Shown piece by piece: positions 1 to 64,000 of a DNA stretch of 64,000 nt. The DNA comes from Okeania sp. SIO1I7 (GTDB lineage: Bacteria > Cyanobacteriota > Cyanobacteriia > Cyanobacteriales > Microcoleaceae). The stretch spans positions 310,428-374,427 of the forward strand of contig JAAHGF010000013.1 in NCBI GenBank assembly GCA_010672585.1, read 5' to 3'. Below the pieces are notes generated by a model. That model was not told the DNA's origin. It worked only from the letters and a program-made list of their open reading frames with translations, and ran no database searches. Every line of letters begins with the position of its first letter. The first letter of the stretch is position 1. Made by a program: the position numbers and the translations under genes.

Positions 1-958
1 GAATCCCTAATTTTTCTAGAGCTACATCAACATAACGAGAAGTATCTTTACCCGCATTACGAATAAAAGGTTGCAAATTTTCCCACGACATTCCTGACAG
101 TTTTGCCGACTCTGGTAAATGATAATAGCAACCAACCATTGACATAATTTTAGTTAAATCATAAGTAGCGACAGTATTTTCTCCTGGTTGTTCTGCTCGT
201 TTTTTACTTTCTGATACTGCACTTAATAAAACCCGGTCGTCTTGTGTTATTTGGGGAGAAAAAATAAAAGGTTCTTCACCATATAAACCTTGAAATTCTG
301 TATGATTATTACCTGTAATTTCCTTTAGCCATGATTCTAAATCTACATAATTTTGAAAACATTTAAACATTGCAGATAAAGCATTTGAACTACCAATTTT
401 TTCTCCATAAGTAAAAATATCTTCCACAACTTCATTAAAGTCTAATTTTTTTCCATCTCCGCAGATTTTGCATTTATTAATATCGCCATTAATAGAACAA
501 ATAACATTTAAAACTGCGATAATTTTAGTAGAACTCCAATATTGACATTTATCTAAAGAATTTCTACCTAACCAACGAGATTTAAAAGGTCCGCCAGCAG
601 TACCAGCTAAACAAATACAAGCCTCTTTAATATCAGGATGAATAAAATTAAGAGCCTGTTCATCAATATCAGGAAGTTCGCCAACATTGGGAAAAACTTT
701 TGCTCCTGGGATTGCTAAATTAGGCAGTCTAGTTAAATGTTCAGGATAATTTTCTACCTGGTTTTGATAGGGAGAATTATTAATGCCTTTATCCAGAAAA
801 GCTAGTTTATAACTGTTAAAACCAGCCTCAGCTTTTAAGAAATCGTCATATACTTTTTCTCGGTCTATTGCTAGTAGGAGAGTAAATGTTTCTTTTTGAC
901 CAAAATAGGCAAAAAACTCTGCCACTATATTTAAAATGTTATCGTTGATATCTTCCAT
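1..958 (-). CDS. hypothetical protein with SxxK-like motif (partial, runs off window)
   Basis: The minus frame is open from an ATG at 958 to the window edge, about 319 codons with no stop, so the C-terminus lies outside. The start reads MEDINDNILNIV. A central stretch, AGGPFKSRWLG then YWSSTKIIAVLN, places Ser-x-x-Lys at the start of a helix, and about 50 residues later comes GEKIGSSNALS. SxxK followed by SxN is the pattern of serine beta-lactamase/penicillin-binding folds, so a serine-hydrolase fold is a tentative inference. A CxxC (KCKICGD) lies between the two motifs. No signal peptide is seen. I do not recognise the family. Composition matches the neighbouring genes and there is no strong ribosome binding site. 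Confidence 0.7.
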   Translation of the reverse strand, partial: MEDINDNILNIVAEFFAYFGQKETFTLLLAIDREKVYDDFLKAEAGFNSYKLAFLDKGINNSPYQNQVENYPEHLTRLPNLAIPGAKVFPNVGELPDIDEQALNFIHPDIKEACICLAGTAGGPFKSRWLGRNSLDKCQYWSSTKIIAVLNVICSINGDINKCKICGDGKKLDFNEVVEDIFTYGEKIGSSNALSAMFKCFQNYVDLESWLKEITGNNHTEFQGLYGEEPFIFSPQITQDDRVLLSAVSESKKRAEQPGENTVATYDLTKIMSMVGCYYHLPESAKLSGMSWENLQPFIRNAGKDTSRYVDVALEKLGI

Positions 959-1506
959 AATTTTAGTTGGTTAAAATACAGATACAGAGAGAAAGGAGTG
1001 AATTTTTTTTGCTATAGCAATCCCAAATGATTTGTAAAAAATCTCAGGATATCAGGACTTACACAGAGACTCTACATATAGCGAGGGCACCATTCGGAGC
1101 TTTGCGGAACACAAATGCAATTCCACCCTACAAACTTTTCTAAATCAACCAAAGATAAGAGAAGGTGAAAAGATTGATGCTTCTATTTCCGTTGTAAGAT
1201 TTTAGTGGTAATTAGGAGTTAGAAGTCAGAATCTAAAAGGATTTTGATCGGTCTTAATTAGACTTGTCGCTAAATAGAGGGAAAAAATCGCTCCAACCTA
1301 GACAGAGCAATAACTCCAAGGATTTTTAGATTCTAATGGCTACAATCGTTATAGAACAAGGTTTTTGGGGATTTTTGAAGTTATAAAGCGATAAGTCTAT
1401 TGTTCTGAAATATCTCATAAATCATTTCTGATTGCTATATCAGTATGTAAGTATTCCGCAGGAAATGCTTACATCATTATTATAATGATTTTTGAAACAT
1501 ACATAA

Positions 1507-1682
1507 TATCATGTCCGGTTGAACAGTTATAAATAAACGACGGAGTCCTCAGGAATCAACTCACCCCTAGCCCCTCCCCCTCGACTCCTGGGAGGGGAAG
1601 TCAGTAGTCAGGAGAAAATAAAGAAGAAGAAAGAGGAGGAGAAGGAAAAAGTTTTTTTATCGCTAATTATCCGGACATGATA
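1507..1682 (+). mobile_element. family A MITE, copy 1
   Basis: The 176-bp element begins TATCATGTCCGG and ends with the inverted complement CCGGACATGATA. It is flanked on both sides by TAA (1504-1506 and 1683-1685), a 3-bp target duplication. The interior has no ORF. It holds a GC-rich palindrome (P) near 1557-1600 and a purine-rich stretch of GAAGAAGA type. Inverted ends plus target duplication without a transposase are the definition of a MITE. Same family: 2067, 29094, 50694, 61500. Confidence 0.85.
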
Positions 1683-1761
1683 TAAATAGATAAAAATTGT
1701 GAATTATTACTTATTTTTATTAATCTCAATATCTTGTTTACACAACTCAAATAGATAGGTT

Positions 1762-1926
1762 TCAATAATGGATAATTGATAATGGATAATTGATAATTAC
1801 CTCTCCCTAAAAGGAAGAGGATTGAATAAAAAGAAAAAATTTATTTTTTTTTCCCTTGAAAGGGGAGGCTTTAAACCTGAATTATTGAATTATTGAATTA
1901 TTGAATTACTAATTATTCGGTAAAGA
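1762..1926 (+). repeat. family B AT-rich interspersed repeat
   Basis: The layout recurs at least ten times in the window: iterated ATTGATAATGGATA / AATTATT units, then TACCTCTCCCTAAAAGGAAG, a run of A and T, AAAGGGGAGGCTTTAAACC, more ATTATT units, and TTCGGTAAA at the right end. Confidence 0.6.
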
Positions 1927-2066
1927 CATACTATATTACAAGTTATACTAATTTTTCCTGATTACTTTGAGTCATATTTTAGAAAAATTAAAAACAACAA
2001 AATTATTGAGATGATCAAAAAAGATATCCTAATAAACTTAGTTTATCGCTCATTATTTTGACTTAA

Positions 2067-2196
2067 TATCATGTCCGGATAATTAGTGATGAAAAAAACC
2101 AAAACTGTCACTTGCAGTACAAATCTTTTTATTCTCCCTACTCCCTACTCCCTACTCCCTACTCCCTTATTTATAACTATTCAAACGGACATGATA
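2067..2196 (-). mobile_element. family A MITE, copy 2 (inverted relative to copy 1)
   Basis: The 130-bp element starts TATCATGTCCGGATAATTAG, which matches the right end of copy 1 read backwards, and ends CAAACGGACATGATA. TAA flanks both sides (2064-2066 and 2197-2199). The interior carries repeated CTCCCTA heptamers instead of the purine stretch of copy 1. Confidence 0.85.
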
Positions 2197-2555
2197 TAAT
2201 TTATAGCCATCCGTTCAGGATTTGTGAAAAATTTGAGAATAGTTAATACTATACCAAATTCACGCAAAAGCAGTTACATCTTAATTTTTGATTTATTCCT
2301 AAAATAAAAAATTATAAATTCCATAAATTATAAAATTTCCACTTTCTTTCTTCTTTAATATTTATGTTTTTCTTTCCCTGTTCCCAGCTCCGGTGTTCCC
2401 TGTGTCGCCACTGTAGCAATATTTTATGAAATTGGTATTAACTAAAAAAAAATTTAAATCCTGACATTACATGACAAATATCACTTCTAGTCAGCTCCAA
2501 AATGTTACAACTGAAATAACATTTCTATATAAACTACTGGACAAAACTTTAAACT

Positions 2556-4175
2556 ATGTTCAACGTAACAAAGGTTTCCTCTTTGCCCAAGGTCAAGTCT
2601 ACATTACCAACAGGATTCGTATTTGGAGCTGCAATGGTAGTAGCGATCGCCAGTGCAAGTGTAATTTATCAACTCAATCATATAACAGAAACGAGTAGTA
2701 ATGCCAGACTACTCTTAACTAAATTAAAAGAGCAAGTTAGCCGACTTAATTCTCTAGAATGGGAAGGTATTTCTAAAGGAGAAATAGATCAAAATTTAAC
2801 TGAAGAACTTGCTGAAAATAAAGAAAATACCGATGCAATTATTCAAGGAATTCAAGAACTTGAAGAACAGGACTATCTGAAAAATCTTTGGGAGCTATAT
2901 ACCAGTTATCAAGCCAAAATGGAAAGCTCCCTGGAGCTAATTGCTCAGAGAAAAATTCAGGAAGCAATAGAGATTAATGCCAATCAAATTGATGAAATTT
3001 ATGATGAGCTATACGATGAAATTCAAACCTTAGAAAAAGGCTATATAGAACAGCATCAGCAAACCAGAAAACTTGCCGATATTGGAACCACCTTTACCTT
3101 AATTATGGCAGCCCTTGTGATTGGTATTTTATCCTACATATTTAGTAAAAGATTGTTGAACAAAAATCAAGAATTAAAAGTTGCCTTAATCAATCTTCAA
3201 CAAGCACAAAATCAATTAATCCAACGAGAAAAAATGGCAGCTTTAGGGCAACTAATTGCTGGAATTGCCCATGAAATCAATAACCCCCTCGGCGCAATTC
3301 AAGCCTCAGCAAACAACACCGATAAAGCTTTGAAAGAAGTACTTAATCAACTCCCCCATTTACATCAAAGTCTGAGTTGCCAAGAAGAAAAAAATCTTTT
3401 TCAGCTCATCGATCAGGCACTCGAAAGCCAATCTTCTATTGCCTCTCAAGAAACTCGTGCCCTCAAGCGTAGAATTGCATCTAAACTTCGAGAAAATGAC
3501 ATTAAAAATGCTCGATATATAGCAGACCTCCTAGCAGACATGGGAGTTCCTGAAACCCCTGAACTGTGGCTACCCATACTCAAGAGTGAACAGGGAGAAT
3601 TTGCCATCGAATTTGCCTACAACTTAGCCTCCTCCTGTAATAACAATCAGATTATCCTCCGTGCCGTGGAACGCTGCTCCAAAACCATTTTTGCTCTCAA
3701 AAGCTATGCTCGTTTTCAGCCTTCAGGAAAGAAGCAGTTGGTAAAAGTAGTAAATGGCCTAGAAACTGTATTAGAAATTTATCATAATCAACTCAAACGT
3801 AATATCCATTTAATTCGAGACTATGAGGATATTCCTGATATCTGGGGATATACCGACGAACTGATTCAGGTATGGACAAACCTAGTCCACAATGCCATTC
3901 AAGCAATGGAATCAGGAGGGACACTAACAATTACCACTCGTAAACAGGAAAATGGCATTCAGGTGAGTATTCAGGACACCGGATTGGGAATTCCACCAGA
4001 AGTACAGTCCAAAATCTTTGATGCCTTTTTCACCACCAAGTCAGCAGGTGAAGGAAGTGGTTTGGGACTCCACATTTGTCAGAAAATAATTAACAAACAT
4101 CAAGGAAAGATTACAGTGGACAGTAAACCAGGATATACATTATTCTGTATAGAGTTGCCTATTAATTCTCCTTAA
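2556..4175 (+). CDS. membrane sensor histidine kinase
   Basis: This 539-residue kinase probably phosphorylates the receivers encoded just downstream. A first membrane helix lies at about residues 19-38 (PTGFVFGAAMVVAIASASVI) and a second at about 176-195, enclosing a helical sensor region of about 135 residues resembling four-helix-bundle sensors. A coiled coil follows. The H-box is MAALGQLIAGIAHEINNPLG with phospho-His 239. The second dimerisation helix (RAVERCSKTIFALKSYARF) comes only after an insert of about 110 residues, a layout I associate with a group of cyanobacterial kinases. The ATPase domain has N-box NLVHNAIQAM, DTGLGIPP and GSGLGLHICQ, so it looks catalytically complete. The ATG is the first one consistent with the membrane helix. 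No clear Shine-Dalgarno is seen. Confidence 0.92.
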   Translation: MFNVTKVSSLPKVKSTLPTGFVFGAAMVVAIASASVIYQLNHITETSSNARLLLTKLKEQVSRLNSLEWEGISKGEIDQNLTEELAENKENTDAIIQGIQELEEQDYLKNLWELYTSYQAKMESSLELIAQRKIQEAIEINANQIDEIYDELYDEIQTLEKGYIEQHQQTRKLADIGTTFTLIMAALVIGILSYIFSKRLLNKNQELKVALINLQQAQNQLIQREKMAALGQLIAGIAHEINNPLGAIQASANNTDKALKEVLNQLPHLHQSLSCQEEKNLFQLIDQALESQSSIASQETRALKRRIASKLRENDIKNARYIADLLADMGVPETPELWLPILKSEQGEFAIEFAYNLASSCNNNQIILRAVERCSKTIFALKSYARFQPSGKKQLVKVVNGLETVLEIYHNQLKRNIHLIRDYEDIPDIWGYTDELIQVWTNLVHNAIQAMESGGTLTITTRKQENGIQVSIQDTGLGIPPEVQSKIFDAFFTTKSAGEGSGLGLHICQKIINKHQGKITVDSKPGYTLFCIELPINSP

Positions 4176-4204
4176 ATTTTTAATCTGTGGAGCAAGATGA
4201 AAGT

Positions 4205-4597
4205 ATGTGTGATACAGCCATTCTCTGTGTAGATGATGAAATGCCTATTCTCAAGGTTCTCAAGGAACAACTACAACGTTGCTTCGGCAACAAGTATATT
4301 TATGAGGTTGCTCAAAGTGCTGAAGAAGCATGGGTTGTAATTGATGAGTTAGAAGAGGAAGACATTAAAATTCTGGCCATTGTTTCTGATTGGCTAATGC
4401 CTAATGTCAAAGGTGATGTGTTTTTAACCCAGGTCCATCAACGTTTTCCAAACGTAGTTACCGTAATGCTGACCGGACAAGCTGACGAAGTCGCCATTGA
4501 GCGAGCTAGAGAACAAGCCAACCTTTATGCTTGCATCCATAAACCCTGGACAGAAGAACAATTGCAGCAAATTATTAGTACAGCTTTAAATCGGTAA
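4205..4597 (+). CDS. stand-alone response-regulator receiver protein
   Basis: This receiver of about 130 residues has no output domain. It shows the acidic pocket in AILCVDDE, the phospho-Asp in IVSDWLMP, the Thr in VMLTGQAD and the Lys in HKPW. I place the start at the ATG at 4205 (MCDTAILCVDDE) because GGAG at 4189-4192 sits upstream; an in-frame GTG at 4187 would add six residues. The kinase stop is only about 30 bp away, so the two are probably co-transcribed. It likely acts as a phosphate shuttle or single-domain effector between the kinase and the REC-PAS-GGDEF protein. Confidence 0.9.
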   Translation: MCDTAILCVDDEMPILKVLKEQLQRCFGNKYIYEVAQSAEEAWVVIDELEEEDIKILAIVSDWLMPNVKGDVFLTQVHQRFPNVVTVMLTGQADEVAIERAREQANLYACIHKPWTEEQLQQIISTALNR

Positions 4598-4696
4598 GCT
4601 ATTCAGCATTTAATTTTGAAATGGGAATAGGATATTATTTAACAAAGGGTGTCGGGCCTTTAAAATCAAAATTAAAACCCACTACAGCTTTAGAAA

Positions 4697-6040
4697 ATGA
4701 AAGCAGCAATTATTTGTGTTGACGATGAGTGGACAATACTTACAACTTTGGGACAACAACTCAAGCGCTATTTTGGTAAAGACTATGAAATTGAGTTAGC
4801 CAATAGTGGTGCAGAAGCACTTTCACTCTGTGCAGAATTGACAGCAGAAGGTTTAGAAATTCCTCTAGTGATTTCCGATCAACGGATGCAAGGAATGGAA
4901 GGGGATACATTGTTGATTCAACTCCACAACCTTTATCCCAAAATGTTAAAAATTATGCTGACCGGGCAAGCTGATGCTGATTCAGTAGGGAATGTTGTCA
5001 ATGCTGCCGCCTTATACCGCTATATCCGTAAACCTTGGGATGAAACGGATTTAATTCTCACAGTTGCGGAAGCCTTGCGAAGCTTTGAGCAAGAACAACA
5101 ACTTGCTTATCAAAATACGTTACTCAAGGAAATTAATGCCAAGTTAGAAAGCTCTTTATCATTACTATTAGCGACTCTAGAAGCAACAATTGATGGAGTT
5201 CTGGTTTTAGACTTTGCTGGAAAAGTGGTCAGTTTTAATCAAAAGTTTGCTGCAATTTGGAATTTGCCTGCCTCAACCTCAACGGATGATAGCCAAAAGT
5301 TAGTTGATTTGATTTTAGAACCATTAATAGAAGCAGACGCGATCGCCTTTCAAGCATTACTTATACAAGAGAATATCAAAAAACGGGATTTATTAAGATT
5401 AAAAAATGGTAGTGTGATTGAGTATTATTTGCAGCCTCAACAGTTGGCAGGTAAAATTGTCGGGCAGGTATGGAGTTTCCGAGATGTAACTCAGGAAAAG
5501 CGAACAGAAGAAACCTTTAAACACCAAGCGTTGCACGATCCTCTCACTAAGCTCCCGAATCGAGCTTTATTCGATCAGAAACTTTCCGAAGCCCTAAACT
5601 ATGCAGCCTACCACTCAGAAATCATGGCAATGATGTTTCTTGATTTAGACCGGTTTAAGGAAGTTAATGATACATTCGGTCACTCAGTAGGAGACCTATT
5701 GTTACAGGGTGTTATTAAGCGTCTTGTCAGCTGTCTCAGGGAAGTTGATTTGATCGCGCGTTGGGGAGGAGATGAATTTGCGATCGTCTTGCCCCAAATT
5801 CGCTCTCGAAAGGATGCAGGAGAGATTGCTCATAGATTAGTTACAGCTCTGCAACCTGAATTTATTCTGGAAGGCCATCGTATTCATGCCACAGTTAGCA
5901 TCGGAATAGCAGTGTATCCTGATGATGGTTTAGATAGTGGCACATTACTTCGGAGTGCCGATCGAGCGTTGTACCACGCCAAAAAATCTGGGCGCAACAA
6001 TTATTCTAGTTTAGAGCAACTTACCGAAAAGCTAGGTTAA
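4697..6040 (+). CDS. response regulator with PAS and diguanylate cyclase (GGDEF) domains
   Basis: This 447-residue protein is predicted to make cyclic di-GMP under control of the upstream kinase. The receiver (about 1-125) has CVDDE, VISDQRM, IMLTGQAD and RKPW, strikingly like the preceding receiver. A helical linker and a PAS-like domain (about 150-270) follow, then the cyclase domain (about 280-440). The signature RWGGDEFAIVL is intact. REVD lies five residues before it, giving a canonical RxxD inhibitory site, so product feedback is likely. No EAL or HD-GYP partner is in the window. The gene lies 99 bp after the receiver gene on the same strand. Confidence 0.93.
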   Translation: MKAAIICVDDEWTILTTLGQQLKRYFGKDYEIELANSGAEALSLCAELTAEGLEIPLVISDQRMQGMEGDTLLIQLHNLYPKMLKIMLTGQADADSVGNVVNAAALYRYIRKPWDETDLILTVAEALRSFEQEQQLAYQNTLLKEINAKLESSLSLLLATLEATIDGVLVLDFAGKVVSFNQKFAAIWNLPASTSTDDSQKLVDLILEPLIEADAIAFQALLIQENIKKRDLLRLKNGSVIEYYLQPQQLAGKIVGQVWSFRDVTQEKRTEETFKHQALHDPLTKLPNRALFDQKLSEALNYAAYHSEIMAMMFLDLDRFKEVNDTFGHSVGDLLLQGVIKRLVSCLREVDLIARWGGDEFAIVLPQIRSRKDAGEIAHRLVTALQPEFILEGHRIHATVSIGIAVYPDDGLDSGTLLRSADRALYHAKKSGRNNYSSLEQLTEKLG

Positions 6041-6050
6041 GCTCTTTCTT

Positions 6051-6128
6051 GAGTGGGGGAGTGGGGGAGTAGGGGAGTAGGGAGTGGGGGAGTAGGGGAG
6101 TGGGGGAGTGGTGGAGTAGGGGAGTAGG
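6051..6128. repeat. tandem GTGGGGGA / GTAGGGGA repeat
   Basis: About ten imperfect units of GGGGAGT(A/G) follow the GGDEF stop codon directly. They resemble the short tandemly repeated repetitive sequences of filamentous cyanobacteria. No coding frame runs through them. Confidence 0.85.
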
Positions 6129-6225
6129 ACTAATTAAAAAATAAAGAGAGCATTGACTTAATCAGAGAATAACGATATAATAAGTTAAAAAGCATACTAT
6201 TTAGACCAGTTGCGCTCACGCATAC

Positions 6226-6715
6226 ATGAAATCCATTAGAACAAAGTTAAAACTTAATAACAAGCAAAAAACGCTCTTTGCTCAACACGCGGGCTACTCT
6301 CGATGGTGCTATAACTGGGGTTTAAGTTTGTGGAATGCTGCATATATTGATGGTTACAAGCCAAACGCTTCCTGCGGAATGCTGCGCAAACGTAAGCTCA
6401 GAGATGTGTTTACCAATCACACAAAACCTCTTTATCCCTGGATGAAAAACTTGTCGTCTAAAGTTTATCAATATGCTTTTATCAACTTATCTGAAGCGTT
6501 TCAAAGGTTCTTTAAAGGATTAGGTAAATATCCAAGATTTAAGAAGAAAGGTAGGTCTGATTCATTTCCAACGGAGATGCTTCCCTACGGGATGCTACGC
6601 AAACGCAAACACAATTGATAATTGTGGAAAGCCAATAGAATTAAACGGATGGAATCATAAATTACCTTTTATTGGTATGGTCAAAACTTATGAACCTATT
6701 GAGGCAACAGTAGGA
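6226..6715 (+). pseudogene. tnpB remnant (5' half), frameshifted and interrupted
   Basis: The start MKSIRTKLKLNNKQKTLFAQ and the following YSRWCYNWGL match the N-terminus of TnpB of the IS200/IS605 group; compare the intact copy at 57852. The first frame stops at 6618. A second frame continues GKPIELNGWNHKLPFIGMVK TYEPIEAT up to about 6715, where the repeat at 6718 cuts the gene. The RuvC catalytic residues are therefore missing. Two short dyad repeats sit inside the ORF, at 6369-6392 and about 6576-6610, and are translated as SCGMLRKRK and PYGMLRKRK. Confidence 0.85.
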
Positions 6716-6717
6716 CT

Positions 6718-6872
6718 AATTAGGGTCTGCTGAAAAAATTGGCTGGTGGGAGTAAGACATGGGGACGTGGAGACGCGGAGACGGGTCGATTTGTGGGGGA
6801 ACAGGCAACGGTTTCGACCATTTTATGTGAAGAAATTTTCTTGAATTTCAGCAGAAAATTTCAGTAAATTGG
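6718..6872 (+). mobile_element. family F MITE-like element, copy 1
   Basis: About 155 bp from AATTAGGGTCTGCTGAAAAA to TTTCAGCAGAAAATTTCAG. The ends contain inverted TCTGCTGAAA. A second copy in reverse orientation lies at 29318-29466 and shares the outer sequences and GGGGGAACAGGCAAC. It interrupts the tnpB remnant at 6226. No ORF is present. Confidence 0.65.
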
Positions 6873-6989
6873 TGCCAATAAGAGCCATAAACTTAGAGAT
6901 AAACTGAATATAAAAAGCTCAATTACCGTCAGCTATCCTGACTTTTAACTTTATGAGCGCAAACCCTAATTAAAAAATCTTGAAAGAGA

Positions 6990-7296
6990 TTGACATCCTC
7001 CCCGGCCTAAAGGCGCGGGGATTCCTACCGAGCCTTAGCTCTTCGGTGGGTTGACGTCTCACAGGCTGCTGCACCCACCCCTCTTGCTCCCCTCCCGGGA
7101 GGGGATGGGGGTGGGTTACACTTGCCTCCACGTCCGTTTTTTGTCTCGGACTGCCCGCCCGCGACTAATATGTTTATCGCTGCATTCTCGTCTCTATCAT
7201 GTTTTGCACCACAGTTGAGACACTCCCATTCTCGCACCTGAAGGTCTAGCTTCCCACCTTTAAAGCCACAATTTGAGCAAACTTGAGCCGATGCAA
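6990..7296 (-). pseudogene. tnpB 3'-end remnant with right-end hairpin
   Basis: The minus strand encodes SAQVCSNCGFKGGKLDLQVR followed by EWECLNCGAKHDRDENAAIN, the TnpB zinc ribbon (two CxxC) and the last RuvC Asp. The 5' two thirds are absent. The frame then runs through a GC-rich palindrome (7074-7116). The strand ends in the hairpin GACATCCTCCCC...GGGGATTCC (6990-7026), which is characteristic of the right end of this IS group. Confidence 0.8.
7074..7116. repeat. GC-rich palindrome P (in tnpB remnant)
   Basis: CCCACCCCTCTTGCTCCCC and its near inverted complement GGGGATGGGGGTGGG flank CTCCCGGGAG. On the minus strand it reads in frame as NPPPSPPGRGARGVG. Near-identical copy at 18533-18575; variants at about 1557, 21605, 29562, 39000, 42700 and 49412. 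Confidence 0.85.
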
Positions 7297-7351
7297 ATTT
7301 TTATGGAGATGGAAAATTCCGAAAAGCTAATTTCTTTAGCTCAACAGGTAA

Positions 7352-7565
7352 TTCATTAATTGATAATTGATAATGGATAATTGATAATTACCTCTGGTTA
7401 AAACCGTTACGGAATTGAATATCAGGAAATATTATTTCTTCTCTTGGTCGATGGTCGGACAGCGAGGAGACCTCGCCATCTCTCGACCGCTTTTTTCCCC
7501 TTAAAAGGGGAGGCTTCAAAGCGCGAATTATTTAATTATTAATTATTAATAATTAATAATTCGGT
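7352..7565 (+). repeat. family B repeat, long form
   Basis: ATTGATAATGGATAATTG units are followed by TACCTCTGGTTAAAACCG and TTACGGAATTGAATATCAGG, a GC-rich hairpin insert, TTAAAAGGGGAGGCTTCAAA, ATTATTAATT units and TTCGGTAAA. Copies in the same form lie near 24828, 38655 and 38800. Confidence 0.75.
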
Positions 7566-7568
7566 AAA

Positions 7569-8288
7569 AAAGAAGTAGAGAAATATTATCCGATTAAAAT
7601 TTTCTATCAAAATATTTCAGCTCAAATCTATAGACCCTTTTTTGAAGAAAATCAAATTCTGTTTCGCTTTACAGATATACAAGAGAATTCTCAAATAATT
7701 TTAGAATCTTGGAAATATATTAGCGAAACACTAGGTTCTATTCTAGAAATTTATATGAGAGTTTATTACACGCCAATACGTCATACTAAAGACTTATTCT
7801 TGAGTTTTGCTCAAGCAATTGAGGGATTTTATCGGATTCATCATAATGGAAAATATTGCGACGATTCAGTTTTTGATAATATTAGAGAGGAACTGAAAAA
7901 AGTTTTTTCAGCAGAGCTAAAAAAGCATAAAGTTAAGGAGGAATATCACGAATCTCTTTTAAATAAAACAAAATACTGGAATGAGTTTTCTTTAAAAGAA
8001 AGATTGGAAAATTTGTTTAAGGATGAAAAAATTTCTAGTTGTTTACCTGACAGATTATTTGAAAATTCAGATGCCAAGGATAAATTTGTTAAACAAGTCA
8101 GAGATACAAGAGGGAGTTTAACGCATCCTACGAGTAAAACAAACAAAACAAAAAGTAAATATATTGTGACAGATTCAGATTTAACACTACTTACAACAAA
8201 GTTAAAAATAATTCTAGAAGTCTGTCTATTGGAAACATTAAAAATACCTCCACCTAAAATAAAATCAATTATAGAACAGCCATATTAA
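7569..8288 (+). pseudogene. HEPN-domain (ApeA-like) protein, 5' end lost at a family B repeat
   Basis: An ATG at 7755 gives 177 residues, but the same frame is open upstream to about 7569 (KKEVEKYYPIKIFYQNISAQ and onward), so the true protein is longer. The C-terminal part has FLSFAQAIEGFYRIHHNG, and DTRGSLTHPT fits the R-x4-H ribonuclease motif of HEPN domains. The layout resembles Apea-like HEPN proteins linked to phage defence. The N-terminal domain is missing: the family B repeat ends exactly where the frame opens. A short run before the repeat (7303 onward, MEMENSEKLISLAQQ) may be another piece, but in a frame shifted by one base. It may still be expressed from an internal start. Confidence 0.6.
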
Positions 8289-8432
8289 AGTGCATTTGTG
8301 GGGTTTATTTTGTGGAGAAGCTACGAAGATCGTTCCTAAACCAAACCTACAAAACTACAAAACTTATAGCATATTCTGTGATTAATGTGGTACAAAATCA
8401 TGATAGGAATTGTGCAATTTGGTATTAGTGGG

Positions 8433-8632
8433 GGTAGGAGTCAGGAGTCAGGAGAAACAGAGGAATTTAGAGGAGGTAGAAGTAAGAATTTTCCCTCAAT
8501 TTTTCTGTTCTTGATTTGCCCTAAATGTGCTCCTTTTTGAACATTTTAGACTAAAACAAGCACACTTTTGGGGAATCTCAGAAGGATAAAACTTATATCT
8601 GTAAATGCTTTTATAGTTAATCAGCAAACCCT
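8433..8632 (+). repeat. family C element, 5'-truncated
   Basis: It contains GGGGGTAGGAGTCAGGAG, TTTTAGACTAAAACAAGCAC and the right end CAGCAAACCCT of family C, but lacks the AGGGYTTGC left end. Confidence 0.6.
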
Positions 8633-8699
8633 AATTATTAATTATTAATTATTAATTATTAATTGTTGAATTCTCCCTCACTCCCCTACTCCATTTCAG

Positions 8700-10385
8700 T
8701 TAAAACCTAAAAGTAGTCCGTAATGTTGTCACCCAAATAGTATCATTAAAATCATCGTGATTCGGATTAGTAATCACAAACAAACCAGGAGTAACAGAAA
8801 TATTATCATTAAGTTGGAAGCGATAAATAGCCTCTATATGTATAGAAGTATCATCATCCTTGAGTGAATCATCATCACCCCCATCAGTAACAATAGGAGG
8901 AACCCCTACCATAATACCGCCCATATTACCTTCCTTAAACAAATCTGGAAAAGCAACATAAAACATTCCATTAATAATAGTAACGTCATCATCATCACCG
9001 TCGTCAGTTTCAGGACGAGCCCAAGTAGTACCAAACCAACCACCCACTTCAATCTTGTCATTTACCCTCCAATTAGCTTGAAACCCAACATTATCAGCAG
9101 TAGTAGGAGTACCATCAAAAGGATCTTGAGCCTTAAAACTACCTGTAGCTGCACTCACATCAACAGCATCTTTACCCCAATACTTGCGAACATAACCCAG
9201 ACCAAAAGACAAGTTTGGGTTAGGCTCAATAATAAGCTGACCCAAAGCACTATAGTCACCATTAAACAAACCAGCACCTTCATTGGGGTCGCTAGGCTCG
9301 GCAGCTAAGTAACCAACTTCGAGTAAAAAGGTATCATTAAATGCGTACTGAATCCCAAGACCAGCACCAGCAGGACCTCGGAAACTGGTGGGGTTACGTC
9401 TACCAAAGCGGGAGATCGTGCCATCGCCTTCATCTTGAATAGGTGATAAAACTGTGGAAACGTCGTCAAGGTCAACTCCAGTGGGACCAACTAAAACTTG
9501 AGCCTTATCACCTACAGGGAAACTATAGAAGAATAGGTCAATGATCACTGTATCATCACCATCACCTTCATCAATACCTGCAAGAGTCATTAAGGTATTA
9601 GTGAGGTTTTCTCCGCTGAGGTCTGGAATATCCGTGGCTTGTAAACGGGTAAATAGTAAATCTTCTCCAGTAAAGCTCGTCTCAAAATTCAGACGTACTC
9701 GGTAAGAAAAGGTGGTTTCAGTTTTGTCATTAGCTGATGCTTCTCCCCGAGCTTGGGCTCTTTCTCCATAAGTATCAGTTACCCAGAATAGTACTTCACC
9801 ATCTAGTTTGGTTGTAGTGGAAAATTGATTGGCTTCTAATTCTGCACTGCGTGCTTCTAAAGCATCTACACGACCGCGCAATTCTGCTAATTCCACGGCA
9901 AATTCTTCTTGCAACCTTTGTAACACAGCTAAGTCGTCGCGAGTTACTAAGTCTGCGGTTGCTGCTGCGACTAATTCAGTAATTCTGTCTAAACAAGCGT
10001 TTAAACCTGCTGCAAACTCATAACGAGTCATGGCACGGTTGCCTTTGAATGTGCCGTCCGGATAACCTGCGATACAACCATAACGTTCTACTAATGATTG
10101 TAAAGCTTGAAAAGCCCAATCTGTGGGTTGGACATCTGATAACTGGGACACAGATGTGACTTGGCCCATTGGGTCTACTATTTCTAAGTCTGATGCTCCT
10201 TTAATTCCTGAAGTTATCCCTTCAATAGAGGTCTCTGATTCTAGGTCGGATACCCCGATGGAATTTTTGGGTGATGTCTGATTCTCTGGTGGGTTAGGCA
10301 GTGCCTGGGCAGTATTAGCCATTAGTAGGGTGATACTGAGAATACTAGGACTATATCTTACAAGTTTATTAAGAATTTTTTTCAT
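8700..10385 (-). CDS. SLH-domain outer-membrane porin (iron-uptake porin type)
   Basis: This 561-residue outer-membrane porin is of the cyanobacterial SomA/OprB type, which moves small solutes and in some members inorganic iron. It has a signal peptide (about 1-28, ending NTAQA), a low-complexity stretch, and one SLH domain at about 88-135 (DWAFQALQSLVERYGCIAGY, PDGTFKGNRAMTRYEFAAGL). A coiled coil follows (LAVLQRLQEEFAVELAEL) that normally reaches the peptidoglycan. A beta-barrel rich in alternating aromatics runs to the terminal Phe (TTLRTTFRF), the usual assembly signal. Acidic Asp-rich loops (EGDGDDTV, DDGDDDDVTI) are conspicuous. It stands alone, with 650 bp of spacer upstream. Confidence 0.93.
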   Translation of the reverse strand: MKKILNKLVRYSPSILSITLLMANTAQALPNPPENQTSPKNSIGVSDLESETSIEGITSGIKGASDLEIVDPMGQVTSVSQLSDVQPTDWAFQALQSLVERYGCIAGYPDGTFKGNRAMTRYEFAAGLNACLDRITELVAAATADLVTRDDLAVLQRLQEEFAVELAELRGRVDALEARSAELEANQFSTTTKLDGEVLFWVTDTYGERAQARGEASANDKTETTFSYRVRLNFETSFTGEDLLFTRLQATDIPDLSGENLTNTLMTLAGIDEGDGDDTVIIDLFFYSFPVGDKAQVLVGPTGVDLDDVSTVLSPIQDEGDGTISRFGRRNPTSFRGPAGAGLGIQYAFNDTFLLEVGYLAAEPSDPNEGAGLFNGDYSALGQLIIEPNPNLSFGLGYVRKYWGKDAVDVSAATGSFKAQDPFDGTPTTADNVGFQANWRVNDKIEVGGWFGTTWARPETDDGDDDDVTIINGMFYVAFPDLFKEGNMGGIMVGVPPIVTDGGDDDSLKDDDTSIHIEAIYRFQLNDNISVTPGLFVITNPNHDDFNDTIWVTTLRTTFRF

Positions 10386-11038
10386 TGAATACTAGGACTA
10401 TATTTGAAATTTTACCAAGTTATGAAAAATCTTTTTCATTTAATTTTTACTGATACCTCTTGATTATTAATGGAATTTACTCCTTTAGTAAGCATTAAAA
10501 TCATAGTTTATCAGCACTGACTGTTTTGCCGAGCTTATCAATAGATAATAACTTATTGAGTTATTTTACTATTAATTTTTTATTTGGCAAGGTTAAAGTT
10601 ATGAGTATTATTTTCAATTATCAATATCTGAGAAAATATATTATAACGGTTTTCACAAAGGTAGACTACAAAACTTCTGCCTTCTGGCTCCTGCCTTCTG
10701 CCTTTAAGCCAAAAATTTTTGTATTCTATGTTAATGAAAACTGTTTTCATACACAATGAAATATTTTATACCACATTAATATTAGTAACCTACTATTAAT
10801 CCGTATTGCAGGAAAACTGAAGAGAATTAACTATGTATTATGTATAGTATTGCGCGCTCAGGTATTGAAAATTAATAGTTTATTTAGATTTGAAATAATT
10901 AATATTCATTATCAACATTTCACTATAAGTCCGATTGTCCGTGACATTAGCCAGGGCAAAGTTAGTAAAAAAGGGAAAACTAATGTGTATCAACCGCTCA
11001 ACTAAACTTACTCAAACTGAACGAGAAAATCTGAAAGC
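10386..11038. other. AT-rich spacer upstream of the porin
   Basis: No gene is evident. It holds a CCTTCTG-type heptamer run (about 10677-10700) and, at 10993-11018, a motif containing CTAAACTTACTCAAACT that recurs 3' of the intact tnpB (57714-57739). The porin promoter should lie before about 10500, but no clear boxes were found. Confidence 0.5.
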
Positions 11039-12424
11039 TTAGTTGAACGCAAGTGGATCGACCACCACAGGGTTAAACGGCAAACCCTTTATTCCTTGGT
11101 CCAAGACATCAGGAATTACTTTTTTAATTATATTAAATGACCCATTTACATCTGCATTTAATAATTTATTTTCCCTAGTTTTATACAGTCCTCTTGTTAC
11201 TCTTTTTCCACTAAATTTCGGTTTTTGTTCTCCATATTTTGGTAAATCATCCCCATCTAAACAGCTCGATTGAGATGTATAGGATTCTTCGGTAATTATT
11301 ACTTTTATTCCTCTTAGTTGGGCTTTATACGTTAACATCTCTATTAACCTATAGTGAGGAATATTCACAAATTGTTGATTGTTCTTTTTACCTAATTTGA
11401 TCTCTTGTTTCCAATTCTGATTATGCCCAATAATTAAGGTTCCTATTTCATGGTTGACACACCAATCTATTACTCTTTTACTTGCTGTATGGAGATAGTT
11501 TTCTACTCGACAATTTCGTTTGTGAGTTAATTTTTTAACCGATGAGAATTACATCTATTATGGTTGGTTTTTAATTGAGATTGTAAATAAGAGCGTTGTT
11601 TATTATAAAATGTATTAATTGCCTTTAATTGTCTGCCTTTAATCAAAAGAGGTGATATTCCTGTTTGATTTGTCGTTACAGCTATTAAATTATTTACTCC
11701 TAAATCTACTCCTGCTACTTGTTGTTTTTTTGTGATTTCCTCCGCTTTTTCATAGACTATTTCTATAAGATAACAGCTACTTTTGGGGATAATTATAGCC
11801 TCTATTATTTCTGTCTGTGAAGTTGGTATTTTTATTTCACTCATCGACAGATGACAAATTCCTTTTTTACTAGCTATCAACTATCAGCATTTTCCGTACC
11901 GGAATGCTGCGCAAACAGCTAGCCTCCTTCGGAGGAACTGCGTTAACAGCTTTTTGACCTTGGGTTAAAATCTCCTCCTAAACATCAAAAAAATCAATTA
12001 TGCTGACCGCTGACCGCTGACTGCTGACTGCTTTTTAAGCTTTTTTATAAATTGATTCATCAGGATAGGGCAAAATATTTCGACCTTTTGTCTTATGTTT
12101 ATATTTGGGAATTGTCGGTATTCCTAAAAATTTATTTGGCTGTTTTTTCCACTCTCTTAAAGCTGAAAAATAACTACTCCAAGCTGAGTCTAATCTCCTA
12201 ATAATTTGCTTACTTACCTTGGTAGGTAAAGCTTGATAATCGTCACTTTTAGATACCTTGTGATAAAGCTCATTAAAATTTAATTTCTTTTTGTTTTCAA
12301 AGAAATATTGGCGATAATGGTAATTTGCTAAATTGAACAGATTTTTCGACAAAAAAGCCTTGTGGTAACAAGCTGACCACAAATAATGCGATTTGGTAAT
12401 AACATGACGTTCAACTAGCTTCAT
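11039..12424 (-). pseudogene. tnpB, broken into three reading frames
   Basis: Three consecutive minus frames reconstruct one TnpB. 12424-12035 is the N-terminal helical part (MKLVERHVITKSHYLWSACY). 11880-11527 carries the first RuvC Asp in AGVDLGVNNLIAV. 11530-11039 carries LIIGHNQNWKQ, TEESYTSQSSC and the last Asp in NADVNGSFNI. It belongs to the TnpB branch with the EESYTS motif, unlike the EDLNVSG branch at 57852. A frameshift near 11530 and debris at 11881-12034 inactivate it. That debris includes two short dyad repeats and iterated CTGACCG heptamers. Confidence 0.85.
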
Positions 12425-12853
12425 ATCTTAATATTGTAGCTGATAACGACTCAATGGATAGACAACTGAACAGACTTACTCATTTTAGTTTGATAGTTAT
12501 AGTTATGAGTAAGTTTGATGAACTTTAGATAAGTTTTCCCCTTCTGTATTTACCCTCTAAATGCTGTTTGACTAATACCATTTTGAAAAAATAATGTTAC
12601 CAATAATTTTAGATCAAAAGTGTGGAGACCCACCCCTACTGCTCCCAAGAGGTAAAAATGGAGAGATGGGGATATCTAGAAAGATTTGGCAATCACTAAA
12701 GATAGAACATTTTTTTATACCGAATTAAGCAGATTTGATATGACTACTATATAAAACATGATAAGGAGCAAAGATATAGAAATGAAGTTTATTCCTCACT
12801 CCTAATACTTTACTCCCCATCAGTAAATTGTTAATCCGAATAACTCAGTCTAC
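12425..12853. other. spacer between tnpB and petA
   Basis: It holds ACTTACTCA and inverted TGAGTAAGT near 12470-12520, probably the left end of the tnpB element. AATACCATTTTGAAAAAATA at about 12567 recurs at 18663 before the IS630 fragment. No terminator for petA is obvious. Confidence 0.4.
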
Positions 12854-13843
12854 CTAAAAATTCATTTCAGCAGCTTGAACTTTCTCGACTTGCTTCTTCT
12901 TCAGAACTAACAGAATCTGAGCTAACATGACCAGAGCAAAGAATGCCATCAACCATTTAACTCGATTTGCATCTTGCAGCACAATTTCAATATCTGTTTG
13001 ACCAAAACCACCGACATTAGGGTCATTTGTAATAACTTGACCCGCTTCAACAGTATCTCCTACAGCAACTAAAAGTTCTGGACCTGGAGGCACAGTATCC
13101 ACAACAGTCTCACCATCAGTAGTTTCAATAGTAATATTATTACCTACATACTCTTCAAAAGTAATATCAGTAATCTTACCACTAGCAGAGATGTTGTAAA
13201 CAGTATTATTGCTCTTATTACCAGCAGGATAAACCTGACCACGACCTCGGTTTCCACCTACATGAATAGCATACTTACCAAAGTGGATAGATTTATCAGT
13301 AGCAGGATCTGGAGATAAAACAGGGAAAACAATCTCTTGATATTCCTCTCCTGGTATTGGTCCAACTAAAATAACGTTTTCTTGCTCTTCAGAGTAGGGT
13401 TGGAAGTAGAGACCAGAAACCTCTTCTTCCCATTCTTCAGGTATTCTATCTTCAGGTGCAATTTTGAAGCCTTCAGGCAACATCAACACAGCACCTACAT
13501 TTAAGCCACCTTTACTACCATCACCCAAGACTTGTTGAACCTCAGTATCATAAGGAACATTTACAACAGCCTTAAATACTGTATCTGGCAGTACAGACTG
13601 AGGTACTTCTATTTCAGTAGGTTTAGCACCAAGGTGACAATTAGCACAAACAATTCTGCCTGTAGCTTCTCTAGGAGTTGCTGGAGCAGTTTCCTGTGCC
13701 CAGAATGGATAGGCATTTGCTGCCTGGGGATGGACTATATCACTGGTAAGGAATAGGGCTACAGTTGCGATCGCGACTACCATCATCTTGGCGATCGCCT
13801 TAGTCATACTACCCCAAATTGCCGATCGGTCTATTTTTGACAT
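12854..13843 (-). CDS. petA: cytochrome f, b6f complex subunit
   Basis: Cytochrome f passes electrons from the Rieske protein to plastocyanin or cytochrome c6 on the thylakoid lumen side. The 329-residue precursor has a signal peptide ending AANA, so mature Tyr45 can be the axial haem ligand. The haem c motif CANCH spans residues 66-70. The large soluble domain ends in a single C-terminal membrane helix (about 293-313, [18 protein letters not shown]) with a basic stromal tail. Length and motifs are standard. It is downstream of petC on the same strand, but 605 bp away rather than the usual short gap. Two HIP1-like sites fall in the signal-peptide region. Confidence 0.98.
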
Positions 13844-13889
13844 CAGTTGTTCTGTCTTCCCTCAAAATCAAAAACTTCTACAAATTTTG

Positions 13890-14180
13890 TGACGTTCTCC
13901 CTCATTTTAGCGCTAGCTTAACGAGGGCTTCCCTCCCTCACGGAAAAGGGCTTCCTGCTTCCAAGGTTGAGTATCCTCTTCACCTCCACAGGCAGCAACG
14001 ATGAGACCCACCGCTGTTTTGTACTGTCCAGTTCTGTACTCGCCTAGCTACCTTCTGTGATTTTACTGACAAATCGGAAATTACTAGGACTTCACCAGTT
14101 GAACCCCATATCTTGAGTTGTCTCAGTCCTGAAGTCAGGTGCGTATTACCGCTACTTGATTTGGGGATTAACCATAGCAT
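13890..14180 (-). pseudogene. insertion-sequence 3'-end remnant between petC and petA
   Basis: A minus frame (SGNTHLTSGLRQLKIWGSTG and onward, ending SGGSHRCCLWR) resembles the C-terminal tails of TnpB-type proteins in related cyanobacteria, recalled from memory. It is followed by a hairpin CCCTC...GAGGG at about 13897-13930 preceded by GTGACGTTCTC, like the GACATCCTCCC hairpins of tnpB right ends. No catalytic residues remain. It lies inside the petC-petA transcription unit. Confidence 0.5.
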
Positions 14181-14448
14181 AATTGAAGTTACTTTACTGT
14201 AGAGATGAGTTTTTTGCAGGTCGCGATTCCCCTCCCGTTAAATCGGAGATTATAACGGGAGACCCCTCACGACATTTAGTTGGATTTACTGATTGCTTAC
14301 CAATCAAAAATCTCTTAACTAGCTATCAGCTTTTAGCAGCTCTGGGTTAAAAGTCCCCAGCAACTATTACGCTGGATGGTTGAGTCGGGGTTAAAATCCC
14401 CCCTTCTCAAGGTCAAAAAAACGATTCTACTGAGTGCTGACCGCTTCT
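14181..14448. other. petC-petA spacer, repeat debris
   Basis: It contains a hairpin CCTCCCGTTA...TAACGGGAG (about 14228-14262) resembling the one at 52360-52390. CTGGGTTAAAAGTCCCCAGC-type sequence follows, partly shared with 11945-11975. No gene is seen. Confidence 0.5.
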
Positions 14449-14988
14449 TTAAGTCCACCAAGGGTTTTCTCCGGTGCGGAAGTCTGTTTCTTCCCATTGG
14501 GTGAAGACCAGTTTATCATCACTAACATTAGCATGGACTAATGCCAAAGACAAAGGTGCTGGCCCCCTAACTACTTTCCCTGTACTATCGTACTGAGAAC
14601 CATGACAGGGACAGATAAATTTATTCTCACTACCATTCCAAGGGACTACACAGCCTAAATGAGTACAAACTGCATTTAAACCATAGTTAGCCAAAGTTTG
14701 GTCTTCTTCAATAACTACATAGGTAGGGTCTCCCTTGAGACCTTGTGCCAGAGTTCTTTCTCCAGGATTGTGACTGGCCACAAAGTCACTAACAATAATA
14801 TCGTTACCAAGGGCATCTTTGGCTGTCACCCCACCACCTGTACCTCCACTGGATGGAGGAATAAAGTAGTTAACTACTGGATAGAGCGCTCCGAGAGCAA
14901 CCCCGGTCACAGTGCCAAAGGTGAGAAGATTCATAAATTGGCGACGTCCCATATCGGGTACATCTGGTGTTCCTTCTGCTTGAGCCAT
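14449..14988 (-). CDS. petC: Rieske iron-sulfur protein, b6f complex
   Basis: This 179-residue subunit takes electrons from plastoquinol and passes them to cytochrome f. The N-terminus has a twin-arginine motif (GRRQFMNL) before an uncleaved membrane anchor (about 20-43), so insertion depends on the Tat system. The [2Fe-2S] ligands are C108/H110 in VCTHLGC and C126/H129 in ICPCHGS, with C113 and C128 for the disulfide. The flexible GGTGGG hinge is present. tatC lies 7 kb away. It is first in the petC-petA unit. Confidence 0.98.
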
Positions 14989-15098
14989 GAATAGATTGAG
15001 TGTTTTTTATTAATTTACGTTTGGTGTTTTTGAATTATGTGCAGACAAAAAATAATTGCTGTTAGTCTGCGACCACAGCCAAGCTTACAATATTTTGG

Positions 15099-15445
15099 TG
15101 ACATCCTCCCGACGCTGACCTCTAGGAGATGCAGCGCGGGCTTCCAACATAGCTGTTGGACATTGCTGCCCTGCGCCACTTATCTAGGTAGAATGCCCCC
15201 GACAGCCCGACTTGACAGCCTATTTCTTGACCCCAGAGTCCCTGGGTACTAGGTTGATCATAGCCTTGGTTACAGATTTCCTGTGCTGAAGCTACGTCCT
15301 TATCAACCTCATATTTACATTCTGGACAGCTATGCCATTTGGGGGAGTCCATATATCCCGACACCAAATCGTAGATTCTGGCGCGGGACTTAGAGCTGCC
15401 CTCAAACCCCCTCAAATAGTTAAACAAATTGCAACTTAAAGCCAT
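15099..15445 (-). pseudogene. tnpB 3'-end remnant
   Basis: The minus frame contains KWHSCPECKYEVDKDVASAQ, a damaged TnpB zinc ribbon and final Asp region, and YDLVSGYMDSP upstream. It ends in a right-end hairpin of the type GACATCCTCCCGACGCTGAC...GCGGGCTTCC (15101-15150). The body of the gene is missing. Confidence 0.65.
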
Positions 15446-16044
15446 TTCCTGATTATTATTACATTATTTAAACTTTTATTGTTTTTCCTATGTAAGAAAA
15501 AAGTCCCCCTAGAAGGGCTATCCCTTATAAGGAACTCCTGAAAACTTTGTGGGGAGTGTGGGGGGCAAAAATCTTATCTACAGTTCTCAAAAAAATGTAT
15601 TTTTCAATACACTTTTCTCCTCAAAAAGTCGACCCAAGACAAATACATAACTTGTCTATTTTGTCAAGTTTTATATTAAGAAAGGTGTTTATAAAGCATA
15701 GCTAGAAGTGGGAGGCTTTAGACCCAATTTTTCGGTAAATGTTGTGATTGCAAGGTCTTTGACTAGATAATTTAGATTTATAGCAGAAGGTAAAGACCGA
15801 AGGACTGAAAAATTTCGTGTTGTCTGAGTTTTAAGCTTTTGATATATTTGTGCCCTTTCCTTCGACTGCCATTTGAATGTAGTATAATTTTTAACTTTTA
15901 TAAACTTGTTAAATAGTTAGTTTTTCCCAAATTAACTATTGAGCTTGAAAATTTACGCAAAAACACTACATATTCCTAAATAAAACTATAGTGCCACACT
16001 ATATTTAGTGTTTACAGCTCAAAACTGTAGAAGTTATAATCTAT
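15446..16044. other. spacer with repeat fragments
   Basis: No gene is evident. The tail of a family B repeat (GGGAGGCTTTAGACCCAATT then TTCGGTAAA) lies at about 15708-15739. A family E hairpin element (15951-16036, including CTATAGTGCCACACTAT) shares its core with 43409-43496. Confidence 0.5.
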
Positions 16045-17391
16045 GTGACATACTCCCACACTAAGCTTGCGCTATTGTGTGGGCTTCTCGTTTCGCAGTC
16101 CTGCCACTGCATCGGACAAGCGCGTGCTTTAAGGACGGGATGCCCCACCGCCCTATTTTTTATATTTATTGCTGCATTTCCTACGGAATGCTACGCAAAC
16201 AAGTCGCGGTCTATTACAATACCGCAGTGTGGGCAAGAATGAGTTCGTATGTTTAATTCTTTCGGAACTTTTTTACCGCAATTCGAGCAATCTTGGCTGG
16301 TATTTTGAGGATTCACTGCTATGGTTTTCACCTCCAGCATTTCCGGCTTTGACAGTCAAAATAGACAGGAATTGTCCCCATCCAGCATCGTTAATTGATT
16401 TACTCAAACGAGTCTTTGTTAGCCCTTTAATATTTAAGTTTGCCTCCGGCACGCCGCTCCGCGTCTACATGGGCGATTACTTCTGCTTTTAATAACAATT
16501 CATTGGCTGTTTTGAAATGAAAGTCTTTAGGTTTATCGGCAATTTCTTGGTGCGCGTTCCGCAAGCGAGCTGTCGTCGTCGCGGGGTCGCATCCGCTTTT
16601 TTATGTTGTTTGGCAATAGCTTTGACAGCTTTTAACCATCTTTTGCTACCTTTCTTTTTACGAGATCAACGTTTTTGTAAAGTCTTTAATCGCTGCTGAT
16701 ATTTTCGATAGTATTGAGGGATGGGGACTGATTCTCCTTCACTTGTTACTAAAAATTCCTTCAACCCCATATCGATTCCCAGAGTGTTTTTGAATGTAGG
16801 TTCAACTTTACTTGTTAAAGCTGGAACTGATTTTTATTCTAGGGATAAAGTTACATAATAACCGTCAGCTTTACGACTAATTGTTACTGTTTAAGAGTGA
16901 AAACCATCAGGTAACGGCCGATGTTGAATCAACTTTATCTTGCCTATTTTTGGCAAATTAATTTGATTTTCTTCAATACAGTTTTGTTTGATTTGAGGAT
17001 AAGTAAGACTACGATAACGCCCTTTTCCTTTAAACCTTGGTTTTCCTAATTTATTTCCATTTTTATCTGCTTTCAACCATCTATCAAACGCAAGTTTTAC
17101 TCGTTTTATACAATCCTGGCATACCTGAGAATGAATTAGCTTGTATTCAGGAAACTTGTCTTTAGTATTGACCAAATCTTTTTTTTGAGAGTAATATTCT
17201 GGATTATCTCTTAGTTGAGGAATTGGCGTTACTAAAGGGCAAGCGTTAACTGGACAACGATTTTCTGACCACCATGAGAATCTTTCACCTAACCGATAGT
17301 TGTACTGCCGACGCAACAATTCCAACCACATTTCTATTGTGGCTACTTGTTCTTTGTTGGGCCTTAATTTATATTGGTAGGCAGTGCGCAT
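16045..17391 (-). pseudogene. tnpB, decayed full-length copy
   Basis: The N-terminal 166 residues are intact from ATG 17391 (MRTAYQYKLRPNKEQVATIE) to a stop at 16891. The following sequence still reads [38 protein letters not shown] (first RuvC Asp) and [20 protein letters not shown], but with stops and frameshifts. Three short GC-rich dyad repeats are embedded (about 16445-16470, 16548-16590, 16178-16205). A right-end hairpin CCCACACTAAG...TGTGTGGG closes the element at about 16050-16085. An extra Cys-containing segment (RCPVNACPL) is typical of one TnpB branch. Confidence 0.85.
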
Positions 17392-17585
17392 GGTGGAAAA
17401 TTTCCGGGGTTATAGCAATATAATATACAAGTTTTTTAACCAGAGAGAAAGCTTCTGCTGGGATATTTACCCATTGAATGGGCATTGAACCCATTCAATT
17501 GGCCGCCGATTCATCTCACACTCCTCTTTAAAATTATGGTGTGAGGCTTCTCGACGGTTTAGCTAAAATCTAAAATCTAAAATAT

Positions 17586-17906
17586 ATGATAACTGGCAAG
17601 GAATTACATCAACTATTACTGGATAAGTGGGGTAAGTCTTATGATATTCAACTACGGCGGACAAAAGGCAAAATATTTGTGCAGGTGATGTGGAAGTACC
17701 TTGAACAAGTGTCTTTTCCAATGACAGAAGTAGATTATTTGGCCCATCTAGATGCAATAGCCACCTATATTAATGGTTTTGGTAGTGTAGAAACTGTTAA
17801 GAACTACATTGAGAATACGAAAGAAAGACCTAGACTAGGTAAGGCAGTTAGTATTCCTCTAGACTTAGGTGAGAGAGCTTCAGAATGGATGGTGGAAGAA
17901 TTTTAA
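17586..17906 (+). CDS. DUF3067 family protein
   Basis: This small soluble protein of 106 residues belongs to a family restricted to cyanobacteria and plastids, function unknown to me. Recognisable segments are MITGKELHQLLLDKWGKSYD, QLRRTKGKIFVQVMWKYLEQ and RPRLGKAVSIPLDLGERASE. Length is normal and the frame intact. It is the only clearly intact gene in a 5-kb stretch of transposon debris, which suggests selection keeps it. In several cyanobacteria this family is found close to tatC and petC, as here; that is from memory. Confidence 0.9.
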   Translation: MITGKELHQLLLDKWGKSYDIQLRRTKGKIFVQVMWKYLEQVSFPMTEVDYLAHLDAIATYINGFGSVETVKNYIENTKERPRLGKAVSIPLDLGERASEWMVEEF

Positions 17907-17924
17907 CCAGAGGTGTTCAAAACA

Positions 17925-18161
17925 CTACAAGATTCTTCGGCCTGGTAGCACATCTCTATCTGGGTGTATTAGAGCAACTTCTCCATTATCCATCACCACA
18001 CCTAAAACTAAGACCTCAGACATAAAGTTAGCGACTTGACGTGGTGGCAAGTTTGTCACTGCTAGAATTAATTTGCCCACTAAATTTTGACAAATATTCA
18101 GTCTCAGTACAAGGTCAAAAATTAGTCTAAGTATGATGCCTCTGCTTAATAAAACCGACAT
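17925..18161 (-). pseudogene. tRNA-binding-domain protein (CsaA/Trbp111-like), N-terminally eroded
   Basis: The last 50 codons match the C-terminal half of small tRNA-binding proteins: NLVGKLILAVTNLPPRQVAN then FMSEVLVLGVV and DRDVLPGRRIL. Family members are about 110 residues. This frame has 78, and its first 25 (MSVLLSRGIILRLIFDLVLR) do not fit the usual OB-fold start, which looks frameshifted and partly deleted. It converges tail to tail with DUF3067, 19 bp apart. Confidence 0.6.
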
Positions 18162-18182
18162 AAAACGTTATATAGTGATATT

Positions 18183-18669
18183 TTAATGTTTACTTCCTGC
18201 TTCCACCGGAACTGTCGGCAGCACTCCGTCCACAGGCATTCACGGGTCTTGCCCGACCGCATTTCTCAAATTAATACTTGCGTTTAAATCTCGATCTATT
18301 GACAAGCCACATTCAGGACAGTCATAAGTTCTTAGATTTAACGGCATATCTTGAACATGACCGCAGTTTGAGCAAGTGCGAAGATGGAAAAAACCTATCA
18401 ACTACGGCTAGCTCAGAACTGTACCACTCACACTTGTACTCAAGCTGTCTGCGAAATTCATAAAACCACTATCTGCTAACTGATTTAGCTAGCTTATGGT
18501 TAGCTAACATTCCACTCACATTCAAATCCTCACCCACCCCTCTAGCTCCCCTCCCGGGAGGGGATGGGGGTGGGTTGTGGTTTTTGGCTAAGTATATTGT
18601 TAATTTATGAACTGCATCTTTGCGGATGTTAGCTACTCGCCTATGCAGCCTAGCTATCTTTAATACCAA
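18183..18669 (-). pseudogene. tnpB remnant with palindrome inserted at the RuvC-II site
   Basis: The minus frame retains ARLHRRVANIRKDAVHKLTI YLAKNHN and EDLNVSGMLANHKLAKSV, then a damaged [15 protein letters not shown] and a degraded zinc ribbon down to a GC-rich right end near 18190-18260. Where functional copies have HSQIVIEDLN or HSTIVIEDLN, this one has NPPPSPPGRGARGVGEDLN, encoded by palindrome P. The N-terminal part, including the first catalytic Asp, is missing. Confidence 0.8.
18533..18575. repeat. GC-rich palindrome P (second tnpB copy)
   Basis: CCCACCCCTCTAGCTCCCC, CTCCCGGGAG and GGGGATGGGGGTGGG form a near-perfect hairpin. It is almost identical to 7074-7116 although the two tnpB remnants differ. 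Confidence 0.85.
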
Positions 18670-18723
18670 TTTGAAAAAAAAATGTTACAAATGATTAGGA
18701 GCGATCGCATAAATTAAAAATCT

Positions 18724-18990
18724 ATGTCTGGAATACTAAAAATTAATATTACAGAGTCAGAAGAAGTCCTAAAAAAATTATTTTTGGACCAAAAAACGAC
18801 CAAACACAGAGAAAGAGTACAAATTTTATATTTGCTTGTTACCCATCAGGCTGAAACTATTGGCCATCTAGCTGCTTTGACTGGTCGTCACAGAGTGACA
18901 ATTTCCAGGTGGTTAAGTCAATATCGTCAAGGTGGACTAGAAAATTTATTAACAATTTGGTATAAATTGTACTTTTTTCCAGTTAGCTGA
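18724..18990 (+). pseudogene. IS630-family transposase, N-terminal fragment
   Basis: 88 residues with a helix-turn-helix of the IS630/ISY100 type: HRERVQILYLLVTHQAETIG, HLAALTGRHRVTISRWLSQY and RQGGLENLL. The DDE catalytic domain is absent after about residue 80. The sequence at 18663 just upstream (TACCAATTTGAAAAAAAAAT) is probably the left terminus and recurs as a solo end near 12567. Confidence 0.7.
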
Positions 18991-19011
18991 ACCAATTATT
19001 TTATTATTGAA

Positions 19012-19107
19012 TTGATGGCAACATTTTCTTCTTTATTTAGCTTGGCTGGAGGTCAAACTGAAGGTTTTGTAGAATCTATATTTGCTCTGATGGGAATAGA
19101 GTGTCAA
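19012..19107 (+). pseudogene. transposase fragment (IS5-like, tentative)
   Basis: The short frame SLAGGQTEGFVESIFALMGI resembles an internal segment of IS5-type DDE transposases (family memory only). It abuts the aldo/keto reductase remnant. Confidence 0.35.
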
Positions 19108-19512
19108 CTAACAATTAACTTGGCTCATGTCAGGGTAGCGATCGCCGGCAGCTACTCCCTGGGGTGCTACGGCTTCAATTTGTTTGAGTTCCTCTGGAGT
19201 CAAAATAATATTGGCAGCAACTAAATTTTCTTCTAAATATTTGCGTCGCTTAGTTCCAGGAATCAGTACAATATCATTCCCTTGAGCGAGTAACCAACAG
19301 TTGGCGATTGCTTGACCAACTAGCTCTTCATTATCGCCCAGTCCCTACATATCAGCAGTATCAAGTAGGGTTACCCCCAGTTCAAGAGCGCGGTGAATTG
19401 TAGCGATCGCTTCTTGTTCATTACGTCCACGGTAAAACTCTGACATTCCCATGCACCCCAGTCCGAGAGCTGAAACTTCTAGTCCCTGACTACCTAATTT
19501 ACGGATTTTCAT
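19108..19512 (-). pseudogene. aldo/keto reductase remnant
   Basis: It starts well: [20 protein letters not shown], then [20 protein letters not shown] and [15 protein letters not shown]. Catalytic Asp is retained, but Tyr is lost because the next codon is a TAG stop where DTADMYG is expected. After VGQAIAN the frame jumps to [20 protein letters not shown], the C-terminal cofactor-binding part, so about 170 residues are deleted. It ends at a proper stop (19108-19110). Confidence 0.85.
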
Positions 19513-19595
19513 TTTGATTCTCCAATTTAATTGATAAGACTTTTACTCTGTTGGTAGTTTGACTTTTGACTTTTGACTTCCACACACCGTTACTT

Positions 19596-19690
19596 AGGGT
19601 TTGCGTATGGAAAGTATGAGTGGTAGGGGTAGGAGTCAGTCCTCAGTCCTCAGGAGTTAGGATTTAGGGGAATTATAGAGGAGATGGTAT
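19596..19690 (+). repeat. family C element, left end only
   Basis: It begins AGGGTTTGCGTATGGAAAGT and continues with GGGGTAGGAGTCAG; the rest is missing. Confidence 0.6.
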
Positions 19691-19962
19691 ACTAATATTT
19701 TCTACCGGGGCTAAGATATTTGTCAGTTGGTCATATCTTTTGTTGTACTCAGAAATTTTAGTTTCGAGAATTTTAACTTGTGGTCTGAGAACTGCTGCAG
19801 TTACATGGCTCATTCTCAAACTAAAATTAGGCACCTCTAGCTTCATTTCTTCAAATAAATCATCATCAAAAGGCCGACTGAAATGTTTCTTGTATAACTT
19901 TTCATAAGAGCCTGCAGCTAAAATACAGTAGACTGCTATTCTCTCATTATGAGTAGCAACTT
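19686..19962 (-). pseudogene. DegT/DnrJ/EryC1/StrS aminotransferase fragment (tentative)
   Basis: The minus frame reads VATHNERIAVYCILAAGSYE, FDDDLFEEMKLEVPNFSLRM and SHVTAAVLRPQVKILETKIS. The NFSLRMSHVTAAVLRPQ stretch resembles the NYRxSxxxAAxxxxQ segment of PLP-dependent sugar aminotransferases. No start or active-site Lys is present. Confidence 0.45.
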
Positions 19963-20078
19963 ATCCCGACTTCAGGTTACTTACACAATTTAGATATACT
20001 GAGGTTGAACTTATTTGACCTTTAATCTTTAATTTATAATTTAATTTTTCCTCATTTATTAAGTAAACTGGGTTTAGC

Positions 20079-21551
20079 ATGAATTGGATATTTATAGAAA
20101 TAAAAAATGTACTTAGTTTATTGGTTCAAATATTTCAAATAAAACTATTTGAGTTAGGGAATCAATCATTTTCCATCAAGAATATTACTGAAATAATTTT
20201 CTTAATTGTTTTAGTAGTATTTTTCTCCCGCACAATAAAAAAGTGGATGAAAGAATGGATATTAGTTAATTTAGGAATCAAAAAAGGTACAAGAGAAGCC
20301 ATCGCTGCCATTATTAATTACATAATTACAATAGCTGGTATCTTAATAGTGCTTCATAATGCGGGCATTGACTTAACCTCAATTACTGTAATTGCTGGTG
20401 CTTTAAGTATTGGCATTGGTATTGGCATGAAAAATATTATTAGTAATTTTGTTAGTGGTTTAACAATTTTGATTGCTCAACCAATTAAAATCGGAGACTT
20501 TATCGAAGTTGATGATTTATCAGGAATAGTAGAAAAAACCTCAATTCGTTCAACTGTAATCCGAACTATTGATGGTATTTTTGTGATTATTCCTAATAAT
20601 TTTCTAGTAGAACAAAATATTATTAATTGGAGTCATAAAGATTCGACATCTCGCCTACATATTCCTATTGGTGTTGCCTATGGTAGCGATACAATCTTAG
20701 TAACAGAAGCACTTTTAGATGCAGCTAGAAAAGAAAAAAAAGTTTTATCAAATCCTTCACCAAAAGTTTGGTTTAAAGGGTTTGGAGATAGTGCCTTAAA
20801 TTTTGAACTATTAGTCTGGATTAAATATCCTCCTCTTATAGATTCAATCACAAGTTCTTTAAACTTTTTAATAGATTCAGAATTACGTTATCGGAATATT
20901 TCTATTCCTTTTCCCCAAAGAGATTTACATATTCGCCAGATTAATGATTTAATTCAAACACATAAAAAAACAGAGTCAACAACTGTTGTAAAAAATCCAA
21001 AAAACCTTTCAACTTCCTTAGTCAAAAATATAGCAAAAACTCAGCAAAATCCCTCAAAATGGAATTTACGAGATTTATTACGACAGATTAGTTATTTCCA
21101 TAATTGTAATAATATTGAACTACGAGACATCATTGAAAATGGATATAGAAAAATTGTTCCTCGCGGTGAAATAATCTGTCTAGAGGGAGAGTCAGGAGAC
21201 TCATTTTATATTATTCTTTCAGGGTCGGTAGAAGTATTTTCAGAAAAAGCAAATAAGTATATAACAACTAGATATGCAGGAGAATTTATTGGAGAAATGT
21301 CACTAATATTAGGGATTACTCGTACAGCGAGTCTTCGTGCCACAGAAGATACAATTTTATTTGTAGTAGACCGAGACAATTTACACAATCTTTTGGCAAA
21401 ACACCAAAGACTAGCAGACAAAATTTCTGAAGAATTATCCCGACGTTTAGAGACTTTAAAAAACTTAGGATTACTTGATAACCAAGAAAATTCCCAAGAA
21501 ACAGCAATGATTTGGATTCGGAATCGAATTTATACTTTATTTGATATTTAA
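20079..21551 (+). CDS. MscS-family mechanosensitive channel with cyclic-nucleotide-binding domain
   Basis: This 490-residue inner-membrane channel releases ions when membrane tension rises. Membrane helices lie at about 35-52, 74-94 and 98-125. The third is the pore helix with Gly/Ala packing (GALSIGIGIGMKNIISNFVS), followed by the beta domain (IKIGDFIEVDDLSGIVEKTS). After a linker, the C-terminus (about 345-460) is a cNMP-binding domain: GEIICLEGESGDSFYIILSG and GEMSLILGITRTASL, with the Arg expected to hold the phosphate. MscS fused to a cNMP domain suggests ligand-modulated gating. The gene stands alone. Confidence 0.93.
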   Translation: MNWIFIEIKNVLSLLVQIFQIKLFELGNQSFSIKNITEIIFLIVLVVFFSRTIKKWMKEWILVNLGIKKGTREAIAAIINYIITIAGILIVLHNAGIDLTSITVIAGALSIGIGIGMKNIISNFVSGLTILIAQPIKIGDFIEVDDLSGIVEKTSIRSTVIRTIDGIFVIIPNNFLVEQNIINWSHKDSTSRLHIPIGVAYGSDTILVTEALLDAARKEKKVLSNPSPKVWFKGFGDSALNFELLVWIKYPPLIDSITSSLNFLIDSELRYRNISIPFPQRDLHIRQINDLIQTHKKTESTTVVKNPKNLSTSLVKNIAKTQQNPSKWNLRDLLRQISYFHNCNNIELRDIIENGYRKIVPRGEIICLEGESGDSFYIILSGSVEVFSEKANKYITTRYAGEFIGEMSLILGITRTASLRATEDTILFVVDRDNLHNLLAKHQRLADKISEELSRRLETLKNLGLLDNQENSQETAMIWIRNRIYTLFDI

Positions 21552-21553
21552 AT

Positions 21554-21770
21554 AGGGCTTGCGTATGGAAAGTCTTTTTGTAGGGGTAGGAGACAGGAGA
21601 CAGGAAACAACCCACCCCTCGCCCCTCCCCCGACCGTGGAGGGGAAGACAGGAGGAACGGGGAATGAGCGAGGAGGTAGGAGTAACAATTGTCAATTTGG
21701 GATTTTTCTGCCCAACTATGCGCCTAAAATACTAGCTTTTTGAGGGTTTTCAACGTGATACCTGGCACTG
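21554..21770 (+). repeat. family C element, right end missing
   Basis: AGGGCTTGCGTATGGAAAGT opens it 3 bp after the channel stop codon. A palindrome P variant (CCCACCCCTCGCCCCTCCCC) and TGCGCCTAAAATACTAGC follow. The CAGCAAGCCCT right end is absent. Confidence 0.7.
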
Positions 21771-21771
21771 C

Positions 21772-21838
21772 AATCAGCTACCTTTTTATTTTGTTTAGCC
21801 ACAGCTTTGACAGCTTTTATATGTCTTACATTCTGAGG
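21772..21838 (-). pseudogene. tnpB fragment (tentative)
   Basis: The minus strand reads RHIKAVKAVAKQNKKVADCS, like the Lys-rich [16 protein letters not shown] segment of the tnpB at 16045. Only this piece is left. Confidence 0.35.
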
Positions 21839-21886
21839 AGACCTCAGAATTACACACTCGCTTCTGACTTCTGACTTCTGACTTCG

Positions 21887-22741
21887 TTAACGTCCTATCA
21901 ACTTTACGACAAAACTACCACTTAGATAAAGAGCAACTACTGCTCCACCTAATAAACTTTGAGTTAAAGGGTCAGTTGAAGGAGTTAAAACTGCTCCTAA
22001 AACTGCTGCACCTAACAATACATATCTCCAGCCAGAAAACATTTGTTGAGAAGAAACAATTCCTGAAATACCTAACAAGAATTGCAGAATCGGAATTTGA
22101 AATGCTAATGCCGTACTAAACATTAATAGCAATACAAATTCAAAATATTGTTCAATTGACCAAGCCTGTTCTACTACTTCCGAGCCGTAACTAATAAAAA
22201 ACTTCAAAGCTGCTGGTACAATTGCAAAATAAGCAAATACTAATCCCAATCCAAATAAAACTGTAGAACCTAAAAAAATCGGTCCGAGAAATCTTCTTTC
22301 TCTAATAGTTAGACCTGGTAGAACAAACTTAACTATTTGATAAAGTATAAAAGGACTTGCCAAAAGAAAACCACTATAAGCAGCTACTTTAATAGTTACA
22401 AAAAAATATTCTCCTGGAGCTAGTTGGAGAAACTTTACTCCGTGGGCAGGAACTTCTAAGAATTGGACAATAGGTTTAACTACAATGAAGCAACCGATAA
22501 TACCTACTACTCCTGCTATTAGAGAATAAAATATTCGCATCCGTAACTCTTCGAGATGGTCAAATATAGACATTTCCACATCATCAGGAGATCGATCGAG
22601 ATAATCATCTTCTTCTAAATCTTGGCGATCGCCTACTTGAGCTGTATTATTGGGCTTAACTTCAGGTTCTTTCAAGCTTACAGGTGCTAAATTGTGATTA
22701 TTTGAACCCTCTGGAGGAGTATTAGTTTCTGGAGGTGTCAT
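21887..22741 (-). CDS. tatC: Sec-independent (twin-arginine) translocase subunit TatC
   Basis: This 284-residue thylakoid/plasma-membrane protein recognises twin-arginine signals. An acidic cytosolic extension of about 55 residues precedes the diagnostic [18 protein letters not shown]. Six membrane helices follow, with [38 protein letters not shown] and [15 protein letters not shown] as landmarks. The Pro-rich N-terminus ([17 protein letters not shown]) is longer than in E. coli but common in cyanobacteria. Its likely client PetC is encoded at 14449. Confidence 0.97.
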
Positions 22742-23021
22742 ATCTGTATTTTGATTTTAGATTAATCTATATTATATAAAAGTTCCTATTTTCCACAGTG
22801 TAGACCATTGTACCGAGATTAAGTAAGTAAATTCATCTTCTCATAGTGTAGTTTGCGGGTAATTTAGGTCTATTAATCAGCCTTGAAAAGAAGTAAAAGT
22901 CACGAAAACAAGAAAAACTGATTATTGATAGCTGAAGATTAATTGCTATATTTAACCCATCTATAATTTTTGCCTAAATCGCATTTAATAGAGTTGGCAA
23001 TAAAAATCTTGGAGCCAAATT
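22742..23021. other. divergent intergenic region, tatC / CHAT gene
   Basis: About 280 bp with no repeat element; it should hold both promoters. GGAG at about 23011 lies 8 bp before the CHAT gene ATG. No clear -10 was singled out. Confidence 0.4.
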
Positions 23022-24386
23022 ATGTTTAACAAAAGATGGAAATAAAATCTGATTTTATTTTTCTTATTTATATTAGTCTGCATTAGTAGTATCACATTAA
23101 ATATTCTTCTACAAAAACAACCAGCATTTGCTCTGCAAGAATCAGAGTGGGATACATTATTAGAAGAACGGTCTGTCAAAGAAGTTGTGAATAGAATCGA
23201 ACAAACTTGGGAAAAAGCTTATTAAAATTACTTTGATGTTAATCTTTCAGATTTTACATTAACTGCTGAAGCTATAGCTAAACAACTTGATTTATGGAAA
23301 TTTCAAACTGATAAAAACCCTGGGGTTGTTTGGGTATGGCCTAGAACAAAAACAATACAGTTAGTATTAATTACTCCCAATCAAATACCAGTCATATACA
23401 GCATTACTGATAAAGAGCGAAAGACTGTATTAAATACAGCAAAAATATTAGCTGGGGAAATCATAGACCCCAGAGTACGTCACACAAACTCATATTTAAA
23501 ACCTGCTCAACAAATTTATCAGTGGATAGTAGCTCCTATCGAGTCAGAATTAGAAAAGCAAAAAGTAGATACGATTCTTTTTTGTTTAGGACCGGGTTTA
23601 CGCAGTTTAGCCTTATCAGCACTACATGATGGAGAAAAATTTCTCATAGAAAAGTATAGTATTGCTCTAATTCCCGCCTTTAATATGATTGAAACTGAAT
23701 ATAATCCAAGCAAAAATATGCAAGTATTAGGAATGGGAGCATCAGAATTTATCAACCATCAATCTTTACCAGCGGTACCAACAGAATTAAAACAAATTAC
23801 ACAAGAATTTTTCCCAGGCAAAGCGTTTATCAACCAGGATTTTACAGTTAAAAATTTACAATACCAACGACAAAAACAGAAATTTGGAATTATTCATTTA
23901 GCTACCCATGCTGAATTTAAATCAGGCAAACCTAGTAATTCTTATATTCAATTTTGGAATCAAGAAAAACTAAACTTAGATGATATTAGAAATTTGAAAT
24001 GGCATCAACCAAAAGTAGAATTGTTGGTATTAAGTGCTTGTAAAACTGCAGTGGGAGATAAACAAGCAGAATTAGGTTTTGCTGGTTTGGCTGTGCAAGC
24101 TGGAGTTAAATCTGCACTGGCAAGTCTTTGGTATGTTAGTGATGTGGGAACTTTGGCATTAATGAATGAATTTTATCAACATTTTCAAAAAATTTCACTG
24201 AAAGCAGAAGCTCTCAGACAAGCACAAATAGCAATGTTAAAAGGGAAAGTAAACTTGAAAAAAGGTGAGTTACACGGTTCTGGTAGTAACGTAAAATTGC
24301 CACAAGAATTAGCAAAATATGGAGATGAAAATTTATCTCATCCTTATTATTGGGCAGCTTTTACTATTATTGGTAATCCTTGGTAA
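23022..24386 (+). pseudogene. CHAT-domain (caspase-like) protein with two in-frame TAA codons
   Basis: One frame of 454 codons runs from ATG 23022 to 24386, interrupted only by TAA at 23043-23045 and TAA at 23223-23225. The N-terminus is a secretion signal (LILFFLFILVCISSITLNIL). The CHAT protease domain has the catalytic His in IIHLATHAEF and Cys in LVLSACKTAVGD, plus GFAGLAVQAGVKSALASLWY and the terminal PYYWAAFTIIGNPW. Translation can restart at ATG 23685, giving 233 residues with both catalytic residues. Because the rest of the frame is clean, the lesions are recent, or are sequence errors, or the codons are read through. In this group CHAT proteins often carry TPR repeats; none is seen here. 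Confidence 0.85.
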
Positions 24387-24482
24387 TTTAGTAACTTTTT
24401 CTCAAAAAAAGTCATACCTATGAGGAATTATCACTTGCCCATCCTAATGAGTCTGAATTCTAGTCCAGGAAAACAAGGTTAA

Positions 24483-24530
24483 TATCATGTCGGTTTAATT
24501 AACAATCATCAAGTTCTTAGGTGGTAGGTC
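24483..24530 (+). repeat. family A solo left end
   Basis: TATCATGTCGGTTTAATTAA preceded by TAA, with no matching right end within 300 bp. One base is missing from the TCCGG core. Confidence 0.5.
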
Positions 24531-24567
24531 GTAGGTTTCATTAATGGATAATGGATAATTGATAATT

Positions 24568-24825
24568 AGGGTTTGCGTATGGAAAGTATGAGTGCTAGGG
24601 ATAGGAGTCAGAATTTCCTAGGTCATGCTCTGCAAACAGAATTCAGTAGAAATGGGAATTATAGAGGAGGTAGTCGGAAAAATTGTAAGAGTAATTTTTC
24701 TGCCATAATCGTCCCAAAATACTAGCTTTATGCAGCTCTTGCCACCGAAAAGCTGACACTTTTTTAGACCAAAAAATTCTATAACCAATATCAGTCAATG
24801 CTTTGAGATTTAATCAGCAAGCCCT
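24568..24825 (+). mobile_element. family C MITE-like element
   Basis: A 258-bp element from AGGGTTTGCGTATGGAAAGT to ATCAGCAAGCCCT. Flanks are AATT and AACT, a near match to the 4-bp duplication of other copies. No ORF. A short element resembling the dyad repeats may replace palindrome P. Confidence 0.65.
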
Positions 24826-24827
24826 AA

Positions 24828-25046
24828 CTACCTCTGGTTAAAACCGTTACGGAATTGAATATAAGGAAATATTATTTCTTCTCTTTGTCGATTGGATATA
24901 GCGAGGAAACCCGCTCTTATCAGAGCCGCTCCGAAGATCGCCATCCCACCCTCCGGGAAACTCCGCTAACGACCCCTTTTTTCCCCTTATAAAGGAGAGA
25001 CTTTAAACCAGAATTGTTTAATTATTAATTATTAATTATTCGGTAA
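24828..25046 (+). repeat. family B repeat, long form
   Basis: TACCTCTGGTTAAAACCGTT and ACGGAATTGAATATAAGG, a GC-rich insert, TATAAAGGAGAGACTTTAAA, ATTATTAATT units and TTCGGTAAA. It directly follows the family C element. Confidence 0.7.
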
Positions 25047-25171
25047 ATTCAAGACCGAACACTGGAACCTATCCCAGTAATAATATTTTTGCTAAAAACC
25101 CCAAATATTTTGAGAGTTAAAAACGAAAAATTAAGCTTTTAAAACACATTTTACTTAAACAAATAAGCCTT

Positions 25172-25325
25172 TCAACAATTAATAATTAATAATTAATAAT
25201 TAATAATTAATAATTAATAATTAATAATTACCTCTCCTTGAAAAGAAGAGGATTGACTTAAAGGAAAAATTTTTCTTTTTTCTCCTTGAAAGGAGAGGCT
25301 TTAAACCTTAATTATTCGGTAAAAA
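25172..25325 (+). repeat. family B repeat, short form
   Basis: Seven or more TTAATAA units, then TACCTCTCCTTGAAAAGAAG, AGGATTGACTTAAAGG, CTTGAAAGGAGAGGCTTTAA and TTCGGTAAA. Confidence 0.75.
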
Positions 25326-25547
25326 TAGTGGGATAGGTTCAACACTGGAAACGGAGCATAAATTTGGGATATTCCTTCGAGATCGCTTCAAAAGAATCAA
25401 GAAATTACTAAGGTTAGCTGAAGACATTTTTTTTATAAGTTTTAATTCTACTTGGAGACTAATTCCTCTTTTGAACTGATAATGAGCTAATAACTCATAG
25501 CTGATAGCTGATAGCTGACGGCTGAATGCTTACCTTTCAGTTGAGAA

Positions 25548-26549
25548 TCAATCACAAAATTCAGCTTTCAAATCTCTTTCCATTAGAGCTACTACTGCTT
25601 CTTCAGGAGTAATTTTTCCATTTAATAAAAGAAAAACCTGATGAGAAATAGGTACGCGAATTTCCTCTCGGTAAGCAAGATCGATCAAAACATTCGTAGT
25701 ATTAACACCCTCAGCAGTACCTTGTAATTCGTCTAAAATTTTCTCCAAACTTTTACCTTGAGCTAAACCATAACCAACCCGATAATTTCTACTCAAAGAA
25801 CTACTACAAGTTGCCAACATATCTCCTAAACCAGATAACCCAAAAAAAGTTTCAGTTTGTCCGCCTAAATGATTACCAACCCGAATAATTTCTGTCAAAG
25901 CACGAGTTAACAAAGCTGATTTAGCATTAGTACCAAGTTCCAAACCATCACAAACTCCAGCAGCAATAGCAATAACATTTTTCAAAGTTCCACCTAACTC
26001 CGTACCAATAGGATCGGGACTACTATAAACCCGAAATAAACCAGAAGCAAAAATATTTTGTACTGTTGTTGCTGCTGCCTTATTTTTACTAGCAACTACC
26101 GTTGCAGTAGGTAATTTATCATTAATTTCTTTTGATAAATTAGGACCAGATAAAACTACAACTGAATTATTAGGAAAATCAGCTTCCCAAATCTGAGAAG
26201 GAGTCCGCCTTGTTGCCGAATCTAATCCTTTTGTAGCAGTCACAATAATTACCTTTTCTGATAATCCAATTTTTTTGATTTTTTCTGCCGTTTCATTCAC
26301 TCCTTTCATAGAAATTGCCGAAACTATAATATCAACATTTTGGAGTATTTCTGATAAACTTACATTCAAGCTACGAGACCATAAATGTATTTCATGTTGA
26401 TTATGACCAGCCAATTTTGCTAAAGCAGAACCCCATGCACCTGCACCTAGAATCGCTAAGGTTGCCTTTTTTTTCGATACTGGATAAGCAGAGTCTAAAG
26501 TTCTAATAATTTCTCTTCTTTTATCAGCTTGAGATATTTTACTTACCAT
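25548..26549 (-). CDS. gpsA: NAD(P)H-dependent glycerol-3-phosphate dehydrogenase
   Basis: It reduces dihydroxyacetone phosphate to sn-glycerol 3-phosphate, the backbone for membrane glycerolipids. The 333-residue cytosolic protein has the dinucleotide motif LAILGAGAWGSAL starting near residue 32, VLSGPNLSKEI, and GTELGGTLKNVIAIAAGVCD with the catalytic Lys. GLSGLGDMLATCSSSLSRNY, GYGLAQGKSLEKIL and QGTAEGVNTTNVL follow. About 30 extra residues precede the Rossmann motif, so the start may lie further in, but no better ATG stands out. It is monocistronic among repeats. Confidence 0.95.
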   Translation of the reverse strand: MVSKISQADKRREIIRTLDSAYPVSKKKATLAILGAGAWGSALAKLAGHNQHEIHLWSRSLNVSLSEILQNVDIIVSAISMKGVNETAEKIKKIGLSEKVIIVTATKGLDSATRRTPSQIWEADFPNNSVVVLSGPNLSKEINDKLPTATVVASKNKAAATTVQNIFASGLFRVYSSPDPIGTELGGTLKNVIAIAAGVCDGLELGTNAKSALLTRALTEIIRVGNHLGGQTETFFGLSGLGDMLATCSSSLSRNYRVGYGLAQGKSLEKILDELQGTAEGVNTTNVLIDLAYREEIRVPISHQVFLLLNGKITPEEAVVALMERDLKAEFCD

Positions 26550-26729
26550 AATTTATGAATTTGATTTATTAATTAATTATTGATTTTCAGAGAAGTCAGT
26601 ACAATAAGTCAATGGTGATTTTTCACTAACTCATAATTCATTTGTTCTCAGATATTCTCACTCTTCTAGAGAAAATATATATAGCGCTATTAATTCCACC
26701 ACCAATAATTAGGACTTACGCAAAAAAAA

Positions 26730-27800
26730 CTATAGAACCCCTGAGTGGTATCTTTTTAGGAAAAGCTATATAGTTCAATAGCGATCGCCGATTATCATCA
26801 ATAAGAGTTGGACAAATGCCAGTCTTCAAGCAGTTTGACAGACAAAGAATGGGTTCTTATTGAACCATCCCATACCAAAAAAGAAGAAAACTTGTCCAAC
26901 ATGCAGGGAGCAAGAGAGAAATTTTAGATGGTATCTTGTATCAACTCAAGAATGGTTGTAACTGGTGTGACTTACTGTGCATATTTACCACCCTATTCAA
27001 CCGTATTTTGGCTTTACTTGTAGTGGTGAGCATCAGGGGTAATTGAAAAAATTAGAGATGTATTGCATTCTCAAGTATGTCAATAGGTAAAAAAAAAGCG
27101 ATCGGGGACAACTTTAATCATCATTGATTCACAGGCAGTAAAAAATACCTGTAATCCTAGTATCAAGTCAATCATGATTTTGTTTTTACAAATCTACGAA
27201 TGGAATTAAGCGATACCTGGCAGTAGATAGTCTCGGTTTTCCTTCTTGCTCCGTCCTTACTCTGAGGAAACCTCAGAGCGGGCGGTGCGCTTTTTTTACT
27301 TATTGCAGCAAAGCTAATGTATCTGATGATCAGAGATTAAAAGAAATATTGTCAGATAAAATTGATTACTTCAAGTCCAAACCTGTTAATATCCCTAAAA
27401 TTACTATCCTACTTGACAATGGATATCCCATAGGAAAAATAACGCAGGAGTTAAAGAAAATTTATCCAGCAATTATGACCAAGATTCGGTTTAAACTATC
27501 ACCAAAACCTTCAAAGGTGAAGAAAAAACAGCAAGGAAAAACAGGGTTTGTGCCCGTCAAAGCCAGGTAGGTCATCGAAAGAACCAACTCTTGGATGGAA
27601 AGATGTCAAAGCTTGACTAAAAATTTTGTTTGCGTTTGCTTCCGCATCCCGTAGGGAAGCATTCCGTAGGGAAGCATTCCGCAGGAAAAGAACCCTGGAA
27701 AATGCTACCGCCAAGATTAATATCCAGTTTTATTCGACTAATGCTCAAGAGACTGGCGATCGCCTAGGTTTTTAAAAGATACCACTCAGGGTCTCTATAG
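26730..27800 (+). mobile_element. IS5-family insertion sequence, decayed, both ends present
   Basis: About 1.07 kb bounded by inverted ends: CCCTGAGTGGTATCTTTT on the left (26739-26756) and its complement AAAAGATACCACTCAGGG on the right (27774-27791). Both continue outwards into CTATAGA-type sequence. If the element starts at GAACCCC, TATA flanks both sides as a possible 4-bp duplication. It encloses a broken transposase and lies in the gpsA-usp spacer. Confidence 0.75.
26815..27770 (+). pseudogene. IS5-family transposase, broken
   Basis: Pieces in several frames spell one DDE transposase: LTDKEWVLIEPSHTKKE, REILDGILYQLKNGCNWCDL, IIDSQAVKNTCNPS (first catalytic Asp), CFYKSTNGIKRYLAVDSLGF, then VSDDQRLKEILSDKIDYFKS from 27330. 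KITILLDNGYPIGKI and RWVIERTNSWMERCQSLTKN (catalytic Glu) complete it. A repeat resembling 52550-52610 sits at 27243-27295, and two tandem short dyad repeats at 27635-27688. Confidence 0.8.
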
Positions 27801-27814
27801 GTATTGATTTTAAT

Positions 27815-27965
27815 GCTGAGTTGATTCCAGTCTACAGGACAACGACAAGCATCCAAGAGAAATATTGTTTGTAAGTTGTCAAATTAGCAGAATTTTTTGA
27901 ATGTGCTATTGCCATTGAGTCTCTAGATTTTACCAAGAAAAAATGGGGTGATTTGAGGTATGATA
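27815..27965 (+). pseudogene. tnpB-like fragment (tentative)
   Basis: Frames read GIDFNAELIPVYRTTTSIQE and FFECAIAIESLDFTKKKWGD, resembling the RuvC-I (GVDxN) and RuvC-II (IAIExLDF) stretches of one TnpB branch. Nothing else of the gene is left. Confidence 0.4.
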
Positions 27966-28161
27966 TAATATTAGGTTCAGAGGGCGACAGAACTCTGTTC
28001 CGCTTACGTGATAGAACCCCGTTCCGCGCTCCGCGACCAAAAAACTTTCTCCTTCTACTCCTCTTTATTCTTCTTTACTTCCCTACTGACTCCTGAGTTC
28101 TGAGTTCTGACTCCTAAGTAATTAAAATTAATATCATACACTAATTCAGCAACACCATATA

Positions 28162-28590
28162 ATGAATATATTTTCCAAAAATTCTGTACTTGTGCCCATA
28201 GATTTTTCCGATGAATCTGTTGAGGCGATCGATGTAGCTCTAGAATTTGTTCGAGAGCCTTCTTATTTATGGATTCTTCACGTGCTGCCTCGTCTTAATC
28301 CTACTGAACCAGGAGTAAGGTGGCATACTGTCGATGACCAGAGTCGCAAACAGCATATCGAAAAAGTGTTTCACGAACAGATTCAAGGTGCTAAATATGA
28401 AGGTATTAATTTTAGTGTGGCGATCGGAAATCCTAGCTCAGAAATTTTGGATTATGCTCAGGAAAAAAAAGCAGAGTTAATTGTCATTCCTTCCCAAGGA
28501 CATAGTGGTCTTGGTGGATTTTTACTAGGATCGGTTGCTGAACGAGTTGTCAGGTATTCTCATTGTCCTGTTTTAGTTCTACGAAATTGA
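28162..28590 (+). CDS. universal stress protein (UspA family)
   Basis: A 142-residue single-domain Usp of the ATP-binding type. The start is SVLVPIDFSDESVEAIDVAL and the nucleotide loop near the end is IVIPSQGHSGLGGFLLGSVA followed by ERVVRYSHCPVLVLRN, matching G-2x-G-9x-G(S/T). Such proteins are induced by starvation or oxidative and osmotic stress. It stands alone. A CTCCTTCTACTCCTC-type pyrimidine run lies about 90 bp upstream. Confidence 0.94.
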   Translation: MNIFSKNSVLVPIDFSDESVEAIDVALEFVREPSYLWILHVLPRLNPTEPGVRWHTVDDQSRKQHIEKVFHEQIQGAKYEGINFSVAIGNPSSEILDYAQEKKAELIVIPSQGHSGLGGFLLGSVAERVVRYSHCPVLVLRN

Positions 28591-29093
28591 CATACTCTCT
28601 GGCGGTCAGACACGAAAATTATTCTCCAACCAGGATTATACCAAGCGCGATAAATGTTTGCTACATTTTCTTGGGTGTTGGTAATTGCTAAGATGATTTT
28701 CTAGGGGTAACAGCTCTTGCCTACTCTGGTTGGGTATTTACAACTATCACAGGGGAATAAACCTTAAGGTTTCATCTTTTAATTTACCAACGCTTTTTCT
28801 TGAGTAGGGGAGTAGGGGGGGAGTGGTTAGGGATGTTGTATCCCACATTCCACAGGTCAATTTGTAATATACAAAGTAGCACAAAATTTTCTAGCCCCCT
28901 AGGGTCTGTCATCAATTAGAACTTATAAGCTTTGTGAGTCAAGGTTTTTAGCGTCTGGAGTCTTTCCAGGCCAAAAGTTCAAAACTCTTGCTACATAGCA
29001 CTTTCAGATTTAATTGGGGCTTGCGCTCATAAAGCTAAAAGTCAGGATAGCTAAGACTTAGGAGCTTTTCATGTTCAATTTATATCCTAGTTA

Positions 29094-29297
29094 TATCATG
29101 TTCGGTTGAATACTTATAAATAACTGTTGTGAGAAGTCAGTCCTCAGGAGGGAAGAAAGGAGGAATACATAGAAAATATTGGAGAAAAGCATTGATAATT
29201 TCAGTATTTCTTTGGTACTGTCGCTACCCGGAGTCCTTAAATTTTATTATAACTGACCCGTCCGTTAGCGTAGCTCCCCCGGAGGGGGAACATGATA
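29094..29297 (+). mobile_element. family A MITE, copy 4, carrying a short dyad repeat
   Basis: TATCATGTTCGG...GAACATGATA with TTA on both sides (29091-29093, 29298-29300). The sequence is nearly identical to the copy at 61500, except for a 24-bp insertion in the right inverted end (29265-29288). Confidence 0.9.
29265..29288 (+). repeat. 24-bp short dyad repeat inserted in a MITE
   Basis: It consists of TTAGCGTAGCTCCCCC followed by GGAGGGGG, with a hairpin CTCCCCCGGAGGGGG. The sister MITE at 61500 reads GTCCGAACATGATA across the same site without it. Confidence 0.9.
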
Positions 29298-29317
29298 TTA
29301 TTAGCTAGTTTTGCATC

Positions 29318-29466
29318 AATTTACTGAAATTTTCTGCTGAAATTCAAGAAAATTTCTTCACATAAAATGGCCGAAACTGTTGCCTGTTCCCCCATCTCCG
29401 CGTCTGGTGCGTCTGGTGCGTCCCCGCGTCCTACCCCCACCAAGCAATTTTTTCAGCAGACCCTAA
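29318..29466 (-). mobile_element. family F MITE-like element, copy 2
   Basis: It is the reverse complement of 6718-6872: CTGAAATTTTCTGCTGAAAT at one end and TTTTTTCAGCAGACCCTAAT at the other, with GTTGCCTGTTCCCCC inside. It starts 20 bp after the family A copy. Confidence 0.65.
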
Positions 29467-30075
29467 TTGATGACACGCCCTAAGAGGCTGTTTGTAAAGA
29501 ATTATGAACCCACATTCCGCACCACAAAATGTAGTATAGGTTCAGGAAGACCGAGTCAACCCACCCCTAACCCCTCCCCTCCTGGGAGGGGAAGACAGGA
29601 GACAGCAATTCTGAAGAAAGTCATAGCTGCCGTGATTGAGTAATCAATCAAGCAAGTATTTATGCTGAATTTTTTATACTACGTTTTGAAGTGCGGAATA
29701 TAGATTGTATGCAACGTTCGAGAGCGAGAAGTAAACATAAGAATAATTAACAATCACTAGGGTGCTAATTATCAAAAAAGTTATTAAGTATATGTCAATT
29801 ACTGAATAGTTGAAGTTTCACCTAAGTTAAGCATTCTTTTTTCACGCTTGGTATTACAGAATTATTGGTTTGTGCTCCGCAAGGATAGGCCAACATTTAG
29901 TCCAATTTTTCGGTATATTAAAAACCAGATATTACCTTCAATGATAAAAATCCAGTTTATTTGAATTTTACTTTATTATTTATTAACTTTAATTAAGAGG
30001 ATCGACCTAAATGATTATTCAGGAGATTACAATAATTATATAGAGTTATCCTGATTAAATAGGGGAGTAGGAAAT

Positions 30076-30237
30076 ATGTTAAGAGCTCCTACATTTCATG
30101 TCAATCAATACCAAGCATTATTACAAAATCTCAAGCAAACTATTCTATATTGGCTGAAATATTTTTGGAAATTTAGTTTATTTTATGGTAAATATACTGC
30201 TTCTCCACCTTGGCAAAAAACCATTAATATAAATTGA
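30076..30237 (+). CDS. small hypothetical protein (53 aa), uncertain
   Basis: ATG 30076 is preceded by GGGGAGTAGGAAAT, a plausible ribosome binding site. The product starts MLRAPTFHVNQYQALLQNLK, has an aromatic central helix (ILYWLKYFWKFSLFYGKY) and ends TASPPWQKTININ. It could be a peripheral membrane peptide. No family is recognised, and a chance ORF is possible. Confidence 0.35.
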   Translation: MLRAPTFHVNQYQALLQNLKQTILYWLKYFWKFSLFYGKYTASPPWQKTININ

Positions 30238-30674
30238 CATAACTAACTATAGTTTTCAAGGTGGGTCTATTGGCTAGATAGCTAGGTTTTTAGAACAGTT
30301 AAATGCCTTGATCGCTTATGGCTATTTTGGAGTAAACATAAAGTCATCCTTTTAGGAGGAAGATTTATATCCAAATTATCAATTAGCCTGACTCTCAAGA
30401 ACTTTGGTTATTTTCAGAGCTTTATACTAAGCTCCAAACTTTCTGCTAAAATTATCTTGGTTGCTCTTACAGTTTATCGCTAAAACAACTAAGTACCTCT
30501 AATAAATGAGACCCTGCTATTTTAGCAGTACTTATATTTAGATTAACAGGAGCAATTTGCTTGGAGTATTGCTCCTGAAATCAACTATTAATCTTGAAAA
30601 GCTGTGAGGTTAAAAGCTCTCATGCTTTATTGTTGTTTGAGCAACCCCATCAGCAATGAAGCTAACTTTTATTT
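30238..30674. other. spacer, nothing recognised
   Basis: AT-rich, with stops in all frames at short intervals and no repeat family member detected. Confidence 0.4.
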
Positions 30675-31166
30675 TTAATAGAAACCTAGAGCTTCTCTAG
30701 TGCGACGTCCAACAATTCCATCTGGTCTTAAGCCATGATCGCGTTGGAATGCTTTAACTGCATGCTTAGTTTTCGGCCCAAAATAACCAGTTGCACGATG
30801 ATGATGAAAATAGCCCATCATTCCTAATTGGTGTTGCAACTTGGATACTTTATGTCCACGACTACCATAGCTCAAATAATATCCACGACGGCGGCGATGT
30901 CCCTTGTAAGAAGCATGACGATACTTGGGACGATGATAACCTTTGCCATAATGGCGAGCGCGGCCATAACCACCACAAGGGTTCTCGTAGTAACACGCAG
31001 CAGCAGAATTAGCAGTTGCGCTGATAGCACCTAGAATAGTAGCGGCTGATAGAAGACCCATCATACCTAATGTAGATAACTTTTTCCAGTTAACTCCTTT
31101 AAAGGTAGGTTCAACTATAGAACTTTCTTCGACGGTAGCTAGATGGGAATATGCTAGTGTTTCCAT
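30675..31166 (-). CDS. secreted peptidoglycan-binding (PG_binding_1) protein
   Basis: I set the start at ATG 31166 because GAGGAGTT lies just upstream and because the neighbour at 32119 begins the same way; a longer frame exists to 31262. The 163-residue product begins METLAYSHLATVEESS, has a hydrophobic segment MMGLLSAATILGAISATANS at about residues 36-55, then a Gly/Tyr/His/Arg-rich linker (HYGKGYHRPKYRHASYKGHR). The C-terminal domain SRGHKVSKLQHQLGMMGYFH ... GYFGPKTKHAVKAFQRDHGL RPDGIVGRRTREAL is a classical peptidoglycan-binding repeat. It probably sits in the cell wall. See the leader finding. Confidence 0.88.
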   Translation of the reverse strand: METLAYSHLATVEESSIVEPTFKGVNWKKLSTLGMMGLLSAATILGAISATANSAAACYYENPCGGYGRARHYGKGYHRPKYRHASYKGHRRRRGYYLSYGSRGHKVSKLQHQLGMMGYFHHHRATGYFGPKTKHAVKAFQRDHGLRPDGIVGRRTREALGFY

Positions 31167-31310
31167 AACTCCTCTGATGAGTAATGTTTTACAACTTTTT
31201 TTTACCAAGTGTCTTACCCACTTAGCCTTATAGCATTTTGGGTTTCTTTTGCAGTGCGACACTCAAAAAAAGTAAATTGAATTTTACTAGAGCCTCAATT
31301 TAGGCTGTTA

Positions 31311-31573
31311 TTGACATCCTCCCGACGTTGCACATGGCGCGACAACGCGGGATTCCTAAACCTCGCGACTCAGGACTTTCTGCTTCGCTCCGCACCTGCC
31401 TCCGAGGCCAAACCTCTTTCTGGTCTAAAGGCGCGCTCCACAGACTGACACTGCTAGCCCAGCAGCCAAATTTTAAGACTAACACACTATTGGCATGCGC
31501 CACAAAATTGATTGGTTTTTATCCCGACACTCCCCTTTGGGAGAGCGCGGGTCTTCAACCAACGTTGAGATAA
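31311..31573 (-). pseudogene. tnpB right-end remnant
   Basis: A hairpin of the type GACATCCTCCCGACGTTG...CAACGCGGGATTCC (31313-31353) marks the right end. Upstream on the minus strand only a non-catalytic tail is left (FGCWASSVSLWSAPLDQKEV). A second hairpin, CGACACTCCCCTTTGGGAGA, lies at about 31524-31543. Confidence 0.5.
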
Positions 31574-31708
31574 CGAAGGAAATCTTATGATTTCCTTCAT
31601 TGCATTACTAAGCTACCATGTTAGGTAGATTATTTCTGCGGAATATTCAAAAAAATTTAAAGGTCTACATTTTTCAAATCATTGTGGACCTTGAGTCTAT
31701 TAAAAACT

Positions 31709-32119
31709 TTAGTAGCAGTCACCACCGTAGCCACCATAGCCACCACCGTAACTACTACCGTAGCGACCATAACCACCACGACGACCATAGCGACTGTAGC
31801 CACCATAGCTACCATAGGAACGGCTGTAGGAGCGACTAACAACTTTTTTATAATAATGGCCAGAGCTACGACCATAGCTACCATAACGACCAGAACTACC
31901 GTAGGCACCATAGCCACCATAGCTACCGTACCTGCTACCACCATGGTAAGCAGAAGCAGAATCAGCAGTTACGTTCATTCCTACAGCTAAAGTAGCAGCA
32001 GATAGTAAACCCATTGCTCCAACACTAGATAGCTTTTTGAAATCTACACAAGCAGTAAACTCTTTGTTAGCAGAGTCTTCTTCGTTGAAAGCTAAATGGG
32101 AAAATGCTAATATTTCCAT
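31709..32119 (-). CDS. secreted Gly/Tyr/Ser-rich protein
   Basis: 136 residues from ATG 32119, with AGAGGAATTC upstream as ribosome binding site. It begins MEILAFSHLAFNEEDS, has the hydrophobic segment AMGLLSAATLAVGMNVTADS and a likely signal cleavage after SASA. The mature part is almost wholly Gly, Tyr, Ser and Arg (SRYGSYGGYGAYGSSGRYGS, YGGGYGGYGGDCY), a low-complexity chain as in structural surface proteins. The leader is homologous to that of the peptidoglycan-binding protein next door. Repeated CCATAGCTACCGTA-like codons create long false ORFs on the other strand. Confidence 0.85.
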   Translation of the reverse strand: MEILAFSHLAFNEEDSANKEFTACVDFKKLSSVGAMGLLSAATLAVGMNVTADSASAYHGGSRYGSYGGYGAYGSSGRYGSYGRSSGHYYKKVVSRSYSRSYGSYGGYSRYGRRGGYGRYGSSYGGGYGGYGGDCY

Positions 32120-32494
32120 GAATTCCTCTGTTTAGTTAAATTATATGAAATCCCGCATAACAGGAACTTTCCTACATAACAGTTACATCTTTAGATAGGC
32201 CTCTGAAGCTGGGCAATACGTAGGACGTAAAAGTTATTTCTGGGGTTTGCTAGATGCACGAAGTATGCCAAAACTTTTGAAATAAGCTTTGATTTGGCAT
32301 ATCTACAATATCACAAAAAATACATTACTCAAGTCAGATTGTCAAAAAAAAATTCTGGCCTCTGCGTAAAATAGATTAGATAAATGGACTTTTTTGCTTG
32401 ACCAAATTTGCCTAATACTTGACTTAAAATGGTTTTATCATGGCTAAACAACTAAAAGCAAGTTTTTTTATAATTAATATAGAAATCTCATATT
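32120..32494. other. spacer, promoters of the divergent genes
   Basis: No repeat and no ORF. An A-rich stretch (GTCAAAAAAAAATTC, about 32340) is the only feature. Confidence 0.4.
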
Positions 32495-34246
32495 TTGAAC
32501 AATAATATTAAGTTTGATTTCTTGAAACCTAGATCCAATTATTGGAAGCTTTTACCCTATATCTATGACCATTGGCCTACCATTGTCAAAGCATTAGGTT
32601 GTACATTGGCCTTTACAATTTTCTGGCCTATTTTAGCATGGCTATTGGGCGAAATGGCAGGTCATATTGGTAGGGGAGATGTAGGAGCGATCGCTCAACT
32701 AGCAGGTCTTGCAGCTATTATTTTCCTGATTAAAGGAGCTGTACAGTATGGTCAAGATACTTTAATGGCAAAAGCTGCTTTTACTATTGCTCTAGACTTG
32801 CGGAAGGAGGTTTATTCTCATTTACAAAAACTCAATATTAGTTACTTTGAAAAGTCAAAAACAGGAGACCTTTCTTATCGACTGACAGAAGATGTTGATC
32901 GTACTGGAGAGGTTGTAAATAAATTTTTTCACCAATTTGTTCCTTGTATTTTACAGTTGATAGTTGTGCTGGGTTACATGACTTATCTTAACTGGCAATT
33001 AACTGTTGCAACTTTGGTAGTTGCACCGTTAATGGCATTGTTAATAGGTTGGTTTGGAGAATTATTACTTTCTTTTTCCCACCAAAGTCAAAATCGAATT
33101 TCTAATTTATCAGCTTTAATAACAGAGGTATTTAATGGTATTAGAATAGTACAAGCATTCGCTGCTGAGGAATATCAAATTGCTATATTTTCTGTGGAAG
33201 CTGAACAAAATCGACAAGCAAAATACATGGCAGAAAAGATTAAAGCACTCCAGTTTGTAGTAGTGGGTTTTTTGGAAGCAATGAGTGTGGCTTTTTTGTT
33301 TTTTTTGGGGGCGTGGCAAATATCTGAAGGAAACTTGTCTGGAGAAGGTTTTATTAGTTATTTAACAGGTGTGGCTTTGTTAATCGATCCGATTTCTTTA
33401 ACAACAAGTAATTATAGTGAGTTTAAACAAGGAGAAGCATCTTGTGACCGGATTTTTGAACTTTTAAATATTCAACCTCAAGTTATAGAAAAATCAGATG
33501 CTATTGCTCTTCCTCCGGTAGTGGGAAAGGTAGAATATAAAAATGTATGTTTTTCTTATCAGTCAGAAAAAAAGGTTTTAACAAATCTAAATTTGTTAGT
33601 AAATTCAGGAGAAATAATTGCTTTGGTAGGAGCTTCTGGAGCAGGTAAAACTACACTGGCAAATTTGTTACCTAGATTTTATGATATTCAGTCAGGGGAA
33701 ATATTAATTGATGATATAAATATCAAGGATGTTACTCTTACAAGTCTTAGAAGACAAATTGGAATTGTACCTCAAGAAGTAATTTTATTTTCAGGAACTA
33801 TCTCCCAAAATATTGCTTTTGGTCAGTTAGATTATAATATTGATGCAGTAAAAAAAGCAGCTAAAGTTGCTAATGCTCATCAGTTTATTACTAAGCTGCC
33901 AAAAGGTTATCAAACTTGGGTAGGAGAAAGGGGTTTGAATTTATCTGGAGGGCAAAGACAAAGAATAGCGATCGCTCGTGCAATACTAGAAAATCCGAAG
34001 ATATTAATATTAGATGAAGCGACTTCTTCTCTTGACTCTGAATCTGAATTTTTAGTACAAGAAGCGTTAGAAAGATTGATGCAAGGAAGAACTGTATTTA
34101 TTATTGCTCATAGACTAGCTACTGTACGTCGTGCTAATCGGATTTTAGTTATGGAAAATGGTGAAATATTAGAATCAGGAACTCACTCAGAATTATTGGA
34201 TAAAGGTACGCTTTACGCTCGTTTTTATCAGCAACAGTTTAGTTAA
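32495..34246 (+). CDS. ABC exporter, fused membrane and ATPase domains
   Basis: A 583-residue half-transporter of the MsbA/multidrug type that works as a homodimer. Six membrane helices occupy about residues 25-310 ([20 protein letters not shown] and onward). The nucleotide-binding domain has Walker [12 protein letters not shown]-loop [11 protein letters not shown], signature [15 protein letters not shown], Walker [13 protein letters not shown] and the switch His in [10 protein letters not shown]. All are intact, so it should be active. The start is a TTG (32495), as no ATG is available before the first helix. The substrate cannot be told from sequence. Its 3' end is duplicated downstream. 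Confidence 0.93.
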
Positions 34247-34260
34247 TATCTTGTAATTAT

Positions 34261-34463
34261 GAATCTGAATTTTTAGTACAAGAAGCGTTAGAAAGATTGA
34301 TGCAAGGAAGAACTGTATTTATTATTGCTCATAGACTAGCTACTGTTTTTGGTTATGGAAAATGGTGAAATATTAGAATCAGGAACTCACTCAGAATTAT
34401 TGGATAAAGGTACGCTTTACACTCGTTTTATCAGCAACAGTTTAGTTAATATCTTGTAATTAT
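34261..34463 (+). repeat. tandem duplication of the ABC exporter 3' end
   Basis: 34261-34463 repeats 34040-34260 head to tail, from GAATCTGAATTTTTAGTACA to AGTTAATATCTTGTAATTAT. The second copy lacks 17 bp near TACTGTACGTCGTG and one T, and has one G-to-A change, so it is not translated in frame. It encodes the last 69 codons of the ATPase domain. Confidence 0.95.
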
Positions 34464-35487
34464 TTAGTCGTCAGTTAGTCTCCTTAATCGTAACTTTGTT
34501 ATCAGTCAAAGTACATCTAGAAACCTTAGATATTTTGGTATTCCTGTAAATGTAGCGAGCTAGGGTAAAGGTAGGGAATAGTGAACAGGGAGCAGGGAAT
34601 AGAAAGTACCTTAAATTATTATTTTCAAAAAGATAGTCTTCCCTTGAATACTTGACTTTTTTTAGGATATCGCTACTTATACACCACTACCGAATATTCT
34701 CAGTAAATGTTTTTTATTATTCACAAAAAAAGTTGTATATTTGCTTAAACTTTCCGTTGCCCAACTAACCTAACCCAGACCATTTTTTTTACCGAAAAAT
34801 TCAGGTATAAAGCCTCTCCATTCATGGAGAAAAAAACGGTCGTAGCGCAGCTTCCCGTAGGGTGGGATGGCGAGATATCCTCACCATATCTAATCGACCA
34901 AGAGAAGAAAAAAAATCCTTTGATCCAATCCTCTTATTTATAAGAAGAGGTAATTATAAATTCTAAATTCTTAATTCTTGAACACTTCCATCAGTTTGCA
35001 GAGAGAATAAAAAGCAAGCATTTTTACAAACAGTTTTGATTGACAAATAAAAACTTTTCCTGACAAAGATTCGCTTTTCCAAAAATTCTATACTTCAGTA
35101 AGGGGATAAAAAAATACTCCCTTATTTTAATAAATGTAAACAAATAAACTTCTTTGGTGGCAGTTTTAATCTACTTGCGTTAAATTTAGGTTATAGGGTA
35201 GGAGTAAGTATTAGGTCGATGCCTTCTACTTTCAAGTTTAAAGTTAAAAAGCGTTTCGGTCCGGAATGCTCCGAAAACAGATACCTAATTGTGTCATTTC
35301 AGTTATCAGTTATCAGTTATAAGTTATCAGTACCTCCGACTAAAGCAGGAGACTTTAAAATACTGAATTGAATCTTTTTTCATCCCCTTAAAAGGGGATA
35401 ATAAATAAAAATTTTCCTTTGAGTCAATCCTCTTATTTTCAAGAAGAGGTAATTATTAATTATTAATTATTAATTATTAATTGTTGA
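34464..35487. other. spacer with two family B repeats
   Basis: A reverse family B copy (about 34789-34985) begins TTACCGAAAAATTCAGGT and includes CGTAGCGCAGCTTCCCGTAG GGTGGGATGG, a dyad repeat. A second copy in forward B' arrangement (about 35336-35487) ends in TTATTAATTATTAATTGTTG. A dyad-type repeat lies at 35258-35282. No gene is seen. Confidence 0.55.
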
Positions 35488-35574
35488 ATGTATCAAGGGA
35501 TAAAAAATCTGGGGAAGCTCTACCAAAAAATAACAAAATTAAAATTAGAAGTATCTCAGAAGGAGAAAACTACT

Positions 35575-35967
35575 ATGATGGAAATTATACCTCTAGCAAA
35601 TCAGAACATCATTGGTCTTAGTATTGATGGCAAAATTGAAATAAGTGACATTGAAAAAATCAAAAATTTAGTTGAGGAAAGATTAAAATCTCAACCTAAA
35701 TTACGAGTTTATGTTGAAGTTGAAAGTTTTCAAGGAATATCTGTGGAAGCTTTATGGGAAGATTTAAAATTTGGTCTAGGACATCTGAAATATTTTGATA
35801 AAAAAGCAGTTGTATGTGACGCAGCTTGGGTAAATAAATTGACTATTGCTGGTAATAAAATTTTTAGCAATATAACCCATCTAGAGACAAAATGTTTTTC
35901 TTGGTCAGAAAAAGACCAGGCTTTAGAATGGATAATAACTGACACTCCACAGACTAAAGTCGCGTAG
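35575..35967 (+). CDS. SpoIIAA-like (STAS/CRAL-TRIO-fold) protein
   Basis: I place the start at ATG 35575 (or the adjacent ATG 35578) because AAGGAG precedes it by about 10 bp. An upstream in-frame ATG (35488) lies at the edge of a family B repeat and is less likely. The product of about 130 residues, IIPLANQNIIGLSIDGKIEI then LRVYVEVESFQGISVEALWE and FDKKAVVCDAAWVNKLTIAG, fits the SpoIIAA-like family (DUF3478). Its members have an alpha/beta fold and unknown, possibly lipid-binding, roles. Confidence 0.82.
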   Translation: MMEIIPLANQNIIGLSIDGKIEISDIEKIKNLVEERLKSQPKLRVYVEVESFQGISVEALWEDLKFGLGHLKYFDKKAVVCDAAWVNKLTIAGNKIFSNITHLETKCFSWSEKDQALEWIITDTPQTKVA

Positions 35968-36786
35968 ATTATGTTTCCCTTCGTGACATGAAAAACGTCA
36001 AAGTTGGGAAGCAAAGATTGTTAAGACAGGGGATAAATTCACCTGTCTTAATTTTTCAGTAAACTGATGAAAAATTATGCCAAATTTCTTATACCAAATT
36101 TTTTCAAAGTTAGGAATAGGGTGATTGTCAAACAAAAAAATTAGACTAAAATCTGGGTCAGGTATTTAGTAATTTAAATCGTTCTTGAGAGACAGAATAT
36201 TAAGGGTTAAAAATTTCCCTAACTTATAGCGCTTTTCACTTTAATGAAATACATAACTTATGCTCTCTGATTTCTACCTCTCTCCTTTAAGCAAGAGTAT
36301 CTTTGGTCTACCTAAATGAAAACTTCTAGAATTCATAATTCTATTTACTCACAGCTAATATAAAATTTAAGGAAACTCTGATAGAGCGACTATATAATTT
36401 TAATTAATCTAATTGTAAAAAGACTTAGGCAAAATGAAGATTTTTACACTAGACATTTCCGGAAACTAAATTTTTGCCTAGTAAATTTAAACATTTGAGA
36501 TTAATTTTCGGAGAGGTCTAGTAGATATAGTACAATCTTGGCAACACTAACGATATATTTTAATAATTACCTCTTCAGTAATAGAAGGATTAGCTAAAAG
36601 GAATTTTTTCTTTTTTTTCCATGAATTAAGAAGATTTATAGCTTAATTTTTTAGCAAATCAAAAAAACTAAAGCTTAAAATAAAACACTTGAATGAGGAG
36701 AAGAAAGAGTTAAAATTAAAATTAACTGATTGTGAATCAAAAACTACCTGAAAAAAACATCACCTACTGAATTTATTATTTTAAAT
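35968..36786. other. spacer
   Basis: A weak family B fragment (TTACCTCTTCAGTAATAGAA, about 36565-36660) and GACTTAGGCAAAA (36421), the start of a family E type end. No gene is seen. Confidence 0.4.
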
Positions 36787-37371
36787 GTGTTTTCTAATAC
36801 TGCTGAATCACTGAATTATTCATTTCTCTTACTTGTGCATATGGTTTGTGCTGATCGGCAAATTCATAGCAAAGAATTAAAATATCTTGCTGTATTAGAA
36901 CAACAATGGGAAATTAAACAAGATACTGTTGAAGAGAAGGATAAAATTATTACAAAAAACGAAAACTGTCTGTCTTTAAATTATGTAGCTGATAGAGTTC
37001 CATCCAGTGAGCAAAGGAAAGTAATGGAGCAAATGCTAATAATGGCAGGTATTGACGGTTTTTTTGCTCCTTCAGAATTAGAAATGGTTAAACAGGTGGC
37101 TCAAATTTGGCATCGGTATCTTGATGATAAAGGGTTAGAAAAATTAAAGAAGCAAACAGAAAAGTCTGTTTCTGCATTCTTTAAAGATAAAAGTAATAAC
37201 AAACAAAAGAAACTATAAAAAAATGAAATTAACGAAAAACGTAAGAAACAAGAAGAACAGCTTAATAATTGAAATAACAAACTTAACGAACTTAATGAAA
37301 TCAAACAAAATTTAACTCAAATTATTAAGGACATAGAAAAAGTAATGGAAATCGATTTAAACGTGACTTAA
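36787..37371 (+). pseudogene. TerB-like protein, truncated by stops
   Basis: From GTG 36787 a 143-codon frame reads FLLLVHMVCADRQIHSKELK YLAVLEQQW and MEQMLIMAGIDGFFAPSELE MVKQVAQIW, the paired-helix acidic repeats of the TerB (tellurite-resistance) domain. After TAA at 37216 the same frame continues as a Lys/Glu/Asn-rich coiled coil (KNEINEKRKKQEEQLNN, NNKLNELNEIKQNLTQIIKD), broken again by TGA, to 37371. The original protein was therefore longer, probably TerB followed by a coiled-coil effector. The N-terminal domain alone may still be made. Confidence 0.6.
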
Positions 37372-37719
37372 TAGAAAATTATCCGATAATATCTGGTGGG
37401 AATGTTCAATTAAATTAGAGAAATATACATCAAGATTGTTCTACTTCACTATTCTCAGAAGTGTTAGCTAAACTGATGTTTATGAATGCGGAACCATTGC
37501 TCGGAAGAAGGGATTTTCAAGGAAGTTTAATACCATAAACTCTCTTTTTGAACATTAGGAGTTGTAGAAAATATCAAGAACCTCAACTTGTTAATATATC
37601 AACCGTTTCAACAATATCAACGATATAAACTCAAAACTTGAAAATAGCTAATCACCTAACAGTTAGGTAATAGAATTTTTAGCTTTTGGCAAGATTAGTA
37701 GTTAATAATTAACATAACA
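37372..37719. other. spacer, possible decayed continuation of the TerB gene
   Basis: No open frame of use. Short Lys/Leu-rich stretches could be further remnants of the upstream gene, but nothing identifiable. Confidence 0.3.
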
Positions 37720-38628
37720 TCAAGATGATGCACCAATAGCCCACAATACTAGAGGCAAAGTTAAAAAAGACAACAATGTTGATATTACTACAACTCTAGA
37801 AGTTCGTGAAGCATCCCCACCAAATTCATTAACTATAATAAAAGAAGATAAAGCACTTGGCATGGCACTTTCTAACACTAGAACTTGTAAATCAAGCATT
37901 TCTAAACTCATAAGTTTAGCTACTAAATAAGCAGCGATCGCTCCTCCCAATAAACGCATTAAACTAGCGCCTAATTCATAAGTACCTGGTTGAAAACGAT
38001 TATTAGCTATTTGTATTCCCATTAATAACAAAGAAACTGGAATTGTCGCCTCTCTCAAAAGATGTAAACCATCATCAAGTTTTAGAGGTAATTCAATATT
38101 AAATGAGTTAAGAATTACACCTAAAATCATTCCCCAAATTATCGGTAATTTAAAAGTAAAAGTCATACCAGACCAAAACCCCTCTCCTTTGAGGATAGCA
38201 GGCATTGTACTAAACACAATTATATTCCATGATATTAAATAAATTACTGCTCTTTCTAACCCAGCTTCTCCTAATGCAAATAAAGTTACAGAAAGACCCA
38301 TATTTCCTGCGTTTGGTAAAGCTGTTGTCGCTATTAAACTCTTTTGTATAGCCACAGAAAAACCTAATTTCCACCCTATTCCCCAAGCTATTAAACAGAG
38401 TAAAATATAAGTTAGCCCGAAGGCTAAAAACATTTCAATTGCTTCTTCAATACTAATAGTAGTTCGATACATTATATCTGTTAGTAATGCCGGAAATAAA
38501 ACATATAAAGCCAGTTTGGAAAGTGTGGGTTCATCAATGGAAAATTTTTTGGCAAATATAAAACCAATTAAAACAATACATCCCACTGGAAAAACAGCAG
38601 ATACAACCGAAAAGAAAATCTCAATCAT
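37720..38628 (-). CDS. AEC-family (auxin efflux carrier-like) permease
   Basis: 302 residues with about ten membrane helices in two inverted halves (VFPVGCIVLIGFIFAKKF; LPNAGNMGLSVTLFALGEAG; IPVSLLLMGIQIANNRF). The N-P-x-G-like crossover NAGNMG and the second crossover near SAMPSALSSFIIVNEFGGD are typical of the family. Bacterial members export or take up small carboxylates; the substrate here is unknown. Monocistronic. Confidence 0.9.
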   Translation of the reverse strand: MIEIFFSVVSAVFPVGCIVLIGFIFAKKFSIDEPTLSKLALYVLFPALLTDIMYRTTISIEEAIEMFLAFGLTYILLCLIAWGIGWKLGFSVAIQKSLIATTALPNAGNMGLSVTLFALGEAGLERAVIYLISWNIIVFSTMPAILKGEGFWSGMTFTFKLPIIWGMILGVILNSFNIELPLKLDDGLHLLREATIPVSLLLMGIQIANNRFQPGTYELGASLMRLLGGAIAAYLVAKLMSLEMLDLQVLVLESAMPSALSSFIIVNEFGGDASRTSRVVVISTLLSFLTLPLVLWAIGASS

Positions 38629-38654
38629 AGTTGAAAAAAATCTGAGTCAATCAT

Positions 38655-38960
38655 TTTACCGAAGAATTAATAATTAATAATTAAATATTTCTGGTTTAAA
38701 GCCTCCCCTTTTAAGGAAAAAAAAAGAAATAATATTTCCTTATATTCAATTCCGTAACGGTTTTAACCAGGGTAATTATCAATTAATGAAATAAATAATT
38801 CGCACCTTGAAGCCTCCCCTTTTAAGGAAAAAAAGCGGTCGTTAGCGCAGCTTCCCGTAGGGTGGGATGGCGAGGTCTCGGAGCTGTCCGACCATCGACC
38901 AAGAGAAGAAATAATATTTCCTTATATTCAATTCTGTAACAGTTCTAACCAGAGGTAATT
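38655..38960 (-). repeat. two adjacent family B repeats
   Basis: Two reverse copies meet end to end near 38780. Each has GCCTCCCCTTTTAAGGAAAA, ATATTTCCTTATATTCAATT and CGGTTTTAACC / CAGTTCTAACC. The second carries a dyad repeat GTTAGCGCAGCTTCCCGTAG GG (38836-38858). Confidence 0.75.
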
Positions 38961-39235
38961 AGGATTTGCTGAAAAAGTCTTTTAGTAGGGGTAGGAGACA
39001 ACCCACCCCTCGCCCCTCCCCCGACCGTGGAGGGGAAGACAGGAGACAGGAGACAGGAGAAATTGGAATTATAGAGGAGGTAGGGGTAAGAATTGTAAGA
39101 ATGATTTTTCTGCCATAATCGTCCCAAAATACTAGCTTTTTGAGCGTTTTAGACTGAAACAGGCACACTTTTTTCGACCCCAAAAAGGCACTTGTCTTTA
39201 TGTATCAATGCTTTTAGATTTATTCAGCAAGCCCT
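38961..39235 (+). mobile_element. family C MITE-like element
   Basis: 275 bp from AGGATTTGCTGAAAAAGTCT to TTCAGCAAGCCCT, with AATT on both sides. It contains palindrome P (CCCACCCCTCGCCCCTCCCC GACCGTGGAGGGG). It abuts the broken AI-2E transporter gene and probably removed its 5' end. Confidence 0.75.
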
Positions 39236-40048
39236 AATTATCAATTATCAATTATTGAAAGAAGTTCGCTCTCAACTTGTGCAACTATATAGACAACAAC
39301 CTGATTTATTTCCCCCTCCACCTAGCGCAACTGATATGCTTGTACAAACACAATTATTAAGTACTCAGTTATTTAGCAACTTTTTTAAGATTTTTTCTAA
39401 TACTTTTATAGTATTCTTGCAAGTACTTTTGGTGTTCGTATTAACAATAATGTTTTTAGCAAATGCTCAAGCTTATCCACAAGTAGGATTACTTTTATTT
39501 CCTTCCTTTTATCGGCGACGTGCAGATGAAATTCTATCAAAGTGCGAGGTAGTTCTAGGAAGTTGGTTTTGTGGAATAGTAATTAATTCTCTTTTTGTTA
39601 TTACCCTTAGTGGCCTTGGTTTATGGATATTGCAAATTGATCTAGTTTTGGCTCACGCTTTGTTGGCAGGTTTACTTAATTTTATTCCTAATATTGGTCC
39701 GACTACGAGTGTAGTTTTTCCCATTATGATTGCTGTATGAGATGCTCCTTGGAAAATAGTTGCCGTGGGAATTTTATATCTTAATTATTCAGAATCTTGA
39801 AAGTTATTGGTTAAGCCCAATTGTTATAGCAAAAAAAGTCTCTCTTTTACCTGCTGTTACTCTAACATCTCAAATTTTATTCACTACATTTTTTGGAATT
39901 TTAGGCCTAATTTTAGCTTTACCTAATTTTAGCTTTACCTTTAACAGTAGTAGCTAAAACTTGGATAGAGGAAAATTTATTTAAAGATATTTTAGACCCT
40001 TGGAAAAATTCTTTATACGCTGAGACTATTTCCACAGTTGATAATTAA
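39236..40048 (+). pseudogene. AI-2E family transporter, 5'-truncated and frameshifted
   Basis: The frame begins inside the repeat boundary (VRSQLVQLYRQQPDLFPPPP) and holds the conserved membrane core VFLQVLLVFVLTIMFLANAQ, GLLNFIPNIGPTTSVVFPI, then TGA at 39738. It resumes after a frameshift as IIQNLESYWLSPIVIAKKVS LLPAVTL and FFGILGLILALP. A perfect 16-bp tandem duplication of AATTTTAGCTTTACCT (about 39909-39940) shifts the frame again before TVVAKTWIEENLFKDILDPW. About 100 N-terminal residues are missing. Confidence 0.85.
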
Positions 40049-40236
40049 TAGACATCGTAAGCATCTCCTGTGGACTACTGCGCAAACAGCATTCAGCAGT
40101 CAGTTATCAGCTCTTGATAAACATCTACTATTTTCCGCTACAGAATTGCATGAATTGAACTCAAACTCGTCGTTCTTGTGGTTAATTCTCTGATGAAAAA
40201 TGTAATTATTAATTATTAATTATTAATTGTTGAATC

Positions 40237-40491
40237 TTACTCATCTTCTGGTTTCAGAGATCGTACAGTTTCTTGAATTGACCCTATAACAAATCCCATA
40301 ATTGCACCTATTGTTGCATAAGTACGAGGTGCTTTTGCACTGCTATAACCTTGATCTATTCTCGTAAAATTACAACATTGATAACGACTTTTACTCATCT
40401 CGGCAGCAGCTAATCCAATTACTGAACCGATTAAAGCCATCATCAAGCCAGAAAATATTACTAGCTTTAAATTAATTGTTTTTTCTTCCAT
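40237..40491 (-). CDS. small membrane protein, function unknown
   Basis: 84 residues from ATG 40491. GGAGG at 40502-40506 lies 10 bp upstream and favours this start over an in-frame TTG two codons earlier. Two membrane helices (VIFSGLMMALIGSVIGLAAA and TYATIGAIMGFVIGSIQETV) flank a short loop with CC (SRYQCCNFTRIDQGYSS). The Gly-rich helices suggest a hairpin membrane protein. It may be co-transcribed with the GUN4-domain gene, which lies 110 bp upstream. Confidence 0.75.
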   Translation of the reverse strand: MEEKTINLKLVIFSGLMMALIGSVIGLAAAEMSKSRYQCCNFTRIDQGYSSAKAPRTYATIGAIMGFVIGSIQETVRSLKPEDE

Positions 40492-40600
40492 TACCAATTA
40501 ACCTCCATAATTGGAATTAAAATAAAATTATTTATATATTTTTTTTCTAGCATAATTTTGACTATTTTCAACTATTAACAGTAAAAAAATTCATAAAAAT

Positions 40601-41215
40601 TCAATCAATGTTACAGGCATTAAGGCGAGCTAAAAAGTATACTGCTAGTTTAGCTCCATAAGGAGAATCCCACCAAGCAACAGGAAAACAACCTTTAGGT
40701 GCTTCTAGACTAAAATTCAGTTTTTCATAAGGTATTGATTTATTGTTTGATAATAATCCAAGTCGTTCACAGGTCATATTCAACACTTTCATATCTATTT
40801 GAGAAATATCATAAGTTCCTCCCATACTTTCATAAATTTTCTTTTGTATACTAAAGCCAAAATGACCTTTACTATAATTCATCCAAAGCTCGTCGATTAA
40901 ATTTATTACGCTACATGGAAATTTTATAACATCATCAGGAGTCAGTTTTTCTTTGTCAGTTTGACCAGATATTTCTAACATGACTTTTGCAGTTTCTTGG
41001 TCTGCTTCTTTCCATTTTCCTGCGGATAATAAATCTCTTAATTTTCCGTAGCGGTAAATATCAGAAATCAACATTAATGCTTCATCTAACTTTTTTTCTA
41101 GTTGAGCTACTCTTTCTGATAATTCTAACTCCCTTGAATTTTGTTGTGATGAGAAAGATTCATCAGAGGAAATAGTAGATGTATTTATCTCTTTATATTC
41201 TATTTCGTTAGACAT
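40601..41215 (-). CDS. GUN4-domain protein
   Basis: 204 residues. A Ser-rich N-terminus and coiled coil (about 25-52, LELSERVAQLEKKLDEALML) precede a GUN4 domain (about 55-190): YGKLRDLLSAGKWKEADQET, FPCSVINLIDELWMNYSKGH and FGFSIQKKIYESMGGTYDIS. GUN4 domains bind bilins and Mg-porphyrins; true Gun4 stimulates Mg-chelatase, while many cyanobacterial paralogues fuse the domain to sensors. This stand-alone coiled-coil version is more likely a paralogue than Gun4 itself. GGAG lies five bases before the ATG. Confidence 0.88.
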   Translation of the reverse strand: MSNEIEYKEINTSTISSDESFSSQQNSRELELSERVAQLEKKLDEALMLISDIYRYGKLRDLLSAGKWKEADQETAKVMLEISGQTDKEKLTPDDVIKFPCSVINLIDELWMNYSKGHFGFSIQKKIYESMGGTYDISQIDMKVLNMTCERLGLLSNNKSIPYEKLNFSLEAPKGCFPVAWWDSPYGAKLAVYFLARLNACNID

Positions 41216-41304
41216 AATGACTCCAAAAATTTTGCTCTAAACTATTTTTTTAGTATTTAGTAGTTCCTGGTTAGGGAAAAGTTGTAATAGTTTCTGACTT
41301 TATT

Positions 41305-41425
41305 ATTTACCGAATAATTAAGGTTTAAAGCCTCTCCTTTAAAGGAGAAATAAGAAAAAATTTTCCTTTTAGTCGATCCTCTTCTTTTTAGAGAGAGGTA
41401 ATTATCAATTATCAATTCTTGAAAG
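41305..41425 (-). repeat. family B repeat, short form
   Basis: It opens TTTACCGAATAATTAAGG and continues GCCTCTCCTTTAAAGGAGAA, GATCCTCTTCTTTTTAGAGA and TTATCAATTATCAATTC. Confidence 0.75.
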
Positions 41426-41463
41426 TATTGACTTTCTCACAAATCCTGTACATATTTTTATAG

Positions 41464-42390
41464 TTAATTCTGCTCTAGAATTGATTTACTAATTACTTCA
41501 CTAATAACTAAATTACCTTCAGGACTTAAATGAATATGGTCTCTATATAAACTATCTGGTTCTGAGACAGATTTAAAAATAGGTAGTAAATCTAGATATA
41601 AAATATTCTCTGCCTGGGTAAATTCTTCTAAACGTTTACGAGTTTTAATTTCATAATCGCGGGGTCCAGGTTCACTTACTTCCCGTAGTAAAGGAGTCAT
41701 TGCTAGAATAAATTTAGCATTGTTTAAATTAGCCAATTCATAAATTTTTTTAATTGCTACTAAATTAAAACCAACCCGGTCGCCTTCTTCTTTAATTTCA
41801 GGAACTTTTGGAGCCTTGAAAAAATAACGATTTATCAATTCTGCAATAGCTGAAGGAGGTTTTTTATCTGGATAATTCCGGTCTACTCCTACTACTAATG
41901 AACTAGGTGATTTAGCAAATAAATCATCAGTATTAATTAGTAATATTACTATTTGAGAATTAAACAAACCGAACTTTTCTAAATAAGCCAATTCATTTCT
42001 CGGACCCCAAGAATTAGCTGAGGCATTAAGAACTTCAACTATTTTATCTTTACCTAATTTTTCACTTAAATAGTTTTCTATAATTGCAGAAACTGTGTCA
42101 TTTTGGTCAGTCCACCAATTACCATTAGCCACAGAGTCTCCTACGAGAAATATTCTCAATGTAGTATTTTCTTTTGACTCTTCTATTGGTTTTGACCGCA
42201 TAGAATACTGATTGATTTTGATGCGATTTCCAAAGCGACTAACATTTTGATTTGGTGCTAAGAGATAACCAATTTGATTATCTGCAATATAGGTCAGAGG
42301 ATTACCAAAACCCACTATCACTCGGAGTCCTATTTCTAATATTCCCAATAATCCAAGTATAAGTGCTGAAATTATGAGTAGAATTTTCAC
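41464..42390 (-). CDS. SGNH/GDSL-type hydrolase, membrane anchored
   Basis: 308 residues from a GTG start at 42390. An N-terminal signal anchor (ILLIISALILGLLGILEIGL) puts the domain outside the membrane. Block I FLVGDSVANG has nucleophile Ser86. NASANSWGPRNELAYLEKFG supplies the Gly/Asn oxyanion region and RDHIHLSPEGN the Asp-His pair, so the catalytic set is complete. Such enzymes are esterases or O-acetyl-transfer partners on glycans. The substrate is unknown, and no polysaccharide gene is adjacent. Confidence 0.88.
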   Translation of the reverse strand: MKILLIISALILGLLGILEIGLRVIVGFGNPLTYIADNQIGYLLAPNQNVSRFGNRIKINQYSMRSKPIEESKENTTLRIFLVGDSVANGNWWTDQNDTVSAIIENYLSEKLGKDKIVEVLNASANSWGPRNELAYLEKFGLFNSQIVILLINTDDLFAKSPSSLVVGVDRNYPDKKPPSAIAELINRYFFKAPKVPEIKEEGDRVGFNLVAIKKIYELANLNNAKFILAMTPLLREVSEPGPRDYEIKTRKRLEEFTQAENILYLDLLPIFKSVSEPDSLYRDHIHLSPEGNLVISEVISKSILEQN

Positions 42391-42498
42391 TAATCTAAAT
42401 TAAATAAATTAATCAATTTTATTTTCAATGATTTAGTCTCTAGTCTTGAGGGTAATAAATATTGCTTTTTTGACCGATTATATGATTATTTACTAATT

Positions 42499-42770
42499 AG
42501 GGCTTGCTGATTAATTATCAAACCATTAACAAGTAAGGGTTGGAGCCTTCTTTGATTCCCCAAAAGTGTGCTGGTTTTAGTCTAAAATCCTCAAAAAGGC
42601 ACGCATAAAAGGCAAACCTTCGGACAGAAAAATTGAGGGATAAAACTTAGCTCCTACCTCCTCGCTCATTCCCTGTTCTTCCTGTCTTTCCCTCCCCTCC
42701 CCCGACCGTGGAGGGGCAAGGGGTGGGTTGTCTCCTACCCCTACCAAAAGACTTTCCATACGCAAACCCT
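42499..42770 (-). mobile_element. family C MITE-like element, reverse
   Basis: 272 bp, AGGGCTTGCTGATTAATTAT to TTTCCATACGCAAACCCT, with AATT on both sides. Palindrome P lies at about 42690-42735. Confidence 0.75.
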
Positions 42771-44000
42771 AATTATCAATATTTTCTATAGATAAATAAT
42801 AGCTAAAATTGGCTGAAAATAGTTGGAATTACTACTGATGAAAATTTCCTATGATTGACAAAGTTCATAAACATTATAATTCAAATAAAATTTCTTATAT
42901 AGCACTAAGTAAATAGGGTGCGGACATTTCTCTACTTCCTACTCTTTTACAAGCAAAATATATTGTCAAACACCAAAAAATTTACTGCTTATAGATATCT
43001 ATATTTATCCTATCTTAATTTTAAGAAGTTATAGATCGCCATACATTATCATAATGTAAAGATTCAGCTATTAGCACCTGGGGGATGCTACGCAAACAGC
43101 AATAACACCCTGCTTTTTAGGACAGGGTTTAAATTCAAATAGATTTGAACGACTTTTGTAGTAAGATTTAATCCGGGCTGAATTAATACAGCTTTGAAAG
43201 TTTACCAAAAGTAATAGCTGATAGCTGACTGCTGAATGCTTACATCATAATAACGCTCAAATCTAAGTATTTAATTTATTGAAACTCTTATGACTAAATC
43301 ACATATTATAGAGGGAGTCCTCTTAGCAGTTGTTGATAATATTTAACAGATTTTTCAGTATAAATATCATCATACTAAAAATTTATACACTAAAATCAAA
43401 TTTTTATAGGACTTAGGCAAAAACACTATATGTAGCAATAAAAAACTATAGTGCCACACTATCCATAGTTTTTATAGCTGAAAAATGCCTAAGTTCTGTT
43501 TGATTAAGTAAGGGAACATAAATAAACATTAAAACTAAGAATCTGAAAATAAAGCCAGAAGACAGTTTTCAAGCTTGTTTTCATTATTTTGAATTTCCAT
43601 CACCATTTTACGAATAATTAAACCCACCTACTTAATATTCCTATAAAAGAAAAGACATAGGCAAGAAAACTTTTATAACTATTATAGATACAGCATATTC
43701 GCTTATTTATGTGGTACAATTGATGGGGTAAAATTTTTTCCTTGTTCCCGGCTTCCCTACTCCCTAAAACCATCAATATATGTACTTTCAGAGAGTAGGA
43801 AACTGCTGTATTTTCAATAAAATAAATATAAAATAGCATCAAGTCAAGTATGGAATATTCAATAATTTGAAGAACAAACTATATAAAGTTTTAAAATTAT
43901 GATGACCAAAAATTGACATATACTAGCAGAGTCTAGATAATAAGTACCTTCTAGGCCATAATTTCTAGTGTAAATTCTGTTATGTTATTGCAAAATAACC
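42771..44000. other. 1.2-kb spacer upstream of btpA
   Basis: No gene. It holds a dyad repeat GGGATGCTACGCAAACAGC (43080-43100), a TAGCTGATAGCTGACTGCTG repeat (43212-43240) shared with 25495 and 45575, and a family E hairpin element. Confidence 0.5.
43409..43496. repeat. family E hairpin element
   Basis: GGACTTAGGCAAAAACACTA and inverted TGCCTAAGTTCT bound an 88-bp element with ACTATAGTGCCACACTAT in the middle. A diverged copy lies at 15951-16036, and a left end GGACTTACGCAAAA stands at 26711. Confidence 0.65.
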
Positions 44001-44888
44001 GTGGTTTCAGGTAAACCCGTGGACTTAAAGCAAATATTTAAAACCAGACATCCAATCATTGGGGTAGTACATTTACAGCCTCTGCCAACCTCACCCCGTT
44101 GGGGAGGCGACCTCCAAGCTATTATTAGTAGAGCAGAAAGAGAAGCCACAGCCCTTGCATCAGGTGGTGTAGATGGCATTATCGTAGAAAACTTTTTTGA
44201 TGCTCCTTTTGTCAAAGACCAAGTTGACCCCGCTGTAGTTAGTGCCATGACATTGTTAGTGCAAAAGATTATGAACTTGGTTTCCCTACCAATTGGAATC
44301 AACGTTTTGCGTAATGATGGCCAAAGTGCGATGGCGATCGCCTCCTGTGTACAAGCCCAATTTATTCGTGTTAATGTCCTAACTGGAGTTATGTCTACGG
44401 ATCAAGGGTTAATTGAAGGAAAAGCACATCAACTTTTACGCTATCGTCGAGAATTGGGTAGTGATGTCAAAATCTTTGCAGATGTTCTAGTCAAACATGC
44501 CCAACCATTGGGTGAACCCAATTTAACTACAGTTGTCCAAGAAACAATTGAACGTGGTCTAGCTGATGGAATAATTCTCTCCGGTTGGACTACTGGAAGT
44601 CCTCCTACCTTGGAAGATTTAAAATTAGCTAGTGCAGCAGCATCAGATACACCTATATTTATCGGCAGTGGCGCTAACTGGAATAATATTTCTACCTTGA
44701 TGCCAGCTGTAGATGGTGTGATTGTATCTAGCTCGCTGAAGCGACATGGCCAAATAGACCAACCGATAGATCCTATTCGCGTGAGTCAGTTTGTAGAAGC
44801 TACTCAGCGAAGCTTATCGAATCAGAGACAAGATAATGAAAATTGGCAGAAAGAAACTAATAATTTGCCTTCTCCTCTAAAAAATTAG
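44001..44888 (+). CDS. btpA: BtpA family photosystem I biogenesis protein
   Basis: BtpA is a thylakoid peripheral protein needed for stable photosystem I in Synechocystis; its fold is TIM-barrel-like. The 295-residue product starts at GTG 44001. Landmarks are PIIGVVHLQPLPTSPRWGGD, GGVDGIIVENFFDAPFVKDQ, VLRNDGQSAMAIASCVQAQF IRVNVLTGVM and ADVLVKHAQPLG. The C-terminal 30 residues are polar and variable. It is isolated between two long non-coding stretches. Confidence 0.95.
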   Translation: MVSGKPVDLKQIFKTRHPIIGVVHLQPLPTSPRWGGDLQAIISRAEREATALASGGVDGIIVENFFDAPFVKDQVDPAVVSAMTLLVQKIMNLVSLPIGINVLRNDGQSAMAIASCVQAQFIRVNVLTGVMSTDQGLIEGKAHQLLRYRRELGSDVKIFADVLVKHAQPLGEPNLTTVVQETIERGLADGIILSGWTTGSPPTLEDLKLASAAASDTPIFIGSGANWNNISTLMPAVDGVIVSSSLKRHGQIDQPIDPIRVSQFVEATQRSLSNQRQDNENWQKETNNLPSPLKN

Positions 44889-47067
44889 GAATCAAAAATA
44901 TAAGTGTAAATTATGATTCACTGAAACTCTAACCTATGGATTAAGTGGCGGTTAAGTCAAATTATGGTGGCGATCGCCACCATAAGTGTGCTAAAGAGTC
45001 TATGGCACTATAGTCAAATTATCAGTCATTTCTTACAAATTACCAGTTAAAAGTTAATATTTTTAACCTTGTGCCTTTGTGTGGGTCAGAACATAAGGAG
45101 AGACAATATTAGCCCCATCATATACTTGATGACTTATTAAATATGTAGCACAATAGTTGGCCTTAAGGATAATGATTCAGAAGTATTAATTAGTCTGTAT
45201 ACTGAAATATTTAGTGTGCTCAACCGATTGAGTTTTTTGACCTATATTTATATTTAATAGACATCTCCAATCATCAAAAATCCAATCAATTATCGCGCAA
45301 AAATCATCAATTCTTTCCCACTACTGTCTACTGCTTACTGCCTACTCCCTCTTTTCCGGAGAGGTCTAATGATGACAATGATTGTAAGCATTCAGCGGTC
45401 AGTTATCAGCTAGCCTCCTATCGGAGGAACTACGTTATCAGCTATGAGTTATTAAGTCATTATTTTGGAAGAAGGAATTAGTATTCAAGGAGTGAAATAT
45501 GTTTGCGCAGCATTCCGCAGGAAATGAAATAGTTCTTTCAGCTAACCTTGGTCATTGTTTGATTATTTATTTCAAAAGCTAATAGCTGAATGCTTACCAA
45601 TGATTTACCTTTTGTCGTGAATCTAGACACTAATAGAATGTTCCGACTTAATGTAGTTAAGACGTGGATATTAATGTTTGGATTAGCAATTAAAATCGTG
45701 GTTTGTAGAAATTATCTAATTTGGAACGCTACTATTGAAATTAGTGAAGTTATATATTTTTAATGTATCGCTTCTACATGATTTTTGGGGTTGCACATTA
45801 TGGAATGATATTGTCAAAAATTAGTTTAGACTTTGACTAAAAAAACCTCATCTTAATCATTCTAGCAATTGATTAATCTCAAATCATGTTCATCAAAAAT
45901 ATAAAATCATTCGTCACTATGCAACGCCTTATTTTTAGGTAATCTATTCATCTTAATATTATCTAATTGGTTAAGATTTAGAAGTATTTTTCTATAAATC
46001 GAATTACTATTGACATGGTAGCTTTAATTATAACATTAGGAATTTATATATATAGCGTTTTTCAGGCTAGTGAGGTACACTCTTGTCTTTACTTCGCTGT
46101 TGCCAGATGAGCTGTTGCCTGTTGCCTAAAGCTTAGAATTTTGTACCTCACTCTTTTTGGGAATTGCTATATTAATACAAATGTTATGTAAGGCTGCACA
46201 GAATTATGAATTTATTAATTTTTCATTCTTGAGCTGTAGTCAACTGTGATTCAACTTTTATTCTATAGCAACTTCGTATTAATTTGGTATCAAACAGAGC
46301 AATACTTTGAGAAGCTCTAGTTACATACAGCCTCATAAAAGTTGAGTAGAATATCAATTCATATACAACTCCTCAAACTATTTTTACAGTAATATCTCTG
46401 AAGTGGCAGAAATAAAATTAACTCGTCATTTAAGAGGAATAGATACTAAAAAGTATCGAGTATTTTCCTCTCTTCATTGTCAAGAAAAAATCAAATTTTA
46501 ACAAAGAAGCTTTTGAAAATTAAAGCCTATTTTAGCAATAAAATCAATAGCAAATTTTATTCAGATTACAGACTTTAGAGCAGTCAACAAATTCATCTAC
46601 TTATCAGGGAAGTACAGCTTTAAAAACTAGATTTTAAGCATCAACTAAAGTAAGCAGTGAAAACAATAATATTAAGATAATAGTAAATATACATTCTTAC
46701 TTTACCGAAATCAACCAGAGAAGATTTGTTGTCAATACTGATAGGCTATAATATAAAGTGAATATATCATAACCCTTAACTATCCGGATAAACAGCCATT
46801 TTATTTTTTAGATCAGGCTTGCTAAATAAATTTCAAACCGTGACTAATCATGGTTTTGAGAATTATTAAAGCCTCAAAAAGCTTAATAAATAAGCTTTCT
46901 ATAGTATCAAAATCAATATACCGATTGAAAACAAAACAGTAAAGTAATGAAATTAAAATGATGTAAAAACTTTACCCTATTCCTTGTTCACTGTTTCCTA
47001 ACCTAATTCTTAGGACTTTTTACCCAGAGCATACATATAGTTATTTTTTTATTTATATTACCTAAAG
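44889..47067. other. 2.2-kb non-coding stretch
   Basis: No gene on either strand that I can support. It contains a 24-bp palindrome (44962-44985), dyad repeats at 45411-45445 and 45501-45526, AGCATTCAGCGGTCAGTTAT repeats (45387), and an inverted pair GTGAGGTAC / GTACCTCAC (46069 and 46145). It is the longest empty stretch in the window. Confidence 0.5.
44962..44985. repeat. 24-bp perfect palindrome around a HIP1 site
   Basis: TTATGGTGGCGA joined to its exact complement, centred on GCGATCGC, 74 bp downstream of the btpA stop. No T-run follows, so it is not a standard terminator. Confidence 0.8.
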
Positions 47068-49236
47068 ATGTTCAAACTTTTCGGTACACATCAAAATACC
47101 ATTCTGAAGAATATTAAACACTGGCTAATAGAAAACCGTCGATTATTACTAACAGCTTCAACCTCAGCAGGTATCGTAATACTTTTACGTTCATTAGGTC
47201 TTTTGCAATCTTGGGAATGGACACTTTACGATTATTTTTTTCGCTTACGTCCAGCAGAATCATTAGATCCCCGTATCGTAATTGTAGGAATTGATCAATC
47301 AGATATACAAAAGTATGGCTATCCTATAAACGATCAATTAATGGCTGAAATACTACAAAAATTACACTCACTTCAACCTCGTACTATTGGTTTAGATATA
47401 TATCGTGATTCCCCTAGAGAACCAGGATATGAAAATTTCCTCAAAGCTCTAGAAAATATTCCTAATATAATTGGTATTGAGAGAATAGGAATAAAAAATA
47501 GTTTAGGAATCAAAGCACCTGCAATTTTAGCTAAAAAACAACAGGTAGGATTTAATAATATAACAACAGATCCTGATGGAAAAATTCGTCGTGGCTTGCT
47601 CTATATGCACTTAGAAAATGGCAAAGTCAGGGAAAGTTTTCCACTTAAACTGGCTTTAAATTACTTAAAAAAAGAAGGAATTGAGCCAAAATCAGCCAAT
47701 AAAGCCAACGATTTGCAATTAGGTCTAGCGGTATTTCATCGTTTTAAAAGAAATGATGGAGCTTATATTAGAGTTGATGCAGGTGGCTATAAATTTTTAG
47801 CAAACCCCAGAAAAATATCAGATAGTTTTTATACAGTTTCCATGAGTGATTTACTATCTGGAAAAATAACTCCACACTTATTCAAAGACCGGATAATTCT
47901 CATTGGTTATACTGCGACCAGCGTTAAAGATTTTCATAGAAATTCTTACAGTAATCGTTTATTTAACTCTCCTAAAGAAATATCTGGGGTAGAATTACAA
48001 GCTAATTTTTTGAGTCAAATTTTGAGTTCAGCACTAGATGGTAGAGTAAACATTAAAGTTTTTCCTGAACCTATAGAATGGTTATATATTATTGTTTTTT
48101 CTTATATAGGTGCTAACTTAAGTTGGCAATTATTATTGCCAAAAAAATCAATTATCACAATATTATTGATCGGTATTAGTATTACTGGATTTTCCTATAT
48201 TGCCTTTATTGATGGTGGTTGGTGGTTTCCGATAATCCCCTCAATATTTGCTCTTAGTAGCTCTGCTGCTATGATTATGTTTCATCTTGCTTACTTAAAA
48301 GAAGAATGGCAGAAATCTACAGAATTTTTACAGTCAGTTATTGATGCAATTCCTGACCCTATATTTGTTAAAAATAAAGATCATCATCGTATTGTTCTAA
48401 ACGAAGCTTATGGTAAATTTATCGGATATTCTGTAGAGGATCTACTTATCAAAACAGACTATGAATTATTTCCTCAAAATGAAGCTAATATATTTTGGCA
48501 ACAAGATGAGTTAGTATTTCAAACAAATCAACAGCAAGAAAATGAAGAATATTTTACAGATGCTCGTGGAATTACTCATATAGTTGCTACAAAAAGAACT
48601 CTTCATCAAGATGCCGCAGGAAATCTATTTTTAGTAGGAGTAATTAGAGATATTACCGAACGAAAAAAAATGGAGGAAAACCTGAAGGAAACAGCAACAA
48701 GATTAAAGCTTGATAATGACAAACTAAAGCTTTTAGGAGATTCTTTACATCATCAAGCTAATCACGATCCCCTCACAGGATTACCTAATCGTAAGCAATT
48801 TCATGAGCGTTTAAGTCAAGCTATTGAGTGGGCAAATGTGAATGAACAAATGGTTGGTCTACTATTTCTAGACCTCAACGGATTTAAAGCCGTTAATGAT
48901 ACCCTGGGTCATAATATAGGAGACTTACTATTAAAATTAGTAGCACAAAGATTGCAAGGGTGCTTAAGAGGAAGTGATACAGTGTCCCGACTTGGAGGTG
49001 ATGAGTTTACTGTAATTTTACCAGGTATTCCAGGACAACTAGGAGCTTCTAAAGTGGCTGACAAAATTCGCAACACAATTAGTCAACCTTTTAAATTAGA
49101 AGACCATATTGTACCAGTGGGAACCAGTATTGGTATTAGTCTATATCCTCTTGATAGTCGAGACATTGACCAACTAATTCATCACGCTGATAGTGCTATG
49201 TACCAAGACAAGAAACAGCAGAAGAAACAACGTTAA
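47068..49236 (+). CDS. CHASE2-PAS-GGDEF diguanylate cyclase
   Basis: A 722-residue membrane sensor that probably makes cyclic di-GMP in response to an external signal. An N-terminal membrane helix (LLLTASTSAGIVILLRSLGL) leads to the extracytoplasmic CHASE2 domain (about 50-325; SWEWTLYDYFFRLRP, RIVIVGIDQSDIQKYG, FKDRIILIGYTATSVKD). Three membrane helices (about 335-410), a PAS domain (FLQSVIDAIPDPIFVKNKDH to VGVIRDITERK) and a GGDEF domain follow. RLGGDEFTVIL is intact, with RGSD five residues before it as the RxxD inhibitory site. No phosphodiesterase neighbour is seen. Confidence 0.95.
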   Translation: MFKLFGTHQNTILKNIKHWLIENRRLLLTASTSAGIVILLRSLGLLQSWEWTLYDYFFRLRPAESLDPRIVIVGIDQSDIQKYGYPINDQLMAEILQKLHSLQPRTIGLDIYRDSPREPGYENFLKALENIPNIIGIERIGIKNSLGIKAPAILAKKQQVGFNNITTDPDGKIRRGLLYMHLENGKVRESFPLKLALNYLKKEGIEPKSANKANDLQLGLAVFHRFKRNDGAYIRVDAGGYKFLANPRKISDSFYTVSMSDLLSGKITPHLFKDRIILIGYTATSVKDFHRNSYSNRLFNSPKEISGVELQANFLSQILSSALDGRVNIKVFPEPIEWLYIIVFSYIGANLSWQLLLPKKSIITILLIGISITGFSYIAFIDGGWWFPIIPSIFALSSSAAMIMFHLAYLKEEWQKSTEFLQSVIDAIPDPIFVKNKDHHRIVLNEAYGKFIGYSVEDLLIKTDYELFPQNEANIFWQQDELVFQTNQQQENEEYFTDARGITHIVATKRTLHQDAAGNLFLVGVIRDITERKKMEENLKETATRLKLDNDKLKLLGDSLHHQANHDPLTGLPNRKQFHERLSQAIEWANVNEQMVGLLFLDLNGFKAVNDTLGHNIGDLLLKLVAQRLQGCLRGSDTVSRLGGDEFTVILPGIPGQLGASKVADKIRNTISQPFKLEDHIVPVGTSIGISLYPLDSRDIDQLIHHADSAMYQDKKQQKKQR

Positions 49237-49374
49237 ATAATGATTGTAAATGTGATTAGATTAGCATCTCAAATAAATTTAACCCAGTAATATATTACTG
49301 AGTTGAAAAATTTAATACTTTATTCATTTGTGAAAGTTTCCTGTTTTTGAACTTTGATCAAGTAATACTTAAAT

Positions 49375-49646
49375 AGGGTTTGCTGAAAAAGTCTTTTAGT
49401 AGGGGTAGGAGACAACCCACCCCTCGCCCCTCCCCCGACCGTGGAGGGGAGGGGAAGACAGGAGGAACGGGGAATGAGCGATGAGGTAGGAGCGGGCGTT
49501 TTGTCCCAAGATTGTTCTGCCCAACTATGCGCCTAAAATACGCTTCTTTTTGAGCGTTTTAGACATGATATCAGGCACTTTTTAAAGGCAAAAAAAAGGC
49601 TAAAGTCTTTATATTTCAATGCTTTTATATTTAATCAGCAAGCCCT
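49375..49646 (+). mobile_element. family C MITE-like element
   Basis: 272 bp, AGGGTTTGCTGAAAAAGTCT to AATCAGCAAGCCCT, flanked by AAAT on both sides. Palindrome P is inside (49412-49455), with an extra GAGGG unit compared with 38961. Confidence 0.8.
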
Positions 49647-50320
49647 AAATATACATTTAATTGCAGATGAAGAATATAGTTAAGGTCGCGATCGAATTTA
49701 TGCTCATCGTTAATTGATGACAAATTGGGTAGTTATCACAAGTCATAATTTTTGCAGCTTACCTCCTGAGGATGAAAAGGATGTACTAAAAAATATCCTT
49801 ACATATTTAGAACTACCACAAATTGAATACTTGCTCAGATAGGGATATGAAAATGTATATCACAAAATCCCAGAGAACTATAGCAGAGGACAGAGGATAG
49901 ACTAAAGGCAATACTGGGAAAAACTTTTCCTTGCCTAAGGTTGATCATCGCTATATGTCCTAAGCAAATTTTTCGCCTGCTATACCAAACTCCTGACTCT
50001 ATGTAATTATCCTAATAAACTTAGCTACTAATGTAGCTTTCTCGATAGTGTTTTTCCGAATTTACACTGGAATAATTGGCCATTTAATTAATTTGATTAA
50101 GCCAAATATCCTATGTACATCTGTGTATTTACTGAATATAATGGATTTATAATAAAAGTTTTAATAATTTGGATTTGCTATTCATAGCTACCAATTAGTA
50201 GCCAAATTTCAATGAATCTGTAAAATTCAACAACACAATCAAGAAAAAGCACTACTATTCTTGCAAGCTAATCAATCTAGATAATCTTTGATCTAGCTCT
50301 ACTATCAGGGGATAACTTTT
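49647..50320. other. spacer with an unidentified gene fragment
   Basis: A short frame at about 49745-49838 (FCSLPPEDEKDVLKNILTYL ELPQIEYLLR) looks protein-like but is not recognised. The rest is AT-rich with no repeat family seen. Confidence 0.35.
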
Positions 50321-50557
50321 ATGAATGCGATACTACTACTTACCAAAAACATAGCTTTCTCAACCTTAACTTTAAGCTTAGGTATGATAATACCAACAAG
50401 AGTGATGGCATTGCCAGCAGCTAGCTATTACTCTAACTCTAATCAGACTTACACAGATGTTGATACCTATTTTTTAAAATCATCTATTCTTGCAAAATAT
50501 ACACCAGACGATAATGGTAAATCTGGAGACAGTAAAAAAGGTGGAGGGGCACACTAA
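50321..50557 (+). CDS. small secreted protein, unknown function
   Basis: 78 residues; AGGGGATAAC precedes the ATG by about seven bases. A signal peptide (about 1-31: ILLLTKNIAFSTLTLSLGMI, cleavage near VMALP) is followed by a polar mature part of about 45 residues ending KYTPDDNGKSGDSKKGGGAH. The Gly-rich tail recalls the start of some cyanobacterial DUF928 proteins, but the rest of such a protein is absent. Unrecognised otherwise. Confidence 0.6.
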   Translation: MNAILLLTKNIAFSTLTLSLGMIIPTRVMALPAASYYSNSNQTYTDVDTYFLKSSILAKYTPDDNGKSGDSKKGGGAH

Positions 50558-50693
50558 CATTACCTCCTTTTCATTTAAATACTAAATAGCTATCTTAGGA
50601 TTAATCTACTATATTTATTTCTGGTCGTGATTAAAACTTTAGGCTTAATTAAGTTTAATAATTCATGTCCTAATTTTTTCAATTTCCCTCTAA

Positions 50694-50852
50694 TATCATG
50701 TCCGGTAGCATCGGTATTGTATAGAGGAGGTAAAGAAGAAGGAAGAAGGAAGAAGGAAGAAGGAAGAAGCTTTAAGAAAAGGAAAAATTTTACTTATATG
50801 GCGGTAAATATTTCCCCAACTTTCACACGGGACTATACCAACGGACATGATA
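50694..50852 (+). mobile_element. family A MITE, copy 5
   Basis: 159 bp, TATCATGTCCGGTAGCATCG to CCAACGGACATGATA, TAA on both sides (50691-50693, 50853-50855). The interior holds five GAAGGAA heptamers. Confidence 0.85.
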
Positions 50853-50855
50853 TAA

Positions 50856-51578
50856 AACGCATCGATAATATCAGTTAGTCTGAAAACAATAAATTTAAGA
50901 ACTAATGGCTGAGGTTAATAGATAATCAGGCATTTTATCCATACTAATATTAGTGCACCGAATAATTAATAATTTCAGCTTTGAAGCCTATCCTTTTAAC
51001 TTTGAAGGAGAAAAATCATTGATATTTGGTGTTGCTGAATCAAGCTATGAAACCTAAATTTGACAAAATATAAAATGCTTTTCAGTTAATAGTTAGGCAA
51101 TTGCCATTAAAGCACAATCATAGCCACACATCACCAACGCCGATATTTTTGTAGTCAAACCTCTTATTTATTTAAGAATAGATCATTGTTGAATGTTGAA
51201 TGTTGAATGTAAGAACTAAACTCTAGAAACTTGAAACAATTGACATACTCCTGATTTTGCCCATAGCTCAACTACTCTGAGTTATTCAAATAGCATGGTT
51301 CTATCTCCCAGTCTACCTCAGTAATGGCCGTGCTGTATTTGTAGACGATCGCCTTCAACTAATCAGAAGCTTAAATTAGATATAAATCCACCTAATTTAA
51401 ACTTCTTTATATTTCCCAACACCGACACAAGCAGAATAAATACGGTTTTAACCCGTAGAGTTTCTAATACTTAACTTCAATAATCAATTGGTAATTCCCA
51501 ATATTTAATCAAGCACTCAAGTATTAAATAGCGGCATTGAAAATTGACTAATATCTGAGAGTTTAGTCTATGCTAATC
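50856..51578. other. spacer downstream of psbU
   Basis: It contains a family B fragment (CCGAATAATTAATAATTTCA, about 50958-51015), three TTGAATG heptamers (51186-51210) and a hairpin AGAAGCTTAAATTAG...CTAATTTAAACTTCT (51365-51406) followed by a T-rich stretch on the plus strand. The hairpin's role is unclear because psbU is on the other strand. Confidence 0.45.
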
Positions 51579-52007
51579 TTAGTCGTATGAACCAGTATTC
51601 AATCTATAGTCACCTTCAATATACACATCAGCAGGTGGAGTCACTGTAAAATTGTCAAGATTTGCATCTAAAAGATTTTTCTGTCTTTCAGTTAAACCAG
51701 GAATTTCTAGTACATCCTCTACTTTTTGATAAGGAGCATTATCTACTATCATCGAAGCTATAGTTGGGAACATTCCCCGGTATTTCCGAAAGCTTCGTAA
51801 AGGACTATTGTTAAGATCGAGCTTCTCTCCAATCTCTCCTAATTTTCTGTCTGCCTTGTTAACCCTTCCAGATTCTACTGCTAGAATTGATGTTGAAGGC
51901 CATACAGTTAAACTTAAGTTACCTGCATAAGCTTGATGGTATGGCATTAATCCTAAACAACCTAGACATAAACCTAATATTGCTAGCAGTAAGCCGATTT
52001 GTTTCAT
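51579..52007 (-). CDS. psbU: photosystem II 12 kDa extrinsic protein
   Basis: PsbU sits on the lumen face of photosystem II and stabilises the oxygen-evolving cluster. The 142-residue precursor has a signal peptide ending HQAYA and a mature part starting GNLSLTVWPS. It is recognised by KLGEIGEKLDLNNSPLRSF, RKYRGMFPTIASMIVDNAPY and EDVLEIPGLTERQKNLL, the helix-hairpin-helix core. AGGAGA lies about 10 bp before the ATG. Normal length. Confidence 0.97.
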   Translation of the reverse strand: MKQIGLLLAILGLCLGCLGLMPYHQAYAGNLSLTVWPSTSILAVESGRVNKADRKLGEIGEKLDLNNSPLRSFRKYRGMFPTIASMIVDNAPYQKVEDVLEIPGLTERQKNLLDANLDNFTVTPPADVYIEGDYRLNTGSYD

Positions 52008-52351
52008 TATTCTATTTCTCCTAATCTATTGATATACACAGTTTTTTAAGTACCTAACGGTAAAAATTAAACTGTAGAAATTTAAACAGTTTACTTAATT
52101 GTTAGTAGGTAAATCAAGTAATGACTGCATGATGCAGCTTACTATTATCTAAACTCAGAAAGTCTATGAAAATAATTTTTCTACTTGTTGGTTTTCACTG
52201 CTTAAACGTCTCGCAAATTATCTCTTCCTTGCTCTAATTCTATAGAAACTTTGGGAGATATATTTTTGTCCAACAAGACAAATTTAGTCATAGACTATTA
52301 AGCCCTATCCACTATACCTTATCAGGTTCTACGGCTTAAACTAACCTTTTT

Positions 52352-52798
52352 TTGACATTCCCACCGTTAAATCAAAGATTATAACGGGGGATTCTTGTTT
52401 TACTGGCGCAACGCTAGGCGTTTTCCTGCGGAATGCTGCGCAAATATGTCGCGCAGCGTTAACGGAGTTGTGCGCTAGCTAAACACAGATTCGTAAGCTT
52501 GGTAACAAATCAAACAAGTTGAGTGATACCCCCACTACTACCATCTCCACAAACTTTCTTGCTCCGTCTTTACGCGCTCAGAAACTTCAGGGCAGGCAGT
52601 GCGCTTTTCTTTGACCATGTCCCCCACAGTTATTAACCCTCTATTTCCAATTACTTTTGCAGCAGCTACATTATGATTTTTATAGAAGGTTGAGTTTAGC
52701 ATACAGCTACTTTTGCTTTTTCCCTCAGTTATCTTATCATGCTGTGTTGCAGTTAATTCCAAGGCTTTTGATGTTAATGATCGGCTGATATGTCCCAT
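52352..52798 (-). pseudogene. tnpB-like 3'-end remnant
   Basis: The minus frame contains FYKNHNVAAAKVIGNRGLIT VGD, a worn form of the TnpB C-terminus (RDxNAAKVIxNRGL). A hairpin CCCACCGTTAAATC...TAACGGGGGATTC (52355-52395) marks a right end. A dyad repeat (52430-52452) and a GC-rich element shared with 27243-27295 (CTTGCTCCGTC...GTGCGCTTTT) lie in between. Confidence 0.55.
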
Positions 52799-52956
52799 TC
52801 TAAGAAGTCTTGTGCAATATTAAACTATAAAGTTTTTTCTTGAGTTTATACATTTGGCACATCTACAATCTCAGCTTTTGCCTGACGAATCATATCTATC
52901 TATAATGGATTAAAAAACCGTGAAATGTATCTGTGAAAAGCTATGCTTGATTTGAT

Positions 52957-53970
52957 CTAAAACAGATTTTGATTTTTTGCAGAGAACAATTTTTTGCCCA
53001 AAAAAGTGTTGAGATTATTAAAAGTACCACCATAAGTAATAGTTGGACTATCATAGCCTTTCAGATTTACTTGATACTGCTTAAATATTTGATGCACATT
53101 TTCTAAATCGCAAATATATTGATAAGTACCTTCTCCCAAAGCAATATCCATACCAATTTCTTTAGTAGATGATTCTAGGCGAAATGCTGCATTTACAGTA
53201 TCTCCCAAAGCAGTATAGTCCGAGCGTTCACTACTACCAGCATTACTCACCATTGCATAACCTGTATTTATTCCTGCTCCTACTCTTAAAGGAAACGGTA
53301 AAGGGTATGTCCTACTTAATTCTCTTGTTACTTCATATAAATCTTTGAGAGCTTGAAAAATACGAATCATTTCTGCACTATTAACTCCCTCAGCTCCATG
53401 AAACCAAACAGCCATAATCGCATCACCAATATATTTATCCACCCAACTTCCATTCTTCCTGATAATATCCCCTGCTTGCCTAAACCAACTACCAATCACT
53501 TCAGACAATACTCTCTCGTCCAGTTTTCTAGTCAACACTGTAAAATCTCGGATATCCATTACCATAACTGATATTAGACGACGAACATGCAAGGTAGCTG
53601 TAAAATCTTGAGAATCACCACTTATACTCGACTCTGTGTCTATTACTAGGTCTGGACAGTTAAATTCTAGTTCTGTTTGACCAAATAGTAAACGATCGGA
53701 ATCCTTTAAAATTACAGGAATACTAACACGACGACTATTTACGAAAGAGCCATTACGACTGCCTAAATCTATCAGATAAAAATCTCCTTTGTCCATCTGC
53801 TGTATCATTGCATGGTTGCGGGATATCCATTTATCAGTCAGGACAAAAGTGTTATCTCTACCTCTACCAATAGTCCAACAATTATTTCCTACTAGAGGTA
53901 GGTAGCGATCGCCTGCTTCGGTACGAAGGAGTATATGAGGAGGTTGCAAAGTCACGACAGTGGCACTCAT
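52957..53970 (-). CDS. FHA-domain class III adenylate/guanylate cyclase
   Basis: 337 residues. The FHA domain (about 25-105: WTIGRGRDNTFVLTDKWISR NHAMI, LIDLGSRNGSFVNSRRV) binds phosphothreonine. The cyclase domain (about 130-310) has VMVMDIRDFTVLTRKL and DKYIGDAIMAVW with both metal Asp residues, and SDYTALGDTVNAAFRLES. An intact catalytic core suggests real cAMP or cGMP synthesis. FHA control implies coupling to Ser/Thr kinases. It lies 150 bp downstream of DUF3120 on the same strand, and the cNMP-binding channel at 20079 is a possible target. Confidence 0.92.
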   Translation of the reverse strand: MSATVVTLQPPHILLRTEAGDRYLPLVGNNCWTIGRGRDNTFVLTDKWISRNHAMIQQMDKGDFYLIDLGSRNGSFVNSRRVSIPVILKDSDRLLFGQTELEFNCPDLVIDTESSISGDSQDFTATLHVRRLISVMVMDIRDFTVLTRKLDERVLSEVIGSWFRQAGDIIRKNGSWVDKYIGDAIMAVWFHGAEGVNSAEMIRIFQALKDLYEVTRELSRTYPLPFPLRVGAGINTGYAMVSNAGSSERSDYTALGDTVNAAFRLESSTKEIGMDIALGEGTYQYICDLENVHQIFKQYQVNLKGYDSPTITYGGTFNNLNTFLGKKLFSAKNQNLF

Positions 53971-53995
53971 GGTAACACAAGCTCATTACTTGTGT

Positions 53996-54123
53996 GAATT
54001 CTCTTTTGGTTAAGCACTAAATATATCAGTAATAAACTTATTGCCCCTAAAATAGCATAGGTTTCTACAGGATTATTACTGAGTTCTTCTTCTACTGCAC
54101 CCCCTCTGACTATCTTACTTATA
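53996..54123 (-). other. short membrane-type frame without a start codon
   Basis: Between DUF3120 and the cyclase gene the minus strand is open for about 50 codons: NISKIVRGGAVEEELSNNPV, ETYAILGAISLLLIYLVLNQ. It looks like a single membrane helix with a loop, but has no ATG, GTG or TTG at its head and begins just after a TAG. It is either a frameshifted tail of the preceding gene or chance. Confidence 0.3.
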
Positions 54124-54819
54124 TTAGGCTAAACAAGCAGCTAATAGAAATATACTGTCCACTAAAATTGTACTTAATACTGCTGCTCCAAACGCCCAAA
54201 AGTGTAACTTTCTTGATTGTAAAGGTACAAGACCAAAAAGTAATAGAACTCCCACTAAAACAAATATCCAAATTATTCCCCAGGAAGTATTTACTTTAGT
54301 AAAAGCATCTTGGAATACCTCTAAGGCCATATCTGGTTCAACAATCATTAATCGTCGCCAATAAGGAATTAGGCCAGTTATGTAAAAGTATCCGTCTGTA
54401 ACTGCTGTACCTAATAGAGAACCAAGGTAAAAACAGTTACCTATCATTTCTCTTTTGTGCGCCAAACACCACAAAGCAAAAGGTACACATATCGCCTCAA
54501 CTGGTAAATGGAGGAGTGGTTCCTGTCGTAGCCAACCCCAGTATATTGAGCCTGTGAACCAACTCCAAGTAAATCCCAATAATAGATCGCCCCATATATG
54601 GGTATCTCTATCTTTAAGTAATTTTAAACTTAGCCAGAACCAGAAGCCAGTCATAGCCAAACTTAACCAAGGTAGTTGACGTACCATTGGAGCTTGAAAA
54701 AATACTGGCACTGACACTAGAAATACGGCAGTAAAAAACACAGCCCATTTTTGGCTGATTCTAATTTTTTCAGAAAAAAAGAAAAATAAATTTATCCCAA
54801 ACTTTTCTGGGTAAAGCAT
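54124..54819 (-). CDS. DUF3120 family membrane protein
   Basis: A cyanobacterial membrane protein of unknown function, about 231 residues from ATG 54819; an in-frame TTG at 54852 would add 11. Recognised by WAVFFTAVFLVSVPVFFQAP, QLPWLSLAMTGFWFWLSLKL and GDLLLGFTWSWFTGSIYWGW LRQEP. Seven hydrophobic segments are visible. It may be co-transcribed with the FHA-cyclase gene, and is divergent from uppP. Confidence 0.88.
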   Translation of the reverse strand: MLYPEKFGINLFFFFSEKIRISQKWAVFFTAVFLVSVPVFFQAPMVRQLPWLSLAMTGFWFWLSLKLLKDRDTHIWGDLLLGFTWSWFTGSIYWGWLRQEPLLHLPVEAICVPFALWCLAHKREMIGNCFYLGSLLGTAVTDGYFYITGLIPYWRRLMIVEPDMALEVFQDAFTKVNTSWGIIWIFVLVGVLLLFGLVPLQSRKLHFWAFGAAVLSTILVDSIFLLAACLA

Positions 54820-54908
54820 TGTGAATATAGCAAATAAAGTATTATTAAACAAGATATTTTTAATATTTTTTACTTAACTTTATCTAATTTAACATATTAT
54901 ACTGATTA

Positions 54909-54967
54909 TCCCCTCCTGGGGCATTTTTATAGTAACAGCTATTTTATCCCCTAGTAGGGGATTTTTT
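54909..54967 (+). terminator. two tandem hairpins with T-runs upstream of uppP
   Basis: Hairpin 1: CCCC-TCCT-GGGG then CATTTTT (54910-54927). Hairpin 2: ATCCCCTAGTAGGGGAT then TTTTT (54946-54967). Both have the shape of intrinsic terminators on the plus strand, yet lie in a divergent promoter region with no plus-strand gene before them. Confidence 0.55.
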
Positions 54968-55090
54968 AGGAAGAGTTAATAACAAACGAAAATCCTATGG
55001 AATCAAGAGTTTTGAGGAGTGAAAACTCAAAAAAGTGGTAATACTTCTGATGCTATAATCAAGCAATAATTCTATTTAAGACCCTACTGA

Positions 55091-56038
55091 ATGAAATTCT
55101 TATTTGCTGTCATTCTCAGCGCCCTAATTTTTATATCTATAGAAAAAGTAGGCCAATCATTACCTTTAGACCCGACTTCCACCTCCGAGCAGCTCTCACA
55201 AATGAATATTTTTCAAGCAGTTATTCTAGGGATGGTACAAGGGTTAACAGAATTTTTACCCATTAGTAGTACAGCTCACCTCAAGATTGTTCCTGTCGCC
55301 CTGGGTTGGGGAGACCCTGGTGTGGCTTTTACTGCTGTGATTCAGTTGGGCAGTATTTTTTCAGTTGTTTGGTATTTTTGGCAGGACTTGACAAAGATTG
55401 CGGTTGGTGCATATAAATCTATAGTGAAATCCGATTACCAGTCTCCAGATTTCCGCATGGCAGTTGGAATAGCATTGGGAACCATACCAATAGTATTTTT
55501 TGGGTTATTAATCAAAATATTTATTCCAGATTTTGATAACTCGGTCTTGCGCAGTACAGTGGCGATCGCTATTGCTTCTATAGTTATGGCTTTATTATTA
55601 GGAATAGCAGAGAAAATTGGCAGTCGAAAACGTAACTTTGAGCAACTAGGTATTAAAGATGGCATACTCATGGGATTAGCTCAAGCATTGGCATTAGTCC
55701 CCGGAGTATCTCGCTCTGGCTCAACTATTACAGGTGGCCTATTTATGGGATTAGAAAGGGCTACAGCAGCAAAATTTTCTTTTTTATTGGGTCTTCCAGC
55801 GATTACTTTAGCAGGTTTAGTTGAACTGAAGACTCTATTAGATGAGGGTTTTGGGGGTGTGGGTTTAGCACCTACTATTGCTGGAATTATATCTGCAATA
55901 ATTTTTTCTTACATAGCAATTGCTTGGTTGATTAAATACTTACAAACTAAAGATACATGGATATTTGTTTGGTATAGATTAGCTTTTGGGGTATTAATTT
56001 TAGTGGCGATCGCTGGTGGTGTAATGCAAAATAAATGA
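55091..56038 (+). CDS. uppP: undecaprenyl-diphosphatase
   Basis: This enzyme (also called BacA) removes a phosphate from undecaprenyl pyrophosphate to recycle the lipid carrier for peptidoglycan and glycan synthesis. The 315-residue membrane protein has both signature motifs, GLTEFLPISSTAHL and PGVSRSGSTITGGLFMGL, which form the active site. About 38 residues (MKFLFAVILSALIFISIEKV and a Ser/Thr linker) precede the usual start (MNIFQAVILGMVQG), giving an extra signal-like helix. Translation from the internal Met is possible. Two hairpins lie in the upstream region. Confidence 0.96.
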   Translation: MKFLFAVILSALIFISIEKVGQSLPLDPTSTSEQLSQMNIFQAVILGMVQGLTEFLPISSTAHLKIVPVALGWGDPGVAFTAVIQLGSIFSVVWYFWQDLTKIAVGAYKSIVKSDYQSPDFRMAVGIALGTIPIVFFGLLIKIFIPDFDNSVLRSTVAIAIASIVMALLLGIAEKIGSRKRNFEQLGIKDGILMGLAQALALVPGVSRSGSTITGGLFMGLERATAAKFSFLLGLPAITLAGLVELKTLLDEGFGGVGLAPTIAGIISAIIFSYIAIAWLIKYLQTKDTWIFVWYRLAFGVLILVAIAGGVMQNK

Positions 56039-56040
56039 TT

Positions 56041-56101
56041 TGAAGAAGGAAGAAGGAAGAAAAAAGAAGGAAGAAAGAAGAAAGAAGAAAGAAGAAAGAA
56101 A
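56041..56101. repeat. tandem GAAGAAA / GAAGGAA repeat
   Basis: About eight units of the heptamers GAAGGAA and GAAGAAA begin 3 bp after the uppP stop. Confidence 0.85.
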
Positions 56102-56392
56102 GACTGAAGTTTGGAAATAATGGATAGGGACAATGTAACAGTTGCCGATCCGATCACTCAATCTCCAAGCAATTGTAGAAACTGCTCATCAAGTTTGGGG
56201 TATTAAACTCATAAGAGAAAAGATAAATCTAAGTTGGGATTATTTTGACCGAAAATTTTTGGTCAATAGCCTCCTCTTTTTAGGGGATAAATATTCGCCA
56301 AGGTCAAGCCTCCTGATTGCAGAGGTACTGATAACTGATAACAGAAATGGCTTTTGTTGAAGTTTGAATCAATCAAAACTATCAAAATTGAA

Positions 56393-56417
56393 CCCATCCA
56401 AGAATTTCTTAGATGGG
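56393..56417 (-). terminator. probable apcD terminator
   Basis: CCCATCCAAGAA and TTCTTAGATGGG pair around a TT loop. On the minus strand the hairpin is followed by TTCAATTTTGATAGTTTTG. It lies 28 bp after the apcD stop. Confidence 0.5.
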
Positions 56418-56444
56418 GAGTAAAGCTACAAAAAACAAAAAAAC

Positions 56445-56930
56445 TTAGGACATGGCCTGAATGATATAGTCAAAGTAAGGAGCAGTTTCCTGAACATCTT
56501 CTTCATCAAGTAAAGCAAGAGAAGCTTCCTTCAAACAACGAATTGACTCTACCATTCCAGGAACAGGTACACCCAATGAGTTGTACATTTCCCGAACACC
56601 AATCAAACCAATACTTTCAATTGGATCTTTATCACCAGCTAGTACCCCATAAGTAATCAAACGCAAGTACCAACCATAATCCCGGAGGCACAAGGCACGC
56701 TCGCGTTGACCAAAAGCATTACCACCAGGGGCAATAAAATCTGGACGCCTGCGCCACAACTCTTGACTAGCTTTGTCTACAATTTTTTTCTCATTTTCAG
56801 AAAGTACGCTAGCAATACGCACGCGCTGGTCGCCTGTTTTTAAAAAAGTATTTATGGCTTGAAGCTCCCCACTACTGGGGTAACGTAATTCATCGTCTGC
56901 TTTGAGAATAACTTGGCTAACTACACTCAT
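56445..56930 (-). CDS. apcD: allophycocyanin alpha-B chain, phycobilisome terminal emitter
   Basis: ApcD sits in the phycobilisome core and passes excitation to chlorophyll, mainly to photosystem I. I place the start at ATG 56930 ([20 protein letters not shown]), giving the standard 161 residues; the frame begins three codons earlier. Chromophore Cys81 lies in [20 protein letters not shown]. The sequence matches ApcD rather than ApcA ([13 protein letters not shown] start, [13 protein letters not shown] end). Monocistronic. Confidence 0.95.
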
Positions 56931-57051
56931 AATTATCAAAAAATTTCAGAATTATATTTCATTTTAGCTATTTACGACCTTTCTCAATCATCAAATTTGA
57001 GTGATTTAATTTGAGAGATTTATTGGTATTTTTGAATAGCGGATATTAATT

Positions 57052-57120
57052 AGGAGTCAGGAGTCAGGAGTTAGGAGTCAGGAGTCGGGAGCAGGAAGTT
57101 AGGAGTTAGGAGTCGGGAAT
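57052..57120. repeat. tandem AGGAGTC heptamer repeat
   Basis: Eight to nine units of AGGAGTC / GGGAGTC / AGGAGTT, about 110 bp upstream of the apcD start region. Confidence 0.85.
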
Positions 57121-57234
57121 TTAGAAAAGTAGAAAAGAATTTTTATTACCTTTAATTAATGACTAAAATGATTTTGCTAATTAATGATTTTTAATAAAAA
57201 ATTATCGGCGATCTGAAATAATTAATCTTGGCAA

Positions 57235-57662
57235 TTGACATCCTCTCCGTGCTTAAGCGACGGAGATTCCCACATCACTGTGAGACTTTCCTCTTTCGTC
57301 GAGTCAACTTACTTGCCTGAGTTTCCTCAAGCAAGCAGAGGTCGTTCTCTCCGGAGGCGTGACTTTCCCTGTGCCCCAGGGTAGTTGATAATTGTTTTAG
57401 TCCTGCTTGGAGGATATTAATTGCAGCATTTGCCTCCTACGGAGGAGCTACGCTAACGTCCCTATCTGCTTCATAACCACAATGTGGACATTGATGAGTT
57501 CTGGTGCTGAGAGTTTTGACAACAGTTTCACCACAGTTAGAACAGTTTTGAGATGTATAAGCAGGTTCTACTGCAATTACAGGTATCCCATAAATACTGC
57601 CAAAATATTCTAACCATTCTCTAAATCTGTACCATGCTGCATCTGCTATTGATTTTGCGTTT
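57235..57662 (-). pseudogene. tnpB 3' remnant with right-end hairpin
   Basis: The minus frame reads AWYRFREWLEYFGSIYGIPV IAVEPAYTSQNCSNCGETVV, HQCPHCGYEADRDV, then NAAINILQAGLKQL. This is the zinc ribbon and last Asp of TnpB with a dyad repeat (57430-57460) inserted between DRDV and NAA. It ends at the hairpin TGACATCCTCTCCGTGCTTA ...GACGGAGATTCCC (57236-57271). The N-terminal two thirds are gone. Confidence 0.8.
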
Positions 57663-57851
57663 CTTTACGATCAAATTATACCAGACAAATAAAGTACTTG
57701 CCAGCTCTAATTAACCGTTCTACTAAACTTACCCAAACTTACCCAAAATGGTATTTTGAGCTTTGGAGCTAGCTTCCTGTTTCACTGAAGACCACTGACC
57801 GCAGTCTGTAACTTATCTTCTCCACAGGCTTAAAATCGGCGGAAACTCCAC

Positions 57852-58919
57852 CTACTGATGCACATAGTTTTCCAAGTTGACAGCAGCATTAAAGTCTCTG
57901 TCTACATGAAATCCGCAGTTGCCACATTCGTAAGTTCTTGCACTCAATGGCATTTTCTGTTGATACCCACAGTGAGAACATATTTGAGAACTTGGGTAAA
58001 ATCTATCTGCTATCACTAGCTTGCTTCCATACCACTCGCACTTGTATGTTAGCTGACGCTTAAACTCATAAAAACCACAGTCTGCTATAGCACTTGCCAG
58101 CTTGTGGTTTTTGAGCATTCCACTTACATTTAAGTCTTCTATCACTATGGTGCTGTGGTTTTTAGCTAACCATGTTGTGAGTTTATGTAATGCGTCTGCT
58201 CTGATGTCAGCTACTTTTTTGTGCGCCTTGGCTAGTTTTTTTACTCCTTTCCTTCTGTTTTTGGAACCAGGATCTTTTTTGTTAACACGGCGCTGATAAC
58301 GAGCTAGTCTCTTTTTGGCTTGCTTATAGGCTTTAACGTTAGCAAATCGGCTTCCATCACTACAAGTTGCTAGAGCATTTATACCTACATCCACACCGAT
58401 AATATCTCGTTCTTTTGTAGTAGGGTTGGGTTGATAATCATATTTAAAACTAATGTACCAATCACCTGCGCGTTTGGATATTCTCACATTTTTTACTGGT
58501 ACAGATGGTAAGATTTCATAAGTTTTTACTATTCCTATTCTTGGTAGTTTTATATAGTTTCCTTGAATAATTTTGATACTTCCTTCTAAATAGAAACTAT
58601 CTTTTTTTCCTTTTTTCTTGAATTTAGGAAATCCGCGCTTGGGAATAGTTAAAAAATTTTTAAACGCTCTGTCTAAATCTCTTAATGCCTGTTGAGGTGC
58701 ACATTTTGATACTTCATAATACCAGGGATTTTGACTTTTAACTTCAGCAACCAAACGTTTATGTAAGGTAACTGCACTAGGTCGTTTTTTCGTTAATTCA
58801 TATTCAGTAATACAAGTAGTTAATCCCCAATTATAAGCATGACGAGCCACACCTGCGTGTTTGGCAAGTATTGTTTTTTGGTAATTGTTAACTTTTAACT
58901 TGGTCTTGATTGATTGCAT
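57852..58919 (-). CDS. tnpB: RNA-guided endonuclease TnpB, apparently intact
   Basis: 355 residues from ATG 58919 (MQSIKTKLKVNNYQKTILAK); an in-frame GTG at 58931 adds four. TnpB cuts DNA with a guide RNA made from the element's right end and helps keep the transposon. All RuvC residues are present: D177 in GVDVGINALA, E261 in TIVIEDLNVSG and D342 in HVDRDFNAAVNL. The zinc ribbon has C314/C317 and C332/C335. The N-terminal helix-turn-helix and a Lys-rich segment are complete. No tnpA accompanies it, so mobility would need a transposase in trans. It is the only whole intact tnpB among 13 or more in the window. Confidence 0.93.
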   Translation of the reverse strand: MQSIKTKLKVNNYQKTILAKHAGVARHAYNWGLTTCITEYELTKKRPSAVTLHKRLVAEVKSQNPWYYEVSKCAPQQALRDLDRAFKNFLTIPKRGFPKFKKKGKKDSFYLEGSIKIIQGNYIKLPRIGIVKTYEILPSVPVKNVRISKRAGDWYISFKYDYQPNPTTKERDIIGVDVGINALATCSDGSRFANVKAYKQAKKRLARYQRRVNKKDPGSKNRRKGVKKLAKAHKKVADIRADALHKLTTWLAKNHSTIVIEDLNVSGMLKNHKLASAIADCGFYEFKRQLTYKCEWYGSKLVIADRFYPSSQICSHCGYQQKMPLSARTYECGNCGFHVDRDFNAAVNLENYVHQ

Positions 58920-58931
58920 TTGAACACGCAC

Positions 58932-59126
58932 ACCATGAAAAAAAGTCTTTGATTATGTTAGGATAATTTTATATGTATGATAGCAGATAATCAGCAGTTA
59001 TTCAATCTTTCTTAACATTTGTCCAACTTTGTCCAATTATTGGGCTTCAGTAGTTAGCCCCTAAAAGGGGGAGGCTTTAAACCCAATTTTCCGGTAAAAG
59101 TAATATTATTCTTAGGTAATGAATGA
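58932..59126. other. tnpB-rlmD divergent spacer
   Basis: It holds the presumed left end of the tnpB element and the tail of a family B repeat (GAGGCTTTAAACCCAATTTT CCGGTAAAA, 59068-59098). A putative rlmD promoter lies here but is not resolved. Confidence 0.4.
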
Positions 59127-60614
59127 GTGAATATCAATAATCAAAACTTGGCTACACTACCTTGTCAACAAGGTCAACTTCTGGAAATAACCATCACAGA
59201 CCTAACAGATAGTGGTGATGGAGTAGGTCGCTACGGTCAAAAAGTCATATTTGTGCCTGATACAGTTCCGGGCGATCGCCTACTTACTCGTCTAACAGTG
59301 GTCAAACCAAAGTATGCTTATGGGAAATTACACCAACTCCTAGAAACATCCAAATATCGCATAAAACCCTATTGTATAGTTGCAGACAAATGTGGTGGTT
59401 GTCAATGGCAGCATATTAGTTATGAATATCAACTCCAAGCGAAACAAAATCAAGTTATTCAAGCTTTAAAGAGAATAGGAGGGTTAACATTATCAGTAGT
59501 AGATCCAACTCTAGCATCTCCAGCAGCTTTTGGATATCGTAACAAGGCTACATATCCTTTAAGTATTTCTACTACAGGTCAAGTTAAAGCTGGCTATTAT
59601 CAAAAAGGTAGCCATAAAGTGATTAATCTAAATCAATGTCCTATCCAAGACCAACGTTTGAACCCTTTACTCAAAGAAGTAAAACAGGATATTACTAGGC
59701 AAGGCTGGAAAATATATGATGAACAAAAACATACAGGCATTGTACGCCACTTATCTTTGAGGATAGGTAACAACACAGGAGAAATATTGTTGACTTTGGT
59801 TGTAAATGGAGAGGAGGAAAAAACAAAAGAATTATTGCCAGGTATCGAAGTTCAAGCACAAAAATGGCTAGAAGATTATTCTCGGTTAGTGGGTGTTTGT
59901 GTGAACTACAATTCCAAGGCAACAAATACTATTTTTGGTCAACAGACTGTTTGTATTGCTGGTCGGTTGTATCTGCAAGAAGAGTTTAGTGGTTTAAATT
60001 TTCAATTGACCCCCGATACTTTTTTCCAGGTAAATACAAAGACTGCTGAAAAATTAATAGAGGTAGTGATTCAAGAGTTGGCTTTGAATGGGTCGGAGAT
60101 TATTATTGATGCTTATTGTGGAATTGGTACTTTCACTTTACCTCTAGCCAAATATTTGCAGCAGATTGGTGTTGATGATAACTACTCTATGGAAATAGCG
60201 GGTGAGGAGTTGTTACAAATGGGGGCTAGAAAGGGTCTGGTCGTTGGTATAGAAGTTCAACCAGTTTCTATAAAACAGGCTCAGTTTAATGCTGAAATTA
60301 ATCACTTGACAAATGTAAGTTTTTCTGCTGGAAAAGTGGAAGATTTGCTGCCTCAGTTGGAGGTCAAGCCAGATGTGGTTTTGTTAGACCCGCCGAGAAA
60401 AGGTTGCGATCGCTCTGTTTTAGAAACTCTTTTAGAAATTCTACCTGAACGTATAGTTTATATTAGTTGTAAACCTGCTACTTTGGCTCGCGATCTGAAA
60501 TTTCTATGTTCGACAGGTAAGTATGAGTTGAGTAAAGTACAACCTGCGGACTTTTTTCCTCAAACTGCTCATGTGGAATGTGCTGCATTTTTAGCAAGAA
60601 AAAAGTCAAAATAA
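59127..60614 (+). CDS. rlmD: 23S rRNA (uracil-C5)-methyltransferase RlmD
   Basis: It methylates a conserved uridine (U1939 in E. coli numbering) of 23S rRNA. 495 residues from GTG 59127; the nearby ATG 59123 is in another frame. A TRAM domain (about 15-75, GQLLEITITDLTDSGDGVGR) is followed by the iron-sulfur Cys cluster CIVADKCGGCQWQH and the SAM-binding segment EIIIDAYCGIGTFTLPLAKY. VLLDPPRKGCDRSVLETLL and VYISCKPATLARDLKFL contain the catalytic Cys. A stretch of about 30 residues around QQIGVDDNYSMEIAGEELLQ interrupts the SAM domain and looks like a lineage insert. Confidence 0.93.
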   Translation: MNINNQNLATLPCQQGQLLEITITDLTDSGDGVGRYGQKVIFVPDTVPGDRLLTRLTVVKPKYAYGKLHQLLETSKYRIKPYCIVADKCGGCQWQHISYEYQLQAKQNQVIQALKRIGGLTLSVVDPTLASPAAFGYRNKATYPLSISTTGQVKAGYYQKGSHKVINLNQCPIQDQRLNPLLKEVKQDITRQGWKIYDEQKHTGIVRHLSLRIGNNTGEILLTLVVNGEEEKTKELLPGIEVQAQKWLEDYSRLVGVCVNYNSKATNTIFGQQTVCIAGRLYLQEEFSGLNFQLTPDTFFQVNTKTAEKLIEVVIQELALNGSEIIIDAYCGIGTFTLPLAKYLQQIGVDDNYSMEIAGEELLQMGARKGLVVGIEVQPVSIKQAQFNAEINHLTNVSFSAGKVEDLLPQLEVKPDVVLLDPPRKGCDRSVLETLLEILPERIVYISCKPATLARDLKFLCSTGKYELSKVQPADFFPQTAHVECAAFLARKKSK

Positions 60615-60808
60615 GTAAAGTAGTTTTGGCAATTTTTCTGTAATCAACTCGCTTTCAACTGAATAAATATTGATAGAAAGTGGGAATTAATTCAACAGTT
60701 GATGAAATCAACTGTTGAGATATTTTCTAGCAGAGGAAGCAAAATTTACAGAGATATTTTACTGATATTAATTATATTAATCTACAGCACATTGAAAAAC
60801 TAATAATT

Positions 60809-61886
60809 ATGAAATTAGCTACAGCATTTATTTCTACTACAGACTATTTTGAAAGGGAAAAAACCAATCCCATTCGCCATGAATATTTCGACGGTGAAAT
60901 TTTCCCTATGTCTGATGGCAACGAAGAGTATAGCAATGTGCGCTGGCATATTTACAAATTACAGTAACTGTCCAATAGCTAAAAGTCTGATATTATCGGC
61001 TTTTTATTCCCCCAGATGAGCTGTTGCCTTCCGGAGCTGTTGCCTGCGGACAGTGCTATATAACCATATTGCATTAAATATAGTTAGTTTTTTACGTTTG
61101 AATTTACACGGAAGTGGATATAAAACATTTATTGCAGAGATGAAAGTTAAGAACGCTATTTCTGAATAGTGGTACTTAGACATTTTTTGGCAGAAAAAAT
61201 GCTTGAAAGTCAGTCTAGACAAAGGAGTTACGTCAACGCCCTAAAAATGGCTAAAATCCTTTATTATCAAGGGTTTATACCTTTTCGACGTGAAATTCCC
61301 TTCCTGTATATATTTGAGCCTATTTTCTGCTGCTATTTTGTGTAAGTCCCGATAGTTCGGATATTTTTTACTAACCTGATGTGATGGTGACTTGTCTACC
61401 CGAAGAATACAGAAAAATATGACAAGAGTTATCCTTGTTTAATTATTGAAGTACTCTCCTCTTCCACCAAAGAAGTAAATCGGCGATAAAAACGCCTAAT
61501 ATCATGTTCGGTTGAATACTTATAAATAACTGTTGTGAGTCATCAGGAGTCAGTCCTCAGGAGGGAAGAAAGGAGAAATACATAGAAAATATTGGAGAAA
61601 AGCATTGATAATTTCAGTATTTCTTTGGTACTGTCGCTACCCGGAGTCCTTAAATTTTATTATAACTGACCTGTCCGAACATGATATAAATTACCAAAGT
61701 TGAGCAAGTTTGCAAGAGTATATATTGATTTCTCAAACAGAAATAAAGGTAGAAATTTATCGTCCATTAGAAGCTGGTTGTTGGTTTAGAGAAAGTTTAG
61801 GAAAGGAAGATTGTTTAAAGTTGAATTCAGTGGGATTAACTTTCACAATTGCTAATATTTATGATGAAGTTTTGACTGGAGAATAA
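60809..61886 (+). pseudogene. Uma2-family endonuclease, split by two insertions
   Basis: Uma2 (DUF820) proteins have a PD-(D/E)xK nuclease fold. The start MKLATAFISTTDYFEREKTN PIRHEYFDGEIFPMSDGNEE is normal to about 60966. A 390-bp unrelated insert follows, then PDVMVTCLPEEYR and, after a frameshift, YDKSYPCLIIEVLSSSTKEV NRR with two stops nearby. The family A MITE at 61500-61686 comes next, then NYQSxASLQEYILISQTEIK VEIYRPLEAGCWF to a stop at 61886. Removing the MITE and one TAA rejoins the codons as CGC CTA AAT TAC CAA in frame. Confidence 0.85.
61500..61686 (+). mobile_element. family A MITE, copy 6, inside the Uma2 gene
   Basis: 187 bp, TATCATGTTCGGTTGAATAC to CTGTCCGAACATGATA, with TAA at 61497-61499 and 61687-61689. 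Nearly identical to 29094-29297 minus the 24-bp dyad repeat. Confidence 0.92.
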
Positions 61887-62230
61887 GGATTGTTATATAA
61901 AGAGGAATTATCAGTTATAGTTGCTAATGTGAAAAATTCGATCAAAGAGTATTAACTACACTTCCATATTGCAGTGTAGCTATAGAATTTTTTATAAAAT
62001 TGAGAGAGTCTCTATCAACTTAATAATTAAAACCAGATTTCTCATATTATTTCACCACATAACTATAACAATCTCAACTAAATCATATCAGAATAATTAA
62101 CTACTCTAGATTCGCGATTATAATTCTAGTAAATCTATAAAAATAATTGAATACGATCCGGAAAGCCACTCTCTAGAATGGGAAAATAGAATGTAATTAG
62201 GCTCACAATAGAGGCACAAAAACATTAAAA
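61887..62230. other. spacer
   Basis: No gene and no repeat family seen. It presumably contains the promoter of the gene at 62231. Confidence 0.35.
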
Positions 62231-62875
62231 ATGATTAACTTTCAACCACAGCCAATAGAAGCAAAATTAAGTAAATATCAATTCATGCAACCATATTTTC
62301 CTATCTACATAGTTTTAGATGAAAATCTGCCATCTTATCAGAATTTTGCTGCTTGGTTAGAAGCTAAAATTGTCATTCCTGATTTAACTACTCCTATTAA
62401 TGAAACTTTGCCATTTTTGCTAGAAGCGTTGCAAATAACTTTGGAAACTGAAGGTAACCCTCAAAAAATTTACCCTCTAATTGTAGAAAATATTGATTTA
62501 TTAGAACCTCATTTAATATACATTTTACGCAAGTGGGCGAAGCAAGTTTTTCCTCACATTTGTCAAAATAGAGCAACTACAATTGCTAGCGCATTAGTAA
62601 ACTTTGGTCGGATTATTTGGGCAGTACCAGATGGAGACTCTGATGTTAACTTAGAAATTGCTTTAGCTTGCTGCGAGTTAGCTTTGGAAGTATTTAATTT
62701 GAAGGATTTCCCCTATGAATGGGCAATAGTTAATAACAATCTAGCTGTAATTTATCAAACTCGCTGTTATGGAAATTCTACCCATAATCTAATTAAATCT
62801 TTTGAACATTATCTACAGGCAAAATTAGTATTTCCAGAGCAAAATCTACCTCGAAAATGGACTTATTTCAGTTAG
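62231..62875 (+). CDS. TPR-type protein N-terminus (CHAT-associated family), truncated
   Basis: 214 residues from ATG 62231. The N-terminal 115 residues are helical and unrecognised. Then FPHICQNRATTIASALVNFG and KDFPYEWAIVNNNLAVIYQT lead into one tetratricopeptide-like repeat (NLIKSFEHYLQAKLVFPEQN LPRKW). Proteins with this start in related cyanobacteria usually continue through many such repeats into a CHAT protease domain. Here the frame stops after KWTYFS, 9 bp before a family B repeat, so the 3' part was probably lost when the repeat arrived. Confidence 0.65.
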   Translation: MINFQPQPIEAKLSKYQFMQPYFPIYIVLDENLPSYQNFAAWLEAKIVIPDLTTPINETLPFLLEALQITLETEGNPQKIYPLIVENIDLLEPHLIYILRKWAKQVFPHICQNRATTIASALVNFGRIIWAVPDGDSDVNLEIALACCELALEVFNLKDFPYEWAIVNNNLAVIYQTRCYGNSTHNLIKSFEHYLQAKLVFPEQNLPRKWTYFS

Positions 62876-62883
62876 TATTATTC

Positions 62884-62963
62884 AACAATTAATAATTAAT
62901 AATTAATAATTAATAATTAATAATTAACAAATACATCTCCTTGAAAAGAAGAGGATTGACTCA
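62884..62963 (+). repeat. family B repeat, partial
   Basis: Six TTAATAA units, then ACATCTCCTTGAAAAGAAGA GGATTGACTCAAA; the right half is missing. It separates two truncated genes. Confidence 0.7.
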
Positions 62964-63216
62964 AATTCTGCTGTTGGGCATTCAAGCCAAAGGGAGCACA
63001 GGTGCCAAAGGCTAGGGCTGGATTTTTGCCAACGTAATAGGAACTAGAAGTATGACCACATTCTACAGTACCCTTTTGGACAGCATCCAGAACTTCTAAA
63101 CCTCCCACTATTTCACCTGTAGATGTAGAAGAGGGGGAAATTTATCCTGCAAAATAGGTGGTAATAGTAAATTTCCCATTGGTCAAAGCTGCGACGCGAT
63201 CGCACACTGTTTGTGC
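62964..63216 (-). pseudogene. TRAP-transporter substrate-binding protein fragment
   Basis: The minus frame reads AQTVCDRVAALTNGKFTITT YFAG, a TAA stop, then [51 protein letters not shown]. This is the central part of DctP-like periplasmic binding proteins. Both ends are missing and no TRAP permease gene is near. Confidence 0.75.
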
Positions 63217-63275
63217 CGTTCTTAGAAACCTACGATTATCTATATAAATCTATGATTTTCTATAAATAATCTGTT

Positions 63276-64000
63276 CTATTCTTGCTTCAATCTGGCAACG
63301 TCGGCGTTATCCAGTCCACAAGCTGTCACGGCCGAACTGACCGCCATAGCTAAATTTAACGCTGCATTCAAGTCTCGTTCGCATCTAAAATTGCAGCATT
63401 CGCAATTGAAAACACGCTCTGATAACAACAAAGACTTTTTGACTGTTCCACAGTTAGAACAGGTTTTAGAACTGGGAAACCATCTATCAACGATGATTAA
63501 CTCAGAACCATATAACTCACACTTGTACTCTAACTGCCTACGAAACTCATAAAAACCCATGTCAGCAACAGCCTTAGCTAGCTTATGATTTGACATCATA
63601 CCTGATACATTAAGGTCTTCTATTACTATCTGGCTGTGGTTTTTAGCCAAGTAAGTAGTAAGTTTATGCAACGTATCTTTTCTGATATTAGCTATTCTAT
63701 TATGCAACGCCGCTATTTTTAGCTGTGCTTTTTTCCAGTTCTTGGAAAACTTAGTTTTATGTCTGCTTAGGTATTGTAATCGTGATAGTTTGGATTCTAA
63801 ATTTTTGTAAGGTTTAGCACTATCGAATACTTCCCCTGTTGACAATGTTGCTAAAGTTTTTACTCCTAGATCAACACCAACTACATCTACAGACTTTTCA
63901 GTAATTTGAGGTATGGCTTCTATCTTGAAACTAACAAACCATTTATCTGCTGTTTTGCTAATAGTTACACACTTAGGAGTAACATTACCTGGCAGTATTT
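63276..64000 (-). CDS. tnpB: TnpB, 5' end outside the window
   Basis: The frame is open from the window edge to a stop at 63276. It holds VVGVDLGVKTLATLSTGEVF (first RuvC Asp), SQIVIEDLNVSGMMSNHKLA (catalytic Glu), the zinc ribbon CSNCGTVKKSLLLSERVFNC ECC and the final Asp in ERDLNAALNL. The catalytic set is complete for the part seen. It belongs to the same branch as 57852. The C-terminal tail AMAVSSAVTACGLDNADVAR LKQE is longer and lacks inserted repeats. Confidence 0.88.
   Translation of the reverse strand, partial: ILPGNVTPKCVTISKTADKWFVSFKIEAIPQITEKSVDVVGVDLGVKTLATLSTGEVFDSAKPYKNLESKLSRLQYLSRHKTKFSKNWKKAQLKIAALHNRIANIRKDTLHKLTTYLAKNHSQIVIEDLNVSGMMSNHKLAKAVADMGFYEFRRQLEYKCELYGSELIIVDRWFPSSKTCSNCGTVKKSLLLSERVFNCECCNFRCERDLNAALNLAMAVSSAVTACGLDNADVARLKQE

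Follow-up and report, generated by a model that had tools for sequence, protein, structure and literature searches.

What moves the short repeats that share the end TATCATGTYCGG in the window (the whole 64-kb stretch of DNA analysed here), and what do they duplicate on insertion? Exact TATCATGTYCGG sites number seven in the window, compared to 0.012 expected from base composition. Five complete copies are found where they had been predicted, with an exact TATCATGTYCGG at the left end and zero to two mismatches at the right, and each is indeed bordered by identical 3-bp flanks (TAA, TAA, TTA, TAA and TAA).

Copies in the window

Two of the copies are of the A type. One, of 176 bp, lies on the minus strand at 1507..1682 (AL end left, AR end right), with TAA duplicated at 1504-1506 and 1683-1685; the other, of 130 bp, has the opposite orientation (plus strand, 2067..2196), with TAA at 2064-2066 and 2197-2199, and contains an unstranded array of heptamers (unit ACTCCCT; 2134..2168, limits set by eye). 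The single B-type copy spans 159 bp on the plus strand (50694..50852), between TAA trinucleotides at 50691-50693 and 50853-50855, and includes an unstranded purine heptamer array (unit AAGAAGG; 50733..50769, limits by eye). The C type is represented by two plus-strand copies, one of 204 bp at 29094..29297 (TTA at 29091-29093 and 29298-29300) and one of 187 bp at 61500..61686 (TAA at 61497-61499 and 61687-61689). In the 29094 copy, a palindromic GC-rich stretch (29262..29289, unstranded, limits judged by eye against the 61500 copy) alters the right terminal repeat, and this altered right end is also seen at two further places on contig C1. At the positions of the 50694 and 61500 copies, a genome of the same genus (G002) has an empty site with a single TAA. 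No ORF of at least 100 amino acids overlaps any of the five copies. The solo end proposed at 24483 is present on the plus strand (24483..24493), although in imperfect form: it reads TATCATGTCGG, one base short, and is preceded by TTAA. No partner was identified for it.

Flanks and empty sites across the genome

The whole genome (9.48 Mb) contains 610 exact ends (309 + 301), compared to three occurrences (1 + 2) of the reversed pattern. Compact pairs were counted in a sample of 861,883 bases, made up of the window, all of contig C1 and C15:1-200000, where a counted pair has at least one exact end and is no longer than 600 bp. This yielded 31 pairs, 125-315 bp long (median 156), while the reversed end pattern gave none in the same sample; of the sample's 61 exact ends, 17 remained unpaired under these criteria.

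Matching 3-bp flanks beyond the window had been chosen beforehand as the observation on which the idea of a target duplication should stand or fall. In the sample, flanks are identical in 29 of the 31 pairs (TAA 17, TTA 9, TGA 2, TCA 1), the exceptions being TAA/TCA and TTA/AAA. When the two sides are compared in direct-repeat register, the three flank positions agree in 30, 29 and 31 of the 31 pairs, and the adjoining positions in 4 to 14. Eight empty sites came from comparing the sequence with a genome of the same genus; of the 44 pairs at the outset, 31 had no two-sided match in the sequence compared. All eight hold a single TNA and no additional TA, and we therefore assign TNA to the target duplication and the next TA to the element. 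With their compact size, terminal inverted repeats, high copy number, lack of longer ORFs over the window copies, and a duplicated TNA that is single at empty sites, these repeats are MITEs with a 3-bp TNA target duplication, as originally predicted.

Transposases between the same ends

In bacteria, the Tc1/mariner group is represented by IS630, and a TA target is regarded as a hallmark of the group. The parents of the MITEs probably belong to the IS630 family, with a 3-bp TNA duplication instead of TA. In the genome itself, a 1,418-bp end pair (C1:312275-313692) encloses broken IS630-like frames. No intact transposase of the 3-bp group was found there; a profile search gave 10 fragmentary matches, and none of the matches listed exceeded the IS630 cut-off. 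The first transposase piece matched two places in the genome. Pfam searches with three transposase pieces returned nothing for two and a chance-level match for the third, and open frames from relatives were used instead. A sequence search of the PDB gave no match.

Ten longer elements with such ends were found in relatives, all with TNA on both sides, identical in six and unequal in four. An intact 353-aa frame from a relative (L035) matches NF033545 at 7.2e-69 with 232.5 bits, over the curated IS630 cut-off of 100, and PF13358 at 2.1e-21; frames L042, L037 and L053 likewise exceed the NF033545 cut-off. We also took 80 loci from named genomes, 62 of which have both ends, with the 18 loci that have no complete end pair standing outside the flank counts. 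TNA is seen in 123 of the 124 flanks at these 62 loci, and the two 3-mers are identical at 41 and unequal at 21. A 1,166-bp IS630 element in one complete genome (G031) has identical TNA flanks in 10/10 copies, and the same is true of 6/7 copies in G013, where three of ten loci, having no complete pair, were left out. Plasmid relatives from cyanobacteria, Deinococcota and alphaproteobacteria, represented by 16 loci hand-picked from 70 listed matches of 418 records, have identical TNA flanks in 10 of 12 copies with recognisable ends; this count covers 15 DD31-type relatives, three of them without recognisable ends, and leaves out Gloeothece, a TA case. There are exceptions to the 3-bp pattern: one family duplicates TTC, and another has equal flanks in one of three copies.

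The ends of the MITEs resemble those of the IS elements past the 12-bp core. Against an author-selected panel of 41 IS ends, 47 of 62 MITE ends reach at least 14 matches in 20 positions, compared to 10 of 2,000 random 40-mers. We conclude that the repeats are very likely MITEs of an IS630 subgroup, mobilised in trans by a transposase of the IS630 type whose recognition sites are TATCATGTYCGG-type inverted ends and whose target is TNA.

A clade with altered catalytic spacing

In Tc1-like members, the second D and the E of the catalytic triad are some 34 residues apart. We entered 37 sequences into a phylogenetic analysis and dropped seven that had no usable catalytic domain. In the resulting tree of 30, the 3-bp group makes up one side of a supported branch (97/92; 98% of 200 bootstrap trees), where L035, L052 and G047b are labelled 3-bp though the copy used has unequal TNA flanks, and long branches among the TA rows drew a warning from the tree program. 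The spacing between the last two catalytic residues is 31 in 22/22 members of the 3-bp group and 34, 36 or 43 in all eight TA-type rows, a label that denotes shared cores beginning and ending in TA or TATA, such that duplication of TA and of TATA cannot be told apart. The 3-bp rows thus depart from canonical IS630 elements in spacing as well as in duplication. With some reserve, we favor the view that a large, cross-phylum IS630 subgroup with a 31-residue D-to-E spacing targets 3-bp TNA, versus 2-bp TA elsewhere; that the strand-transfer distance changed along with a three-residue change beside the active site; and that the old TA joined the element.

Mechanistically, movement would be cut-and-paste by DDE chemistry. 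Strand transfer would occur at positions 3 bp apart rather than 2, and repair would therefore duplicate TNA. The TA that forms the duplication in canonical IS630 elements would here belong to the element itself and open its inverted repeat.

Alternative explanations

Elements of the IS1031 group of the IS5 family also generate a 3-bp TNA duplication, and the original prediction had named an IS5/IS1031-type transposase as the mover. The duplication is compatible with that group, but it is a common trait that does not decide membership, and the transposase family is a different one. IS5-type genes are present in the genome, with 10 matches to DDE_Tnp_1 (PF01609). We looked for such a gene between these ends, using the PF01609 model only, and none of the 10 matches is bracketed by an end pair in the 1.5-kb flanks inspected, whereas the longer elements with these ends encode proteins of the IS630 family. 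These data led us to reject IS5/IS1031 as the mover, and we consider it very improbable. Alternatively, the repeats could derive from ordinary IS630 elements that duplicate TA from a TATCATG end, with TNA a mere flanking preference. The family is known for TA, as the ISY100 report indicates (PMC2170065), and TCATG is flanked by TA at both ends. However, the variable N is the same on both sides in 29 of 30 pairs (chance, 0.26), and duplications of TGA and TCA do not fit a TA reading. The eight empty sites, each with one TNA and no extra TA, lead us to reject TA duplication for these MITEs, and we give it almost no chance of being correct.

Within the IS630 explanation, one mover may accept all TATCATGTYCGG ends, or several related but separate transposases may each act on their own end type. 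The latter is a variant of the IS630 explanation rather than its opposite, and it is a serious contender to which we give somewhat less than an even chance. Several end types are observed, differing IS lineages have similar ends, and the genome has yielded no intact gene. On the other hand, some end types pair with more than one partner type, and the element at C15:105876-106000 (TAA/TAA flanks) combines end types from two groups, both of which suggest shared recognition.

Interiors of the copies

The copies had been described as having fixed ends and different interiors, and heptamer arrays and palindromes do vary among them. Their skeletons, however, are common to copies: the A-type skeleton of the two window copies recurs in ten further A-type copies from the sample, and the 29094 and 61500 copies share most of their skeleton. 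Period-7 arrays occur in 25 of the 31 sampled elements. These elements are better described as having a skeleton largely in common, on which heptamer arrays and nested palindromes vary, and several types of end that are paired in different ways. The variety of interiors may stem from slippage of the heptamer arrays, nesting of palindromic repeats, and movement of any DNA that lies between two compatible ends.

Relation to known elements

The subgroup resembles known IS630 elements (ISY100 of Synechocystis; IS630 of Shigella sonnei) in its NF033545 transposase family, element size, terminal inverted repeats and single DDE transposase. It differs in having a 3-bp TNA rather than a 2-bp TA duplication, TA inside the element, and a spacing of 31 rather than at least 34 residues. 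Clades that differ in both stagger and catalytic spacing, as here, provide naturally occurring pairs in which to study how DDE transposases set the target stagger. If this reading is correct, target stagger is an evolvable trait, predictable from sequence, and many bacterial IS630 elements and MITEs are misbounded by two bases. In annotation, the TA that opens each end can be taken for the duplication. For this genus, where such repeats number in the hundreds per genome, the finding also points to a probable type of mover. In the open-licence literature searched, we found no description of a TNA target site for IS630 and no mention of ISAva6. The ISY100 study concluded that transposition does not differ fundamentally between the bacterial and the eukaryotic members (PMC2170065).

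Three named IS630 elements, ISAva6, ISAzs14 and ISAcma28, show 40%, 30% and 34% identity, respectively, with the L035 protein in the aligned region. Like the MITEs, they have ends starting with TA and TNA flanks (TAA, TTA and TTA), although their inverted repeats differ (TACTRAAT.., TACCARAGCC.. and TACCAATTC.., respectively). Altered duplications within IS630-Tc1-mariner are also seen in Fot and Fot-like elements (TAA or TAAA) and in Sailor (TATA), but these have other catalytic spacings (DD35D; DD78-111E), and the parts of the reports considered here describe no variable middle base (PMC7386202, PMC8533490). Cyanobacterial MITEs are also on record from Anabaena sp. strain 90, where, by the account consulted, 147 copies are mostly intergenic and no parent IS was recognised (PMC3542288). 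MITEPlu5 of Photorhabdus is likewise a high-copy MITE linked to IS630 elements through its ends, but, according to its report, it duplicates TA, unlike the TNA seen here (PMC6267812).

Flanks and ends of the MITEs

All five complete MITE copies in the window (starting at 1507 and 2067, A type; 50694, B type; 29094 and 61500, C type) have exactly TATCATGTYCGG as their left end, and their right ends carry 0 to 2 mismatches. The 3-bp flanks are the same on both sides of each copy (TAA, TAA, TTA, TAA and TAA), bearing out the common ends and identical flanks of the original prediction. Exact ends occur seven times in the window, compared to 0.012 expected from base composition. In the Okeania sp. 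SIO1I7 genome (9,479,399 bases, 109 contigs; the window is C15:310428-374427), exact ends number 309 forward and 301 reverse, while the control, a reversed end pattern, occurs at only 1 + 2 sites. Four same-genus genomes contain 494 to 1,535 exact ends each, and at least one is present in 27 of the 39 genomes of the search (own genome included).

Fixed pairing criteria, applied to 861,883 bases of this genome, yielded 31 pairs of 125–315 bp (median 156) and no pair of the reversed pattern; they left 17 of the 61 exact ends unpaired. The original prediction had named copies without matching 3-bp flanks as evidence against it; flanking 3-mers are identical in 29 of the 31 pairs. In the direct-repeat register, the three flank positions agree in 30, 29 and 31 pairs, and adjoining positions in 4–14. 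Where TNA is present on both sides, the variable N agrees in 29 of 30 pairs (chance, 0.26 per pair).

We then compared the own genome with the same-genus genome G002 in both directions. This comparison covered 44 pairs, 31 from the own genome and 13 from G002. For 31 of them, the sequence compared gave no match on both sides; in the other genome, 4 sites were occupied, 1 was of different size and 8 were empty, including the sites of window copies 50694 and 61500. Flanks of the empty sites are 85–100% identical between genomes, and all eight contain a single TNA without the extra TA (TAA in four, TTA in two, TGA in one, and TTA in one whose element now carries TTA/CTA). Thus, TNA is the target duplication, and the TA next to it is part of the element.

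Longer elements and the transposase

Within the own genome, one pair of 1,418 bp (contig C1:312275-313692) contains broken frames with IS630 features. Nine more elements with such ends were found in relatives, of 1,141–1,323 bp except for one of 844 bp, apparently shortened by an internal deletion. TNA flanks are identical in six of these ten elements and unequal in four. Locus L035 (genome G011; ends TATCAAATCCGG) has an open frame of 353 aa, identical to that of L079 from Microcoleaceae cyanobacterium MO_207.B10, which matches NF033545 (IS630) at 7.2e-69 and PF13358 at 2.1e-21. Both ends are present in 62 of 80 loci from named genomes; TNA is seen at 123 of their 124 flanks, with identical 3-mers in 41 loci (TAA 19, TTA 14, TCA 5, TGA 3). 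A relative in the complete genome G031 (ends TACGGAATCC; 35% identity over the matched part) has identical TNA flanks in 10/10 copies (TCA 6, TGA 2, TTA 1, TAA 1), as do 6/7 copies in genome G013. The family of the longer elements is IS630.

The mover had originally been taken for an IS5 (IS1031-type) transposase. We reject this candidate, as the own genome has 10 matches to PF01609, none of them bracketed by such ends within the 1.5-kb flanks examined, and the frames between such ends are IS630. The mover of the MITEs is probably a transposase of this IS630 subgroup. We compared the MITE ends with 41 hand-picked IS ends: 47 of 62 match one of these at ≥14/20 positions beyond the core, compared to 10 of 2,000 random 40-mers, and each of the 31 pairs has at least one such end. 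The mechanism and any present activity of the MITEs are inferences.

Profile searches of the own genome returned 10 fragmentary transposase matches, which reach at most about half the profile length. The first bases of contigs C15 and C47 (positions 2-97 of each) lie in one and the same part of an IS630 transposase gene, so a repeated copy, which could be intact, has probably interrupted the assembly at both points. Elements of 844 bp (G002 contig C230, L033:904-1747) and 756 bp (Scytonema tolypothrichoides, L126:1960-2715), with ends as in the longer IS630 elements, are possible IS-to-MITE intermediates. Among the transposase genes of the 80 loci L079–L158, 74 have an A run after TGG near the gene middle, with a length of 8 A in 51 loci, 9 A in 21, 7 A in one and 10 A in one. 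The frame is kept whole by 9 A in L035 and split by 8 A in L037 and L052 and by 10 A in L038, which suggests programmed slippage.

Breadth of the 3-bp duplication

We collected multi-copy IS630 families from 59 genomes of the phylum, setting boundaries where copies diverge. Nine families have common cores with TA at both ends, mostly as TATAGY or TTACAGC. For seven of these (25 copies), we checked the outer three bases, which agree in 1/25, so no variable base is duplicated; the "TA-type" label follows the TA rule of the IS630 family, TA and TATA duplication being indistinguishable in these data. Equal 3-bp flanks were seen in families G031a (10/10), G057a (3/3) and G034b (3/3, one being TTC). 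In G047b they are equal in 1/3 copies, and the other two are reciprocal (TTA/TGA and TGA/TTA), as inter-copy recombination would leave them.

A tree built from 30 catalytic domains places the 22 three-bp rows and the 8 TA rows on opposite sides of one branch (support 97/92; 98% of 200 bootstrap trees; the program gave a long-branch warning). The second aspartate and the glutamate are separated by 31 residues in 22/22 three-bp rows, versus 34 in six TA rows, 36 in one and 43 in one. The 3-bp duplication is associated with one transposase clade, and the point of interest is this subgroup's combination of a TNA duplication with the 31-residue spacing.

Among 16 hand-picked plasmid relatives, 15 are of the 31-residue (DD31) type, and the sixteenth, from Gloeothece, has spacing 36 and TA. 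The spacing is 31 in 13 of the 15, ISAva6 and Methylocystis being unreadable by the motif used. Ends were recognisable in 12 of the 15, and none were recognised in Polaromonas, Rhizobium and T. oshimai. Identical TNA flanks were found in 10 of the 12 (nine tagged by script, ISAcma28 by eye); the unequal ones are T. thermophilus (TTA/TCA) and Sphingobium (TAA/TTA, by eye).

Unequal flanks were also found in 21 of the two-ended named-genome loci. Twenty of the 21 have TNA on both sides and differ at N alone; random mutation would strike T and A too. This pattern fits inter-copy recombination or misjoined draft contigs. Equal flanks are commoner in MITEs (29/31) than in longer elements (41/62), presumably because MITEs are short.

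Comparison with published elements

The 3-bp TNA duplication in bacterial IS630 had no description in the open-licence papers searched; single cases may be known to the curators of ISfinder. In excerpts of the papers concerned, a Thermus survey gives an IS630 element with 2-bp repeats (PMC6352166), and a high-copy Photorhabdus MITE resembles ours in its link to IS630 but differs in duplicating TA (PMC6267812). According to similar excerpts, other branches of the group likewise depart from the usual duplication: Fot and Fot-like pogo elements with TAA and TAAA (PMC7386202), and the Sailor branch with TATA (PMC8533490). For Anabaena sp. 90, the excerpt describes 147 MITEs whose parent was not recognised (PMC3542288).

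MITE interiors and end types

Twelve A-type copies share a common left end and a right end alike over about 40 bp. In their interiors, a heptamer array is built of AGGAGTC or its variants, or of a different heptamer at the same place; some copies also have a CCCCTCCC..GGGAGGGG module, and most have a purine-rich stretch. Across A-type MITEs, including C1:229124-229258, the position of the array is constant and its unit differs between copies, as if place were kept rather than sequence. Of the 31 elements, 25 have arrays with a period of 7 or 14, and lag-7 agreement is 0.44 in elements versus 0.27 in background.

Left (L), right (R) and other end types pair as AL+AR (9), BL with BR, BR2 or E (7), CL+CR (4), AR+CL (3), AL+D (2) and CL+E2 (1), with one end unassigned in five pairs. 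The CL+E2 case, a 125-bp element at C15:105876-106000, joins ends of two groups within a TAA/TAA duplication, a sign that end types can be mixed; different ends may thus be cross-recognised. In the C-type copy at 29094, a GC-rich palindrome (CCCCCTCCGGGGGAG..) lies within the right terminal repeat (29262-29289). This altered end recurs at two C1 sites (91445 and 336655), as would follow from targeting of this site by the palindrome or from transposition of the altered element.
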